Under the pieces are notes generated by a model. That model had not been told where the DNA came from and ran no database searches. It saw only the letters and a list, made by a program, of their open reading frames with translations. From the NCBI GenBank assembly GCA_017443345.1, contig JAFSNR010000043.1, positions 1 through 48,472 of the forward strand: 48,472 nucleotides of DNA, in the 5' to 3' direction. The position numbers and the translations under genes were made by a program. This document shows positions 1-48,472 of this stretch, piece after piece (position 1 is the first letter of the stretch; the number at the start of each line of letters is the position of its first letter). The stretch comes from Prevotella sp. (GTDB taxonomy: Bacteria > Bacteroidota > Bacteroidia > Bacteroidales > Bacteroidaceae).

Positions 1-1
1 G

Positions 2-511
2 GGCAACCACGACTATGCGAGCTACTTAGGTTGCGACGAGGCCGTGAAGGCAGCCAACGACAAGGAGATCATCTCACTCCAGCGACAGATGGGTTGGACC
101 GTGTTGCTGAATGAGCATCGCACCATCAAGCGCGACACATCAAGTTTCATCCTCGCAGGTATGGAGAACGACGGTGACGGCAAGCACTTTCCCCAGAAAG
201 GCGATATCGCCAAGACGCTCGAAGGTGTAGCCGACGGTTCATTCATCCTCATGCTTGAGCACGACCCCTCAGCCTGGCGCCGCAAGATCATTCCCGACGG
301 CAGGGCACAGCTGACACTCAGCGGACATACCCACGCCATGCAGTTCAACATCCTAGGCTGGTGCCCGATGTCGCTATCGGGCAAGGAGTTCTGGGGCTGG
401 TATGAAGAAGGCCCGCAGAAGCTCTTCGTCACAGCCGGACTCGGCGGACTGATTCCTTTCCGTCTGGGGGCTACGGGCGAGATCGTGATACTGACTCTCA
501 GAGCACAATAA
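2..511 (+). CDS. Calcineurin-like metallophosphoesterase, 3' part
   Basis: The gene enters the window already open. The first codons read G-N-H-D, the metal-binding and catalytic motif of calcineurin-like phosphoesterases, so the true start lies upstream and the GTG at 44 is only an internal codon. Further on are LEHDP and the GHTHAMQ motif (about 310-345), which supplies the last metal-ligand histidines. The visible part is therefore the C-terminal half of a two-metal phosphoesterase. Many Bacteroidetes members of this type carry an N-terminal membrane domain, which cannot be judged here. The GH5 gene follows on the same strand after 41 bases and may be co-transcribed. The substrate is unknown. 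The family is sure, the exact role is not. Confidence 0.85.
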   Translation, partial: GNHDYASYLGCDEAVKAANDKEIISLQRQMGWTVLLNEHRTIKRDTSSFILAGMENDGDGKHFPQKGDIAKTLEGVADGSFILMLEHDPSAWRRKIIPDGRAQLTLSGHTHAMQFNILGWCPMSLSGKEFWGWYEEGPQKLFVTAGLGGLIPFRLGATGEIVILTLRAQ

Positions 512-552
512 CAATAACAACTTATTTAGAACAACTTAAAACCCTAAAGATT

Positions 553-1695
553 ATGAGAAAAAATGTTTTCAAGCTAGCCATGATCCTCGTGGCATTGTTG
601 GTTTCCACGACTTGTTTCGCACAGTCAGGAAAGGTGAATAACTTCCGCATCAAGCGCGGCACCAACATCAGCCACTGGCTGTCGCAGTCGGAGCAGCGTG
701 GTGAGGCCCGCCGTCTCCACATCCAGGAAGACGACTTCACACGTCTCGAGGAGTTGGGCTTCGACTTCATACGCATCCCCATCGACGAGGTTCAGTTCTG
801 GGATGAGAAGGGCAACAAACTGCCTGAGGCCTGGAATCTGCTGAAGAACGCGCTCGACTGGAGCCGCAAGCACAACCTGCGTGCCATCGTGGACCTGCAC
901 ATCATCCGTTCGCACTATTTCAATGCCGTCAATGAAGAAGGTCAGGCTGCCAATACCCTCTTCACCTCAGAGAAGGCACAGCAGGACCTCATCAACCTCT
1001 GGTATCAGCTCTCAGACTTCCTGAAGGACCGCAGCTGCGACTGGGTGGCCTATGAGTTTATGAACGAGCCCGTGGCTGACGAACACGAGCAGTGGAACCA
1101 GCTGGTGGCTAAGGTTCACAAGGCCCTTCGTTCAAGAGAGCCTCAGCGTACACTCGTCATCGGCTCTAACCGTTGGCAGGGTCACGAGACGATGAAGTAT
1201 CTGAAGGTGCCCGAGGGCGACAAGAACATCGTGCTCTCCTTCCACTACTACAACCCGATGATCCTGACCCACTACGGTGCCTGGTGGTCACCACTGTGTG
1301 CTGCCTACAAGGGCAAGGTGAACTATCCGGGCGTGCTCGTATCCAAGGAAGACTATGACGCTGCTCCTGATGCTATCAAGGCCGACCTGAAGCCTTATAC
1401 GGAAGAGGTTTGGGACATCAACAAGATCCGCGAGCAGTTCAAGGATGCCATCGAGGCCGCCAAGAAATACGGTCTGCAGCTGTTCTGCGGTGAGTGGGGT
1501 GTGTACGAACCCGTTGACCGTGAGCTGGCCTACAACTGGTATCGCGACATGCTGACCGTGTTCGACGAGTTCAACATCGCCTGGACCACCTGGTGCTACG
1601 ATGCCGACTTCGGTTTCTGGGACCAGCAGCGCCACACCTATAAGGATCGTCCGCTGGTAGAGCTCCTGATGTCAGGAAAGGCTCTCGAGAAATAA
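553..1695 (+). CDS. Secreted glycoside hydrolase family 5 (endoglucanase-like)
   Basis: Protein of 380 residues with a signal peptide (cleavage near residue 24, after CFAQ). It has the single (beta/alpha)8 domain of GH5. The acid/base glutamate is in the NEP motif (E172), HYYNP at 231 supplies the substrate His/Tyr, and the nucleophile is in FCGEWG (E314). It should cut a beta-1,4-linked glucan or mannan in the periplasm or at the cell surface. I cannot fix the subfamily. No SusCD pair or regulator lies next to it, so it is not in an obvious polysaccharide utilisation locus. The gap before it (512-552) holds short CAATAA-type repeats but no clear -7 box, which suggests read-through from the upstream gene. 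Its stop codon abuts the stop of the convergent gene with no base between. Confidence 0.9.
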   Translation: MRKNVFKLAMILVALLVSTTCFAQSGKVNNFRIKRGTNISHWLSQSEQRGEARRLHIQEDDFTRLEELGFDFIRIPIDEVQFWDEKGNKLPEAWNLLKNALDWSRKHNLRAIVDLHIIRSHYFNAVNEEGQAANTLFTSEKAQQDLINLWYQLSDFLKDRSCDWVAYEFMNEPVADEHEQWNQLVAKVHKALRSREPQRTLVIGSNRWQGHETMKYLKVPEGDKNIVLSFHYYNPMILTHYGAWWSPLCAAYKGKVNYPGVLVSKEDYDAAPDAIKADLKPYTEEVWDINKIREQFKDAIEAAKKYGLQLFCGEWGVYEPVDRELAYNWYRDMLTVFDEFNIAWTTWCYDADFGFWDQQRHTYKDRPLVELLMSGKALEK

Positions 1696-2529
1696 TCAGA
1701 GATTAGCTGCAAGGAACTTGCGGCACACTTCTATGGGAAGACCACGACGGCGGGCATAATCGCCAAGTTGGTCTTCCCCTATTTTTCCTATAGAGAAATA
1801 GCGCGCCTTTGGGTGAGCCAGCATCATACCGCTGACACTGGCATGAGGCTTCATAGCGCCACTCTCAGTCAGACGGATACCAATATGTTTCATGTCGAGC
1901 AAATCGTCGAGGATGAAGTTCAGGCTCGCATCAGGCAGCGAGGGATAGCCTACGGCAGGACGGATGCCCTGGAACTTCTCAACGAGCATGTCGGGAATCG
2001 ACAACTGTTCGTCCTTAGCATAGCCCCAGAACTCTTTCCTCACCTGTTCGTGCATCCGCTCGGCAGCGGCTTCTGCCAGACGATCGGCCAACAGCTGCAC
2101 CAGCATCTTCTGATAGTCATCGCCCTCGAAATCTGTCTCGAGCCCGATATCCACCGTGGTAGCGAAGAGGCCTATTTTAGTGGTTAGGGGTAAGGGGGTA
2201 GGGGTTAGAGATTTGCTTATAGGCGAAATGGGCGAAATGAAATCTGCAAGACAAAGATAAGGAGCGTTTCCTTGTTGCTGTCTCAAACAAGGTATTCTAA
2301 CCTCCAACCCCTTACCCCTACAAATAATGATATCATCATCGTCGGCATTGGCCTCGAAGAGTTCAAAGAGTCCATAAGCATGATAGCGACCTTCGAGTTC
2401 GCCCAACAACCGCAGGGCTTCCTCGCGGAGACGGTCCTTCTCGGTCTGCTCCTTCACCTGCCAGGCAAAGAAGAAGTACGGCCAGTTGATATAAGGCGTC
2501 AGCGTAGAGATATCGTAGGTAATCTTCAT
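1696..2529 (-). CDS. Stand-alone MetH reactivation (AdoMet-binding) domain protein
   Basis: The 277 residues match the C-terminal activation domain of cobalamin-dependent methionine synthase almost end to end. Visible matches are the start TPYINWPYFF, CLADF near 93-97, FWGYA (167-171), the AdoMet-binding segment GIRPAVGYPS (R190, G194), TES.AM..HASVSG (221-234) and DYARRRG (258-264). The homocysteine, folate and cobalamin domains are absent, so this is a separate reactivation subunit that should reduce and remethylate oxidised cobalamin on a partner MetH encoded elsewhere. It overlaps the dihydroorotase stop by 4 bases (operon). Two loops differ from E. coli MetH as I remember it. Residues 103-119 are an inserted repeat element shared with the neighbouring gene, and the loop near 70-79 is encoded by an inverted copy of the same heptad repeat. 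Confidence 0.88.
   Translation of the reverse strand: MKITYDISTLTPYINWPYFFFAWQVKEQTEKDRLREEALRLLGELEGRYHAYGLFELFEANADDDDIIICRGKGLEVRIPCLRQQQGNAPYLCLADFISPISPISKSLTPTPLPLTTKIGLFATTVDIGLETDFEGDDYQKMLVQLLADRLAEAAAERMHEQVRKEFWGYAKDEQLSIPDMLVEKFQGIRPAVGYPSLPDASLNFILDDLLDMKHIGIRLTESGAMKPHASVSGMMLAHPKARYFSIGKIGEDQLGDYARRRGLPIEVCRKFLAANL
2173..2223 (-). repeat. In-frame 17-codon repeat element, copy 1
   Basis: It encodes PISKSLTPTPLPLTTKI, residues 103-119 of the MetH reactivation protein. On the + strand, 2177-2211 is five perfect 7-base units: TTAGTGG TTAGGGG TAAGGGG GTAGGGG TTAGAGA. The flanks (ATTTTAG on one side, ATTTGCTTATAGGC on the other) are shared with copy 2 in the dihydroorotase gene. 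It sits in a surface loop between CLADF and the strand LFATT, where E. coli MetH has a shorter linker. Confidence 0.85.
2297..2324 (+). repeat. Inverted C-rich heptad repeat inside coding sequence
   Basis: Four units of 7 bases: CTAACCT CCAACCC CTTACCC CTACAAA. It is the reverse-orientation counterpart of the G-rich units at 2177-2211, 85 bases away in the same gene. It encodes the loop CRGKGLEVR of the MetH reactivation protein, at a place where that domain is variable. Confidence 0.65.
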
Positions 2530-3881
2530 CTGAACAATACAGGCTGTCCGATATAGCTGGTGTCTACCCTACCCTGATGGTAGACGGTGTGTCCGTTACA
2601 GATCGTACGCTCCACGCGCCAGAGGTACATGTGATTCTCCATCGGACTCCATCCGCAGCGGCTCTGAATCACGTCCTTCGTCACCGTCCAACCCGCATTC
2701 GGGCGAACGAGTACGATATCGGCCTGATAACCCTCACGCAGGAAACCACGCTGACGTACTTCGAAAAGTCGGGCTGGGTTGTGGCACATCAGCTCTACGA
2801 GACGTTCGATAGTGAGCACGCCCTGATCCACGAGTTCCAGCATCGTTACCAGCGAAAACTGGATCATCGGCATACCACTGGCAGCCTTCGCACAGCCTCC
2901 TTCCTTCTGAGAAAGCAAATGGGGTGCGTGGTCTGTACCAATCACGGTGATACGTCCATCGTTCAGTGCATCGCGCAGGGCATCACGATCGTGCTGGGTC
3001 TTGATGGCAGGGTTGCACTTGATACGGGTACCCAGAGCGTTATAGTCCCTATCGCAGAAATAAAGATGCGATACCGTAGCCTCAGCTGTGATTTTAGAGG
3101 TGAGGGGTGAGGGGTGAGGGGTTAGAGATTTGTTCTTAGGCAAAAGCTCTAATTCTTTGGCTGTTGTCAGATGGGCCACGTGGAGGCGGGCATGGTGCTT
3201 CATAGCCAGTTCCACAGCCAGACGGGTACTCTCATAACACGCCTCCTCACTACGGATCTCGGGATGATGGATCACCTTCGGATCGTCACCATACTTCTGC
3301 TTAGCCTCAGCCATATTGCGATTGATGATAGCCGTATCCTCACAATGAGCCATGATGGGCAGCTGTGAGGTTGAGAAGATGCGCTCCAAAGCCTCACGAC
3401 GGTCCACAAGCATATTCCCCGTCGAAGAACCCATGAAGAGTTTGATTCCAGGAACACGATGGGGATCGAGTTCGGCAAATAATCCCGTATTCTCATTGGT
3501 GGCACCAAAGAAGAAGGCATAGTTCACGTGGCTCTTCTCTCGCGCCAATGTCTGTTTCTCTTCCCAAGCCTCGATGGTAGTGGTCTGTGGCACCGTGTTG
3601 GGCATATCGAAATAGGTGGTCACACCACCAGCCGCTGCCGCCCTACTCTCCGTATCGATATCAGCCTTCTCCGTCAGGCCAGGCTCACGGAAGTGCACAT
3701 GATCATCGATGATGCCAGGTAAAACGAAACATCCCGAGGCATCGATCACTTCATCGAAAGATGCTTCGGGAGTTGTATGTCCTTCTGAAATCTGCGAAAT
3801 CTGTCCATCCACGATGATGATGGAGCCCTTGAAGGTACGACCTTCGTTGACGAGCGTTCCGCCTTGTATCAGGGTCCTCAT
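2526..3881 (-). CDS. pyrC: Dihydroorotase, class I
   Basis: Cyclises N-carbamoyl-aspartate to dihydroorotate in pyrimidine synthesis. Of 451 residues, the zinc motif DDHVHFREPG lies at 59-68, the lysine in GIKLFM (K147) matches the metal-bridging lysine, AHCED (178-182) and HVAHLTT (234-240) give histidine ligands, and GTDHAPH (315-321) holds the catalytic aspartate. It overlaps the lipoprotein gene upstream and the MetH reactivation gene downstream by 4 bases each, so all three form one operon. Residues 248-264 are an inserted repeat, PKNKSLTPHPSPLTSKI. It lies between TAKELELL and ITAEATV, which are adjacent through a short variable loop in relatives. All metal ligands are intact, so the enzyme should be active. 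Some relatives are named allantoinase or hydantoinase, but the HVHFREPG form and length favour dihydroorotase. Confidence 0.9.
   Translation of the reverse strand: MRTLIQGGTLVNEGRTFKGSIIIVDGQISQISEGHTTPEASFDEVIDASGCFVLPGIIDDHVHFREPGLTEKADIDTESRAAAAGGVTTYFDMPNTVPQTTTIEAWEEKQTLAREKSHVNYAFFFGATNENTGLFAELDPHRVPGIKLFMGSSTGNMLVDRREALERIFSTSQLPIMAHCEDTAIINRNMAEAKQKYGDDPKVIHHPEIRSEEACYESTRLAVELAMKHHARLHVAHLTTAKELELLPKNKSLTPHPSPLTSKITAEATVSHLYFCDRDYNALGTRIKCNPAIKTQHDRDALRDALNDGRITVIGTDHAPHLLSQKEGGCAKAASGMPMIQFSLVTMLELVDQGVLTIERLVELMCHNPARLFEVRQRGFLREGYQADIVLVRPNAGWTVTKDVIQSRCGWSPMENHMYLWRVERTICNGHTVYHQGRVDTSYIGQPVLFR
3090..3140 (-). repeat. In-frame 17-codon repeat element, copy 2
   Basis: It encodes PKNKSLTPHPSPLTSKI, residues 248-264 of dihydroorotase, and aligns codon for codon with copy 1 (11 of 17 residues identical). 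On the + strand, 3094-3128 is five 7-base units: TTAGAGG, TGAGGGG three times, TTAGAGA. The flanking bases on both sides match copy 1. Confidence 0.87.
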
Positions 3882-4681
3882 TCCTGTGGCAGATTGAGTG
3901 TCGGCACTTGCGTGGAATCAGGAGCAGTCTGAGGTTCGGGTGCGGGCGCTGTCTGTGGCGCTGTCTGGGGTTGACCGTCATCAATCAGTCCGTTCTGTCG
4001 GGCCTGAATCTCCTGAGCTGTCTTATAGTATTCCTTCACATAGGGATCATTCTTGAACTTCTTCGTCGCCTTGCTCATGATATCCTCAATCTGAGGCGTG
4101 AGAACAGGATACTGGTAGCCGCCAGTCACCATCATAAAGACGCCAGGACCCAGAACATTGTCGAAGTTCTCTACGATGAAGTTCGTCACCAGACTATCCT
4201 CCTGCTGTGTCAGACGAGCTGCCTCTATCGAGAGCTGACGGTTGATAGTAGCCTCGTCGATACCTTCGAGCAGCATCTGACTCTGTTTGTGGCCCAGTTC
4301 ATTCATCTCATTACCCAACTGGGCATGACGGTTGATGAACTGATAGAGTTTCTCATTGAGTGGTGATCCTGTCACCGTACGACTGGTATTGTCGATGTGG
4401 ATCTCTATCTCACCCTGCTCAATCACGACAGGCATCATCAACGGCTGGTCGTCCATATACAAGTTTGCGAGCTTTACCGTGTCGAGCAGACCAGCAAAGC
4501 GGAATTTGCCATGCACCACGTCGCACGAGTCGATATTTTTCAGTTCCTGGTCCTTCACCGTTTTCAGATACAGTTTGCTGCCATCGAGAGATGATACAGA
4601 CGATGAGCCCTGAATCGAATACGACTCAGCACACGATGTGAGTGTAGCTATGATTACAAATGCGTAAACAATCTTGTTCAT
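3878..4681 (-). CDS. DUF4369-type lipoprotein
   Basis: 267 residues with a lipoprotein signal (ATLTSC, lipid-anchored Cys near 17). The N-terminal half (SSSVSSLDGSKLYLKT..D..DSCDVVHGKFRFAG) is the beta-rich pattern of DUF4369, which in Bacteroidetes often precedes a thioredoxin-like domain. No CxxC thioredoxin site is present here. The middle is helical, and the tail from about 235 is rich in Gln, Pro and Ala (QPQTAPQTAPAPEPQTAP), probably disordered. It is the first gene of an operon with dihydroorotase (4-base overlap), with a -7 box at 4702-4709. The function is unknown; the fold assignment is moderately sure. Confidence 0.8.
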   Translation of the reverse strand: MNKIVYAFVIIATLTSCAESYSIQGSSSVSSLDGSKLYLKTVKDQELKNIDSCDVVHGKFRFAGLLDTVKLANLYMDDQPLMMPVVIEQGEIEIHIDNTSRTVTGSPLNEKLYQFINRHAQLGNEMNELGHKQSQMLLEGIDEATINRQLSIEAARLTQQEDSLVTNFIVENFDNVLGPGVFMMVTGGYQYPVLTPQIEDIMSKATKKFKNDPYVKEYYKTAQEIQARQNGLIDDGQPQTAPQTAPAPEPQTAPDSTQVPTLNLPQE

Positions 4682-4701
4682 ATATATTCAATTTCGTCTG
4701 G

Positions 4702-4709
4702 CAAAAATA
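4702..4709 (-). promoter_or_regulatory. -7 box of the DUF4369-pyrC-MetH reactivation operon
   Basis: TATTTTTG on the minus strand matches the Bacteroidetes consensus TAnnTTTG. It ends 20 bases before the ATG at 4681, giving a short leader. Confidence 0.65.
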
Positions 4710-4738
4710 CAACGATATCTTGAAGAATAAAAAAAAAT

Positions 4739-4764
4739 TTGCGCATTTTAAAACAAATGCGCAA
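4739..4764 (-). terminator. Terminator after the ftsB operon
   Basis: Perfect 10-base-pair inverted repeat TTGCGCATTT / AAATGCGCAA with a 6-base loop. On the minus strand it is followed by a long T run (A run at 4729-4737 on +). It starts 4 bases after the stop of the membrane protein gene and separates it from the next minus-strand promoter. Confidence 0.88.
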
Positions 4765-4768
4765 TCTT

Positions 4769-5170
4769 TTATAGTTTTTTTGCCTCTTTCTCGAGTTCAT
4801 GACTGATTCTATGGGTAGAATAGAGTTGTAACACGGCTGCAATCAGCAGTGCGATCACCCACTTGTTGTAGACATATTCCACATAGGTAATATGACTCAG
4901 TCCGAATACATTTCCCATGTTGGCGAACATCAGTAAGGCCGCCAAAAGGAAGAAAATATCGCTCAGGATCATGATGCGGCGCAGGCGACGGATGGTGAAG
5001 TTCGTGCCCTCATAACGCTGCTGAAGCTGCATCGACACAAAAGCGACGGCTCCTATACTATATATATAAGGTGAACTGCCCCAACCCAACAAGGAAGTGC
5101 CAGCACCCACTACCATCAGAAGTGCTCCAAAGACAAGCACCCAACTCTGTACCTTACTCAGCTGATTCAT
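4769..5170 (-). CDS. Small integral membrane protein
   Basis: 133 residues with four probable membrane segments (about 10-28, 34-48, 68-86, 104-120) and a charged C-terminus (HELEKEAKKL). No catalytic motif is visible. It overlaps the 3' end of the FtsB/DivIC gene by 17 bases, so the two are probably translationally coupled. It is known in Bacteroidetes only as a conserved hypothetical neighbour. A role near the cell envelope or divisome is inferred from context only. Confidence 0.75.
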   Translation of the reverse strand: MNQLSKVQSWVLVFGALLMVVGAGTSLLGWGSSPYIYSIGAVAFVSMQLQQRYEGTNFTIRRLRRIMILSDIFFLLAALLMFANMGNVFGLSHITYVEYVYNKWVIALLIAAVLQLYSTHRISHELEKEAKKL

Positions 5171-5516
5171 CGGTCTTTACGATTGGTTTTGCCTCACGGT
5201 CATCATCGCTCAGGATGAAGATGTCCTCATTGTCCTCCTTCATGAAGTAACGCTCACGGGCAATCTTCTCAATGGCTTTCGGATTCTTATCGAGTTCACG
5301 GATCTGAGCCTGATCACGCTCAAACTCCTTCCGGTAGCGTTCCGTCTCCTTCGTCAGTTCGTCAATACGCTCCATGTTCTTGAAATGGCTATAGAAACTG
5401 TTCTCGTCCAGGAAACCCACGATGAGCACTCCGATGATGCACACCACAGAATATTTGAAGAACTGTGAGTGCCAGACGCGAAGCATAAAACCCTTAATAC
5501 TTGTCAATACCTTCAT
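5154..5516 (-). CDS. ftsB: Septum formation initiator, FtsB/DivIC family
   Basis: 120 residues: a short cytoplasmic N-terminus, one membrane helix (about 22-38, VVCIIGVLIVGFL), then a coiled coil (48-80, rich in E, K and R) and the conserved end of the family (NPKAIEKIARERYFMKEDNEDIF). FtsB/DivIC proteins join FtsL and FtsQ to activate septal peptidoglycan synthesis. The order membrane helix, coiled coil, ARERY is diagnostic. The promoter is at 5535-5542. It is divergent from dnaX and overlaps the downstream membrane protein gene by 17 bases. Confidence 0.88.
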   Translation of the reverse strand: MKVLTSIKGFMLRVWHSQFFKYSVVCIIGVLIVGFLDENSFYSHFKNMERIDELTKETERYRKEFERDQAQIRELDKNPKAIEKIARERYFMKEDNEDIFILSDDDREAKPIVKTDESAE

Positions 5517-5534
5517 ATTTCACCTATTTGGCTG

Positions 5535-5542
5535 CAAAGTTA
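5535..5542 (-). promoter_or_regulatory. -7 box of the ftsB operon
   Basis: TAACTTTG on the minus strand, 18 bases before the ATG at 5516. It is back to back with the dnaX promoter. Confidence 0.7.
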
Positions 5543-5585
5543 CAAAAAACTCTTAATTCTTGGATATTAATTCTCAATTATTTTG

Positions 5586-5593
5586 TATCTTTG
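5586..5593 (+). promoter_or_regulatory. -7 box of dnaX
   Basis: TATCTTTG lies 25 bases before the ATG at 5619. The open frame extends upstream to a TTG at 5583, but that lies in the promoter itself, so the start at 5619 is preferred. Confidence 0.75.
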
Positions 5594-5618
5594 CACCACA
5601 AATCAACAAAAGACAAGT

Positions 5619-7430
5619 ATGGAATACATTGTTTCAGCAAGGAAATACCGCCCGCTGACCTTCGACACCGTCGTGGGACAGGCGGCACTGACCACGACGC
5701 TGAAGAACGCAGTGAAGAGCGGGAAACTGGCGCATGCCTACCTCTTCTGCGGTCCCAGGGGCGTAGGAAAGACCACTTGCGCCCGTATCTTCGCCAAAGC
5801 CATCAACTGTCAGAACCCGACAGCTGAGGGCGAAGCCTGTAATGCGTGCGAGTCGTGCCAGTCGTTTAATGAGCAGCGCTCACTCAACATCTTCGAGCTC
5901 GATGCCGCCAGCAACAACTCCGTAGAGCATATCAAGACGCTCATGGAGCAGACGCGCATCCCGCCGCAGCTGGGACGCTACAAGGTGTTCATCATCGACG
6001 AGGTGCACATGCTCTCCACCGCTGCCTTCAATGCTTTTCTGAAGACACTCGAAGAGCCGCCCGCACACGTCATCTTCATTCTCGCCACCACCGAGAAGCA
6101 CAAGATACTGCCCACCATCCTCTCGCGTTGCCAGATCTACGACTTCGAGCGTATGACCATCCGCAACACGGTTGATCATCTGAAGCATGTGGCAGAGCAG
6201 GAGGGTATCACATACGAGGAACAAGCCCTCGCCATTATCGCCGAGAAGGCTGATGGCGGCATGCGCGATGCCCTCTCCATCTTCGATCAGGCAGCCTCGT
6301 TCTGTCAGGGGAACATCACCTACGACAAGGTGATTGAGGATCTGAACGTGCTCGACTCCAAGAACTACTTCCAGATTATCGACCTGAGTCTGGAAAATAA
6401 GGTCAGCGACATCATGGTGCTGTTGAACAGAGTGATCAACAAGGGCTTCGATGGCGGACTTCTCATCCAGGGACTGGCCAAGCATGTGCGCAACGTGCTG
6501 ATGGCCAAGGATGCACAGACGCTGCCTTTGCTCGAAGTGAGCGACCAACAGCGTCAGGACTATCAGGAGCAGGCTAAGAAGTGTCCGACACCCTTCCTCT
6601 ATCAGGCCCTTAAGCTGATGAACCAGTGCGACATCAACTACCGCCAGTCGTCGAACAAGCGACTGCTCGTAGAGCTCACGCTCATCGAGATCGCGCAGAT
6701 CACCCAGCCCGACGATGCCGACGCCAGCGCGGGGCGCCGCCCCAGAAGATTAAAATCCCTGTTTAAGCAATTGATGCAACAGTCTCAGCGCACGACAGCG
6801 GCCCCGCAGGTAGCCGCCGCCGAGACGCGTCGCACCAGTGAGCCTGTCCCATCGGCCAGCTCAAACCCAACTACAAATGTCAGCAGTCCTACTGCTGCTG
6901 AAAGCGCCAGCACTTCAAGTGCTCCAACCTCTGCACCCACAGTGAAACTCGGTGGTCTGGGCTTCTCTTGGAATAATCTGAGCAACCAGGAAAAGAAAAA
7001 GAAGATCAACATGCAGATCATTCCCGGTACCATTACGGTTCCCAAGGAACAGGCCAATGATACGGATGCCGTTTTCTCGCAGACCGATCTTGAGTTCCAA
7101 TGGATGTCGATGTGCAACCGCATGCCTCAGAAACTCAGCGGCATTGCCACCCGCATGAAGAACATGAACCCCGTCATCACCGAATTCCCCAAGGTGGAGG
7201 TCGTGGTCGACAACGATCTGATCAAACAGGAGATGGAGGACATCCATAAGAGCATCACAAAGACCTTGCAGATCTATCTCCACAACACCCAACTGTCGCT
7301 CGACATCCGCATTGCCGAGCGTCAGGAGCGCGTGAAGATCCTCACACGTCGCGAGCAGTTCGAACTGTTAAGTCAAAAAAATCCTGCCGTAGAAAAACTA
7401 CGGCAGGCATTCGACTTGGAACTCGCCTAA
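5619..7430 (+). CDS. dnaX: DNA polymerase III gamma/tau subunit
   Basis: Clamp-loader ATPase of the replicative polymerase, 603 residues. It has the N-terminal motif YRP.TFD.VVGQ, Walker A GPRGVGKTT (45-53), a four-cysteine zinc module (C64, C74, C77, C80), Walker B FIIDEVHML, and the sensor and arginine-finger region ATTEKHKILPTILSRC. A Ser/Thr/Ala/Pro-rich linker (about 385-450) leads to a tau-like C-terminal domain. The start at 5619 (MEYIVSARKYRP) fits the promoter at 5586. The last 60 bases encode NPAVEKLRQA and also form the terminator hairpin of the convergent receiver gene. I do not see a convincing frameshift signal for a short gamma form. Confidence 0.95.
   Translation: MEYIVSARKYRPLTFDTVVGQAALTTTLKNAVKSGKLAHAYLFCGPRGVGKTTCARIFAKAINCQNPTAEGEACNACESCQSFNEQRSLNIFELDAASNNSVEHIKTLMEQTRIPPQLGRYKVFIIDEVHMLSTAAFNAFLKTLEEPPAHVIFILATTEKHKILPTILSRCQIYDFERMTIRNTVDHLKHVAEQEGITYEEQALAIIAEKADGGMRDALSIFDQAASFCQGNITYDKVIEDLNVLDSKNYFQIIDLSLENKVSDIMVLLNRVINKGFDGGLLIQGLAKHVRNVLMAKDAQTLPLLEVSDQQRQDYQEQAKKCPTPFLYQALKLMNQCDINYRQSSNKRLLVELTLIEIAQITQPDDADASAGRRPRRLKSLFKQLMQQSQRTTAAPQVAAAETRRTSEPVPSASSNPTTNVSSPTAAESASTSSAPTSAPTVKLGGLGFSWNNLSNQEKKKKINMQIIPGTITVPKEQANDTDAVFSQTDLEFQWMSMCNRMPQKLSGIATRMKNMNPVITEFPKVEVVVDNDLIKQEMEDIHKSITKTLQIYLHNTQLSLDIRIAERQERVKILTRREQFELLSQKNPAVEKLRQAFDLELA
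7383..7407 (-). terminator. Terminator of the receiver gene, inside dnaX coding sequence
   Basis: Perfect 10-base-pair stem CCTGCCGTAG / CTACGGCAGG with loop AAAAA. Read on the minus strand it is followed by a T run (A run at 7375-7381 on +). It lies 29 bases beyond the stop of the receiver gene but within codons of the dnaX 3' end. Confidence 0.85.
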
Positions 7431-7435
7431 GCGGT

Positions 7436-7792
7436 TTACTCTCCCAAGAACTTCTTGATAGTTTTCAGGCAAGACTCGCTGCTTACAGGCTTCGACAAGA
7501 AGTCATTGCAGCCAGCTTCATCTGCTAACGAACGGTCACTGTCGAAGGCATTGGCCGTCAGCGCGATGATAGGAATATCCTGATTGAATTTCCTGATCTC
7601 TTTCGTGGCCGTCAGTCCGTCCATCACTGGCATCTTAATATCCATCAGGACCATATCAAATTGACCACTCTCTACTTTCTCGACAGCTTCCTGACCATTC
7701 TTGGCACGATCGTACTCATAGTACTTCTTCAGAATGTAAGACATCAAGATGTAGTTGCTGTCGTTGTCTTCTGCTACTAAAATCTTTTTCAT
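7436..7792 (-). CDS. Single-domain response regulator (CheY-like receiver)
   Basis: 118 residues forming one receiver domain only. The acidic pair is E8/D9, the phospho-acceptor is D51 (LMDIKMP), T79 (ALTAN) and K101 (LSKP) complete the active site. There is no DNA-binding or enzymatic output domain, and no histidine kinase in the window. In Bacteroidetes such free receivers are often fed by hybrid kinases. It follows the XylE-type porter on the same strand across a 59-base gap filled by heptad repeats, and has no -7 box of its own that I can see, so co-transcription with the porter is possible. Confidence 0.93.
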   Translation of the reverse strand: MKKILVAEDNDSNYILMSYILKKYYEYDRAKNGQEAVEKVESGQFDMVLMDIKMPVMDGLTATKEIRKFNQDIPIIALTANAFDSDRSLADEAGCNDFLSKPVSSESCLKTIKKFLGE

Positions 7793-7800
7793 ACTTTAAA

Positions 7801-7856
7801 ATCTATCAACTATAAACCTTAAACTATAAACTCTAAACTATAAGCTCTAAACTATT
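7801..7856 (-). repeat. Heptad spacer between xylE and the receiver gene
   Basis: Eight 7-base units on the + strand (ATCTATC AACTATA AACCTTA AACTATA AACTCTA AACTATA AGCTCTA AACTATT). The array contains the stop codon of the porter gene (7852-7854) and ends 8 bases before the receiver start. On the coding strand nearly every unit contains TAG or TAA. Confidence 0.85.
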
Positions 7857-9321
7857 TCTTCCAGAGTTTGGTCATATCCTCCAGCGTCTTACCCTTGGTC
7901 TCGGGAACCAGGCGCCATACGAACAGAGCTGCTACGACACAGATGATGCCATAGAGACCATAAGTGAACCAGTGGCCGAAGTCGTCGCCCTCCGTCAGGT
8001 GCATGTTGAACATCGGCACGAACGATGAGCTGACGATGAAGTTAGAGATCCACTGGAAAGCTACGGCAATAGCTACAGCAGCACCACGAATGGTATTGGG
8101 GAAGATCTCAGCAATGAGTACCCAAGTGATGGGACCCCATGAGAACATGAACGAAGCCGAGTAAACCAACAGCGAGGCTGCTGTGATTAACGAGAGGCTG
8201 TCGTTACCAAAGGTGAGAGCGACACCAAAGGCTCCCAGAGCCATACCCAGCGAGCCACTGATGAGCAAGGGTTTGCGACCCAGCTTCTCCACCGTGAACA
8301 CAGCGACGAGTGTGAATGAGATATTGATAATACCCATGAACACCGTCAGCATCATCGGGTCGTCCATACCCATATCACCAAAGATACGCGGTGCATAGTA
8401 GAGGACGGCGTTGATACCCACTGCCTGCTGGAACACGGAGAGCATGATACCCACGAAGATGCAGAGTGCGCCATAGGTCATCAGCTTCTCGGTCTTCACC
8501 ACCATCGTGTCCTTGATATCCTGCAGGATCTGCTGAGCCTTCAACGAACCGTTGATTTTGGCAAGGATACCCTCAGCCTTCTTGTCCTGTCCGATGCTCA
8601 CGAGGTAACGCGGTGTTTCAGGAACGAAGCAGATGAGCAGGGCGAAGAGTCCTGCGGGCACAGCCTCACTACCGAACATATAGCGCCAGCCTGTGGTTAC
8701 CGTCCACTGGGCTGCGGGGTTGATGGCTGCAATGCCCTTACCCATCTCCTCTACGAGCGGCTGGATGTGGTCGCCGAGGATGAAGAAGTTCACGAAGTAA
8801 ACCACCAACTGACCGAAGATAATGGCAAACTGGTTCCACGACACGAGCATACCTCTTATATTAGAGGGAGCCACCTCACCGATATACATCGGGCAGATGG
8901 CAGAGGCCAGACCTACGCCGACACCACCGATCACACGGTAGATGTTAAACATGATCAGCAGTGAGTAGGTTGGCTGTCCGTACTCGAAGAACATGAACTC
9001 GGGATCCATCGAACCGAGGGCTGAGATGAAGAAGAGGAGACCTGCGATGATCAGCGACTTCTTACGACCCAGATTCGTGGCGAGATAGCCAGACAGGAAC
9101 GAACCGATGATACAGCCGATAAGGGCTGAAGCAGAGGTAAAACCATGCCAGGCATCCGTGTAGGCGAAATCCTTCGCTTCCATAAAGAAAGCCTGCAATC
9201 CTTTTTCTGCACCAGAGATGACTGCGGTGTCATATCCGAACAGCAGGCCACCGAGCACGGCGACCATCACAATTGAAATCAGGTAGGCTTTGCTACCTTG
9301 TTCTGTTTGTTGACTCATCAT
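7852..9321 (-). CDS. xylE: XylE-type sugar:H+ symporter (MFS sugar porter)
   Basis: 489 residues with twelve predicted membrane helices and the sugar-porter signatures. These are GGLLFGYDTAVISGA in helix 1, NLGRKKS after helix 2, the helix 5-6 segment with RGMLVSWNQFAIIFGQ, PETPRYLV, QQAVGINAVLYYAPRIF in helix 7, EKLGRKPLL, and the terminal VPETKGKTLEDM. These match E. coli XylE, which imports D-xylose with protons. The central loop is unusually long (residues about 185-205). It is divergent from the GH51 arabinofuranosidase, which suggests uptake of a pentose released by that enzyme, though glucose or arabinose cannot be excluded. The start is one of two adjacent ATGs (9321 or 9318). Confidence 0.88.
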   Translation of the reverse strand: MMSQQTEQGSKAYLISIVMVAVLGGLLFGYDTAVISGAEKGLQAFFMEAKDFAYTDAWHGFTSASALIGCIIGSFLSGYLATNLGRKKSLIIAGLLFFISALGSMDPEFMFFEYGQPTYSLLIMFNIYRVIGGVGVGLASAICPMYIGEVAPSNIRGMLVSWNQFAIIFGQLVVYFVNFFILGDHIQPLVEEMGKGIAAINPAAQWTVTTGWRYMFGSEAVPAGLFALLICFVPETPRYLVSIGQDKKAEGILAKINGSLKAQQILQDIKDTMVVKTEKLMTYGALCIFVGIMLSVFQQAVGINAVLYYAPRIFGDMGMDDPMMLTVFMGIINISFTLVAVFTVEKLGRKPLLISGSLGMALGAFGVALTFGNDSLSLITAASLLVYSASFMFSWGPITWVLIAEIFPNTIRGAAVAIAVAFQWISNFIVSSSFVPMFNMHLTEGDDFGHWFTYGLYGIICVVAALFVWRLVPETKGKTLEDMTKLWKK

Positions 9322-9333
9322 ATTTACCTTGTT

Positions 9334-9351
9334 ATTAATTCATCAATTAAT
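9334..9351 (-). promoter_or_regulatory. Inverted repeat in the xylE leader
   Basis: ATTAATT-CATC-AATTAAT, a perfect 7-base-pair inverted repeat in the leader, 13 bases before the start codon. It could be a small hairpin affecting translation or an operator. The sequence alone does not decide. Confidence 0.35.
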
Positions 9352-9374
9352 CCTGTTCTTGTCATTTATGAGTG

Positions 9375-9382
9375 CAAAATTA
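9375..9382 (-). promoter_or_regulatory. -7 box of xylE
   Basis: TAATTTTG on the minus strand, about 54 bases before the start at 9321. It is divergent from the GH51 promoter at 9468. Confidence 0.65.
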
Positions 9383-9435
9383 GTATATTTCTTCGAAACA
9401 ACCAAACATTTTGCCTCCATATCGACATTTTTTCA

Positions 9436-9447
9436 GAAGAATTCTTC
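9436..9447. promoter_or_regulatory. Perfect palindrome GAAGAATTCTTC between divergent sugar genes
   Basis: This 12-base palindrome is centred about 26 bases upstream of the GH51 -7 box, in the -33 zone, and also lies upstream of the xylE promoter. It is a candidate regulator site for both genes; a chance palindrome in A+T-rich DNA remains possible. Confidence 0.4.
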
Positions 9448-9467
9448 GCCATATCAGACTTTTTGCT

Positions 9468-9475
9468 TAATTTTG
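9468..9475 (+). promoter_or_regulatory. -7 box of the GH51-terC operon
   Basis: TAATTTTG, 28 bases before the ATG at 9504. Confidence 0.68.
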
Positions 9476-9503
9476 TACCCATTCAAACTAACAACAGACT
9501 AAT

Positions 9504-11519
9504 ATGAGAAAACTGACAACACTCTTGTTCCTGGCTGCAGGCCTCACGGCTTCAGCTCAGAATCACGTTCTGGACATCAACACCCAGAAGCTCGGGGCAC
9601 CCGTACAGCCTACGATGTACGGTATCTTTTTTGAGGATATCAACTACGCTGCCGATGGAGGACTCTATGCCGAGATGGTGAAGAACCGCTCATTTGAGTT
9701 CCCCCAGCACCTGATGGGTTGGCGCGCCTTCGGAAACTTCGACGTGAAGGACGAAGGAGGACCTTTCGAGCGTAATCCTCACTATGTACGCCTCAAATAC
9801 TCTGGCCATAGCGATAAGTTCACAGGCCTCGAGAATGAAGGTTTCTTCGGTATCGCCGTCAAGGAGGGAGCCACCTACCGTTTCTCCCTGTGGGCACGTT
9901 GTCCTGAAGGTGGCAAGTCCACCCTTGAGGTCAGCCTCGTGGATAACGACACGATGGGCGAAGACCAACGCTTCGTAAAAGTCAATGTCAATATTGAAGG
10001 CAAGGAGTGGAAGAAATACACTGCCGAGCTGAAGGCACCTCGCACCGAGCCGAAGGGTGCGCTCCGCATCTTCCTTGCCGGCGACAAGGTCACAACCGAT
10101 GTGGAGCATATCTCCCTCTTCCCCACCGATACGTGGAAAGGTCGTGAGAACGGCATGCGTAAGGATTTGGCTCAGGCACTCTTCGACATGCACCCTGGCG
10201 TGTTCCGCTTCCCGGGCGGTTGTATCGTAGAGGGAACGACCCTCGCCGACCGTTATAATTGGAAGAACACCGTAGGGCCTGTCGAGAACCGTCCCCTGAA
10301 CGAGAACCGCTGGCATTACACCTTCGGCTACCGTTTCTATCCCGACTACTTCCAGAGCTACGGCCTCGGCTTCTTCGAGTTCTTCCAACTCTGTGAGGAC
10401 TTCGGTTCTGAGGCACTGCCCGTCATCTCATGCGGACTCTCCTGCCAGTTCCAGAATCCCGATCCCACCAAGCCCGGCGTACATGCCGCCCTCGACGAGC
10501 TCGATCCCTATATCCAGGATGCCCTCGACCTTGTGGAGTTTGCCAATGGTCCTGTCGACAGCAAATGGGGTAAGGTACGCGCAGAGATGGGTCATCCCGA
10601 GCCCTTCAACCTGAAGTATCTCGGTGTGGGTAACGAGCAGTGGGACTACGATGAGGCTCATGGTGGCTATGGTCCCGTGTTTACCGAGCGTCTGAAGAAG
10701 TTCAGCGACGCCCTGCGCAAGAAATATCCCGAGCTGAAGCTCATTGGCACCACCGGCCCCAACTCCGAGGGTTGGGACTTCGACCTGCTGCAGCCTCGCA
10801 TGAAGGAGTTGAAGGTCGATCTCTACGACGAGCACTACTATCGCAATGAGGATTGGTTCCTCTCTCACGGTCTGCGCTACGACACTTACGATCGCAAGGG
10901 ACCAAAAGTCTTTGCTGGCGAATATGCTTGTCACGGTAAGAACAAGCACAAGTGGAACCACTATTATACCTCTTTATTAGAGGCAGCCCACATGACGGGT
11001 ATCGAGCGCAATGCCGATATCGTTCATATGGCTACCTATGCTCCCCTCTTCGCTCATGTCGAGGGCTGGCAGTGGCGCCCCGATGCCATCTGGTTCGACA
11101 ACCTCCGCTCATTCAAGTCTGTCAGCTATTATGTACAGCAGCTCTTTGCTATGAACAAGGGAACGAACGTACTCTCGCTCACGATGGATAAGAAACCCGT
11201 TGCCGGACAGGATGGTCAGGATGGTCTCTTCGCCTCCTCCGTCTTTGACAAGAACACGGGTGAGGTCATCGTCAAGGTTGTCAACACATCTGATGCTGCA
11301 CAGCCCATCACCTTGAACCTTCAGGGTATTAAGGCAGCCAGCGAGGCACAGACCATCACACTCTGTCACGACAGCATGGATGATGAGAATACACTCGACG
11401 AGCCCGAAAAGATTACCCCGCAGCCTGGCACCATCGCTGTTGCAGCTGGTAAGAAAGCTGCCACGATTTCCGACAAGCTCGCACCCAGATCATTCCGCAT
11501 CTACAAGATTAAAAAGTAA
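9504..11519 (+). CDS. Secreted alpha-L-arabinofuranosidase, GH51
   Basis: 671 residues with a signal peptide (cut near ASAQ, residue 19). The N-terminal part carries the GH51 start (MYGIFFEDINYAADGGLYAEM) and, at about 85-210, an inserted carbohydrate-binding-like beta domain (RFSLWARCPEGG..LEVSLVDND). The catalytic barrel follows, with RFPGGC (235-240), the acid/base GNEQ (E378) and the nucleophile GEY (E473), then a C-terminal beta domain. It should release arabinofuranose from arabinan, arabinoxylan or pectin side chains. The divergent XylE-type porter and the shared intergenic region suggest a common pentose stimulus. terC follows after 6 bases. Confidence 0.92.
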   Translation: MRKLTTLLFLAAGLTASAQNHVLDINTQKLGAPVQPTMYGIFFEDINYAADGGLYAEMVKNRSFEFPQHLMGWRAFGNFDVKDEGGPFERNPHYVRLKYSGHSDKFTGLENEGFFGIAVKEGATYRFSLWARCPEGGKSTLEVSLVDNDTMGEDQRFVKVNVNIEGKEWKKYTAELKAPRTEPKGALRIFLAGDKVTTDVEHISLFPTDTWKGRENGMRKDLAQALFDMHPGVFRFPGGCIVEGTTLADRYNWKNTVGPVENRPLNENRWHYTFGYRFYPDYFQSYGLGFFEFFQLCEDFGSEALPVISCGLSCQFQNPDPTKPGVHAALDELDPYIQDALDLVEFANGPVDSKWGKVRAEMGHPEPFNLKYLGVGNEQWDYDEAHGGYGPVFTERLKKFSDALRKKYPELKLIGTTGPNSEGWDFDLLQPRMKELKVDLYDEHYYRNEDWFLSHGLRYDTYDRKGPKVFAGEYACHGKNKHKWNHYYTSLLEAAHMTGIERNADIVHMATYAPLFAHVEGWQWRPDAIWFDNLRSFKSVSYYVQQLFAMNKGTNVLSLTMDKKPVAGQDGQDGLFASSVFDKNTGEVIVKVVNTSDAAQPITLNLQGIKAASEAQTITLCHDSMDDENTLDEPEKITPQPGTIAVAAGKKAATISDKLAPRSFRIYKIKK

Positions 11520-11525
11520 AGAAAA

Positions 11526-12467
11526 ATGATAAGTTTGCCCCTCTGGGTTTGGGTTTCGTTCTATGTATTGGTCTTCATCATGCTGCTGATCGACCTGAAG
11601 TCGTTTGGCAGGAAAGGTCAGCATGAGGTCAATGTGAGTGAAGCTCTGATCATGACGGCCGTCTGGGTTGGTGTATCGCTGCTCTTCTGTGTCGGTATCG
11701 AGTTCTTCTATCCAGGCGATTCCCACGAGAAGGCCATGGAATTTCTGGCAGGTTATCTCATCGAGAAGTCACTCTCGATGGATAACCTGTTTGTTTTCCT
11801 CATGCTCTTCTCCTTCTTCGGCATCCAACGCAAATACCAACACGAAGTGCTTTTCTGGGGTATCTTCGGTGCCTTGGTCCTGCGTAGTGTCTTCATCTTT
11901 GCTGGCACAGCCATCATCCAACGTTTCGAGTGGATCCTTGGGCTCTTTGGTGTTTTCCTGATTTATACCGGTATCAAGATGTTCGGCCATCAGGACGACG
12001 AAAGTGTCGACCCATCGAAGAATATCTTTGTCAAGCTCTTTAAACGTTTCTTCCCCGTCACCGATCAGATGCACGAGGATCGGTTTTTCATCGTCGAACA
12101 AGGTCGGCGCCTGGCTACCCCACTCTTCATTGCCTTGTTGGTCATCGAGACAACCGATGTGGCTTTTGCCGTCGACTCCATCCCCGCCGTCTTCTCTGTG
12201 TCGCGCGATCCGTTCATCGTGCTCACGTCAAATATTTTTGCCATCCTTGGTCTACGGGCACTCTATTTTGCTTTGGCTGCCGTAGCCAAGTATTTCACCT
12301 ATCTTAAATACGGATTAGGCATCATCCTCAGTTTCGTGGGTGTCAAGATGCTGCTCGAGGTCATCTGGGGAATCGAAGTACCGACACCCCTCTCCCTCGC
12401 GTTCATCTTCGGTGTGCTCGTCCTTTCGATGGGCCTCTCCGTCGTCATCTCGAAACGTAGAAGCTGA
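11526..12467 (+). CDS. TerC/Alx-family membrane protein
   Basis: 313 residues with about nine membrane helices. The family signatures are present: SLSMDNLFVF near 82-91 and ETTDVAFAVDSIPAVF near 208-223, with the conserved acidic residues, plus a cytoplasmic loop GHQDDESVDPSKN. TerC/Alx proteins are linked to manganese export and to metal supply of exported proteins, so it acts in the inner membrane. It starts 6 bases after the GH51 stop, so it is probably co-transcribed, though no functional link is evident. Its stop codon directly abuts the stop of the convergent BASS transporter. Confidence 0.9.
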   Translation: MISLPLWVWVSFYVLVFIMLLIDLKSFGRKGQHEVNVSEALIMTAVWVGVSLLFCVGIEFFYPGDSHEKAMEFLAGYLIEKSLSMDNLFVFLMLFSFFGIQRKYQHEVLFWGIFGALVLRSVFIFAGTAIIQRFEWILGLFGVFLIYTGIKMFGHQDDESVDPSKNIFVKLFKRFFPVTDQMHEDRFFIVEQGRRLATPLFIALLVIETTDVAFAVDSIPAVFSVSRDPFIVLTSNIFAILGLRALYFALAAVAKYFTYLKYGLGIILSFVGVKMLLEVIWGIEVPTPLSLAFIFGVLVLSMGLSVVISKRRS

Positions 12468-13421
12468 TTATTGTGATTTGCGGCGGAATTCCCAGAGTTC
12501 AATAGAATTGACGATATTCTGCCAAAGGACATAGCATCCTGCGCCGACAGAGGCCATCGGGTTGAGATAAGTGTACGCAACCCAGATGCTGAGAGCTGTG
12601 TTCTTCTGGAAAGAGGCTTGTCCGCTGTTGATCTCCTCACCAAGATGACGACCCACGCTGCGCCCAATCAGGAACAGCACGAAACAGAGTCCGAGGCTAA
12701 GTATAGCTATCATGAGCAAGAGCGAGAGACCTGCCTCGCTATGGACGATGTTGCGAACGGTGACACCCGAGGTGACACTGAGTTGGACAGCCCAGAGGTA
12801 GAACGAGAGGTCGGGGATGGAGACAATCCACGCACATATGCGCTTGGCATAATGTTGCATGAACCACCCCAAGACCAGCGGTGCAATCAGTACGACAGCC
12901 AGTTTCTGAAGGATGATGAGAAAGGCACTCCAGAAGTCAAGCCCAGCACCACGTTCAAGCAAAGGGAACACAGCCGGAATCATCAGGGCCGAAGCAAAGG
13001 AGGAGAGTACGACAAAAGCCGTCATCGTATTGATATTGCCTCCAATCTTCGCGGTGACAACCGGGGCTGCCGTAGCCGCTGGACCTATGATACAGGTCAG
13101 CACGCTCTCCCACAGGATCTTCTGCCAGAGATTACCCTCAACACAAAAGATGATCCACACGTTGAGGGCGACAAGCACCAATTGGGCCAGGAGCACACCG
13201 AACTGCCATCGATGGGGACGCATCTGATGGAAATCGACGCGACAGAATGTGGAGAAAAGCGTACAAAACACCATCATGGGGAAAATGGTGTCGATGATGG
13301 AACCAAGGGTGTTTCCCGCAGCGTCGAGCTGGGGTACCCAGTAAAAGACGAGGTAGATGAGCGAGCCCGCAGCAATGGCACAGGGCAACGTCCAATCTTT
13401 CAAAAATTGCTTGATATTCAT
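12468..13421 (-). CDS. BASS-type (bile acid:sodium symporter superfamily) transporter
   Basis: 317 residues with nine to ten hydrophobic helices and an N-terminal cytoplasmic stretch. Internal motifs include GPAATAAPVVTAKIGGN and the C-terminal ASFQKNTALSIWVAYTYLNP, the discontinuous-helix pattern of the BASS fold. The substrate is unknown; relatives carry organic acids, pantoate or bile acids with sodium. The -7 box at 13432-13439 leaves only 10 bases before the ATG, so the mRNA may be nearly leaderless. It ends stop-to-stop against terC. Confidence 0.75.
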   Translation of the reverse strand: MNIKQFLKDWTLPCAIAAGSLIYLVFYWVPQLDAAGNTLGSIIDTIFPMMVFCTLFSTFCRVDFHQMRPHRWQFGVLLAQLVLVALNVWIIFCVEGNLWQKILWESVLTCIIGPAATAAPVVTAKIGGNINTMTAFVVLSSFASALMIPAVFPLLERGAGLDFWSAFLIILQKLAVVLIAPLVLGWFMQHYAKRICAWIVSIPDLSFYLWAVQLSVTSGVTVRNIVHSEAGLSLLLMIAILSLGLCFVLFLIGRSVGRHLGEEINSGQASFQKNTALSIWVAYTYLNPMASVGAGCYVLWQNIVNSIELWEFRRKSQ

Positions 13422-13431
13422 AATTACGCTG

Positions 13432-13439
13432 CAAAATTA
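13432..13439 (-). promoter_or_regulatory. -7 box of the BASS transporter gene
   Basis: TAATTTTG on the minus strand, only 10 bases before the ATG at 13421. A leader of a few bases at most is implied. Confidence 0.55.
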
Positions 13440-13482
13440 CAACTTTTTTGACGAAACTCTGCGGATTGTGTGGCTTTTTTAG

Positions 13483-13490
13483 TAACTTTG
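13483..13490 (+). promoter_or_regulatory. -7 box of the metF-holB-ricT-gldH operon
   Basis: TAACTTTG, 23 bases before the ATG at 13514. It rules out the longer open frame that begins at 13448, upstream of this box. Confidence 0.72.
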
Positions 13491-13513
13491 CAGCCAAATA
13501 TGCATTTTTCAGA

Positions 13514-14470
13514 ATGAGCGTTACGGAATTTATCCATCAAGATAAAGAGAGCAGAAGATTCTCGTTTGAAGTGCTGCCACCCTTAAAGGGAACAGGCACA
13601 GAGAAGCTATTTGCTGACATTGACAAGCTGAGGGAGTTCGACCCAGCCTATATCAACATTACCACCCATCACTCGGAGTTTGTCTATAAGGAGCTTCCCA
13701 ATGGGCAATTTGAGCGCCAGCGCATCCGTCGTCGTCCTGGTACGGTGGCGATTGCCGCAGCCATCCAACAGCGCTATAACATCCCCGTTCAGCCCCATGT
13801 CATCTGTAGTGGTGCGACGATTGAGGACATCGAGTATGAGTTACTCGACCTACAGTTCCTGGGTATCAGCGACCTCTTGTTGTTGCGTGGTGACAAGGCC
13901 AAGGAGGATAGTCGTTTTGTGCCCACCTTTGGCGGGCATGCACACACGACTGAACTTATCCGACAGGTGAAACAGTTCAATGAGGGGTTCTTCGCTGACG
14001 GCACACCTATCAAGCGTCCTGGCCGAAAGTTCGATTACGGTGTAGCCTGCTATCCTGAGAAGCACGAGGAGGCACCTAACCTGGAAATGGATATGCAATA
14101 TCTGAAAGAGAAACAGGAACTGGGTGCACAATATGCCGTGACCCAACTGTTCTACGATAATGAGAAGTATTTCCAGTTTGTAGAGAAAGCCCGTGCGATG
14201 GGCATCACCATTCCCATCATCCCTGGCATCAAGCCGATGGCGAAACTTACGCAGTTGACGGTGGTTCCAAAGACCTTCCATTGTGATATTCCTGAGCCAC
14301 TGGCAAGGGAAGTGGTGAAGTGCAAAACCGACGAGGATGCTCGGCAACTGGGCATCGAGTGGACTACGGAACAGTGTCGCGAACTTTATGCCCACGGTGT
14401 GCACAATATACATTTCTATACAGTATCAGCAGTTGACTCTGTGGCTGAGGTCTGCAAACGACTTTTGTAG
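13514..14470 (+). CDS. metF: Methylenetetrahydrofolate reductase
   Basis: 318 residues from MSVTEFIHQ. It reduces 5,10-methylene-THF to 5-methyl-THF, the methyl donor of methionine synthase, with FAD. Family features are FSFEVLPP (the catalytic Glu), YINITTHHSEF, LLLLRGDKAKE, GVACYPEKHEE, TQLFYDNEKYFQF and PIIPGIKPM. The length is normal. It heads an operon with holB, ricT and gldH. The link to the stand-alone MetH reactivation protein at 1696-2529 is metabolic, not positional. Confidence 0.95.
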   Translation: MSVTEFIHQDKESRRFSFEVLPPLKGTGTEKLFADIDKLREFDPAYINITTHHSEFVYKELPNGQFERQRIRRRPGTVAIAAAIQQRYNIPVQPHVICSGATIEDIEYELLDLQFLGISDLLLLRGDKAKEDSRFVPTFGGHAHTTELIRQVKQFNEGFFADGTPIKRPGRKFDYGVACYPEKHEEAPNLEMDMQYLKEKQELGAQYAVTQLFYDNEKYFQFVEKARAMGITIPIIPGIKPMAKLTQLTVVPKTFHCDIPEPLAREVVKCKTDEDARQLGIEWTTEQCRELYAHGVHNIHFYTVSAVDSVAEVCKRLL

Positions 14471-14475
14471 TACAC

Positions 14476-14496
14476 AGTTTAGAGTTTAAAAATTTA
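14476..14496 (+). repeat. Short heptad spacer between metF and holB
   Basis: About three 7-base units, AGTTTAG AGTTTAA AAATTTA, with TAG or TAA in the first two. It lies between the metF stop (14468-14470) and the holB ATG (14500). It is the weakest of the set. Confidence 0.55.
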
Positions 14497-14499
14497 TAG

Positions 14500-15615
14500 A
14501 TGGGATTCGATAAAGTGATAGGACAGCAGGAGGTCAAGGAGCGGCTGATGCAGATGGTGAAGGAAGACCGTCTGCCGCACGCCATCATGCTCTGCGGACC
14601 ACAGGGCAGCGGCAAGAAGGCGCTGGCGCTGGCACTGGCCTGTACACTGCTCGATAATGGTACGACGAGTGCAAAGGCCATGCTACAGAAGCTGGAGCAT
14701 CCAGACCTGCACTTCACCTACCCCACCATCAAACTGCCCTCAATGGGTAGCGATCACATGCCCGTAAGCGACGATTTCGCCAAAGAGTGGCACGAACTTA
14801 TCACCGACACGCCCTACTTCACGATGGACGAGTGGATGCAGATGATGGATGGAGACAACCAGCAGGCCATCATCACCGCCGGCGAAAGTGACGAACTGGT
14901 CAGAAAACTGAGTCTGAAGTCGAGTCAGGGTGGCTATAAGGTGAGCTACATCTGGCTGCCTGAGCGCATGAATATCGCCTGTGCCAATAAACTGCTGAAG
15001 CTGATTGAAGAGCCCCCCCACCAGACCATTTTCATCATGGTGAGCGAGGAGCCCGACAAACTGTTAGAGACCATCCGCAGTCGCGTGCAGCGTATCGACA
15101 TCAAGAAAACTGATAACGAAGATATCCGACAGGCACTGATCGAGCGCAGAGGCATCGACGAAGAAGCCGCAAGACGCATCAGCCGTCTGGCCAACGGCAA
15201 TTGGCTGAAAGCTTTGGAGGAATTGCAGGTAGGCTCAGAGAATGAGTTGTTCCTCGACATGTATATCATGCTCATGCGACTGGCTTACCAACGTAAGCTG
15301 AAGGACCTGCGCAAATGGAGCGAGCAGATGAGTGCTATGGGACGTGAGAAGCAGAAACGTTGGCTGACCTATTTCCTACGCATGACAAGAGAGAACTTCA
15401 TGTATAACTTCCAACAGGAGGAGCTCTGCTACATGACTCAGGAAGAGGAGAAATTCGCCAAGAACTTCGCCAGATTCGTCAACGAGAAGAATATCCTGCC
15501 CATCAGCGACCTGGCTAATCGCGCCATCCGCGACATCGGACAGAACGCCAACGCGAAGATTGTGTTCTACGACTTCGCCCTGCAAATGATCGTTTTACTA
15601 TTGCAAAAAGACTAG
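14500..15615 (+). CDS. holB: DNA polymerase III delta' subunit
   Basis: 371 residues. The start GFDKVIGQQEVKERL is the usual clamp-loader opening. A Walker-A-like loop GPQGSGKKA is at 31-39. NKLLKLIEEPP and IRSRVQRIDI are the delta' sensor and SRC-type region, with SRC altered to SRV. A helical C-terminal domain binds the clamp-loader collar. It works with the DnaX product encoded at 5619-7430. A long helical insert (about 65-130) separates Walker A from the rest, as in Bacteroidetes homologues. ricT follows across a 9-base repeat, matching the holB-ricT (yaaT) pairing known from Firmicutes. Confidence 0.9.
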   Translation: MGFDKVIGQQEVKERLMQMVKEDRLPHAIMLCGPQGSGKKALALALACTLLDNGTTSAKAMLQKLEHPDLHFTYPTIKLPSMGSDHMPVSDDFAKEWHELITDTPYFTMDEWMQMMDGDNQQAIITAGESDELVRKLSLKSSQGGYKVSYIWLPERMNIACANKLLKLIEEPPHQTIFIMVSEEPDKLLETIRSRVQRIDIKKTDNEDIRQALIERRGIDEEAARRISRLANGNWLKALEELQVGSENELFLDMYIMLMRLAYQRKLKDLRKWSEQMSAMGREKQKRWLTYFLRMTRENFMYNFQQEELCYMTQEEEKFAKNFARFVNEKNILPISDLANRAIRDIGQNANAKIVFYDFALQMIVLLLQKD

Positions 15616-15646
15616 AAATACTAGAATCACTAGAAATACTAGATAT
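15611..15646 (+). repeat. Nonamer spacer exactly joining holB and ricT
   Basis: Four 9-base units: ACTAGAAAT ACTAGAATC ACTAGAAAT ACTAGATAT. The array starts in the last sense codon of holB, includes its TAG stop, and ends at the base before the ricT ATG. The TAG triplets recur every 9 bases, all in the holB frame. Confidence 0.88.
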
Positions 15647-16804
15647 ATGACAGAACAAACAAAAGAACATATTGTGAAAGTGGGCTGCGACAGAGGACTC
15701 TGTCATCAGGCTGTGGGTCGACAGGACAGACAGTTGAATACCTATGACTGGCTGGCTGACGTACCTGGCAACATGGAGACCACAGACCTCGTAGAGGTAC
15801 AGTTCAAGCACACCCGCAAAGGATACTACCACAACGTGAACAACCTCGAACTGAAAAAGGGAGACGTAGTGGCTGTAGAGGCTAGTCCTGGTCACGACAT
15901 AGGTGTTGTGACGCTGACAGGCAGACTCGTGAACCTCCAAGTGAAGAAGGCCAACCTGAAATCGGCTGATGACATCAAACGCATCTACCGCATTGCCCGT
16001 GAGACCGACTTGCAGAAATGTCGGGAAGCAAAGGCCCGTGAGCATAGTACCATGATCGAGAGCCGTAAGATAGCCAAAGGTCTGGGACTGGACATGAAAA
16101 TCGGTGACGTGGAGTATCAGGGCGACGGTAATAAGGCCATCTTCTACTACATCGCCGATGAGCGTGTGGACTTCCGCCAGCTGATCAAAGACCTGGCTGC
16201 GGCCTTCCACGTGAGAATCGAGATGAAACAAATCGGGGCACGACAGGAAGCTGGACGCATCGGCGGAACAGGTCCCTGCGGACGTGAACTCTGCTGTGCC
16301 ACCTGGATGAAGAACTTCTCGAGCGTCAGCACCAATGCCGCCCGATTCCAGGACATCTCACTCAACCCCCAGAAACTGGCGGGTATGTGTGCCAAGCTGA
16401 AATGCTGTCTGAACTACGAGGTGGACGACTACGTGGAGGCTGGTAAGCGACTGCCTGGCAAGGACGTGATCCTGCAGACACAGGATGCCGACTACTATTT
16501 CTTCAAGAGTGACATCCTCGCCGGACTCGTGACCTATTCGACGGATAAGAATCTGGCAGCAAATCTCGAGACCATCACTGCCGAGCGCGCCAAGGCTATC
16601 ATCGAGATGAACCGCAACGGCGAAAAGCCTCTCTCTCTCGAGGAAGACAGCGCCAAGAAGACGGAGACGAAGCAGCATGTGGACCTCGCAGGAGGCGACA
16701 TCAGCCGATTCGACAAGTCCAAGAAGAAGAAAAAGAAGAAAAAGCCCAGCAACCGCCAGGACAACAACAAGGGAAATGTCCATAAAGGTCATGCAGCGGA
16801 ATAA
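15647..16804 (+). CDS. ricT: RicT/PSP1-domain protein
   Basis: 385 residues. The PSP1 core spans about 50-290. Cysteine clusters CDRGLC (near 14-19), GPCGRELCC (near 207-215) and CAKLKCC (near 247-253) fit iron-sulfur ligation as described for the Ric (Y) complex of Bacillus, where RicT, RicA and RicF assist RNase Y-dependent RNA maturation. RicA and RicF homologues are not in the window. The C-terminus has a run of lysines (DKSKKKKKKKKP) and a polar tail, likely to bind nucleic acid or membranes. It follows holB as in many bacteria, and its end overlaps the start of gldH. The role in Bacteroidetes is not established. Confidence 0.87.
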   Translation: MTEQTKEHIVKVGCDRGLCHQAVGRQDRQLNTYDWLADVPGNMETTDLVEVQFKHTRKGYYHNVNNLELKKGDVVAVEASPGHDIGVVTLTGRLVNLQVKKANLKSADDIKRIYRIARETDLQKCREAKAREHSTMIESRKIAKGLGLDMKIGDVEYQGDGNKAIFYYIADERVDFRQLIKDLAAAFHVRIEMKQIGARQEAGRIGGTGPCGRELCCATWMKNFSSVSTNAARFQDISLNPQKLAGMCAKLKCCLNYEVDDYVEAGKRLPGKDVILQTQDADYYFFKSDILAGLVTYSTDKNLAANLETITAERAKAIIEMNRNGEKPLSLEEDSAKKTETKQHVDLAGGDISRFDKSKKKKKKKKPSNRQDNNKGNVHKGHAAE

Positions 16805-17270
16805 TCTGAAAAGAATCATATACACTCTGTTACTGACGGCTGTATGGGGGATGACCTCCTGCAGCCGTCAACAGACGGTATTCGCCAACTACGAACATGT
16901 TGATGATACGAGATGGGAGAAAACCGACACCATCATCTTCAATGTGCCACCCTTGGAAAAGCCAGGCACGTATCGTGAAAAACTGGGTCTAAGACTGGCT
17001 GACGACTTTCCATTCATGACACTCTCGATGGAGATAGAGCTCGTGGTAATACCCAAGGGCATGGTTTACAAAAGCCAGCACAAATTCAGCGTAATTGACG
17101 AGACCGGTAATCCAAAAGGCAAGGGACTGAGTCTTCACCAATACGACTTCGATATCAGTGAAGTGGAATTGGAGCAGGGTGACTCATTACACGTCCGCCT
17201 GGCCCACAACATGAAACGCGAGATCCTTCCGGGTGTCGTAGATCTGGGTTTTATACTTATCAGGAAATAA
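16791..17270 (+). CDS. gldH: Gliding-motility-type lipoprotein GldH
   Basis: About 159 residues from the ATG at 16791 (MQRNNLKR). ATG 16776 is also possible, and the open frame extends further upstream only inside ricT. It has a lipoprotein signal VWGMTSC and then the GldH pattern: F.NYEHVDDTRWEKTDTIIFNV, GLRLADDFPFMTLSMEIEL, and a C-terminal MKREILPGVVDLGFIL. GldH is needed for gliding and affects type IX secretion in flavobacteria. Non-gliding Bacteroidales keep it, so its role here is in the envelope but undefined. It overlaps ricT by 14 bases and ends 8 bases from the convergent rodA stop. Confidence 0.87.
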   Translation: MQRNNLKRIIYTLLLTAVWGMTSCSRQQTVFANYEHVDDTRWEKTDTIIFNVPPLEKPGTYREKLGLRLADDFPFMTLSMEIELVVIPKGMVYKSQHKFSVIDETGNPKGKGLSLHQYDFDISEVELEQGDSLHVRLAHNMKREILPGVVDLGFILIRK

Positions 17271-17278
17271 GCAGGGAA

Positions 17279-18748
17279 TTATCGACGCACCATATTCCTG
17301 CCGGCATCAATGCGCAGGAAGATGAAAAGCAGGATGGTAAAGCCCCACAACGACGAACCGCCATAGCTGAAGAACGGTAGAGGGATGCCGATAACAGGTG
17401 TCAAACCCAGTACCATACCCACATTGATGAACACGTGGAACAAGAAGATACTGAGTACGCAATAACCATAGACGCGCCCGAAGCGATAAGGCTGGCGCTC
17501 AGCGAGATGGATCAGCCTTAAGATCAAGGCCAGGAAGAGCACCAACACACCCGCAGATCCTACAAAACCTTCTTCTTCACCTACAGTGCAGAAGATGAAG
17601 TCGGTATCCTGCTCAGGAACGAACTTCAGTTTCGTCTGCGTGCCATTCAGAAAGCCCTTTCCTTCCAAACCACCAGAACCGATGGCAATCTCACTCTGAT
17701 GCACATTATAGCCCGCACCTTTGAGGTCTTCTTCGAGTCCCAGCAGCACATTGATACGCACACGCTGGTGGGGTTCAAGCACATGGTTCAGTCCATAGTC
17801 GGCCAGATTGAAGAACAAAAGTGAGCCCAACGTGAAGAGGGCAATCCAGAGATAGTTGCGGAATCGCGTCATCAGGAAGCGCCACAGGAGATATAGAATA
17901 AGCAGGACACAAACTATCGTACCTACATAAGAGATATCGAAGGGTATGACATAGAGCGAGAACAGCAACGACACCAGCATGACGCCCATGGTAATACCGA
18001 ACAATCGTAAGGCTTCGCGGCGATCACGACAATAGACATAGAGCATAGCCACCGTGAACAGCTGGATGAAAACAAGCACGACAAGCGTACCTACCGATGT
18101 GGACGTATAGGAAAGCATGACATCGGCAAAACGTATACCCACAACGAAGTAGAGCACCATAGCCACACCTGTAAAGAGAATACTGCCTGGCATGCCCTCG
18201 CGATAGAGCATCAGGAAGAAAGAGAGGTAGACCAGTGCGGAGCCCGTCTCACGCTGCATCACAATAAAGAGCATCGGCACAAGGATAATGGCCAAGGTGA
18301 AGGCCGCGTCCTTCCATTTATCCAGGCTATAGCCATAGACACTCATGAACTTTGCCAAAGCCAGAGCCGTAGCGAATTTTGCGAACTCTGCCGGTTGCAC
18401 ACGAACCGGTCCCAGCACCAGCCACGATCGAGAGCCTTTGATTGTATGGGGATTAAAGATAGTACCGAAGAGCAGCAGGAGCATAATGCCGAAGATGATA
18501 AAGGCAAACATGTCGTAGTAACGGTCGTCGAGCAACAAAAGCACAAGTCCCAGAACGATGGAGGTGCCTATCCAGACAATCTGCATACCTGAGCGCGTGC
18601 TCAGACTGAAGATATCGGTATCTCCATAGTCATAGCTGGCACCGCAGACACTGACCCATCCGAAAGTGAGCAGTGCCAGGTAGATTCCAATCGTCCACCA
18701 GTCAAGTGAGCGTAAAACTCCTTTTTCCTTACCTGTCTGTCGTACCAT
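17279..18748 (-). CDS. rodA: Rod-shape peptidoglycan polymerase RodA (SEDS family)
   Basis: 489 residues from the ATG at 18748 (MVRQTGKEKG); a TTG two codons earlier is less likely. It has ten or more membrane helices and SEDS landmarks: KGSRSWLVLGPVRVQPAEFAK, MQRETGSALVYLSFF, the loop IAIGSGGLEGKGFLNGTQTKLKFVPEQDTDFIF, and the end TPVIGIPLPFFSYGGSS. It polymerises lipid II glycan strands for side-wall growth with PBP2, whose gene overlaps it by 20 bases just upstream. There is an extra hydrophobic stretch in the middle (about 235-310), as is common in Bacteroidetes RodA. It is the last gene of the mre operon. Confidence 0.95.
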   Translation of the reverse strand: MVRQTGKEKGVLRSLDWWTIGIYLALLTFGWVSVCGASYDYGDTDIFSLSTRSGMQIVWIGTSIVLGLVLLLLDDRYYDMFAFIIFGIMLLLLFGTIFNPHTIKGSRSWLVLGPVRVQPAEFAKFATALALAKFMSVYGYSLDKWKDAAFTLAIILVPMLFIVMQRETGSALVYLSFFLMLYREGMPGSILFTGVAMVLYFVVGIRFADVMLSYTSTSVGTLVVLVFIQLFTVAMLYVYCRDRREALRLFGITMGVMLVSLLFSLYVIPFDISYVGTIVCVLLILYLLWRFLMTRFRNYLWIALFTLGSLLFFNLADYGLNHVLEPHQRVRINVLLGLEEDLKGAGYNVHQSEIAIGSGGLEGKGFLNGTQTKLKFVPEQDTDFIFCTVGEEEGFVGSAGVLVLFLALILRLIHLAERQPYRFGRVYGYCVLSIFLFHVFINVGMVLGLTPVIGIPLPFFSYGGSSLWGFTILLFIFLRIDAGRNMVRR

Positions 18749-20582
18749 AAGCAATGCGTCGTTCCTGGATGTTCTGAGCTCTGGCCTCGGAGGCCTCGGA
18801 GAGCTTTCCCTTGATATACTGTTCCATAATCAGACCACCGATGGGCACACCATAGGTGGCACCCCATCCTCCGTTCTCCACATAGACAGCAACGGCTATC
18901 TGGGGATTATCCATGGGTGCAAAGCCCATGAACACAGAGTGGTCGTGACCTCGGTTCTGGGCTGTACCAGTCTTACCACAGGCCTCAAAATCGTATTTGG
19001 CCAACTCATGACAGGTACCACCGAGGGCTGAAGAGCGCATGCCCTGTACGACATAGTCATAAGCAGAGCGCTCCGCCTTGGTATAATGACGGCGGGTGAA
19101 GACGGTGTCGAGAGGTTCGCCCTGTACCTTACGCACCACGTGGGGCACGTAGTAATAGCCGCGGTTGGCAATCGTAGCGCCAAGATTAGCTATCTGCAAG
19201 GGCGTGAGTAACACCTCACCCTGTCCGATGGAAATGGAGATAATGGTCAGACCGTTCCACGAACCCTTGTAGGCTTTATCGTAGAACTGCGAGTTAGGTA
19301 TCAGTCCACGTTTCTCACCCGGAAGATCGATACCCAACTTATACCCGAAACCCATTGACACCATATAGTCGCGCCAGATATCCATGGCATTCTGTACGGT
19401 GCCGTATTTCGTGATGTTCTGATTGATCATGTGATAGAGTCCCCAACAGAAGAAACCGTTACACGAGGTACTCAGCGCAGGAACCAGTGGCAGTGGGGCT
19501 GCATGTCCGTGACAGCCTACATGAAGTCCCTTGAAGTTAAAGCCGTGAGCACAGGGATACTGGGTGGCTGGTGTGATAATACCCTCAGAGAGGAAGGTGA
19601 GTCCCTGTGAGGTCTTAAATGTGGAACCTGGAGGATAAAGGCCCATGATACTACGGTTGAGCAACGGTTTCCACACATCCTGCGAGAGCACACGATGGTT
19701 CTTCGAACGCTGACGACCTACCATCAGACGGGGGTCGTAAGAAGGCGACGACACCATACAAAGCACCTCGCCCGTAGAGGGTTCGATAGCCACGATACTG
19801 CCAATCTTGCCTTCAAGCAAACGTTCTCCCAGTTTCTGCAGTTCGAGATCGATGCCAAGGGTCAAGTTCTTTCCCGGTTGTGCTCTCTGATCGAGTTCTC
19901 CATTACGGTAACGTCCCTGTACACGCCCATGAGCATCGCGCAGCAGGATCTGAATACCCTTCACACCACGCAACTCTTTCTCATAGGAACGTTCGACACC
20001 CAACTTACCGATATAGTCGCCAGGCTGGTAATAATCGTCCTCTTCGATATCCGATGGTGAAACCTCGGCCACATCGCCCAGCACATGGGCAGCCACAGGG
20101 AACTGATACTGGCGCACGGTACGCTTCTGTACGTAGAAGCCTGGGAAACGGAACATCTTCTCCTGAAATCTGCTGAAATCCTTGTCGGAGAGCTGACTCA
20201 GGAACACCTGTTCCGTAAAACGCGAATAACCTGGATTGCGGTTACGGTCTTTCATGGCAGCCATACGCTTGTCAAACTCTTCACGTGTGATACCCAGAGC
20301 ATCACAGAACTCCAGCGTGTCGAGCCGCCCTTTGATCTCATTCGTAACCACCATAATATCGTAAGATGGCTGATTATAAACCATCAGCTTACCATGACGG
20401 TCAAGGATGGCACCACGGGCAGGGTATTCTATCTTCTTGAGGAAGGCATTGGAGTCGGCACTCTTCTTATAGTCATCGCTCGTAATCTGGAGCGTGAACA
20501 GGCGGATGATGTAAACAATCACGATCAGGACAGCCACACCACCGATCACATAATGACGATATTCATAATTGGAATCCTTCAC
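18729..20582 (-). CDS. mrdA: Penicillin-binding protein 2 (elongasome transpeptidase)
   Basis: 617 residues. One N-terminal membrane helix (11-31), the PBP dimerisation domain (ARGAILDRHGKLMVYN, 55-70), then the transpeptidase domain with the SxxK active site in PPGSTFK (S320, K323), an SCN triad (STSCNGFF, near 372) and KTGTAQN near 541. It cross-links the glycan made by RodA. The start is GTG at 20582, overlapping the mreD stop as GTGA, which implies translational coupling. The order mreB-mreC-mreD-mrdA-rodA is the classical cell-shape operon. Confidence 0.95.
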   Translation of the reverse strand: MKDSNYEYRHYVIGGVAVLIVIVYIIRLFTLQITSDDYKKSADSNAFLKKIEYPARGAILDRHGKLMVYNQPSYDIMVVTNEIKGRLDTLEFCDALGITREEFDKRMAAMKDRNRNPGYSRFTEQVFLSQLSDKDFSRFQEKMFRFPGFYVQKRTVRQYQFPVAAHVLGDVAEVSPSDIEEDDYYQPGDYIGKLGVERSYEKELRGVKGIQILLRDAHGRVQGRYRNGELDQRAQPGKNLTLGIDLELQKLGERLLEGKIGSIVAIEPSTGEVLCMVSSPSYDPRLMVGRQRSKNHRVLSQDVWKPLLNRSIMGLYPPGSTFKTSQGLTFLSEGIITPATQYPCAHGFNFKGLHVGCHGHAAPLPLVPALSTSCNGFFCWGLYHMINQNITKYGTVQNAMDIWRDYMVSMGFGYKLGIDLPGEKRGLIPNSQFYDKAYKGSWNGLTIISISIGQGEVLLTPLQIANLGATIANRGYYYVPHVVRKVQGEPLDTVFTRRHYTKAERSAYDYVVQGMRSSALGGTCHELAKYDFEACGKTGTAQNRGHDHSVFMGFAPMDNPQIAVAVYVENGGWGATYGVPIGGLIMEQYIKGKLSEASEARAQNIQERRIAYGTTDR

Positions 20583-21079
20583 CTTGAGCGAACACTTTCA
20601 ATGGCCAGAATAAGAAGCGACGTGACGAGAGCACTGGCTAACGCATGCCCCAGCCACGATACCACGTTGAAGAAGCTGAACGACTCGAGTCCGAAGAACA
20701 CCAGACAGTAGAGCAGAATGAGGGAACTCGTGAACAGGAAGAACTTCGTAAAGCCCAATGACATCAGCGACACCTCAAAATTATCGGCAGAGTCTCGTGG
20801 CACAAACAGTTCGAGATAATAAGGCTGTACGAGTGCGATGAGCGTCATCGAGCCTGCAGCCAGACCGGGCGTATTCGAGAATATATCGATGACAAGGCCG
20901 AGGAAAAAGCTCGAGAGCAGCGCAGCCCACTGAGGGGTACCACGACGGAAGGATACGGCGAAATAGACGTAGATCAGGGGAATGGCCATGTCGAAGAGAT
21001 GTACATGGTTCAGGAATAACACCTGAGCCAGCACCAGTACGACACACTGTACCAAACGAATTATCCACTCGGTCGTCAT
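20579..21079 (-). CDS. mreD: Rod shape-determining protein MreD
   Basis: 166 residues with five to six membrane helices and little else. It is recognised mainly by its position between mreC and mrdA and by the N-terminal pattern LVLAQVLFLNHVHLFDMAIPLIYVYF. It scaffolds the elongasome in the inner membrane. It starts one base after the mreC stop and overlaps the PBP2 gene by 4 bases. Confidence 0.88.
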   Translation of the reverse strand: MTTEWIIRLVQCVVLVLAQVLFLNHVHLFDMAIPLIYVYFAVSFRRGTPQWAALLSSFFLGLVIDIFSNTPGLAAGSMTLIALVQPYYLELFVPRDSADNFEVSLMSLGFTKFFLFTSSLILLYCLVFFGLESFSFFNVVSWLGHALASALVTSLLILAIESVRSR

Positions 21080-21080
21080 A

Positions 21081-21956
21081 TCACTGTCTGTTCTGTTGTT
21101 TGAAAATCAACGAGTCCTCTGCTGCCTTCTGCAAAGCGGCACGCTCGGCAATACTCTTGTCACTGATAACACATACATCACGCAAACAGCCGAAATCAGT
21201 ACTCAGGCGCACCTTCAACTTATACGACAGACCATCGCGCGAGTTATAGGCCTGCTCAATCTTACCCACCAGCACACCAGAAGGGAAGATGGAGGAGAAG
21301 CCGCTGGTGACAATCCAGTCACCCAACTTGAACCGCGCATGACGGGGCACATCCTCGACATAAGCCACTGCGGGATCTTCGCCATACCAGTGCAGATAAC
21401 CGAAGTACCCACGTCCGCGGATAGCACAGCTGATGCGCGACGAGGAGGCATTGAGTACGGGAATGACCACAGCGTAATGGTCGCTCACGAGATAGACCAC
21501 ACCCACGACACCATTGCCACAGGCCACACCCATATCAGGCTTCACACCGTCGGCACGTCCCTTGTCGATGGTCATCAGATTCTCCTTCTTGTGGATAGAG
21601 TTGTCGACCACCTTCGCTGGAATCACCTCATACTGACTGAGAAACTCCAGACCTGTACGCTCAAGTGCTGTCGTGTCTTGCGTTAAGTCGCCATAAAGAC
21701 GTCGCAATTGGTCAACCTGTCGTTCCAGATAGAAGTTGCGGAGCGTGAGCTCCTCGTTCATCCGGCCATAGTTGAAGAATGAGATAACACTGCTCTCCCA
21801 CTGGTAGATCTTCCCCATGACGGCATTAGCCGACGAGAAGATGACACTACCCTGATAGCTGTTGTAGTTAAACAACAGAACACCACTGACTACTTCCAAC
21901 AGTATGAAAATGAGCCAGTGATGATACTTTTGCAGGAAATCCAGCAGGTTCCTCAT
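21081..21956 (-). CDS. mreC: Rod shape-determining protein MreC
   Basis: 291 residues. A single N-terminal membrane helix (about 13-30), a coiled coil with EELTLRNFYLERQVDQLRRLYGDL (about 64-92), then the periplasmic beta domain. Motifs are VIPAKVVDNSIHKKENLMTIDKG, DGVKPDMGVACGNGVVGVVY, RGYFGYLHW and GDWIVTSGFSSIFPSGVLVG. MreC links cytoplasmic MreB to PBP2 and RodA. The gap to mreB (49 bases) is filled with heptad repeats. Confidence 0.94.
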   Translation of the reverse strand: MRNLLDFLQKYHHWLIFILLEVVSGVLLFNYNSYQGSVIFSSANAVMGKIYQWESSVISFFNYGRMNEELTLRNFYLERQVDQLRRLYGDLTQDTTALERTGLEFLSQYEVIPAKVVDNSIHKKENLMTIDKGRADGVKPDMGVACGNGVVGVVYLVSDHYAVVIPVLNASSSRISCAIRGRGYFGYLHWYGEDPAVAYVEDVPRHARFKLGDWIVTSGFSSIFPSGVLVGKIEQAYNSRDGLSYKLKVRLSTDFGCLRDVCVISDKSIAERAALQKAAEDSLIFKQQNRQ

Positions 21957-21964
21957 TCAACCAC

Positions 21965-22006
21965 AAACTGTAAACCGTAAACTGTAAACCGTAAACAGTA
22001 AACAGT
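21965..22006 (-). repeat. Heptad spacer between mreB and mreC
   Basis: Six 7-base units on the + strand: AAACTGT AAACCGT AAACTGT AAACCGT AAACAGT AAACAGT, running into the mreB stop codon (22006-22008) and ending 8 bases before the mreC start. It is the most regular array in the window and the only inter-gene one without a stop triplet in each unit on the coding strand. Confidence 0.9.
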
Positions 22007-23028
22007 TACCTCATCAGGAAGTTGAAACGATCGAGGTTCTTCAGCGCAACGCCGGCACCCTTTGCCACACTGTGGAGGGGATCCTCAGGCACGTGGAACT
22101 GAATGTGCATCTTTTCCGTGAGACGCTTGTCGAGTCCACGCAACAAGGCACCACCACCTGCGAGATAGATTCCATTCTTCACGATATCGGCATAGAGCTC
22201 AGGAGGCGTATTCTCAAGTGCTGAGAGAACGGCGTTCTCAATCTTCGAAACAGTCTTATCGAGACAGTGTGCTATCTCCTGATAGCATACAGGCACCTCC
22301 ATAGGCAGAGCCGTGATACGGTTAGGACCGTGAACGATAAAGTCATCAGGAGCCTCCTCGCCCAGGTCTGTGAGGGCAGAACCCACGTTGATCTTGATAC
22401 GCTCGGCCATACGCTCGCTGACCTTCACGTTGTGCTGACGATACATATACTCCTGGATATCTGCCGTCAGATCATCACCTGCGGTACGGATGGAGTTATT
22501 TGCCACAATACCACCCAATGAGATCACGGCAATCTCGGTAGAACCACCACCGATATCAACAATCATGTTACCCTCGGGAGCCTCGACATCGATACCGATA
22601 CCGATGGCAGCAGCCATAGGCTCGAAAATCAGATACACATCACGACCATCTGCATGCTCAGCAGAGTCGCGTACGGCACGCAGCTCCACCTCAGTAGAAC
22701 CTGAAGGCACACCAATCACCATGCGCAGTGAGGGTGAGAACAGACGGCTACCCGAATGAACCATCTTGATAAGACCACGAATCATCTGTTCGCAGGCCGA
22801 GAAGTCGGCAATCACACCATCGCGCAAAGGACGGACGGTACGGATATTGTCGTGTGTCTTCTCATACATCATCTTGGCATCGTTACCGACGGCAATCATC
22901 TTGTCGGTACGACGGTCCAAAGCAACGACCGAAGGCTCATCAACCACAATCTTATCATCACTGATAATGATGGTATTGGCCGTTCCCAGGTCCATTGCTA
23001 TCTCTTGTACAAAACTGAAAAATCCCAT
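22006..23028 (-). CDS. mreB: Actin-like rod shape protein MreB
   Basis: 340 residues. Phosphate loop IAMDLGTANTIII (10-22), VVDEPSVVAL, the second phosphate motif MIVDIGGGSTEIAVISLGG, and the adenosine motif GIYLAGGGALLRGLDKRL near the C-terminus. It forms membrane-bound filaments that direct side-wall synthesis. The length is normal. It is the second gene of the operon after the IMP cyclohydrolase, with only heptad repeats in between. Confidence 0.96.
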   Translation of the reverse strand: MGFFSFVQEIAMDLGTANTIIISDDKIVVDEPSVVALDRRTDKMIAVGNDAKMMYEKTHDNIRTVRPLRDGVIADFSACEQMIRGLIKMVHSGSRLFSPSLRMVIGVPSGSTEVELRAVRDSAEHADGRDVYLIFEPMAAAIGIGIDVEAPEGNMIVDIGGGSTEIAVISLGGIVANNSIRTAGDDLTADIQEYMYRQHNVKVSERMAERIKINVGSALTDLGEEAPDDFIVHGPNRITALPMEVPVCYQEIAHCLDKTVSKIENAVLSALENTPPELYADIVKNGIYLAGGGALLRGLDKRLTEKMHIQFHVPEDPLHSVAKGAGVALKNLDRFNFLMR

Positions 23029-23031
23029 TAT

Positions 23032-23066
23032 CTATAAACTATCAACTATAAACTAACAATTATCAC
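23032..23066 (-). repeat. Heptad spacer between the IMP cyclohydrolase gene and mreB
   Basis: Five 7-base units on + (CTATAAA CTATCAA CTATAAA CTAACAA TTATCAC). On the coding strand each unit ends in TAG or TAA. The array includes the TGA stop of the upstream gene and ends 3 bases before the mreB ATG. Confidence 0.82.
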
Positions 23067-23656
23067 TTCTCAAACCACGCGTTGATGGCAGTATCATAGT
23101 GTGAGCTCACACCAAAGGCACGTGTAGCCAGCATGCGGCGCTGAGCTTTCGTCGTAACGGCACCCTGCTGCATCAGGATATCGAACAGCACACCATATTC
23201 GGCCTTAGAAGGCACAATCACGACATCATTGAAATTCTTCGCTGCGGCACGGATGAGCGAGATGCCGCCGATATCAATCTTCTCGATGATATCTTCCTCA
23301 GAGGCACCACTGGCCACAGTCTGCTCAAAGGGATAAAGGTCTACGATCACCAGATCAATCTCTGGGATCTCGTACTGCTTCATCTGCTCAATGTCGCCCT
23401 CGTTCTCACGACGGCCCAGGATTCCTCCGAACACCTTCGGATGCAGGGTCTTCACACGTCCGCCAAGGATCGAGGGATAAGTGGTTACATCCTCTACCTT
23501 CTGGCACTCATAACCCAGAGACTCAATAAACTGCTGTGTACCACCAGTTGACAGGAACTTCACACCTTCCTCATTCAGTTTCTTGAGTAAATCGTCCAGT
23601 CCGTCCTTGTGGAATACAGACACCAAAGCGGTCTTAATCTTCTTAGTTTCAGCCAT
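23063..23656 (-). CDS. Stand-alone IMP cyclohydrolase (N-terminal half of PurH)
   Basis: 197 residues from the ATG at 23656; a TTG two codons earlier is less likely. It matches the MGS-like cyclohydrolase domain of PurH: KIKTALVSVFHKDGL, FLSTGGTQQFIESLG, TTYPSILGGRVKTLHPKVFGG, VDLYPFEQTVASGAS, EKIDIGGISLIRAAAKNF, and the end SSHYDTAI..WFEK, where the linker to the transformylase domain would begin. The AICAR transformylase half (about 300 residues) is absent, and downstream DNA goes straight to mreB, so this is a single-domain enzyme for the last step of IMP synthesis. The missing half must be encoded elsewhere. It has its own promoter at 23697-23704 and leads the cell-shape operon. Confidence 0.88.
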   Translation of the reverse strand: MAETKKIKTALVSVFHKDGLDDLLKKLNEEGVKFLSTGGTQQFIESLGYECQKVEDVTTYPSILGGRVKTLHPKVFGGILGRRENEGDIEQMKQYEIPEIDLVIVDLYPFEQTVASGASEEDIIEKIDIGGISLIRAAAKNFNDVVIVPSKAEYGVLFDILMQQGAVTTKAQRRMLATRAFGVSSHYDTAINAWFEK

Positions 23657-23696
23657 TTCCAAATTCTTATAACGTTATAAATTCTATTTCAGCGTG

Positions 23697-23704
23697 CAAA
23701 GTTA
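23697..23704 (-). promoter_or_regulatory. -7 box of the IMP cyclohydrolase-mre operon
   Basis: TAACTTTG on the minus strand, 40 bases before the ATG at 23656. It is the only clear promoter ahead of the six-gene cell-shape operon. Confidence 0.72.
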
Positions 23705-23714
23705 CAAAAAGAAA

Positions 23715-23759
23715 ACGGATTAATCTTCATTTTCATGTCGAAATTTTAGATTAATCCGT
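23715..23759 (-). terminator. Terminator of the GH28-CE12-rhaM operon
   Basis: Perfect 12-base-pair stem ACGGATTAATCT / AGATTAATCCGT with a 21-base loop, followed on the minus strand by TTTTCTTTTTG. It sits between the rhaM stop and the next -7 box. Confidence 0.85.
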
Positions 23760-23782
23760 GTTAAATTGACAATCATCAGTCG

Positions 23783-24100
23783 TCAGTCGAGGTGGAACAC
23801 CTCCTGAATGGGAACGGTGACAGGCGAATTATCGGGATTCACCTCCATGATGTCAGCCATCATGTCCCACCATTTCTGGGTGATGGGATCCACGTTCTCC
23901 GTGTCCTGCGAGTTACCCTCGCCTTCACACTCCTGATAGCCGAAGAGGATATTGGTATCCTTGTCCCAATAGATGCTGTAGTTGCTGACGCCACCATCCT
24001 TGATCATTTTCACCAGCTCAGGCCAGATAGCCGCATGGCGCTTCTCATACTCTTTCTCACACCCCGGTTTCAGGTACATCTTAAATGCAAATCTTTTCAT
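23783..24100 (-). CDS. rhaM: L-rhamnose mutarotase
   Basis: 105 residues from the ATG at 24100 (MKRFAFKMYLKPG); an upstream ATG at 24127 would add nine residues not seen in the family. Matches to RhaM are EYEKRHAAIWPELVKMI (with the active-site His), SNYSIYWDKDTNILFGY, QKWWDMMADIMEVNPDNSP and the end QEVFHLD. It interconverts alpha- and beta-L-rhamnose before catabolism. It follows the CE12 and GH28 genes, consistent with rhamnose released from rhamnogalacturonan-I. No rhaA, rhaB or rhaD lies in the window. Confidence 0.93.
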   Translation of the reverse strand: MKRFAFKMYLKPGCEKEYEKRHAAIWPELVKMIKDGGVSNYSIYWDKDTNILFGYQECEGEGNSQDTENVDPITQKWWDMMADIMEVNPDNSPVTVPIQEVFHLD

Positions 24101-24147
24101 AAATCTTTCAATTTTATCATTATACATTTTTTGTTCTTTGCTTCTCT

Positions 24148-25332
24148 TCAGTTTCCATCGGGCTTAGTGGCATCTTGCTTCTGTGCCTGATACCACACAA
24201 AAGCATCCGGATCGTCAGGATGAGTGACATCGAAGTCCCGCCATTCCGGCTTCAATTCGCTGATAAAAGGTAGCTGCAGTTGCTTCATACCCATCACCAC
24301 CATCTTAGCCACCTCATAGGCACCATAGGGATTGAAGTGGGTATTATCGGCCAACGGCTTGTCTTGTCCGGCGAAGGTATTGGCCGGGTAATGCACCAGT
24401 GCCTTCTTACTGCCCTCGAAACCAAGGGTCTCAAAGAAAACACGCGTCATATCGTGCAGCTCTATCACGGGAACATCCTCACGCTTGGCTACCGAACGCA
24501 TGGCATCGGGGTAGTCAAGATGGGTCTCCTGAATTTTGGTATGCGTAGCCTCATCGAAACTGCGGCGCTGCGTCGGGGTGATGAAGATGATATGACCGTG
24601 GGCAGCACGTACCCGGTCGATAAAAGTCTTCAGACCGTGGGCAAAATGATACCAGGCACCATCGCCAGGACGTTTCTCCTTCTGGTCGTTATGACCGAAC
24701 TCGCAGGCAACATAGTCACCTTTCTTCAGCATCGACAGCACTTTGTCTAAACGGTGTCCGTCGAGAAAAGTACGGACAGTCAGACCACTCTCGGCATGAT
24801 TCGAGATCGCCACCTTGTCGGTAAACCAACGTGGAATCATCTGCCCCCATGAGGCCCACGGTTCCAGTTCCTGATCCACCACCGTCGAGTTTCCACAAAG
24901 GAAGATAGTCGTGGCCGTTGTGTCAGGCTCAATCCGGATGCGCTGTACAGCCGGTGCTGGGCCATTGAATTCGAGTGTCAGCAGCCCGTCCCAGTTCAGA
25001 TAGTCGAGCTCGCGGGGCTTCAGACTGACCTTCCCGCCACCAGGTATCTCCTGCGAGCGTTTATTGACGATAAAACTGTATGTCTCAAATCTGCCCTTCT
25101 TCGTCACACTGTTCTCCACCATCAGGCGGCGCGACTCGGCCCGCACCACCGTTTGGGCAGCCTTCTTCTTGTTGCCCAGAGTGACAGTCACTTTATAGTT
25201 ACCATCCTCTACGGGCACGGAGAAGTAGAACGGTTTCTCGCTTGTCTTGTTCAACAATGTATCAATCACCTGTGCCTGTGAACCGACAATACACAAAGAC
25301 ACAAAAACCCAAAGGATTAAGCACTTTTTCAT
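24148..25332 (-). CDS. Secreted rhamnogalacturonan acetylesterase-like SGNH hydrolase (CE12)
   Basis: 394 residues with a signal peptide (cut near SQAQ). An N-terminal beta domain (about 30-140, FYFSVPVEDGNYKVTVTLG) precedes the SGNH domain. Block I is CGNSTV (S149), block III GHND (213-216, N215) and block V DNTHFNPYG (D329, H332). It should remove acetyl groups from galacturonate in rhamnogalacturonan so that the neighbouring GH28 and PL11 enzymes can act. The GH28 gene ends 17 bases upstream and rhaM follows after 47 bases. Confidence 0.88.
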   Translation of the reverse strand: MKKCLILWVFVSLCIVGSQAQVIDTLLNKTSEKPFYFSVPVEDGNYKVTVTLGNKKKAAQTVVRAESRRLMVENSVTKKGRFETYSFIVNKRSQEIPGGGKVSLKPRELDYLNWDGLLTLEFNGPAPAVQRIRIEPDTTATTIFLCGNSTVVDQELEPWASWGQMIPRWFTDKVAISNHAESGLTVRTFLDGHRLDKVLSMLKKGDYVACEFGHNDQKEKRPGDGAWYHFAHGLKTFIDRVRAAHGHIIFITPTQRRSFDEATHTKIQETHLDYPDAMRSVAKREDVPVIELHDMTRVFFETLGFEGSKKALVHYPANTFAGQDKPLADNTHFNPYGAYEVAKMVVMGMKQLQLPFISELKPEWRDFDVTHPDDPDAFVWYQAQKQDATKPDGN

Positions 25333-25349
25333 CTGTGAAATCTATATTT

Positions 25350-26747
25350 TTATCGTTCCAAGTCTTCGTTAATCACATCCTCAAGGATGATATCAGGACG
25401 CTCGTCAGGGCGCATCAGTTCAAACTTCACGTTACGAAGGCGCAGGCCATCGACATGACGGGCAAAGAGTCCATAGGCAGGTGTCGGCCCAGCCCAGCGC
25501 GGTTCGGGATAATTTGTACCTTGTTCGCGGTAGGGCTTGTCCACCTTCTTTCCCCCACCCCTGTATTGGATACGGATATTACTCAAGGATACGTTCTTGA
25601 TCGGCATTCCCTCCATACCCGTAACGATGATGCCAGCCAGCGAATCGCAGTCATCAGCTACCACATTATTTATATATATATCCCGTGCTGATGAGACTTC
25701 GGTACGTTCCTTCGGTCCACGGTTACGGCAACCCGTCGTTATGTAGATGGGATAGTGGTGTACATGACTCATTGAGATATTGTCCACCACGACATTCTCC
25801 ATCTTGCCCTGGTCTACCTCCTCGAATGCAAGTCCGCTGCTCCACATGCAGGTGCAGTTTGAGATTGTGATGTTCCTGTAGCCACCGTTCGACTCGGTGC
25901 CGAGTTTGATACGACCACAAGCCCAGTTCACCTTCTCCGGCACATAGGTCCCGTCAAGGAAGGTACCAAGTTTATAGCCCGCCACGATACAGTTTGTAAT
26001 CAGGATATGCTCGCAAAGCACAGGTTGCTTCAGGGCATACGAACTCTTCAGCACGATTCCGTCGTCGAAGGGTGTGTTCACCTTTGTATTACTTACGGTG
26101 AAATATTTACAACAGTCGATGTCGATACCGTCGCGGTTGGTATCGATAGTCACATTGTCGATGGTGCCGATGTCACAACCCGTCGCGATGATGGCGAAGT
26201 GACCGCCACGGAAAATAGTGATGTCGCGTATCAGCACGTTACGACACAACTTCAGGGCAATGGCTTTGTCGCCTGTGCCGATGCTGCCTCCAAGCACATT
26301 ACCTGCCTTCTCAGTATCATGTCTCGTCAGACCTTCGCCGTCAATCATGCCACGTCCCGTAATGGAGATATTCTGCTGGCCTTCCGCCCAGATGAGCGAG
26401 TTGTGGAAATAGGTGTGCCCTCCATCCTGATACTCAGGGGCACCAAACACTTCACTCTCGTCGTAGACTTTCATCTCAGCGGGAGCAGCCAAGATCTTCG
26501 CTCCAGCCATCAGGTGGAGTTCCACATTACTTTTCAACCGAATACTGCCACATAGGTAAGTACCTACAGGCAGCACTACTTGTCCCCCACCTGCAGTAGT
26601 GGCAGCCTCGATAGCCGCATTGATGGCTATATGATCAAGCACCTTGCCGTCACCCTTTGCACCATAGTCGCGTACATTATATACATTAGCAACTGCCTGC
26701 AAGGCCAACAAGCCCATCAATAATACAGTTAGAACCGATTTCTTCAT
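25350..26747 (-). CDS. Secreted GH28 polygalacturonase / rhamnogalacturonan hydrolase
   Basis: About 465 residues from the ATG at 26747. An ATG four codons upstream is possible, but the -7 box at 26770 would leave it almost no leader. It has a signal peptide, then VRDYGAKGDGK and a parallel beta-helix. Numbering from the upstream ATG, catalytic motifs are NRDGIDID (208-215, NxD form), the DD pair in PFDDGIVLKSS (D232, D233) and RIK (283-285). The usual GHG histidine motif is not visible; its place seems taken by VAGYKLGTF. It should hydrolyse the galacturonate-rhamnose or polygalacturonate backbone. It leads an operon with CE12 and rhaM, divergent from the PL11 lyase. Confidence 0.88.
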   Translation of the reverse strand: MKKSVLTVLLMGLLALQAVANVYNVRDYGAKGDGKVLDHIAINAAIEAATTAGGGQVVLPVGTYLCGSIRLKSNVELHLMAGAKILAAPAEMKVYDESEVFGAPEYQDGGHTYFHNSLIWAEGQQNISITGRGMIDGEGLTRHDTEKAGNVLGGSIGTGDKAIALKLCRNVLIRDITIFRGGHFAIIATGCDIGTIDNVTIDTNRDGIDIDCCKYFTVSNTKVNTPFDDGIVLKSSYALKQPVLCEHILITNCIVAGYKLGTFLDGTYVPEKVNWACGRIKLGTESNGGYRNITISNCTCMWSSGLAFEEVDQGKMENVVVDNISMSHVHHYPIYITTGCRNRGPKERTEVSSARDIYINNVVADDCDSLAGIIVTGMEGMPIKNVSLSNIRIQYRGGGKKVDKPYREQGTNYPEPRWAGPTPAYGLFARHVDGLRLRNVKFELMRPDERPDIILEDVINEDLER

Positions 26748-26769
26748 TTTGTTATTCATTGTTTGGGTG

Positions 26770-26777
26770 CAAAGTTA
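26770..26777 (-). promoter_or_regulatory. -7 box of the GH28-CE12-rhaM operon
   Basis: TAACTTTG on the minus strand. It lies 10 bases from the upstream ATG (26759) and 22 from the preferred one (26747). Confidence 0.7.
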
Positions 26778-26873
26778 TATATAATAAGCGGGAATCATCC
26801 CCAATTTTTGATAATCTACCTATAATCTTTGACAAATTAATCAACAAGGCTTGCTACAATAATGGATTTTTCG

Positions 26874-26881
26874 TATATTTG
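26874..26881 (+). promoter_or_regulatory. -7 box of the PL11 gene
   Basis: TATATTTG, with a TTG at 26851-26853 in the place of the -33 element (23 bases start to start). The ATG at 26917 follows 35 bases downstream. Confidence 0.72.
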
Positions 26882-26916
26882 CCAACAAAAAAAACGAAAC
26901 CAATACAACTGTGACA

Positions 26917-28872
26917 ATGAAAATAAAACTATTACTATCCCTGTTATGGAGTCTGGCACTGAGTAGCAACGGGCAACCGAACTACGATTTCTCGAAACTA
27001 AAGCATGAGAACCTAAACCGCGGCGTCGTTGCCATCCGTGACAACGGCAAAGTAATCGTCAGCTGGCGTACCCTCGCCTCCGACAAGACCGCCGAGGCCT
27101 TCGACCTCTACCGTAATGGTATAAAGCTGAACCAGCTACCGCTCACCAAGAGCGGCACTTTCTTCATCGACGAACAGCCTCTCCAAACAGATGCCACCTA
27201 TGAGGTTCGCGGTGGCGGAAAGAACGGCTCATACTTGCTGAAGGCCAACAGCCCTGAGGGCTTTATCCCTGTGAAGTTGCAAAAGCCGGCAGACGGACAG
27301 ACGCCTGACGGCGAGGCTTTCTCCTATAGTGCCAACGATGCCTCTGTGGCCGATGTCGACGGCGACGGACAGTATGAGATCATTCTGAAATGGGATCCCT
27401 CCAATGCCCATGATAATGCCCACGATGGTTATACTGGTCCTACCCTCTTCGACTGCTACCGTCTTGACGGAACGCGCCTGTGGCGTATAGACATGGGTAT
27501 CAACATCCGCTCTGGAGCCCACTACGTGCCCTTTATCGCCTATGATCTGGATGGTGACGGGAAGGCAGAGTTTATTGTGAAGACCTCTGACGGAACGCGC
27601 GACGGATTGGGACAGATCATAGGGGACAGTCTGGCAGATTACCGTCATCGTGCACCTGAGAACGCCCAGAATCCGACACCAGAGAGCGAATGGTCAAAAT
27701 ATAACAAGCAGGGACGCCCCAAGACTGGTCGAATTCTCACAGGAGCTGAATATATCACCGTTTTCAATGGTCTTACTGGCAAAGCTATGGATACCAAGCC
27801 TTATGTGCCTGAGCGCGGAAACCTGAAGGACTGGGGCGACGATTATGCCAACCGTTCAGACCGTATGCTCGCTGCCGTGGGCTATCTCGACGGACAGCAC
27901 GCCTCAGCCATCTTCTGCAGAGGCTACTACACACGTACGGTCCTCGCAGCTTGGGACTGGGATGGCCACAAACTGAAGCAGCACTGGGTTTTCGACACCA
28001 ATGCCCCTGGCACTGGCAAGGACGGCAAGTCCCACAGCACCTATGCCGGACAAGGGAATCACAACCTGCGCGTGGCCGATGTTGATGGCGATGGCTGCGA
28101 CGAGATCACCTATGGCTCGATGGCTGTCGACCACGACGGCATAGGCCTCTATAACACGGGTATGGGACATGGTGACGCCATCCATCTGATGGCTTTCGAC
28201 CCCACAACTGACGAACTGCAGGTGTGGGATTGCCATGAGAACAAGCGCGACGGCTCAGATTTCCGCAAGGCCAGCACAGGTGAGGTTATCTTCCAGATAC
28301 CATCCAAAAGTGACGTAGGCCGTGCGATGGCAGCCGACATCGATCCAGAGAATCCTGGTGTGGAAATGTGGAGTACCGACAGTCACGGCATCCGTACGAT
28401 CAAGGGTGAGGTGCTCTCAACGGCACAGGACCCTGACGATCCGCAACACCAGCAGCACCTCAAAATGGGCGATCGTTATCTCTCCGTGAATTTCGGCATC
28501 TGGTGGGATGGTGATCTCCTGCGCGAACTACTCGATCGCGAGACGGTATCGAAATACGACTGGAAGCAGAAGACCCTTGTCGAGGTGAAACACTTCGACG
28601 GCATCGTCTTCAACAACGGCACTAAGTCTAACCCCTGTCTCGCGGCTGACATTTTGGGCGACTGGCGCGAAGAAGTCATAGCCCGCACGCCCAACTCTGA
28701 TGAGCTCCGTATCTTCATAACACCCATCCCCACAGACTACCGTATCAACTGTCTGATGGAGGACATTCCCTACAGGCTGTCGACGGCAGCCCAGAACGTG
28801 GGTTACAACCAACCCTCTGAACCAGGTTTCTATTTGGGACCCGATGCCAGTGTTACTCCTTTTCTGAAGTAA
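26917..28872 (+). CDS. Secreted rhamnogalacturonan lyase, PL11
   Basis: About 651 residues from ATG 26917 (MKIKLLLSLL), preferred over GTG 26911. Signal peptide, then a fibronectin-like start (NLNRGVVAIRDNGKVIVSWRTLASD) and an eight-bladed propeller. The propeller carries calcium-binding repeats typical of PL11: ADVDGDGQYEIILKWDPSN, YDLDGDGKAEFIVKTSDGT, ADVDGDGCDEITYGSMAVD. The family cleaves rhamnosyl-galacturonate bonds of RG-I by beta-elimination. It is divergent from the GH28 operon and probably co-induced. Its 3' end overlaps the convergent phosphatase gene by 20 bases. Confidence 0.93.
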   Translation: MKIKLLLSLLWSLALSSNGQPNYDFSKLKHENLNRGVVAIRDNGKVIVSWRTLASDKTAEAFDLYRNGIKLNQLPLTKSGTFFIDEQPLQTDATYEVRGGGKNGSYLLKANSPEGFIPVKLQKPADGQTPDGEAFSYSANDASVADVDGDGQYEIILKWDPSNAHDNAHDGYTGPTLFDCYRLDGTRLWRIDMGINIRSGAHYVPFIAYDLDGDGKAEFIVKTSDGTRDGLGQIIGDSLADYRHRAPENAQNPTPESEWSKYNKQGRPKTGRILTGAEYITVFNGLTGKAMDTKPYVPERGNLKDWGDDYANRSDRMLAAVGYLDGQHASAIFCRGYYTRTVLAAWDWDGHKLKQHWVFDTNAPGTGKDGKSHSTYAGQGNHNLRVADVDGDGCDEITYGSMAVDHDGIGLYNTGMGHGDAIHLMAFDPTTDELQVWDCHENKRDGSDFRKASTGEVIFQIPSKSDVGRAMAADIDPENPGVEMWSTDSHGIRTIKGEVLSTAQDPDDPQHQQHLKMGDRYLSVNFGIWWDGDLLRELLDRETVSKYDWKQKTLVEVKHFDGIVFNNGTKSNPCLAADILGDWREEVIARTPNSDELRIFITPIPTDYRINCLMEDIPYRLSTAAQNVGYNQPSEPGFYLGPDASVTPFLK

Positions 28873-30379
28873 CCTCGATGATGGCCTCGCCTACACAGGC
28901 GTTAGGCTGCTGAATATGCAACAGCTGCGTCACTGTAGGCGCAATATCAGTAATATGTACCTCACGGCTAGTGCTGCCGTGAGCGATTTTCCATCCGTAG
29001 AACAGCAGAGGGATATGCGCATCATAGGGATTCCACTCACCGTGGGTCGTACCCACTGGCGATGAACTTTTACCGAACTCATACCAGCCAGGCTCCAGAA
29101 TCAGCAGGATATCACCAGAACGACGCGGGTGGTAACCCATCAATCCCCTATAACGCAGGAGATCAGGCAGACTCGAAGTCTGAATCTTCTCAAAGTCGAC
29201 AGCGAACATCACATGAGGAGCCGTCCTGCAGAAAGTCACCATCGTCTCCTTCACTTTTTCATAGTCCAGTCCTTTCTGGGCGATATACTTTCGATCGAGA
29301 TAAACGCGATAGGAATTGATGGCGGCAATCACCTTCAAATCGGCTGCCTCGCCCAACTTTTCCTTCAGATACGCTTCACACTGGGGAGCAATGTCCTCCC
29401 AGACTTTCCAGGCACCACCATTCAGCCCGTGATCCTGCATCCACTGGAAATTATGCGCTCCACCATGGTCAGCCGTCAGGAACACGAGATAGTTGCCTTC
29501 TCCCACCTGATCGTCGAGAGCCTTCAATAGTCGGGCGATGTCCTTATCCAACTCCAGATAAGCCTCGTCTGTATGTTCGCCTCGTGTGGCCCACTCATGA
29601 CCGATGACATCCGTCTGTGAATAGCTGACGCAGAGCATATCTGTGGTCTTGCCCTTGCCCAGACTTTCTCCCTTCAGGGCTGCGATAGCCATATCGGTAG
29701 TGATATGTCCGCAGAGCGGATAGAAGCCCACGCGACTGCCCACATTCTGCAACTCCTTGTTCTGCTTCAGCGCCTTGTTATAGTCCTTGGCCCACTGAGG
29801 CAGTTCCTTCATATAGTAGGTACTGGTGATAAACTGTCCGTTCTGGGTGTCGAGCCAGTAGGCTGCGTTGGCACTACGTCCTGCTGGCAGGATGGCAGCA
29901 CGGTCCTTATACGATACGCCTATCACTTTCGACTCAAAATCCGTATGCATCCTGATTTGGTCGCCGATGGTCGTAGACAACAGATTACGTGGTGACATAC
30001 AGCCCTTCTTGCGGTTGTCGCTACCCACAGGCTCCACACTGTCATCCTGCGTGCAATATACCTTCTGTCCGTCGATAAAGAAGTCATTACCACAGATTCC
30101 GTGGAAGGCCGGTGTGGCGCCCGTATAAGCCGAGGTGTGCCCAATGGCTGTCACCGTAGGCACATAGTTGATCAGACAATTGTCGCACGAATAGCCCTTA
30201 TCCACCAGTCGTCTGAGACCGTCAGTCCCAAACTGGTCATAATAGCGCGGCAAGTAGTCCCACCGCATCTGGTCTACCACGATTCCCACCACGAGCTTCG
30301 GACGCTCGTTAAAGTCTGTGTGCGCCATCATCTGCATTGTCGCACACAACATGACTGTCAAAAACATCAGCTTTTTCAT
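28853..30379 (-). CDS. PafA-type alkaline phosphatase / phosphodiesterase-family protein
   Basis: 508 residues from the ATG at 30379 (MKKLMFLTVM). The longer open frame to 30466 crosses the promoter at 30417 and is rejected. Signal peptide to about 20, then KLVVGIVVDQMRWDY (metal ligand D36), the nucleophile loop VPTVTAIGHTSAYTG with T77 as the likely phospho-acceptor, YSQTDVIGHEWA, LTADHGGAH and VGTTHGEWNPYDAHIPLLFYG. This is the pattern of the Thr-nucleophile alkaline phosphatase PafA of flavobacteria, a periplasmic monoesterase. It lies between the PL11 lyase and SusD but has its own promoter, so a role in pectin use is uncertain. Confidence 0.85.
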   Translation of the reverse strand: MKKLMFLTVMLCATMQMMAHTDFNERPKLVVGIVVDQMRWDYLPRYYDQFGTDGLRRLVDKGYSCDNCLINYVPTVTAIGHTSAYTGATPAFHGICGNDFFIDGQKVYCTQDDSVEPVGSDNRKKGCMSPRNLLSTTIGDQIRMHTDFESKVIGVSYKDRAAILPAGRSANAAYWLDTQNGQFITSTYYMKELPQWAKDYNKALKQNKELQNVGSRVGFYPLCGHITTDMAIAALKGESLGKGKTTDMLCVSYSQTDVIGHEWATRGEHTDEAYLELDKDIARLLKALDDQVGEGNYLVFLTADHGGAHNFQWMQDHGLNGGAWKVWEDIAPQCEAYLKEKLGEAADLKVIAAINSYRVYLDRKYIAQKGLDYEKVKETMVTFCRTAPHVMFAVDFEKIQTSSLPDLLRYRGLMGYHPRRSGDILLILEPGWYEFGKSSSPVGTTHGEWNPYDAHIPLLFYGWKIAHGSTSREVHITDIAPTVTQLLHIQQPNACVGEAIIEVTSEKE

Positions 30380-30416
30380 AACCCTATCTTTATAGTTTTT
30401 TATTCCAAGTTTGTTG

Positions 30417-30424
30417 CAAAGATA
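30417..30424 (-). promoter_or_regulatory. -7 box of the PafA-type phosphatase gene
   Basis: TATCTTTG on the minus strand, 37 bases before the ATG at 30379. Confidence 0.7.
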
Positions 30425-30466
30425 GGAAAAAAACAAATACGTTCCAAGAAAAACGGCAAAAAACAA

Positions 30467-30498
30467 CCCCGCATCCGGAAATTGTACCAGGTGCGGGG
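30467..30498 (-). terminator. Terminator of the susC-susD operon
   Basis: Stem CCCCGCA / TGCGGGG (extendable by two pairs with one bulge), then TTGTTTTTTG on the minus strand. It lies 46 bases after the SusD stop and just before the phosphatase promoter. Confidence 0.8.
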
Positions 30499-30543
30499 CC
30501 TAACGCATACTAACTATAATGATTGTATGAATCAGTCAGGAGA

Positions 30544-32688
30544 TTAATAACCAGGATTCTGCCATGCCTTCTTCTCGGCATCGCTCAGGTTCGTACCATC
30601 AGGATTCTGGAGGGTATCGATGAACTTCTGAGGAATCGGACGGTAGTTGTGACGATCCTGGATATTGGGAGCAGCCTCGGGGTTGAAGGCCTTGGCACGC
30701 TTCACAAGCAGACCTGTACGTGCGAGTTCATCCCAACGGTTCCACTCACCCAAAAGCTCACGTGTACGCTCGTTGAAGATGAAGTTCAGCATACGGTCGT
30801 ATTCACCGCTGGCACCGATGGCATCGAGGATAGCCTCATCCTCAGCTGGCAACTGAGAGGTGCTCTTGATCTGAAGGTCAGAAGCATCCGTTGTCTCCTC
30901 AATACCTGTTGAGAGGTAATAGGTGTTCTTGTGCAGCATCGTAGCGTAGTAAGCCTCTGAGTTGGTCAGGATCTTACCACTGAAGTCTTTGTTCTTCTTC
31001 ACAGAGTTGGCCGTAGCTGTAGAGTTGTCCTTGTCGCCACCGTCAGCCTTCAGGAAGGCCATCGAACCGTCGGTATAGTAGCTGCGATCCTCACCCTGCT
31101 TCCACTGACCACGGGCACGGAGCACATTCACGGTCTCGAGGGCAGCCTGGTAGTTACCCAGACGAACCTGTGCCTCAGCCTTCACGAGATAGGTCTCGCC
31201 TGTGCGGGCCATGATGACGTCGCGATGGGCATCACCCTTCTCAGCAGTACGAGAGCCGTCGGCCGTCTTGTTGATACCACAGAAGACATTCGAGGTTGCC
31301 GTGTTGCCACTGACACCGTAGTTATACATCACGTACTTGCCATTCATGAATGCGGGGAAGGCATTGGGCACCCACTTGCCTGTGAGGGGGTTCACGAAGG
31401 TGTGGGCCACGCCACCACGTCCGAACGTACCGTAAGGCTCACCGTCGAAACGCTTGTCGCTCTTCTTGTTCAGGATGAAGATGATACCCTCGTCACCGAT
31501 ACCAGGCATCTGGTCGGCAGTCACACCAGGATTCTCCTCCATCACCTTCTCTACGGTCTTGTTGGCATGGTTCAGACCATAGACGGTCTTGAAGGTCTTC
31601 CACATACGGGCATCGTTCACGTTGTCGAATACAGAGTAGGTGTACTCCGTAGGACGGCAGCGCTGGAAATCCATACCACCGATATACTGTCCACGCTGAA
31701 CCCAACCTCCTGAGAAGTTAGAGAACTGAGGATCGAAGTAGTTATAAGTACGGTTTCCGAAACGTCCCTGAGTAGAGCTGTCCTCATTGTGCTCAGCAGC
31801 CATCAGGATCTCTGAGAGTCCCTCGTTCTTGCAGTCCACACCCGTCCACTTGGCATAGAGATCCCAGTAGTCGGCAGCCAGCGGACAAGCAGCAATTACC
31901 TCATCACAAAGTGAGATGACACGGTTCAGGTCGCTGTTCTTGTCATACTTCGATGCCCAAGAGGCGCAACGCTCTGACTGACGGTACAGCAGGGCCTTTG
32001 CCAGGAAGTGGGCTGCGGTGTACTTCGTCCAAGTACCATTGCCACGCCACTTGTCCTTCGGCAGCATCTGATAAGCCTGCTCAAGGTCGGAGATCACCTG
32101 TGCGAGGGTCTCGTCCTCAGAGGCACGTGTATAGTCCTTCTTGATCGTACCGTTGGCAGGCTCGAGCTGCAGCACGACACCACCATACTGACAGAACAGA
32201 CGGTAGAAGTTGTAGCCGCGCAGGAAGTAAGCCTCACCGAGGGCCTTGTTACGGCTGTCCTCATTGGCCACGTTCACAGCCTTAGAGATCACCAGGTTGG
32301 CGGTGGCGATACCATAGTACATCTCATCCCAAAGTGCCGATACGGCAGGGCAGTTCTTGTTGGCTGCACCCAGGGCTGGCGTACAGTCCAGTGGATTCAG
32401 ACGATTATCGTAAGTATTCCAGGGCTCAGAGGTGAGGTCGGCACCATTGGTGAACTCATCACAACCATAGAGCGTGATACCGTATGCCCACTCATAACCG
32501 AAGTGCCAGCGGATGTTTCCATAGAGTCCGGCAGCCATCTTCAAGGCTCCAGTCTCGTCTTCCAGCAGCGCGTCAGTCACCTTGTGGCCTGCGTCCTCTT
32601 TCAGGAACTCATCGCCACAGGAGGTCGTACCCAGCAAAGCCAGCATCGACAGTGCACCGCAAACTAATGTTTTACTGATATATTTCAT
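30544..32688 (-). CDS. SusD/RagB-family outer-membrane glycan-binding lipoprotein
   Basis: 714 residues. Lipoprotein signal LLGTTSC, then the SusD pattern: FLKEDAGHKVT, YAIL-like ALWDEMYYGIATANLVI, ALGEAYFLRGYNFYRLFCQYGGVVL (TPR helix), VISDLEQAYQMLP, AHFLAKALLYRQ, MARTGETYLVKAEAQVRLGNYQAALETVNVLRARG, FIFNERTRELLGEWNRWDELARTGLL, and the end QNPGY. It caps the SusC porin and binds oligosaccharide at the surface. At 714 residues it is well above the common 500-600, with extra sequence in the middle (about 300-480). Lying beside PL11, GH28 and CE12 genes, it probably binds RG-I fragments. It is translated after SusC across a heptad spacer. Confidence 0.94.
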   Translation of the reverse strand: MKYISKTLVCGALSMLALLGTTSCGDEFLKEDAGHKVTDALLEDETGALKMAAGLYGNIRWHFGYEWAYGITLYGCDEFTNGADLTSEPWNTYDNRLNPLDCTPALGAANKNCPAVSALWDEMYYGIATANLVISKAVNVANEDSRNKALGEAYFLRGYNFYRLFCQYGGVVLQLEPANGTIKKDYTRASEDETLAQVISDLEQAYQMLPKDKWRGNGTWTKYTAAHFLAKALLYRQSERCASWASKYDKNSDLNRVISLCDEVIAACPLAADYWDLYAKWTGVDCKNEGLSEILMAAEHNEDSSTQGRFGNRTYNYFDPQFSNFSGGWVQRGQYIGGMDFQRCRPTEYTYSVFDNVNDARMWKTFKTVYGLNHANKTVEKVMEENPGVTADQMPGIGDEGIIFILNKKSDKRFDGEPYGTFGRGGVAHTFVNPLTGKWVPNAFPAFMNGKYVMYNYGVSGNTATSNVFCGINKTADGSRTAEKGDAHRDVIMARTGETYLVKAEAQVRLGNYQAALETVNVLRARGQWKQGEDRSYYTDGSMAFLKADGGDKDNSTATANSVKKNKDFSGKILTNSEAYYATMLHKNTYYLSTGIEETTDASDLQIKSTSQLPAEDEAILDAIGASGEYDRMLNFIFNERTRELLGEWNRWDELARTGLLVKRAKAFNPEAAPNIQDRHNYRPIPQKFIDTLQNPDGTNLSDAEKKAWQNPGY

Positions 32689-32697
32689 ATTACGAAT

Positions 32698-32739
32698 TTC
32701 TTATTTCTTAATTCTTAACTCTTAATTCTTAATTCATCA
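32698..32739 (-). repeat. Heptad spacer between susC and susD
   Basis: Six 7-base units on + (TTCTTAT TTCTTAA TTCTTAA CTCTTAA TTCTTAA TTCATCA). The last unit contains the SusC stop codon. On the coding strand five of the units carry TAA. The array ends 9 bases before the SusD ATG. Confidence 0.88.
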
Positions 32740-35700
32740 GAAGTCCACCTGCAGACCAACAGTGAAGCCACGGTTAAAGAATGTTGCACCTGTGTCGAGG
32801 TCCATGAAGTCAACTGAAGAGTAGAGCATACCGAGGTTCTTGCCCTGGATATAGATTTTGGCGTTGCTCAGACCGATACCCAGCTTGCTGAGCAGCTGCG
32901 TGTCGAAGTTGTAACCCAGAGAGAGGTTGCGGATCTTGACGAACGAGGCTTTCTTGAAGCCCAGCAATCCTGCATAGGCATCACCGCCTGCCTGGCTGTA
33001 GACTGGCTTCTGCCACTCTGCACCAGTATTAGAAGGTGTCCAGTAGTCGATCTCACGCTGCTGGTACATACCGAGCTGACCCTCACCACCAGTACTGATC
33101 ATATAGCCGAAGCGGCCCATCAGTTCGAGGTTAAGCTCAAGTCCCTTCCATGTGAAGGTGTTGGTCCAACCTGCGGTCAGACGTGGATTCTTGTTACCCA
33201 GGATCACACGGTCGTCGGCGTCGATCTTATAGTCACCATTCTGGTCAACGGGTCTTACGCTACCAACGGTGAACTTGGCACCGTTCTCGTTGAACTTAGC
33301 CATCTCTGCGGCGTCGCTCTCCTGCCAGAGGCCATTGGCCTCGTAGCCGTAGTGTACAGCGATCGACTCTCCGATGAACCAAGCGTTGTTGATATCATCC
33401 TCCTTACCGTTAGACAGCTCTACGATCTCATCCTTCTGCAAGGCGAAGTTCAGGTTCGAGTTCCAGATGAAGTCCCTCGTCAGAACAGGAATCACGTTCA
33501 GGGTAACCTCGAGACCCTTGTTCTTGGTCTGACCCACATTGGCCATCATCGAGGGATAACCCGAGAGTGAAGGCACGCTCATGGCGAGCAGCAGGTCCTT
33601 CGTCTTCGACATATACAGATCGATGGTACCACCGATACGTCCTCTCAGGAAGCTGAAGTCGATACCGAAGTTCCACTGTGTGGTCTTCTCCCAACCCAGG
33701 TTCTTGTTAGGCATAGCGTTCGAACCTGATGTATAGTAAGGCTCGTTGGTCACGAAAATCTGAGAGTTACCGGTGCTGAAAGGCATCCAGTAAGAGCTGA
33801 TGACACCCAGTGTTCCGTAAGGCGAAACGGCTGCGTTACCAGTAACACCGACACCCAGACGGAGCTTCAGCTGATCGATCCAAGAGACGTTCTTCATGAA
33901 CTCTTCCTGCTCCATGCGCCAACCCAGGGCCATTGAGGGGAAGAAGTCCCACTTATTACCCTCTGCGAGTACCGATGAACCGTCCCAGCGGGCAGAAGCA
34001 GTAAGCAGGTAGCGATCCTTGAACGAGTAGTTGATACGGGCCATGTATGAACTCAGGGCATACTCCGAGAGACCTGTACCCATCGAAGCCTGATACTGTG
34101 AATCGGTGATGTCGATGGCACCCATGTTGTTCCAGAGGAATGAGGGGATGGTCACACCGACCTCACTCATCGAGCTGCTCTCGGTATTGCTCTTCGAAGC
34201 ACTCTGCAACAGAGTCACACCGACGTTGTGAGCACCGAAAGTCCTATTGTAAAGCAGCATATTGTCGAGTGTCCAGGCAAAGTGGCGCTCATCGTTACGA
34301 CGGGCGTAGTTCTTACTGCCTGCACGGGTGGCCGAACTGCTGTCGAGGAAGTTACCGATACGATAATAGCGGAAGTCGGGACCGAACTGGGTCTTCCACT
34401 GGAGACCCTGCAGAGGCTCCCAGATCTTACCGAAGTCAATCTGTGCATAGAAGCTACCGAGGGCACGGAAAGTCTCACGGTTATCATTCGACTTGTTCCA
34501 CTCTTCTATAATAGTATAGGTGTTGGTCGTAGAACCACCAGGCATGGTGATGATCTCGCCATTCTCGTCGTATGGCAGGGTATAGCGGAGCATCGCCTTG
34601 GCTGCACCGTAGATATCAGTAGGACCAGAACTTGAAGACTGTCCTGTACGCGAATAACCATATTTCTGCACGCCATATGATGCGTTGACCGAACCACCGG
34701 CCTTGAACCAGGGCGTTCCCTGTACGTCGGCTGATGCATTGAGGTTATAGCGCTCATAGCTCTGTCCCTTCTGGGTTCCCTTGTTGTTCAGATATCCGAA
34801 TGACACATAACCTGCCAGGTTCTTAGAACCACCGCGCACGCTGACGTTGTGCTCCTGGGTGACACCAGTCTGCTTCACGAACTCCGTCCAGTCGGTATCC
34901 GTCACCTTTGAACCGTCCCATGAGCCGCCGCTCCAACCCTTCATCACGTTGTTGAGGGCTGTCTCGTCGCCTGAGAAGAAAGCCTTGTCCTGCTCCTGTG
35001 TAGGCTGGTCACCAGGGGTATATTTATCAGGGGCTGAGTTGTAGTAAGCCCAACGACGCCAGGTGATATAGTCGCTGGCATTCATGGCCGGACTCTTGTC
35101 GACGATCTTCTCGAAGGTAAATGCACCCGAGTAGCTCAGCTGCATCTTGCCCTCCTGACCGCGCTTGGTCGTAACGAGTACGACACCGTTGGCACCACGG
35201 CTACCGTAGATAGCGGTAGAAGAGGCGTCCTTCAGAATGTCGATGCTCTCAATATCCTTAGGATTCAGCGTCTCGATACCACCTGCCTGGAGGGGCACAC
35301 CGTCAACGACGTAGAGCGGACCCTGTCCAGCAGAGATTGAACGCTGTCCACGGATGGCAATGCTTCCTACGGTACCTGGGCGCTCACTGGTGGTGATGTC
35401 CACACCGGCAGCTTTTCCCTGCAGGGCCTCGAAGGCGTTGGAAACGGGCTTCGTGTTCAACTCCTTCTCACCCACACGGGTCAAGGCTCCTGTCACGTCG
35501 CTCTTGCGCTGGACACCGTAACCTACGACTACCACTTCGTCGAGCAGCTGACGGTCTTCTTCGAGCGTCACGTTCAACTGACTCTTGCCTGCGACGGCAA
35601 TCGTCTGATTACGATAGCCTACGTAGCTGATCACGAGGCTTGCTTTCTCAGAAACATTCTGGAGCGTGAATTTACCGTCGAAATCGGTAATCGTTCCTGT

Positions 35701-35886
35701 AGAAGTTCCCTTTACCATGACACTGGCGCCGATGACTGCCTCACCAGCCGCGTCAACAACAGTTCCCGACACCTGTTTCTGGGCCCATGCACCCGAAGTG
35801 CAGAGAGCCACCAGAGCCAAGAACATCAGTCGTCGAAGTACATTGGTACCCGACAACAGCTTGTCTGTAACTTGATTTTTTCTCAT
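32737..35886 (-). CDS. SusC/RagA-family TonB-dependent outer-membrane transporter
   Basis: 1049 residues. Signal peptide, an N-terminal carboxypeptidase-D-like domain (KQVSGTVVDAAGEAVIGASVMVKG), the SusC signature DEVVVVGYGVQRKSDVTGA before the plug (about 115-135), plug motifs GVDITTSERPGTVGSIAIRGQRS and STAIYGSRGANGVVLVTTKRG, then the 22-strand barrel ending in an aromatic (GLQVDF). It imports oligosaccharide across the outer membrane with its SusD partner, powered by TonB. The promoter is at 35933-35940 with a palindromic operator candidate just upstream. No HTCS or SusR-type regulator lies in the window. Confidence 0.96.
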   Translation of the reverse strand: MRKNQVTDKLLSGTNVLRRLMFLALVALCTSGAWAQKQVSGTVVDAAGEAVIGASVMVKGTSTGTITDFDGKFTLQNVSEKASLVISYVGYRNQTIAVAGKSQLNVTLEEDRQLLDEVVVVGYGVQRKSDVTGALTRVGEKELNTKPVSNAFEALQGKAAGVDITTSERPGTVGSIAIRGQRSISAGQGPLYVVDGVPLQAGGIETLNPKDIESIDILKDASSTAIYGSRGANGVVLVTTKRGQEGKMQLSYSGAFTFEKIVDKSPAMNASDYITWRRWAYYNSAPDKYTPGDQPTQEQDKAFFSGDETALNNVMKGWSGGSWDGSKVTDTDWTEFVKQTGVTQEHNVSVRGGSKNLAGYVSFGYLNNKGTQKGQSYERYNLNASADVQGTPWFKAGGSVNASYGVQKYGYSRTGQSSSSGPTDIYGAAKAMLRYTLPYDENGEIITMPGGSTTNTYTIIEEWNKSNDNRETFRALGSFYAQIDFGKIWEPLQGLQWKTQFGPDFRYYRIGNFLDSSSATRAGSKNYARRNDERHFAWTLDNMLLYNRTFGAHNVGVTLLQSASKSNTESSSMSEVGVTIPSFLWNNMGAIDITDSQYQASMGTGLSEYALSSYMARINYSFKDRYLLTASARWDGSSVLAEGNKWDFFPSMALGWRMEQEEFMKNVSWIDQLKLRLGVGVTGNAAVSPYGTLGVISSYWMPFSTGNSQIFVTNEPYYTSGSNAMPNKNLGWEKTTQWNFGIDFSFLRGRIGGTIDLYMSKTKDLLLAMSVPSLSGYPSMMANVGQTKNKGLEVTLNVIPVLTRDFIWNSNLNFALQKDEIVELSNGKEDDINNAWFIGESIAVHYGYEANGLWQESDAAEMAKFNENGAKFTVGSVRPVDQNGDYKIDADDRVILGNKNPRLTAGWTNTFTWKGLELNLELMGRFGYMISTGGEGQLGMYQQREIDYWTPSNTGAEWQKPVYSQAGGDAYAGLLGFKKASFVKIRNLSLGYNFDTQLLSKLGIGLSNAKIYIQGKNLGMLYSSVDFMDLDTGATFFNRGFTVGLQVDF

Positions 35887-35932
35887 ACAGTTAAATAGTT
35901 AGGTATAAAAAGTTGTTTAATGATTTCGAGGG

Positions 35933-35940
35933 CAAAGTTA
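35933..35940 (-). promoter_or_regulatory. -7 box of the susC-susD operon
   Basis: TAACTTTG on the minus strand, 46 bases before the ATG at 35886. A TTTG at 35962-35965 (minus strand) could serve as -33 with a 21-base spacer. Confidence 0.72.
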
Positions 35941-35950
35941 GTGTTTTTCC

Positions 35951-35962
35951 GCAAACGTTTAC
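35951..35962. promoter_or_regulatory. LacI/PurR-like palindrome in the susC promoter
   Basis: GCAAACGTTTAC, a near-perfect palindrome centred on CG, as in LacI-family operators (the E. coli PurR site has the core GCAAACGTTT). It sits between the presumed -33 and -7 elements of susC, where bound protein would block RNA polymerase. This is an inference from sequence form only. Confidence 0.45.
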
Positions 35963-36000
35963 AAAAATTATCAAAAATCAAAGATGGAATAGCAAAATTT

Positions 36001-36028
36001 AGGGGTCGATTTGTTAAAACCGACCCCT
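36001..36028 (-). terminator. Terminator of asnA
   Basis: Stem AGGGGTCG / CGACCCCT with a 12-base loop that can extend by TTT/AAA. Followed on the minus strand by TAAATTTTG, a weak T tract. It starts 21 bases after the asnA stop. Confidence 0.7.
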
Positions 36029-36049
36029 GACATACCAAAAAACAATGAT

Positions 36050-37087
36050 TTAAATCAAGTTCATGCCCAGCTGCTTGCAGCGCTGTCGCATATCGTCAGG
36101 CCAGATCGAAGCCTGAATCTCACCGATATGTCCCTTGTGCAACAGCACCATACAGAGTCGGCTCTGTCCGATACCGCCACCGATACTCAGGGGCAGCTTG
36201 TCGCTGAGCAACTGTTGGTGGAAGTAGAGTTGCTCGCGCTCCTCCTTGTGGGCCAGTTTCAACTGTCTGAGCAGACTTTCTTTGTTCACGCGGATACCCA
36301 TCGATGAAAGCTCGAAACTGCGTCCCAGCACGGGATACCAGATCAGGATATCACCATTGAGTCCCTGTCGTCCGTCCTCGGCGATGGTCGACCAGTCATC
36401 GTAGTCAGGTGCACGTCCGTCGTGCTTCTCTCCGTTCGACAACTCACCACCTATACCTATTATAAATACGGCACCATATTGCTCACAGATGGCATCCTCA
36501 CGCTCCTTCGGCGTCTTGTCGGGATACATCTGCAACAGTTCCTCAGCGTGAATGAAATGGATCTTCTCGGGCAGAAAGGGCTTGATCTGGGGATAAGTCT
36601 CACAGGTCAGGTACTCCGTTCTGCGGATGGCGGCATAGATACGCTCCACAACATTCTTCAGGAATGCCAGCGTACGGTCCTCCTCGCGGATGACGGCCTC
36701 CCAGTCCCACTGGTCCACATAAAGCGAGTGAAGATTGTCGAGCTCCTCGTCGGCACGGATGGCGTTCATGTCGGTATAGATGCCATAGCCAGGTTCTATG
36801 TTGTACTCTGCCAGCGAGAGTCGCTTCCACTTGGCGAGCGAGTGTACCACCTCAGCCTTGGCATCGCCCAAGTCCTTAATCGGGAAGGTCACGGCACGCT
36901 CCACACCGTTCAGGTCGTCGTTGATACCCAGCCCCTGCAACACGAAGAGAGGGGCAGTCACACGACGCAGGCGAAGCTCCGTGGAAAGGTTCTGCTGGAA
37001 GAATTCCTTAATCAGTTTGATACCCTGTTCCGTCTGCTTCATGTCTAGCAGCGGTTCATACATCACAGGTTGAATTACTTGTCCCAT
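36050..37087 (-). CDS. asnA: Aspartate-ammonia ligase (asparagine synthetase A)
   Basis: 345 residues from the ATG at 37087 (MGQVIQPVMYEPLL); the longer open frame to 37171 crosses the promoter. It makes asparagine from aspartate, ammonia and ATP and is related to class II tRNA synthetases. Signatures are LRRVTAPLFV, GINDDLNGVERAVTFPIKD, VVHSLAKWKRLSL, GIYTDMNAIRADEELDNLHSLYVDQWDWE, AVFIIGIGGELSNGEKHDGRAPDYDDW, LNGDILIWYPVLGRSFELSSMGIRV and LPLSIGGGIGQSRL. The length is normal. It is monocistronic, with terminator at 36001-36028, divergent from the tRNA-Arg operon. Confidence 0.96.
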   Translation of the reverse strand: MGQVIQPVMYEPLLDMKQTEQGIKLIKEFFQQNLSTELRLRRVTAPLFVLQGLGINDDLNGVERAVTFPIKDLGDAKAEVVHSLAKWKRLSLAEYNIEPGYGIYTDMNAIRADEELDNLHSLYVDQWDWEAVIREEDRTLAFLKNVVERIYAAIRRTEYLTCETYPQIKPFLPEKIHFIHAEELLQMYPDKTPKEREDAICEQYGAVFIIGIGGELSNGEKHDGRAPDYDDWSTIAEDGRQGLNGDILIWYPVLGRSFELSSMGIRVNKESLLRQLKLAHKEEREQLYFHQQLLSDKLPLSIGGGIGQSRLCMVLLHKGHIGEIQASIWPDDMRQRCKQLGMNLI

Positions 37088-37117
37088 TTTGAGTTTATGA
37101 TTTATTATTTGCGGCTG

Positions 37118-37125
37118 CAAAGGTA
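37118..37125 (-). promoter_or_regulatory. -7 box of asnA
   Basis: TACCTTTG on the minus strand, 30 bases before the ATG at 37087. Confidence 0.7.
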
Positions 37126-37205
37126 CTAAATAAATATCAAAGTGCAAGCAAAATTCGATATTTTTTTGCAAAAATGTTATAAATCATTGATTTTGGCTAA
37201 CATTT

Positions 37206-37260
37206 TGCGCATTACGCGCACCAAATTCTTAGCTCGGCTTTGCCGCTTTGCTCTGCAAAG
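37206..37260. repeat. Cluster of three small hairpins (REP-like)
   Basis: Three hairpins in 55 bases: TGCGC-ATTAC-GCGCA (37206-37220), CGGC-TTT-GCCG (37235-37245) and CTTTGC-TCT-GCAAAG (37246-37260), the last two directly abutting. They run straight into the ATTCTTM heptad array. The cluster lies between the divergent asnA and tRNA promoters, so it is probably not transcribed from either. It looks like a palindromic repeat element. Confidence 0.6.
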
Positions 37261-37261
37261 A

Positions 37262-37296
37262 ATTCTTAATTCTTCATTCTTCATTCTTCATTCTTA
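37262..37296. repeat. Heptad array upstream of the tRNA-Arg promoter
   Basis: Five 7-base units: ATTCTTA ATTCTTC ATTCTTC ATTCTTC ATTCTTA, followed by a decayed ATTTATT. Unlike the other arrays it is not between a stop and a start; it lies 12 bases upstream of the tRNA -7 box. Confidence 0.82.
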
Positions 37297-37307
37297 ATTT
37301 ATTTCAG

Positions 37308-37315
37308 TACTTTTG
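37308..37315 (+). promoter_or_regulatory. -7 box of the tRNA-Arg operon
   Basis: TACTTTTG, ending 15 bases before the first base of the tRNA. No other promoter is visible before the sugar genes downstream. Confidence 0.68.
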
Positions 37316-37330
37316 CACTCGAAAATCGTT

Positions 37331-37402
37331 GCACCCGTAGTTTAAAGGATAGAATAACGGATTCCGGTTCCGTTGGTCACGGTTCGATTCCGTGCGGGTG
37401 TA
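37331..37402 (+). tRNA. tRNA-Arg (anticodon CCG)
   Basis: 72 bases fold as a cloverleaf. The acceptor stem is GCACCCG / CGGGTGT with discriminator A. The anticodon stem ACGGA / TCCGT encloses the loop TTCCGGT, giving anticodon CCG (reads CGG). The T arm is CACGG-TTCGATT-CCGTG. CCA is not encoded. The next coding sequence begins 10-20 bases after the tRNA end. Confidence 0.95.
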
Positions 37403-37421
37403 CTACCATAAGATGCGAAAC

Positions 37422-39020
37422 ATGAAGATATTAGCAGTTATTCCCGCAAGAGCCGGTTCGAAGGGTATCCCCAATAAGAACATCAGGCTTGTGGCTGGGC
37501 GTCCCCTCGTGTATTATGCCATCAAGAATGCCCAGATGTCTAAGTACATCACCGATGTCGTGGTGACCACCGACTCACCCGAAGTGAGGATTATCGCCAC
37601 ACAGATGGGCGTAGGCCATAAGTGGAGAGACGAGCGGCTCTGTGGCGATGCAGTGACCCTCGATGCCGTGGTGGCCGATGCCATCCCCGAAGGCTCGTGG
37701 GACTATATCGTCACCATGCAGCCCACCTCGCCCACACTGAAGGTCGAGACCCTCGACAGCGCCATCAAGTACGCTATCGGCAACGATCTCGACACCCTCA
37801 TATCCGCCATCAATGCCCCTCATCTCTCCTGGGGTGTGAAGGACGGCCACAAGGTGCCCAACTACGAGAAGCGCCTGAACCGTCAGTACCTGCCCCCCTG
37901 TTATATGGAGACAGGAGCATTCGTCATCTCCAAGCGTAGTGTGGTGACACCCGAGACGCGCATCGGTCAGAAAGTCGATGTCTTCGAGGTGCCCGAGAGC
38001 GAGGCGCAGGATGTCGATACCTTCTCCGACCTGCAGAGCGTGGCCAAGGCCCTCAGCGAACCCAAGGTGGCCATCTACGTCAATGGTAACAACAAACGAG
38101 GCATCGGACACATCTACCGTGCCCTCGAGATTGCCGACGAGTTCTTCGTGAAGCCAGATATCTTCTACGACAAGAACCAGACCGATCCCAAGGTGTTCGG
38201 ACATACCGCCCACACGCTGAAGGCCGTCGACGGCATTGCCGAACTCTTCGACATCTGCCGTCGCGAGCAGTACACTATCTTCATCAACGACATCCTCACC
38301 ACCTCCATCGACTATATGATCGGACTGCGCTCCGTGCTGCCGAAGGCGAAGCTCATCAACTTCGAGGACGACGGCGAGGGCATCCAGAAGGCCGACCTCG
38401 TCATCAACGCCCTCTACGAGGACGACGAGTTCCCCCAGATCCATGCAGGCGAGGAGTATTACATCTGTGGCAAGACCTTCATGTTCTACGAGCCCATCAA
38501 GATCAAAGACCAGGTGGAGCGTGTCTTCATCTCCTTCGGTGGTGCCGATCCCCAGAACTACACGGATCGTCTGCTCAACATCGTCACGAAGCCCGAGTAC
38601 AAGGACATGCACTTCGTCGTGGCCCTCGGACGTGCCAAGCACAATGTCGAGGAGCTGCTCGAGTTTAACCGCTACGACAACCTCGATGTTTATTACGACG
38701 TGGCCAATATGCCCGAACTGATGTCGAGCTGCGACGTGGCCGTTACCTCGAAGGGTCGCACGAGTTTCGAACTAGCCCTGCTGGGTGTTCCTTCTATCGC
38801 CATGGCTCAGAACCACCGCGAAGAGAAGCACGGCTTCGTCTGCAATGAGAACGGCTTCTCCTACATCGGTCTCAACCCCACCGACGAGATTATCGAGGCC
38901 ACCCTTCGCATGTACCTCCGCCTCTCGAAGGAGAGCCGTCAGCACTATCAGGACATGCTCCTGAGCCACGACCTCCGCAGCGGCCGCAAAAAGGTCATGA
39001 ACCTCATCAATAATCTCTAA
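37422..39020 (+). CDS. CMP-nonulosonate synthetase fused to a PseG-like UDP-sugar hydrolase
   Basis: 532 residues from the ATG at 37422 (MKILAVIPARAGSKG); ATG 37413 is possible, and the open frame further upstream runs into the tRNA. Residues 1-215 form a NeuA/PseF-type cytidylyltransferase: PARAGSKGIPNKN, VVVTTDSPEV, TMQPTSPTL, METGAFVISK and a DVDTFSDL end. Residues 218-532 resemble PseG: YVNGNNKRGIGHIYRALEIA, NFEDDGEG, VFISFGGADPQNYTDRLLNIV, SKGRTSFELALLGVPSIAMA. One domain would release a sugar from UDP and the other would activate the finished nonulosonic acid as CMP-sugar. The synthase gene follows after a heptad spacer. The exact sugar (pseudaminic-, legionaminic- or sialic-like) is not known. 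Confidence 0.85.
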   Translation: MKILAVIPARAGSKGIPNKNIRLVAGRPLVYYAIKNAQMSKYITDVVVTTDSPEVRIIATQMGVGHKWRDERLCGDAVTLDAVVADAIPEGSWDYIVTMQPTSPTLKVETLDSAIKYAIGNDLDTLISAINAPHLSWGVKDGHKVPNYEKRLNRQYLPPCYMETGAFVISKRSVVTPETRIGQKVDVFEVPESEAQDVDTFSDLQSVAKALSEPKVAIYVNGNNKRGIGHIYRALEIADEFFVKPDIFYDKNQTDPKVFGHTAHTLKAVDGIAELFDICRREQYTIFINDILTTSIDYMIGLRSVLPKAKLINFEDDGEGIQKADLVINALYEDDEFPQIHAGEEYYICGKTFMFYEPIKIKDQVERVFISFGGADPQNYTDRLLNIVTKPEYKDMHFVVALGRAKHNVEELLEFNRYDNLDVYYDVANMPELMSSCDVAVTSKGRTSFELALLGVPSIAMAQNHREEKHGFVCNENGFSYIGLNPTDEIIEATLRMYLRLSKESRQHYQDMLLSHDLRSGRKKVMNLINNL

Positions 39021-39055
39021 CCCCTCTCTAACCCCTAAGCACTAACCCCTAACCC
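39017..39055 (+). repeat. Heptad spacer between the CMP-sugar synthetase and NeuB-family genes
   Basis: Units CTAACCC, CTCT, CTAACCC, CTAAGCA, CTAACCC, CTAACCC. The period is 7 with one 4-base slip. The first unit contains the TAA stop of the upstream gene (39018-39020). The beginning AATCTCTAACCCC and the end (CCAAAATA) match the flanks of the two in-frame elements at 2173-2223 and 3090-3140. Confidence 0.85.
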
Positions 39056-39069
39056 CAAAATAAAAAAGT

Positions 39070-40113
39070 ATGAGAACTACAAAACCCTACCTGATTGCTG
39101 AAATGGGCGTGAACTTCTACGACACCGCCCGCGTCATGAATATCTCACCCCTCGAGGCAGCCAAGCTCTATATCGACGCTGCCGCAGAGGCCGGCATCGA
39201 CTGTGCCAAGTTCCAGTCCTACAAGGCTGGTACCATCGTGTCGAAAAACTCACCCGCCTACTGGGACACCACCAAGGAACCCACGAAGACGCAGTACGAG
39301 CTCTTCCTCAAGCACGACCACTTCGGCAAGGCCGAGTATCGCGAGCTCTGCGACTATACCCACGCCAAGGGTATGGATTTCACCTCGACACCCTTCGACT
39401 ATGCCTCTGCCGACTATCTTGAGCCCATGGTCGATTTCTATAAGATCTCCTCTTCCGATCTCTCTAACCTGCCCTTCATCGACCATATCGCCCGTAAGGG
39501 AAAGCCTGTCTTCATGTCGGTAGGCGCTGCCTACCTGTCAGAGTGCGACGAGGCCATCCGCGTACTGAAGAACGCAGGCTGCAAGGATATCGTCATCTTC
39601 CACTGCGTACTCTCCTACCCAACGGACCCCGCCAATGCCAACCTGCGCATCATCGAGACCCTGAAGAAGGACTTCCCCGATGTCCGCGTAGGCTTTAGCG
39701 ACCATGTCGCTCCCGACGATACGATGATGACACTCGCCACCGCCTATCTGCTCGGCGCTGAGGTCATCGAGAAGCACTTCACCCTCGACAAGACCCTCCC
39801 CGGCAACGACCACTATCACGGAGGCGACCCTGAGGACTTTAAGAAGGCCATCGCCAACTTCCAGTGGATCGACAAGGTGCTCGGCTCTCCCGAGAAGACC
39901 GTGCTCGACTGCGAGATCATCCCCCGTCGCGAGGCACGCCGCTCGCTGGTGCTCACCCGCGACATGAAGGCCGGCGACGTGATCAAGGCCGAAGACCTCA
40001 TGCCCAAGCGCCCAGGCACAGGCATCTCTCCCCGCTTTGCCGACATCGTCATCGGTCGTAAGGTCACCCGCGACCTCGAGGAAGATACGATTCTTACATG
40101 GGATATGGTATGA
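39070..40113 (+). CDS. N-acylneuraminate synthase-family protein (NeuB/PseI/LegI) with SAF domain
   Basis: 347 residues. A TIM-barrel synthase: [126 protein letters not shown]. From about 285 a C-terminal antifreeze-like SAF domain ([21 protein letters not shown]). The family condenses phosphoenolpyruvate with a six-carbon amino sugar to a nine-carbon nonulosonic acid. The neighbouring fusion would supply the free sugar and then activate the product. The gene overlaps pepT by 4 bases (ATGA). Confidence 0.9.
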
Positions 40114-41333
40114 CCCTCACCGACCGTTTTCTGAAATATACACAATTCGACACGCAGTCAGCTGAAGACAGCGACAGCGTGCCGAGCACCCCGAAGCAAC
40201 TCGTCTTCGCCGAGTACCTGAAGAAGGAACTCGAGAGCGAGGGCCTCAGCGACGTCGAGATGGACGATCATGGCTATATCTACGCCACGCTGAAGGCCAA
40301 TACGAAGGGTCATATCCCCACCATCGGCTTCATCTCCCACTACGACACCAGCCCCGACTGTTCGGGTGCAGACGTCCAGGCGCACATCGTCCATCAGTAC
40401 GACGGCTCCGACATCCTTCTCTCCGAGGGTATTGTCAGCAGCCCCGCAAAATTCCCCGAACTGCTGCAGCACGTCGGTGAGGATCTCATCGTGACCGACG
40501 GTCACACCTTGCTGGGAGCCGACGACAAGGCTGGCATCGCCGAGATTGTCCAGGCCATGTGTTGGCTGCGCGACCATCCCGAGATCCAGCATGGCGACAT
40601 CCGCGTCGCCTTCAACCCCGACGAGGAGATAGGCATGGGAGCCCACCATTTCGACGTAGAGCGCTTCGGCTGCGAATGGGCCTACACCATGGACGGAGGC
40701 GATGTGGGTGAACTTGAGTTCGAGAACTTCAATGCAGCCAGCGCGCGCGTATATATAAAAGGTTTCAGTGTCCACCCTGGCTATGCCAAGGGTAAGATGG
40801 TCAATGCCAGTGCCCTCGCTGCCGAGTTCGCCACGATGCTCCCTGCCGACGAGACCCCTGAGACCACTGAAGGCTATCAGGGCTTCTACCACCTGCTGGG
40901 CATCGAGAGTAACATCGAGCAGGCCCGCATGCACTACATCATCCGCGACCACGACCGCTCAGAGTTCGAAGACCGCAAGCGTTTCATCCGCCGTTGTGCC
41001 GACGAGATGAACGCTAAGTACGGCAACGATACCGTCACCATCGAGCTCAAGGACCAGTACTATAACATGAAGGAGAAGATCGACCCACAGATGCACGTCA
41101 TCGACCTCGTGATCCACGCCATGCAGGAATGCGGCGTTGCCCCTAAGGTCAAACCCATCCGCGGCGGCACCGACGGAGCCCAACTCTCCTTCCGAGGCCT
41201 CCCCTGCCCCAACATCTTCGCAGGCGGTGTCAACTTCCACGGCCCTTACGAGTTCGTCAGCATCCAGTCCATGCAGAAAGCCATGCAGGTCATCGTCAAG
41301 ATCTGCGAACTCACAGCAGACTTTAATAAATGA
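40110..41333 (+). CDS. pepT: Peptidase T (tripeptide aminopeptidase)
   Basis: 407 residues from the ATG at 40110 ([17 protein letters not shown]), which overlaps the upstream TGA; an ATG four codons earlier is less likely. M20 metallopeptidase with [14 protein letters not shown] (first zinc-ligand His), [14 protein letters not shown] (bridging Asp), [15 protein letters not shown] (catalytic Glu), [36 protein letters not shown] (dimer domain) and [21 protein letters not shown]. It removes the N-terminal residue from tripeptides in the cytoplasm. The link to the nonulosonate genes is positional only. A strong terminator follows 1 base after the stop. Confidence 0.96.
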
Positions 41334-41334
41334 G

Positions 41335-41359
41335 AATCCCTCGGCATTGCCGAGGGATT
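41335..41359 (+). terminator. Terminator after pepT, between convergent genes
   Basis: Perfect 11-base-pair stem AATCCCTCGGC / GCCGAGGGATT with loop ATT and a T tract on the + strand. It fills most of the 36 bases between the pepT and M13 peptidase stops and may also slow the opposite transcript. Confidence 0.92.
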
Positions 41360-41369
41360 TTTCTTTGTG

Positions 41370-43388
41370 CTACCACACCAATGCTCTCTTCTCCTTGGGG
41401 ATGAACATCTTGTCGGTGGGCTGGATGTTGAAGGCGTCATACCAGCTGTCGATCATCGGCAGGGCGGCATTCACACGGAAGATATGGGGTGAGTGGACAT
41501 CGCTATTGACTGCCCGAGCCAGGAACTCAGGGGTAATGTTGCTAGCCCAGACACGAGCGTAGGCCAGGAAGAAACGCTGGGCAGGGGTGAAGCCGTCGAC
41601 AGTGTTCAGAGGCTCCTGCTTCATGCGGTTCTCGTAGGCGCGGTAGGCTACCTGTATGCCACCGTTGTCACCGATGTTCTCGCCAAGCGTCTTCTCACCG
41701 TTCACAAAGAGTCCGGGCAGCGCCTCCTGCTTTGAGAACCAGTCGGCAAGCACCTTCGTGCGCTCATCGTATTTGGCCTTGTCTTCAGCCGCCCACCAGT
41801 TCTTCAGGTTGCCTTCCTTGTCGAACATACAGCCCTGGTCATCGAAGCCATGACTCATCTCATGACCGATGACAGCACCTACGGCACCGTAGTTGGCTGC
41901 ATAGTCAGACTCTGGGTCAAAGAATGGGGGCTGCAGGATGGCTGCGGGGAAGTTGATACTGTTGAACACAGGAACGTAACAGGCGTTCACCGTCTGTGGT
42001 GAGAATGGCATGATGGTCTTATCCACGGGCTTGCGCCAGTACTTGCGTAAGTTTGCGGCACGTGTTTCCAATTTGATGCGGATGAAGTTCTCTACGAGGT
42101 TCTGATCCTCGCGGATATCAATGAACTTTTCCATATCCTCCCACTTGTTGGGATAACCTACGTTGATATGCATGGCGTGCAGTTTCTCCAGTGCCTTGGT
42201 CTTGGTGGAGTCGCTCATCCAGGTGTTCTCCTTCAGACGGTCCTCGAAGGCCTGCTGCAGGTCTTTCACCAGGCGAGACACACGCTGCTTGCTGGTCTCG
42301 GGGAAATATTCTGCCACATAGAGTTTACCGATGGTCTCCTCCAGATTATCGTCGATTTCGGCGACGGCACGCTTCCAGCGGGGTTTCTGTTGCTGCACAC
42401 CACTAATGGCCTTTGAGTACTCGAACTCACGGTCAGTAAAGTCGTCACTCAGGTAATCGCTATAGGCCCTGACAACGCGCAGTTCCATATAGGCCTTCAG
42501 GTCGTCGACACTCGTCTCGGCCAGCACCTTCTCCACCTCGTGCAGCGGCTCCAGCTGACTCACGTTCACCTGATCGATGTCTTTCGGATAGTTGAGGGCG
42601 TCGCGATAGGCCACCCAGTCGATGCCTTTGAAATCCTGCAACAACTGCTCCCACGGCATAATATGGTTGGTCTTCATCGGGTCGCGCCTATCCACCTGGT
42701 TCAGCGTCGTGACACCGATTCTGTGCTCGATGGCCCATGTGGCCTCCATCATGCGCTCGGCATCGGCATCACTGTTGCCCACCATCTTCAGCAAGTCCTT
42801 ATACAGACTCCTTTTCGCTGCAACTTCGGCCTTCTGCTGCTCGTTAGGATTGGCATAATACTCCTGGGCCATAGTGGCACCACCATGACCTGCGCTCATC
42901 ATATACTCCGACGAGTTGAACGGATTCAGGCTCAGGCCGATACCATAGGGCGCAGTGTTAAAGCCCTTGGCATCAAACGCAGCCATCAGCTTCAGGGCCT
43001 CTTCGCGGGTCTTGATGCCACGTACCTGTTTCAGGTAGGGCAGAATCGGCTCATAGCCCATCTTGTTACGGCTCACGCTGTCCATATAAAGACGATAAAG
43101 GGCGCCGATTTTCTGTCCGTCGCTACCCTGTGGCAGATCCTTCTCATTGGCATACTTCATAATCAGCGCATTGATGCGCAGTTCGTTCTGCTTCATCAGA
43201 TCAACGAATGCACCGTTCATCGGGTACTCCTTGTCAATCGGGTTGTTCTTCAACCAGGTGCCTACGGCATACTGCCAGAAGTCATCTCCAGGTTTCACAC
43301 TCTCGTCCAGATTCGCTCTAAAGTTCTGTGCCATGCCAGCCATACTTACCAAGGCCAGGGCTACAACGATCAAAAATCTTTTCATCAT
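41370..43388 (-). CDS. Secreted M13-family metalloendopeptidase (PepO/neprilysin-like)
   Basis: 672 residues (a second ATG directly follows the first). Signal peptide cut near GMAQ (21). The N-terminal domain begins NLDESVKPGDDFWQYAVGTWL. The catalytic domain has VNACYVPVFNSINFPAAILQPPFFD, the zinc motif HEMSH (H509, H513), GENIGDNGG (third zinc-ligand Glu), the substrate-binding VHSPHIFRVNAALPM and the terminal ALVW. M13 enzymes cut peptides of limited size in the periplasm. Promoter at 43444-43451. It is convergent with pepT and ends at their shared terminator. Confidence 0.95.
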   Translation of the reverse strand: MMKRFLIVVALALVSMAGMAQNFRANLDESVKPGDDFWQYAVGTWLKNNPIDKEYPMNGAFVDLMKQNELRINALIMKYANEKDLPQGSDGQKIGALYRLYMDSVSRNKMGYEPILPYLKQVRGIKTREEALKLMAAFDAKGFNTAPYGIGLSLNPFNSSEYMMSAGHGGATMAQEYYANPNEQQKAEVAAKRSLYKDLLKMVGNSDADAERMMEATWAIEHRIGVTTLNQVDRRDPMKTNHIMPWEQLLQDFKGIDWVAYRDALNYPKDIDQVNVSQLEPLHEVEKVLAETSVDDLKAYMELRVVRAYSDYLSDDFTDREFEYSKAISGVQQQKPRWKRAVAEIDDNLEETIGKLYVAEYFPETSKQRVSRLVKDLQQAFEDRLKENTWMSDSTKTKALEKLHAMHINVGYPNKWEDMEKFIDIREDQNLVENFIRIKLETRAANLRKYWRKPVDKTIMPFSPQTVNACYVPVFNSINFPAAILQPPFFDPESDYAANYGAVGAVIGHEMSHGFDDQGCMFDKEGNLKNWWAAEDKAKYDERTKVLADWFSKQEALPGLFVNGEKTLGENIGDNGGIQVAYRAYENRMKQEPLNTVDGFTPAQRFFLAYARVWASNITPEFLARAVNSDVHSPHIFRVNAALPMIDSWYDAFNIQPTDKMFIPKEKRALVW

Positions 43389-43443
43389 TATTTAAGTTGT
43401 TTTAAGTGATTGCTAAGTTACTTGGATATGATTAAATTGACCT

Positions 43444-43451
43444 CAAAGGTA
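43444..43451 (-). promoter_or_regulatory. -7 box of the M13 peptidase gene
   Basis: TACCTTTG on the minus strand, 55 bases before the start at 43388. Confidence 0.66.
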
Positions 43452-43498
43452 ACGAAATTCCCCCTAACAACCTTGCTTAAAACGTCCGTCATATATTA

Positions 43499-43532
43499 TT
43501 TTGCAGATTTTTAAACATATTTTGCAGATTTT
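43499..43532. promoter_or_regulatory. Direct repeat TTTTGCAGATTTT, twice, 21 bases apart
   Basis: Copies at 43499-43511 and 43520-43532 are identical over 13 bases. Their spacing (21 bases) is two turns of the helix, and the second copy ends 25 bases upstream of the subtilase -7 box. This is the arrangement of a binding site for a dimeric activator. Confidence 0.55.
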
Positions 43533-43557
43533 GTAAGTCTGAAGAAAAAAAAAGATG

Positions 43558-43565
43558 TATATTTG
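43558..43565 (+). promoter_or_regulatory. -7 box of the subtilase gene
   Basis: TATATTTG, 38 bases before the ATG at 43604. Confidence 0.7.
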
Positions 43566-43603
43566 CAACATCTTTGTGAATATTAATCAAAACCATATAG
43601 ATT

Positions 43604-45970
43604 ATGAGAAGACTATTACTTGCAACATTACTCATGGGTGCTCTAACGGCGGGGGCACAGGGACTCGTGACGCCAAGGGCCAAGGCGGCCAAGCAACAGG
43701 CGGCGATCGCAGCCCAGAAAGCCGGTACTAGAGGTGAGGCCGAGAAGCTCGGACGCTTCTTCGTGAACTGTAAGATGGACGCGGATGCGCGACAGGTGGC
43801 TGAAAACCTCAGGGCGCTCGGCGCAAAGATCAGAGGTGTCGTGGGCAACATCGTGATGATGGAGGCTTCGTACTCGAAGATCGAGGAGATGGCTGCTGTG
43901 AACGGCGTCATGAAAATCGACCTCGGACCAAGGGTTCGCAAACAGACGGACATCACCAGAAACGTGACTCAGGCCGGTGACGTGATCAGCGGCACGGGCG
44001 AGAAACTGCCTCAGGCCTATACGGGCAAGGGAGTCATGGTGGGAATCGTCGATGCGGGATTCGACCCCACACACCCGATGCTGAAGGACAAGGACGGCAA
44101 CCTGCGCGTGAAGGGTTACTATGCTACGGGCTTGAATAAACTGGGCGAGGAAGTGATCATCGGCCCTGATACGCTGGCAGGATCGGCCCTCACCAAGGCT
44201 GACGACATACTCGACACGCTGAAGGTGAGGGAGGATGGCGACACGCACGGCACCCACTGTATCACCATCGCTGCGGGCAGCACGATAAGCGACGTGAAGG
44301 GCGTGGCAGGACAGCCGCTCGGCGGTATGGCACCAGAGGCCGACATCCTCATCAGTACGCTGAGGGAAGACGATGAGTTCAGGGAATTCTGTAGTGAAAA
44401 CCAAATAGACGCAACAGCCATTGAGTTCTATCAGGCGCTGCTGTACATGAAAAATGAAGCCGACAAGGCCAAGAAGCCACTCGTGGTAAGTCTCAGCTAT
44501 AACTCGATGGACGGCTGGCACGACGGCACCAGCAACATGGCCAGAACCATGAAGTACTGTGCAAAGGACTTGAATATCCCCATCATGCTCTGCACCGCCA
44601 ATTCGGGTGGAGAAAGCATGTGTACCTACCTGAACATGAAGACCAAGGCCAAGGATACGCTGAATGTCTATGCAGGCTATGGAGGCTACGTATGGGGCGG
44701 CATGAAGACGACGAAGAATGTGAAGTTCCAGGTCAGTATCGCCAGCGGCATCGACGGCCACGTCTACTATACGGCGCCGTTCAGCTACAACTCAGACCCC
44801 GATGTGGGCAAACACGGTGAAGGCATCTGGTTTAATGTCGGGGAGGATGCCGACAACAGCCATCTGGATGACTCTGACAAGAAAGTGGCCGACGGGATGA
44901 ACGAATATATCGAGAGCGGTTCTGCGGTCCAGCTGTGGTGCTACCAGAACGTAGCCCTGGACAAGGACGACAAGGAGTACACCTACACCGAGCTCTACAT
45001 GGCTTTCCCGGATCTGGCATTCAAGAAGATATCTAACGACAGAAGCTCGGATGGAAGCGAAGACTTCCTGGTATTCAAGGTCAGCATGATTACCACCGAA
45101 GACACAGAGCTCTATGCATGGGGCGACGCCGGTTGCGAATATTACCTCTATGGACAGAAGAATAGTGGTAAGATAACGAAGGGCAACAGCAGCATCTCCG
45201 TGGGCGACTGGAATACCTCGGGCGAGGTCGTGAGCATCGGTGCCTGGACGGCCAACAACAAGCACAAGGGCCTTGGCGATGAGGAGTATACAGTGCGAGA
45301 TGATGAGGTCGTAGGCGATTATGCTTTCTTCAGCAGTTACGGCAAAGACCTGGCTGGACATAAGCACCCCACCGTCTGTACACCTGGCCGTGACATCGTG
45401 GCTGGCTTCAACAGCTTCGACGCAACGTTATCTGATGATAACATCCTTGAGAAGAAGGAATACAGCAACCAGTTCAAGGATCAGAAGAGTGCTCGCGAAT
45501 ACCCCTATGGCTTCTCGAGCGGCACCTCGATGGCGACACCGGCTGCGGCTGGCATCGTGGCCCTGTGGCTCCAGGCAGCTGCCGACAAGGGCAAGACACT
45601 GAGCAACGCCGACATCAAGGACATCATCAAAAACACAAGCGACACCGACGACTACACGAAGAAGTCCGCCAGCCGATTCGGTGCCGGCAAGATGAATGCC
45701 TACAAGGGACTGCTCTACGTGCTGGGCATCGACACGAGCATCCCCACCCTCAGCAAGGAACAGCCGAGAGACGTCAGCTTCCGCGTCAATGGCGACATCG
45801 TTTACACCGACGGGGCTGAGGACGGCCTCGAGGTAACGGTCTACAACCTACAGGGCGTGGCCGTCAGACAGACAACGGTTCAGGGCGGCGCCATCAGTCT
45901 CGAAGGACTGCCCAAGGGCGTCTACGCCGTACAATTGGGCAAACTGGGATCGACACTGATCCGCAAGTAA
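43604..45970 (+). CDS. Secreted subtilisin-like serine protease (S8) with a type IX-like C-terminal tail
   Basis: 788 residues. Signal peptide cut near AGAQ (19), a propeptide-like domain (about 45-110), then the S8 domain with catalytic D150 (VGIVDAGFD), H215 (DTHGTHC) and S642 (GFSSGTSMATP). A large insert (about 345-560, beta-rich) lies between His and Ser, a position where Bacteroidetes subtilases carry inserts. The last 70 residues (VTVYNLQGVAVRQT..GLPKGVYAVQLG, ending LIRK) resemble a type A sorting domain of the type IX secretion system. It is therefore probably exported to the surface. Direct repeats lie upstream of its promoter and a bidirectional terminator downstream. The substrate is unknown. 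Confidence 0.93.
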   Translation: MRRLLLATLLMGALTAGAQGLVTPRAKAAKQQAAIAAQKAGTRGEAEKLGRFFVNCKMDADARQVAENLRALGAKIRGVVGNIVMMEASYSKIEEMAAVNGVMKIDLGPRVRKQTDITRNVTQAGDVISGTGEKLPQAYTGKGVMVGIVDAGFDPTHPMLKDKDGNLRVKGYYATGLNKLGEEVIIGPDTLAGSALTKADDILDTLKVREDGDTHGTHCITIAAGSTISDVKGVAGQPLGGMAPEADILISTLREDDEFREFCSENQIDATAIEFYQALLYMKNEADKAKKPLVVSLSYNSMDGWHDGTSNMARTMKYCAKDLNIPIMLCTANSGGESMCTYLNMKTKAKDTLNVYAGYGGYVWGGMKTTKNVKFQVSIASGIDGHVYYTAPFSYNSDPDVGKHGEGIWFNVGEDADNSHLDDSDKKVADGMNEYIESGSAVQLWCYQNVALDKDDKEYTYTELYMAFPDLAFKKISNDRSSDGSEDFLVFKVSMITTEDTELYAWGDAGCEYYLYGQKNSGKITKGNSSISVGDWNTSGEVVSIGAWTANNKHKGLGDEEYTVRDDEVVGDYAFFSSYGKDLAGHKHPTVCTPGRDIVAGFNSFDATLSDDNILEKKEYSNQFKDQKSAREYPYGFSSGTSMATPAAAGIVALWLQAAADKGKTLSNADIKDIIKNTSDTDDYTKKSASRFGAGKMNAYKGLLYVLGIDTSIPTLSKEQPRDVSFRVNGDIVYTDGAEDGLEVTVYNLQGVAVRQTTVQGGAISLEGLPKGVYAVQLGKLGSTLIRK

Positions 45971-46110
45971 CTCAGTAGCAGTTCAGATTTTTTCTTCGAT
46001 GTTAAGGTTATCCGTTTTTGGTGTTAAGATCTTTTGTTTTTTCAGCTAAGAGAATAATCTGTTCGTGTTCTAACTCGAGTCGTTGCATGCGAAGTTCGCG
46101 CAAAAAAAAG

Positions 46111-46140
46111 GGACTCACGGAATCTTTTTCCCGTGAGTCC
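46111..46140. terminator. Bidirectional terminator between the subtilase and the lipoprotein gene
   Basis: Stem GGACTCACGG / CCGTGAGTCC, 10 base pairs, with an A run before it and a T run after it, so it can act on both strands. The rest of the 187-base gap shows nothing else I can name. Confidence 0.88.
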
Positions 46141-46157
46141 TTTTGGATTACTGTCAG

Positions 46158-46664
46158 TTATCGGCTTTCAGCCTGATCCTGATTACGCTCGTCGGGATCG
46201 ACCCCTACGCTCTGCACGACATAGATGTCGGTGTACTCAGTGGTATAGGTGGCTTTCTCGTCCTTGATGACCAGGGCCATGCGATAGTCCTTTTCTGGCT
46301 CGAAACCTGAAGGTTCCAGTGTCAGGATCAATTTACCGTAGGCATTGCCCTCCACGTTCGTAATGGTAAGCGCTGCGGGAGCCTCGACACCGATGATCGA
46401 GAATAGTTCCTTCTTCACGGCGAGGAGACTGGCCAGTTCCGACTGTTTCACGTCGTAGGTGACGGTGATAGGATCCGAGCCATCGATGACGATGCGCTTC
46501 TCAGTACCTGTGACAGAGAATGTGACCGACTCGATCTTCTCCACTAATGTCTTCTCGACCGGTTTTGGCTCGTTGTCGTCATCCTTACTGCACGAGGTCA
46601 GGGTGATGGCGCCGGCAGCCATCACTGCCAGCACCATGGTATAGAAAAATCTTGTTGTCTTCAT
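46158..46664 (-). CDS. Small lipoprotein of unknown function
   Basis: 168 residues from the ATG at 46664 (MKTTRFFYTM); ATG 46673 is equally open. The signal ends in ITLTSC, so the Cys near 26 is lipid-anchored. A charged linker (SKDDDNEPKPVEK) leads to one domain that looks like an immunoglobulin-type beta sandwich (VESVTFSV-like strands, ITVTYDVKQSELASLL, LILTLEPSGFEPEKDYRMALVIKD). The tail is acidic and polar. I do not recognise a family with certainty. It begins within 14 bases of the repeat-protein stop on the same strand, so it is probably its operon partner. Confidence 0.75.
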   Translation of the reverse strand: MKTTRFFYTMVLAVMAAGAITLTSCSKDDDNEPKPVEKTLVEKIESVTFSVTGTEKRIVIDGSDPITVTYDVKQSELASLLAVKKELFSIIGVEAPAALTITNVEGNAYGKLILTLEPSGFEPEKDYRMALVIKDEKATYTTEYTDIYVVQSVGVDPDERNQDQAESR

Positions 46665-46677
46665 ATCAAACATATCT

Positions 46678-48472
46678 TTACTTGATGATTACCTTTTGTC
46701 CATTCTTCACATAGATGCCCTTCTTGACCGGTTTGTCGATGCTGCGACCCTGGAGGTCGAACCATTTTTCACCTTTCACTTCTTCACTTCTCATGTCGCG
46801 AAGCGCTGTCGTGCCGTTGGCTTCAACGATGATCAGCGAACGGGTTGACGCGCCGTCGCCCGGCATCACGGCCTTGCAGGCAGGCACCTCACTATGGTCG
46901 CCGGCAGCAACCGGGTGGAACTGATTATCGCTCAGGATGCATATATTCTCCGTAAAGTGCGTCTCCTCGATGGCCGGAATCAGTTCATTACCAGCATAGC
47001 TCTTGGCATTGCCGGTAGCGGGCGTAGAGCCGATCTTCGAGAGATTGTTCTTGGTCGGGCTGGCGACCACATCGGTCTGCTGGCCGTCCTGTCCGTTGGC
47101 GAAGGCGATGAGCACACCATTGTTGGCTTTCACGCCCTTCCTGCCGTTGTCGAGCAGCAGGTCATTGCCCGTAACCTCGGTGATCTCCACCTGATTGTCG
47201 CCCTTCTGTCTGGCAGTGAACACTCTGACGTCGCCGCTCAGCTCCACGTCGATACCGCTGGAGAGGGTAAAGAGCTTATGCGGGGGGTCGAGGTGAGCAC
47301 TTAGCTTGCTACTCTCCAGATTCTCTTTAACCGCGGCAAGCGAGCTGTAGTTGTCAAGCAAGCGCATGGACGTCTGTATATTGGCTACACGATGGTTAGG
47401 ATCGCTGGCGGGGAGATCGTCCACAGCGAAGGCGCCTTCCTCGATATTAAGAGGCTCCGGTGTGTCGGGCAGGATGGCACCTACCACGACAGCCGACGAC
47501 TCATTGGAGATCAATGCACCCTTCTTGATGGTGGTCACCTGATAGACGGTCTTGCCGTCCTTGCTTACCACCTCGGATGGAATATCTACCACAATCTCGC
47601 GCTTGTTGTCCTCACTGCCTGCGGTCGATTCTGCCTGCTTGGGAATGTCGATGTTGTCGAGTGCTACGGGGACGACGTTCACCGTGACGGTCTGTTCATT
47701 ACCGTCCTCGTCGATAACCGTGCGCTCCTCCTGTGTCGTTTCGCCCTCGGCAGGCACCACTTGCATCTTCACGTTGTCCACTTCCTTTGCATCACCATCG
47801 TCTTCTGCGTCCACATCAATCTGAATAATGGTTGGCTCGGGCTCTGGTTCGGGGGTCGGAGTTGGCTCTGGTGTCGGAGTAGGAGTCGGCTCTGGCTCTG
47901 GTGTCGGAGTCGGTGTCGGCTCTGGCTCGGGTTCTGGCTCTGGTTCTACTACGTATGTAAACGATGCCGTAACGGTCACGTTGCTAGAAGGCATCGTGAA
48001 CTTACCGTCTGTTACCGTGATGGCATTGCCAGCAGCATCCGTCACGGTGAATGACTGTAGTACGTAACCAAATGCAGGTGTGAAGGTCAGCGTTATCTCT
48101 TCACCAGCCGATGCAGATGTCTTGTCGGCCGTTACCGTACCGCCGGTGATGCCGGAGGCGATGGTGACGGTGTAGGTAATCTTCTTGAATGTAGCAGAAA
48201 CGGTCACATCGCCGGCAGGCATCGTGAACTTACCGTCGGTTACCGTGATGGCATTGCCGGCGGCATCCTTCACGGTGAGTGCATCGAGCACATAGCCAGT
48301 AGCGGGTGTGATGGTGAGTGTCACCTCGTCACCGACTTGTGCCGTCGTCTTGTCGGCAGCGACGGTACCATTCTCGATACCCTCGGCGATGGTCACCGCA
48401 TAGTCGATCTTCTTGAACGTAGCAGAGATGCTCACATTGCCAGCAGGCATCGTGAACTTACCGTCGGTTACC
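46678..48472 (-). CDS. Repeat-rich surface protein, 3' part (5' end outside the window)
   Basis: The frame is open to the window edge; the ATG at 48450 is internal. At least two full 76-residue repeats and part of a third are visible (F..I.Y.VTI..GI..GTV.ADKT, GYVL..LTV.DAAGNAITVTDGKFTMP). This is the bacterial repeat type seen in InlB-like and BspA-like surface proteins. A 39-residue (E/T)P linker follows, then an acidic domain (DVDAEDDGDAKEVD) and a beta-rich region, and the tail ends WFDLQGRSIDKPVKKGIYVKNGQKVIIK-like, a C-terminal domain common in Prevotella secreted proteins. Adhesion or glycan binding is a guess. Confidence 0.85.
   Translation of the reverse strand, partial: VTDGKFTMPAGNVSISATFKKIDYAVTIAEGIENGTVAADKTTAQVGDEVTLTITPATGYVLDALTVKDAAGNAITVTDGKFTMPAGDVTVSATFKKITYTVTIASGITGGTVTADKTSASAGEEITLTFTPAFGYVLQSFTVTDAAGNAITVTDGKFTMPSSNVTVTASFTYVVEPEPEPEPEPTPTPTPEPEPTPTPTPEPTPTPEPEPEPTIIQIDVDAEDDGDAKEVDNVKMQVVPAEGETTQEERTVIDEDGNEQTVTVNVVPVALDNIDIPKQAESTAGSEDNKREIVVDIPSEVVSKDGKTVYQVTTIKKGALISNESSAVVVGAILPDTPEPLNIEEGAFAVDDLPASDPNHRVANIQTSMRLLDNYSSLAAVKENLESSKLSAHLDPPHKLFTLSSGIDVELSGDVRVFTARQKGDNQVEITEVTGNDLLLDNGRKGVKANNGVLIAFANGQDGQQTDVVASPTKNNLSKIGSTPATGNAKSYAGNELIPAIEETHFTENICILSDNQFHPVAAGDHSEVPACKAVMPGDGASTRSLIIVEANGTTALRDMRSEEVKGEKWFDLQGRSIDKPVKKGIYVKNGQKVIIK
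47830..47946 (-). repeat. (E/T)P linker, low-complexity coding repeat
   Basis: 39 codons alternate Pro with Glu or Thr (EPEPEP..TPTPTP..EPEP). On the + strand this is built from GGCTC(T/G)GG and GGTGTCGGAGTC blocks. It probably forms a stiff, extended spacer between the repeat domains and the C-terminal region, and its length is likely to vary between strains. Confidence 0.9.
47962..48472 (-). repeat. Tandem 228-base coding repeats
   Basis: Two complete 76-codon units (47962-48189 and 48190-48417) and the end of a third that runs off the window. Stretches such as DAAGNAITVTDGKFTMP are the same in adjacent units, and the DNA is nearly identical over these parts, which invites recombination and also assembly collapse. 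Confidence 0.9.

Follow-up and report, generated by a model that had tools for sequence, protein, structure and literature searches.

This locus raises the question of what the short tandem arrays in the gaps between its genes are, and where they came from. The window, a stretch of 48,472 nt of Prevotella DNA, carries seven such gaps according to the original prediction, and tandem arrays were found in all seven, at the stated positions or no more than a few bases away. On the minus strand, the array at 7801..7856 has a 7-nt unit (GTTTATA/GTTTAGA in the sense direction) and spans from the stop of a sugar transporter family gene (7852-9321, minus) to the ATG of the gene at 7436-7792 (minus). 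A weak array of the GTTTAGA type lies on the plus strand at 14476..14496, where 29 nt separate an MTHFR-family gene from one resembling DNA polymerase III delta'; the array has 2-3 units and is absent from the Tandem Repeats Finder output. In the gap preceding a PSP1-domain gene, the plus-strand array ACTAGAAAT at 15607..15647 bears out the period of 9 predicted for 15611-15646. Three further 7-nt arrays are on the minus strand: GTTTACN in the mreB/mreC gap (21965..22006), GTTTATA between mreB and a gene with MGS-like and partial AICARFT domains (23032..23066), and AATTAAG between a TonB-plug gene, probably SusC-like, and a SusD-family gene (32698..32739). The gap between a cytidylyltransferase gene and a NeuB-family gene holds a plus-strand array of CTAACCC (7 nt; 39014..39056), a C-rich arm type as described below. 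An eighth array, missing from the predicted list, consists of CATTCTT units (7 nt; 37261..37299, plus) in a divergent gap, 5' of tRNA-Arg(ccg) at 37331-37403.

We sampled 339,298 of the genome's 4,162,725 bases, made up of the window and 20 further stretches, with gene calls and starts from our own script. The gaps of this sample contained 26 arrays (13 of period 7, 8 of period 8, 3 of period 11, and 1 each of periods 9 and 10), while no array appeared in 20 dinucleotide shuffles of the same gaps. Arrays above threshold occupied 12 of the 45 co-directional gaps of 25-70 nt, and 5 arrays of period 7 were found in the coding part of the sample. When the own genome was pooled with loci from 80 relatives, the gaps (253,511 bases) yielded 88, 38, 20, 3 and 14 arrays of periods 7, 8, 9, 10 and 11, compared with 19, 0, 24, 0 and 0 in the six-fold larger coding DNA (1,548,855 bases). 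The predicted fixed period of 7 therefore stands as the commonest period in gaps; it does not stand as a rule, since periods of 7 to 12 occur and follow the gene subfamily described below.

The units fell into recurring sequence families. The family GTTTANAGTTTANAG had 235 matches in this genome, overlapping matches within one array being counted, and its reversed control had 0. The proposal that the period is conserved rather than the sequence thus fails genome-wide, and period alone is excluded as the conserved property. We also rejected, as a general feature, a motif in which a single base of the unit is free to vary, as 509 variable columns were observed against 478.6 (states) or 593.7 (cells) expected. 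Among stricter arrays, those of period 7 with two events showed a slight concentration of variable columns (35 against 42.6), and the other classes showed none.

Complementary inverted pairs of arrays were found in 12 of 23 longer gaps with more than one array, compared with 1.9% of random pairs, and in 10 of 21 after removal of the two lead cases. Those two pairs (lead elements L067 and L151) enclose a small PF05635 gene. PF05635 is the 23S rRNA-intervening-sequence protein family (S23p), a little-understood four-helix bundle (FHB) of the type found in selfish rRNA insertions, and the product here is about 125 aa long. In the window's genome, FHB was the only gene observed between element arms. 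Complementary flanks (score of at least 16) were present at 54 of 93 Prevotella FHB genes, compared with 2 of 398 controls, genes of 300-700 nt drawn from mreB-region loci, the own-genome sample and ten-genome samples; the remaining 39 of 93 lay under the cut-off, which counts against the element reading. Every FHB count leaves out a spurious ORF in L220 and the copy of the C146 element in L105. The 93 genes, which came from 89 loci chosen best-scoring first and hence non-randomly, leave out both lead elements as well; L157 yielded no intact ORF. An earlier round had given 13 of 32 FHB genes (L151 included) and 2 of 378 controls. The complementary ends of a 23S rRNA intervening sequence (IVS) and the inverted terminal repeats of a transposon or MITE were accordingly both found.

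The flanking arrays had a consistent polarity. On the left side of the FHB gene G exceeded C in 79 arrays, C exceeded G in 2 and the two were equal in 2, and on the right side C exceeded G in 60, G exceeded C in 4 and 1 was equal. The gap-filling arrays had the polarity of the left arm (39 with G over C, 8 with C over G, 2 equal). Both neighbours lay on the FHB strand at all 79 genes with both called, compared with 272 of 398 control genes; opposite-strand neighbours numbered 1 of 87 upstream and 1 of 84 downstream. A location in 23S rRNA was not seen among these 79 genes, whose neighbours are all same-strand protein-coding calls. Inverted pairing, strand polarity and an associated FHB gene had not been described in the original prediction.

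The sequence of the unit was tied to that of the protein. Among 76 elements, FHB identity correlated with shared unit sequence at r 0.49, compared with 0.14 for the best of 1000 permutations, and period was coupled to FHB cluster (period 7 in 24 of 26 members of one, period 8 in 11 of 12 of another), with periods at FHB elements running from 7 to 12. The predicted RNA fold of one element had a z of -6.26, with the arms paired.

Two strong PF05635 genes are present in the window's genome (125 and 86 bits; cut-off 33.8), together with a third, sub-threshold match at 31.8. At E<=0.001 the family was detected in 104 of the 120 Prevotella genomes, and in 95 the match exceeded the cut-off. The gene is under strong purifying selection, with a median dN/dS of 0.045 (maximum 0.1) from 16 of 39 pairs, synonymous sites being saturated in the rest. 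Across the 120 genomes, FHB copy number showed a modest correlation with array matches (Spearman 0.32, p 3.5e-4, uncorrected for phylogeny or completeness). Several observations count against the element reading: G018 lacks an FHB match and yet has 85 matches of one array pattern and 76 of another; at least one array match occurs in 7 of 16 FHB-free genomes; G117 has 6 FHB matches and no array in an 80-kb sample; and the net charge of the protein is near zero (median 0). A further caveat is that, in the density samples, the five FHB-free genomes had a lower GC (0.34-0.44) than the five FHB-rich ones (0.45-0.55). The two FHB copies of G117 share 1,070 nt at 99.5% identity, and the boundaries of this segment do not lie at arrays, so it says little.

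Filled and empty sites, as expected of a transposon or MITE, were found at one junction. Among 20 loci examined for the junction of the C146 element, 2 were filled (the window's genome, G000, and G025), and in seven genomes (G018, G090, G013, G022, G051, G099, G032) the junction was empty, with 4-10 nt from stop to ATG. G020 had an unrelated 8-mer array there, 1 locus had a 31-nt A-rich stretch, and 9 had a different downstream gene. The sequences were too diverged to delimit a target duplication. For the Hallella element L067, a locus with both neighbours, a candidate empty site, was not found elsewhere among the loci.

We then compared the window's arrays with the arms of FHB elements, using 15 column-permuted controls. 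The longest match, 17 nt in reverse complement, joined 39014..39056 to an arm of its own genome's C146 element (permuted mean 12.7, maximum 17). It was followed by 15 nt between 37261..37299 and an element of genome G059 (mean 11.2, maximum 15), 14 nt between 7801..7856 and L225 (mean 10.8, maximum 16), 13 nt between 14476..14496 and L230 (mean 10.0, maximum 13), and 12 nt between 23032..23066 and L225 (mean 10.1, maximum 13). Three of the eight arrays matched no better than the permuted mean (21965..22006, 10 nt against 10.1; 32698..32739, 11 against 12.3; 15607..15647, 8 against 8.5), and none of the eight beat the best of the 15 draws. Both results count against the element reading. So does the finding that solo arrays across the genome matched its own two strong FHB elements at a lower frequency (0.24) than those of G098 (0.41) and G028 (0.38). 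We nevertheless propose that the solo arrays of the window may be arms of FHB elements and not slippage products.

The association extends beyond the genus. At plasmid FHB loci, mostly cyanobacterial, an array was present in 12 of 14 and complementary flanks (score of at least 14) in 9 of 14, compared with 1 of 33 control genes; the 14 come from 16 examined of 32 FHB-matching records, Azospirillum and Gemmatirosa being left out. Their units include AGTAGGG, GGGAACA, TTAGCTT and AGTCAGG. The parallel originally drawn with the heptameric repeats (STRR) of cyanobacteria is therefore apt, as heptamer arrays border the FHB genes of cyanobacterial plasmids just as they do those of Prevotella, and the 7-nt tandem units in gaps that characterise STRR occur here alongside periods 8-11. 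Two counts weigh against the element reading: 3 of 14 plasmid FHB genes are antisense to both neighbours, and 9 of 30 FHB loci of other Bacteroidota have complementary flanks.

Polymerase slippage, an origin suggested earlier for repeats of 7 nt (Mrazek 2007, cited through PMC4679880), would have the 7-9-nt units arise locally beside stops and persist where frameshifts are harmless, with FHB a separate passenger. It would account for the coding arrays of the pooled set being mainly of period 6, 9 and 12, with 19 of period 7. Of 70 stop-proximal arrays, moreover, 28 have the host stop codon in phase with their units, where 3.7 would be expected, a finding that fits local duplication and counts against the element reading. 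Slippage yields direct repeats, yet complementary inverted pairs were observed, and it leaves unexplained both the GTTTANAGTTTANAG excess over its reversed control and the tie between unit and FHB sequence; we regard it as unlikely. That the arrays are translation or RNA signals, selected as C-poor unstructured leaders or as three-frame stops, is highly improbable. Array ends do lie a few nt 5' of start codons, gap-filling arrays have little C (0.06) and much A (0.44), and stop-proximal arrays hold 0.92 stops per unit in sense against 0.37 in antisense. Column-permuted units, however, were nearly equal (0.82 stops per unit; closed frames 2.20 versus 2.40), so the high sense stop content is mostly compositional and three-frame stop arrays were rejected. 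Array-free orthologous gaps are also common among relatives, the equivalents of the 23032..23066 gap having different units or no array, and this reading would not predict inverted pairs or FHB genes.

A further reading takes FHB as a ring-shaped RNA-binding protein of the host, with immobile genes, for which the arrays are the means of regulating operons. TRAP is the model to which such a ring-type regulator is likened. Purifying selection on FHB, subfamily-specific units and periods and an array length of about 4 units (median 4.0) would suit such a device, as would the homopentameric state of the solved relative 2GSC (Lin 2006, quoted in PMC4990558). We consider it quite unlikely, because filled and empty sites differ within the genus and 12 of 20 FHB pairs at 80-90% identity have no homologous neighbour in common, although short loci may conceal neighbours; the same held for 24 of 53 pairs at 70-80% and 0 of 4 above 90%. 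A regulatory role is compatible with the foldback-element explanation. The arrays probably represent a family of small foldback elements laid out like 23S rRNA IVS, plus solo arms, and the predicted shared origin is thereby supported.

Several known systems resemble these elements. REP/REPIN sequences with RAYT genes likewise combine a repeat-flanked gene with repeats dispersed in other gaps, but FHB is not a transposase and the arms here are tandem arrays. Eukaryotic foldback transposons have long inverted ends built from short tandem units, as here, whereas the Prevotella elements are bacterial, a few hundred nt long and carry an FHB gene. A close likeness is to the 23S rRNA IVS of Coxiella, which (PMC4990558) shares an S23p-family ORF, a length of a few hundred nt, complementary ends and sporadic distribution. 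Heptamers before S23p are already known from that IVS, where 2-3 tandem GACAGAT units of strain-variable number precede the S23p start and an RNase III site lies at the first repeat (PMC4990558). The Prevotella element, by contrast, is found between protein genes and has tandem arrays for both of its arms; purifying selection on its FHB gene is strong, and forms that consist of arrays alone reach high copy number. The GGGNATC repeats of Xanthomonas and Nostoc (PMC4692102) are also 7-nt units, preferably four, between aligned ORFs. Their G-rich strand is the sense strand where they follow a stop and the antisense strand where they precede a start, and inverted pairs occur in many Xanthomonas cases, but they are read in that paper as G-quadruplex sequences. 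The TAACTGA repeats of Beggiatoaceae, some cyanobacteria and Bacteroidetes (PMC4679880, in part) are intergenic heptamer arrays near starts across phyla, but have one unit and a single inverted case. BrickBuilt, a MITE of Porphyromonas gingivalis (PMC4596501, in part), is an intergenic Bacteroidota element with a tandem repeat inside inverted repeats, but its unit is 23 nt between small inverted ends. Neither 'four helix' nor 'S23' was found in the available text of these last three sources, and no paper generalising the heptamer-S23p link was found in searches of an open-licence library, outside which many papers lie.

A full element opens with a G-rich tandem array, in which a unit of 7-12 nt occurs about 4 times, and continues with an FHB gene and a complementary C-rich array. 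In Prevotella it is sense-oriented, starting a few nt past a stop and ending just before the next start codon. Once transcribed, the two arms would form a long stem that leaves the FHB gene in its loop, an arrangement like that of an IVS, and the RNA may be processed by RNase III in the cell. Reduced forms exist as gene-less hairpins and probably also as solo arrays, which occupy short co-directional gaps such as those of the window. Unit sequence and period are particular to each FHB subfamily, a sign that the protein, a homopentamer in the solved relative, may recognise its unit; the element itself presumably spreads. A broader proposal, which we put forward tentatively, is that S23/IVP FHB proteins could be ring-shaped, sequence-specific repeat binders, one unit per subunit, of widespread operon-gap hairpin elements of which the rRNA IVS would be one branch. 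Such elements could be the source of heptamer repeats in cyanobacteria, xanthomonads, Beggiatoaceae and Bacteroidota, spreading via the transcript or the post-stop junction. Each FHB is then predicted to bind its cognate repeat, and the elements to be processed out of operon mRNA. The seven-base intergenic repeats, long known, may thereby gain a source, and two questions would be joined, the role of the S23 (23S-rRNA-intervening-sequence) protein family and the origin of heptameric intergenic repeats. If this is true, many operons of Prevotella and cyanobacteria, some cas operons among them, hold small overlooked insertions between their genes.

The arrays placed by the original prediction in the gaps between co-directional genes were present in the window, one of them weak, and we found an additional array at 37261-37299. 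A 339-kb sample of the same Prevotella genome (G000; 4.16 Mb in 204 contigs, with many rumen assemblies among its nearest named relatives) had 26 arrays of period 7-11 in its real gaps, compared to 0 after shuffling. Across G000 and loci of 80 relatives, the gap excess occurred at periods 7, 8, 9 and 11, and arrays in coding DNA had periods 6, 7, 9 and 12. Within co-directional gaps below 100 nt, the majority of arrays started no more than 5 nt past the upstream stop and ended within ~10 nt of the next start. GGTTAGG- and GGTGAGG-type period-7 arrays at 2177-2208 and 3099-3122 lie within minus-strand ORFs 1696-2529 and 2526-3881, respectively, in apparent coding sequence. A 228-nt repeat (~2.2 copies, 47971-48472) overlaps ORF 46678-48450 (minus strand) and is probably a repeated protein domain. 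The gene before mreB (23063-23662) matched an MGS-like domain and positions 1-58 of 311 of the AICARFT/IMPCHase model; on this partial match, it resembles a short gene of the PurH type.

Three unit families recurred across G000: CTATAAACTATAAA gave 38 matches compared to 1 for its reversed control, and GTTTANAGTTTANAG and GGTKAGNGGTKAGNG gave 235 and 146 compared to 0 for each control (overlapping matches counted for these two). Genome-wide, this recurrence far above reversed controls contradicts the earlier claim that the period rather than the sequence is conserved. One junction, such as that before mreB, carried other array families or no array depending on the species. On the sense strand of co-directional gaps, G exceeded C in 39 of 49 gap-filling arrays (C>G in 8, equal in 2). 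Arrays near the stop only were G>C in 18/23, and those near the start only were C>G in 16/25 (G>C in 7, equal in 2). A complementary pair occurred in 12 of the 23 gaps with at least two arrays (10/21 without the two lead cases, loci L067 and L151); random array pairs were complementary in 1.9%.

In two gaps with complementary pairs, the spacer encodes a four-helix-bundle (FHB) protein of the 23S rRNA-intervening-sequence (IVS) family (PF05635, S23p). Both G000 genes above the Pfam cut-off were flanked by complementary arrays, with units of 7 nt and 8 nt, and a third, under the cut-off, had arrays on one side only. Among loci picked solely by PF05635 match, complementary flanks were present in 54 of 93 FHB genes but in just 2 of 398 controls; with the first set of 378 control genes as reference, a Fisher test gave P = 8e-43. 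Left arrays were G-rich (G>C 79, C>G 2, equal 2) and right arrays C-rich (C>G 60, G>C 4, equal 1), with ~4 units each (median 4.0, quartiles 3.3 and 4.6; detection requires about 2.4 units or more). Judged by eye, arm pairing often extended into an internal motif close to GACAAATG or to GAATAC. Both neighbours lay on the FHB strand in 79/79 genes with both called (upstream 86/87 and downstream 83/84, counted singly), compared to 272/398 control genes. The median distance was 7 nt from the upstream stop to the left array (55 cases) and 15 nt from the right array to the next start (46 cases). We firmly conclude that the G-rich array, FHB gene and complementary C-rich array form one element. Separately, the divergent gap L089:911-3146 holds a complementary pair of 11-nt arrays together with a third array of this period; an FHB profile search of this locus gave no match.

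Outside Prevotella, 13 of 30 Bacteroidota loci had an array and 9 had complementary flanks scoring at least 16. Plasmid FHB matches were mostly cyanobacterial; among 14 loci, 13 from cyanobacteria and 1 from Riemerella, 12 had an array and 9 had complementary flanks of at least 14, compared to 1/33 control genes. Two of these plasmids had an array in 7/85 gaps, one adjoining an FHB gene. Three FHB loci (L371, L372, L377) showed the order cas6-FHB-cas4 or cas10-FHB-cmr3 in CRISPR cas clusters on cyanobacterial plasmids, and three plasmid FHB genes were antisense to both neighbours. Flank complementarity scored 28 at a Gemmatirosa locus with 8-nt arrays and 21 at an Azospirillum locus where no array passed the threshold.

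The published account of the Coxiella IVS (PMC4990558) presents it as a selfish element that has a terminal stem of 28 bp, is excised by RNase III and carries an S23p of no known function, preceded 5' by two or three tandem heptamers of strain-variable number; heptamers adjoining an S23p gene are thus already published for this IVS. In the literature searched, we found no extension of this link to intergenic elements, solo arrays and unit coupling. Xanthomonas and Nostoc heptamers share position, polarity and four-unit preference with the present arrays, and inverted pairs are numerous in Xanthomonas (PMC4692102). TAACTGA arrays located ahead of start codons are described in PMC4679880.

The junction of the FHB element at G000:C146 was read in 20 loci. 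It was filled in 2 (G000, G025), empty in 7 (stop-to-ATG distance 4-10 nt), occupied by an 8-mer array of another family in 1 (67-nt gap) and by an A-rich stretch of 31 nt in 1, and followed by another downstream gene in 9. FHB pairs without a common homologous neighbour numbered 24/53 at 70-80% identity, 12/20 at 80-90% and 0/4 above 90%; short loci may conceal some common neighbours. The median FHB dN/dS was 0.045 (computable in 16/39 pairs). In genome G117, a 1,070-nt segment with an FHB gene is present in two copies (L197 659-1728, L340 679-1748) of 99.5% identity with differing flanks; its ends are not arrays.

Several families of solo arrays have FHB-bearing copies in the genus: GTTTATA (L225), GTTTAGA (L230), GGTTAGG (L151), GTAAAAAG (L324) and AATGAAG (L338). 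In five genomes, solo arrays shared a 9-mer with arms of own-genome FHB elements at a mean of 0.48, compared to 0.16 for other genomes, with G044 contributing two arrays and G000 showing the opposite direction. Median array matches were 0 in FHB-free genomes (n = 16) and 14 in those with at least 5 FHB matches (n = 29). In 80-kb samples, arrays per 10 kb of gap were 0, 0, 0, 0.8 and 2.1 in FHB-free compared to 0, 2.1, 9.3, 11.8 and 12.6 in FHB-rich genomes, GC differing between the sets and G018 and G117 being exceptions. The G018 assembly had 0 PF05635 matches and 161 array-pattern matches (two patterns); the missing gene may reflect an assembly gap or true loss. Among the eight window arrays, 3 matched FHB arms no better than the mean of column-permuted units and 0 exceeded the best permuted draw. 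Stop codons in register with arrays point to some local duplication. Our confidence in the FHB element as the source of solo arrays is lower than in the element itself.

FHB identity correlated with common unit sequence (Mantel r 0.49; highest value in 1000 permutations, 0.14). Its correlation with equal period was weak (0.19; permutation maximum 0.14). One FHB cluster had period 7 in 24/26 elements and another period 8 in 11/12; a third (35 elements) ranged from period 7 to 12, most with a GGAGTTA/GAAGTTA-like core. We hypothesize that the FHB protein recognises the array unit.
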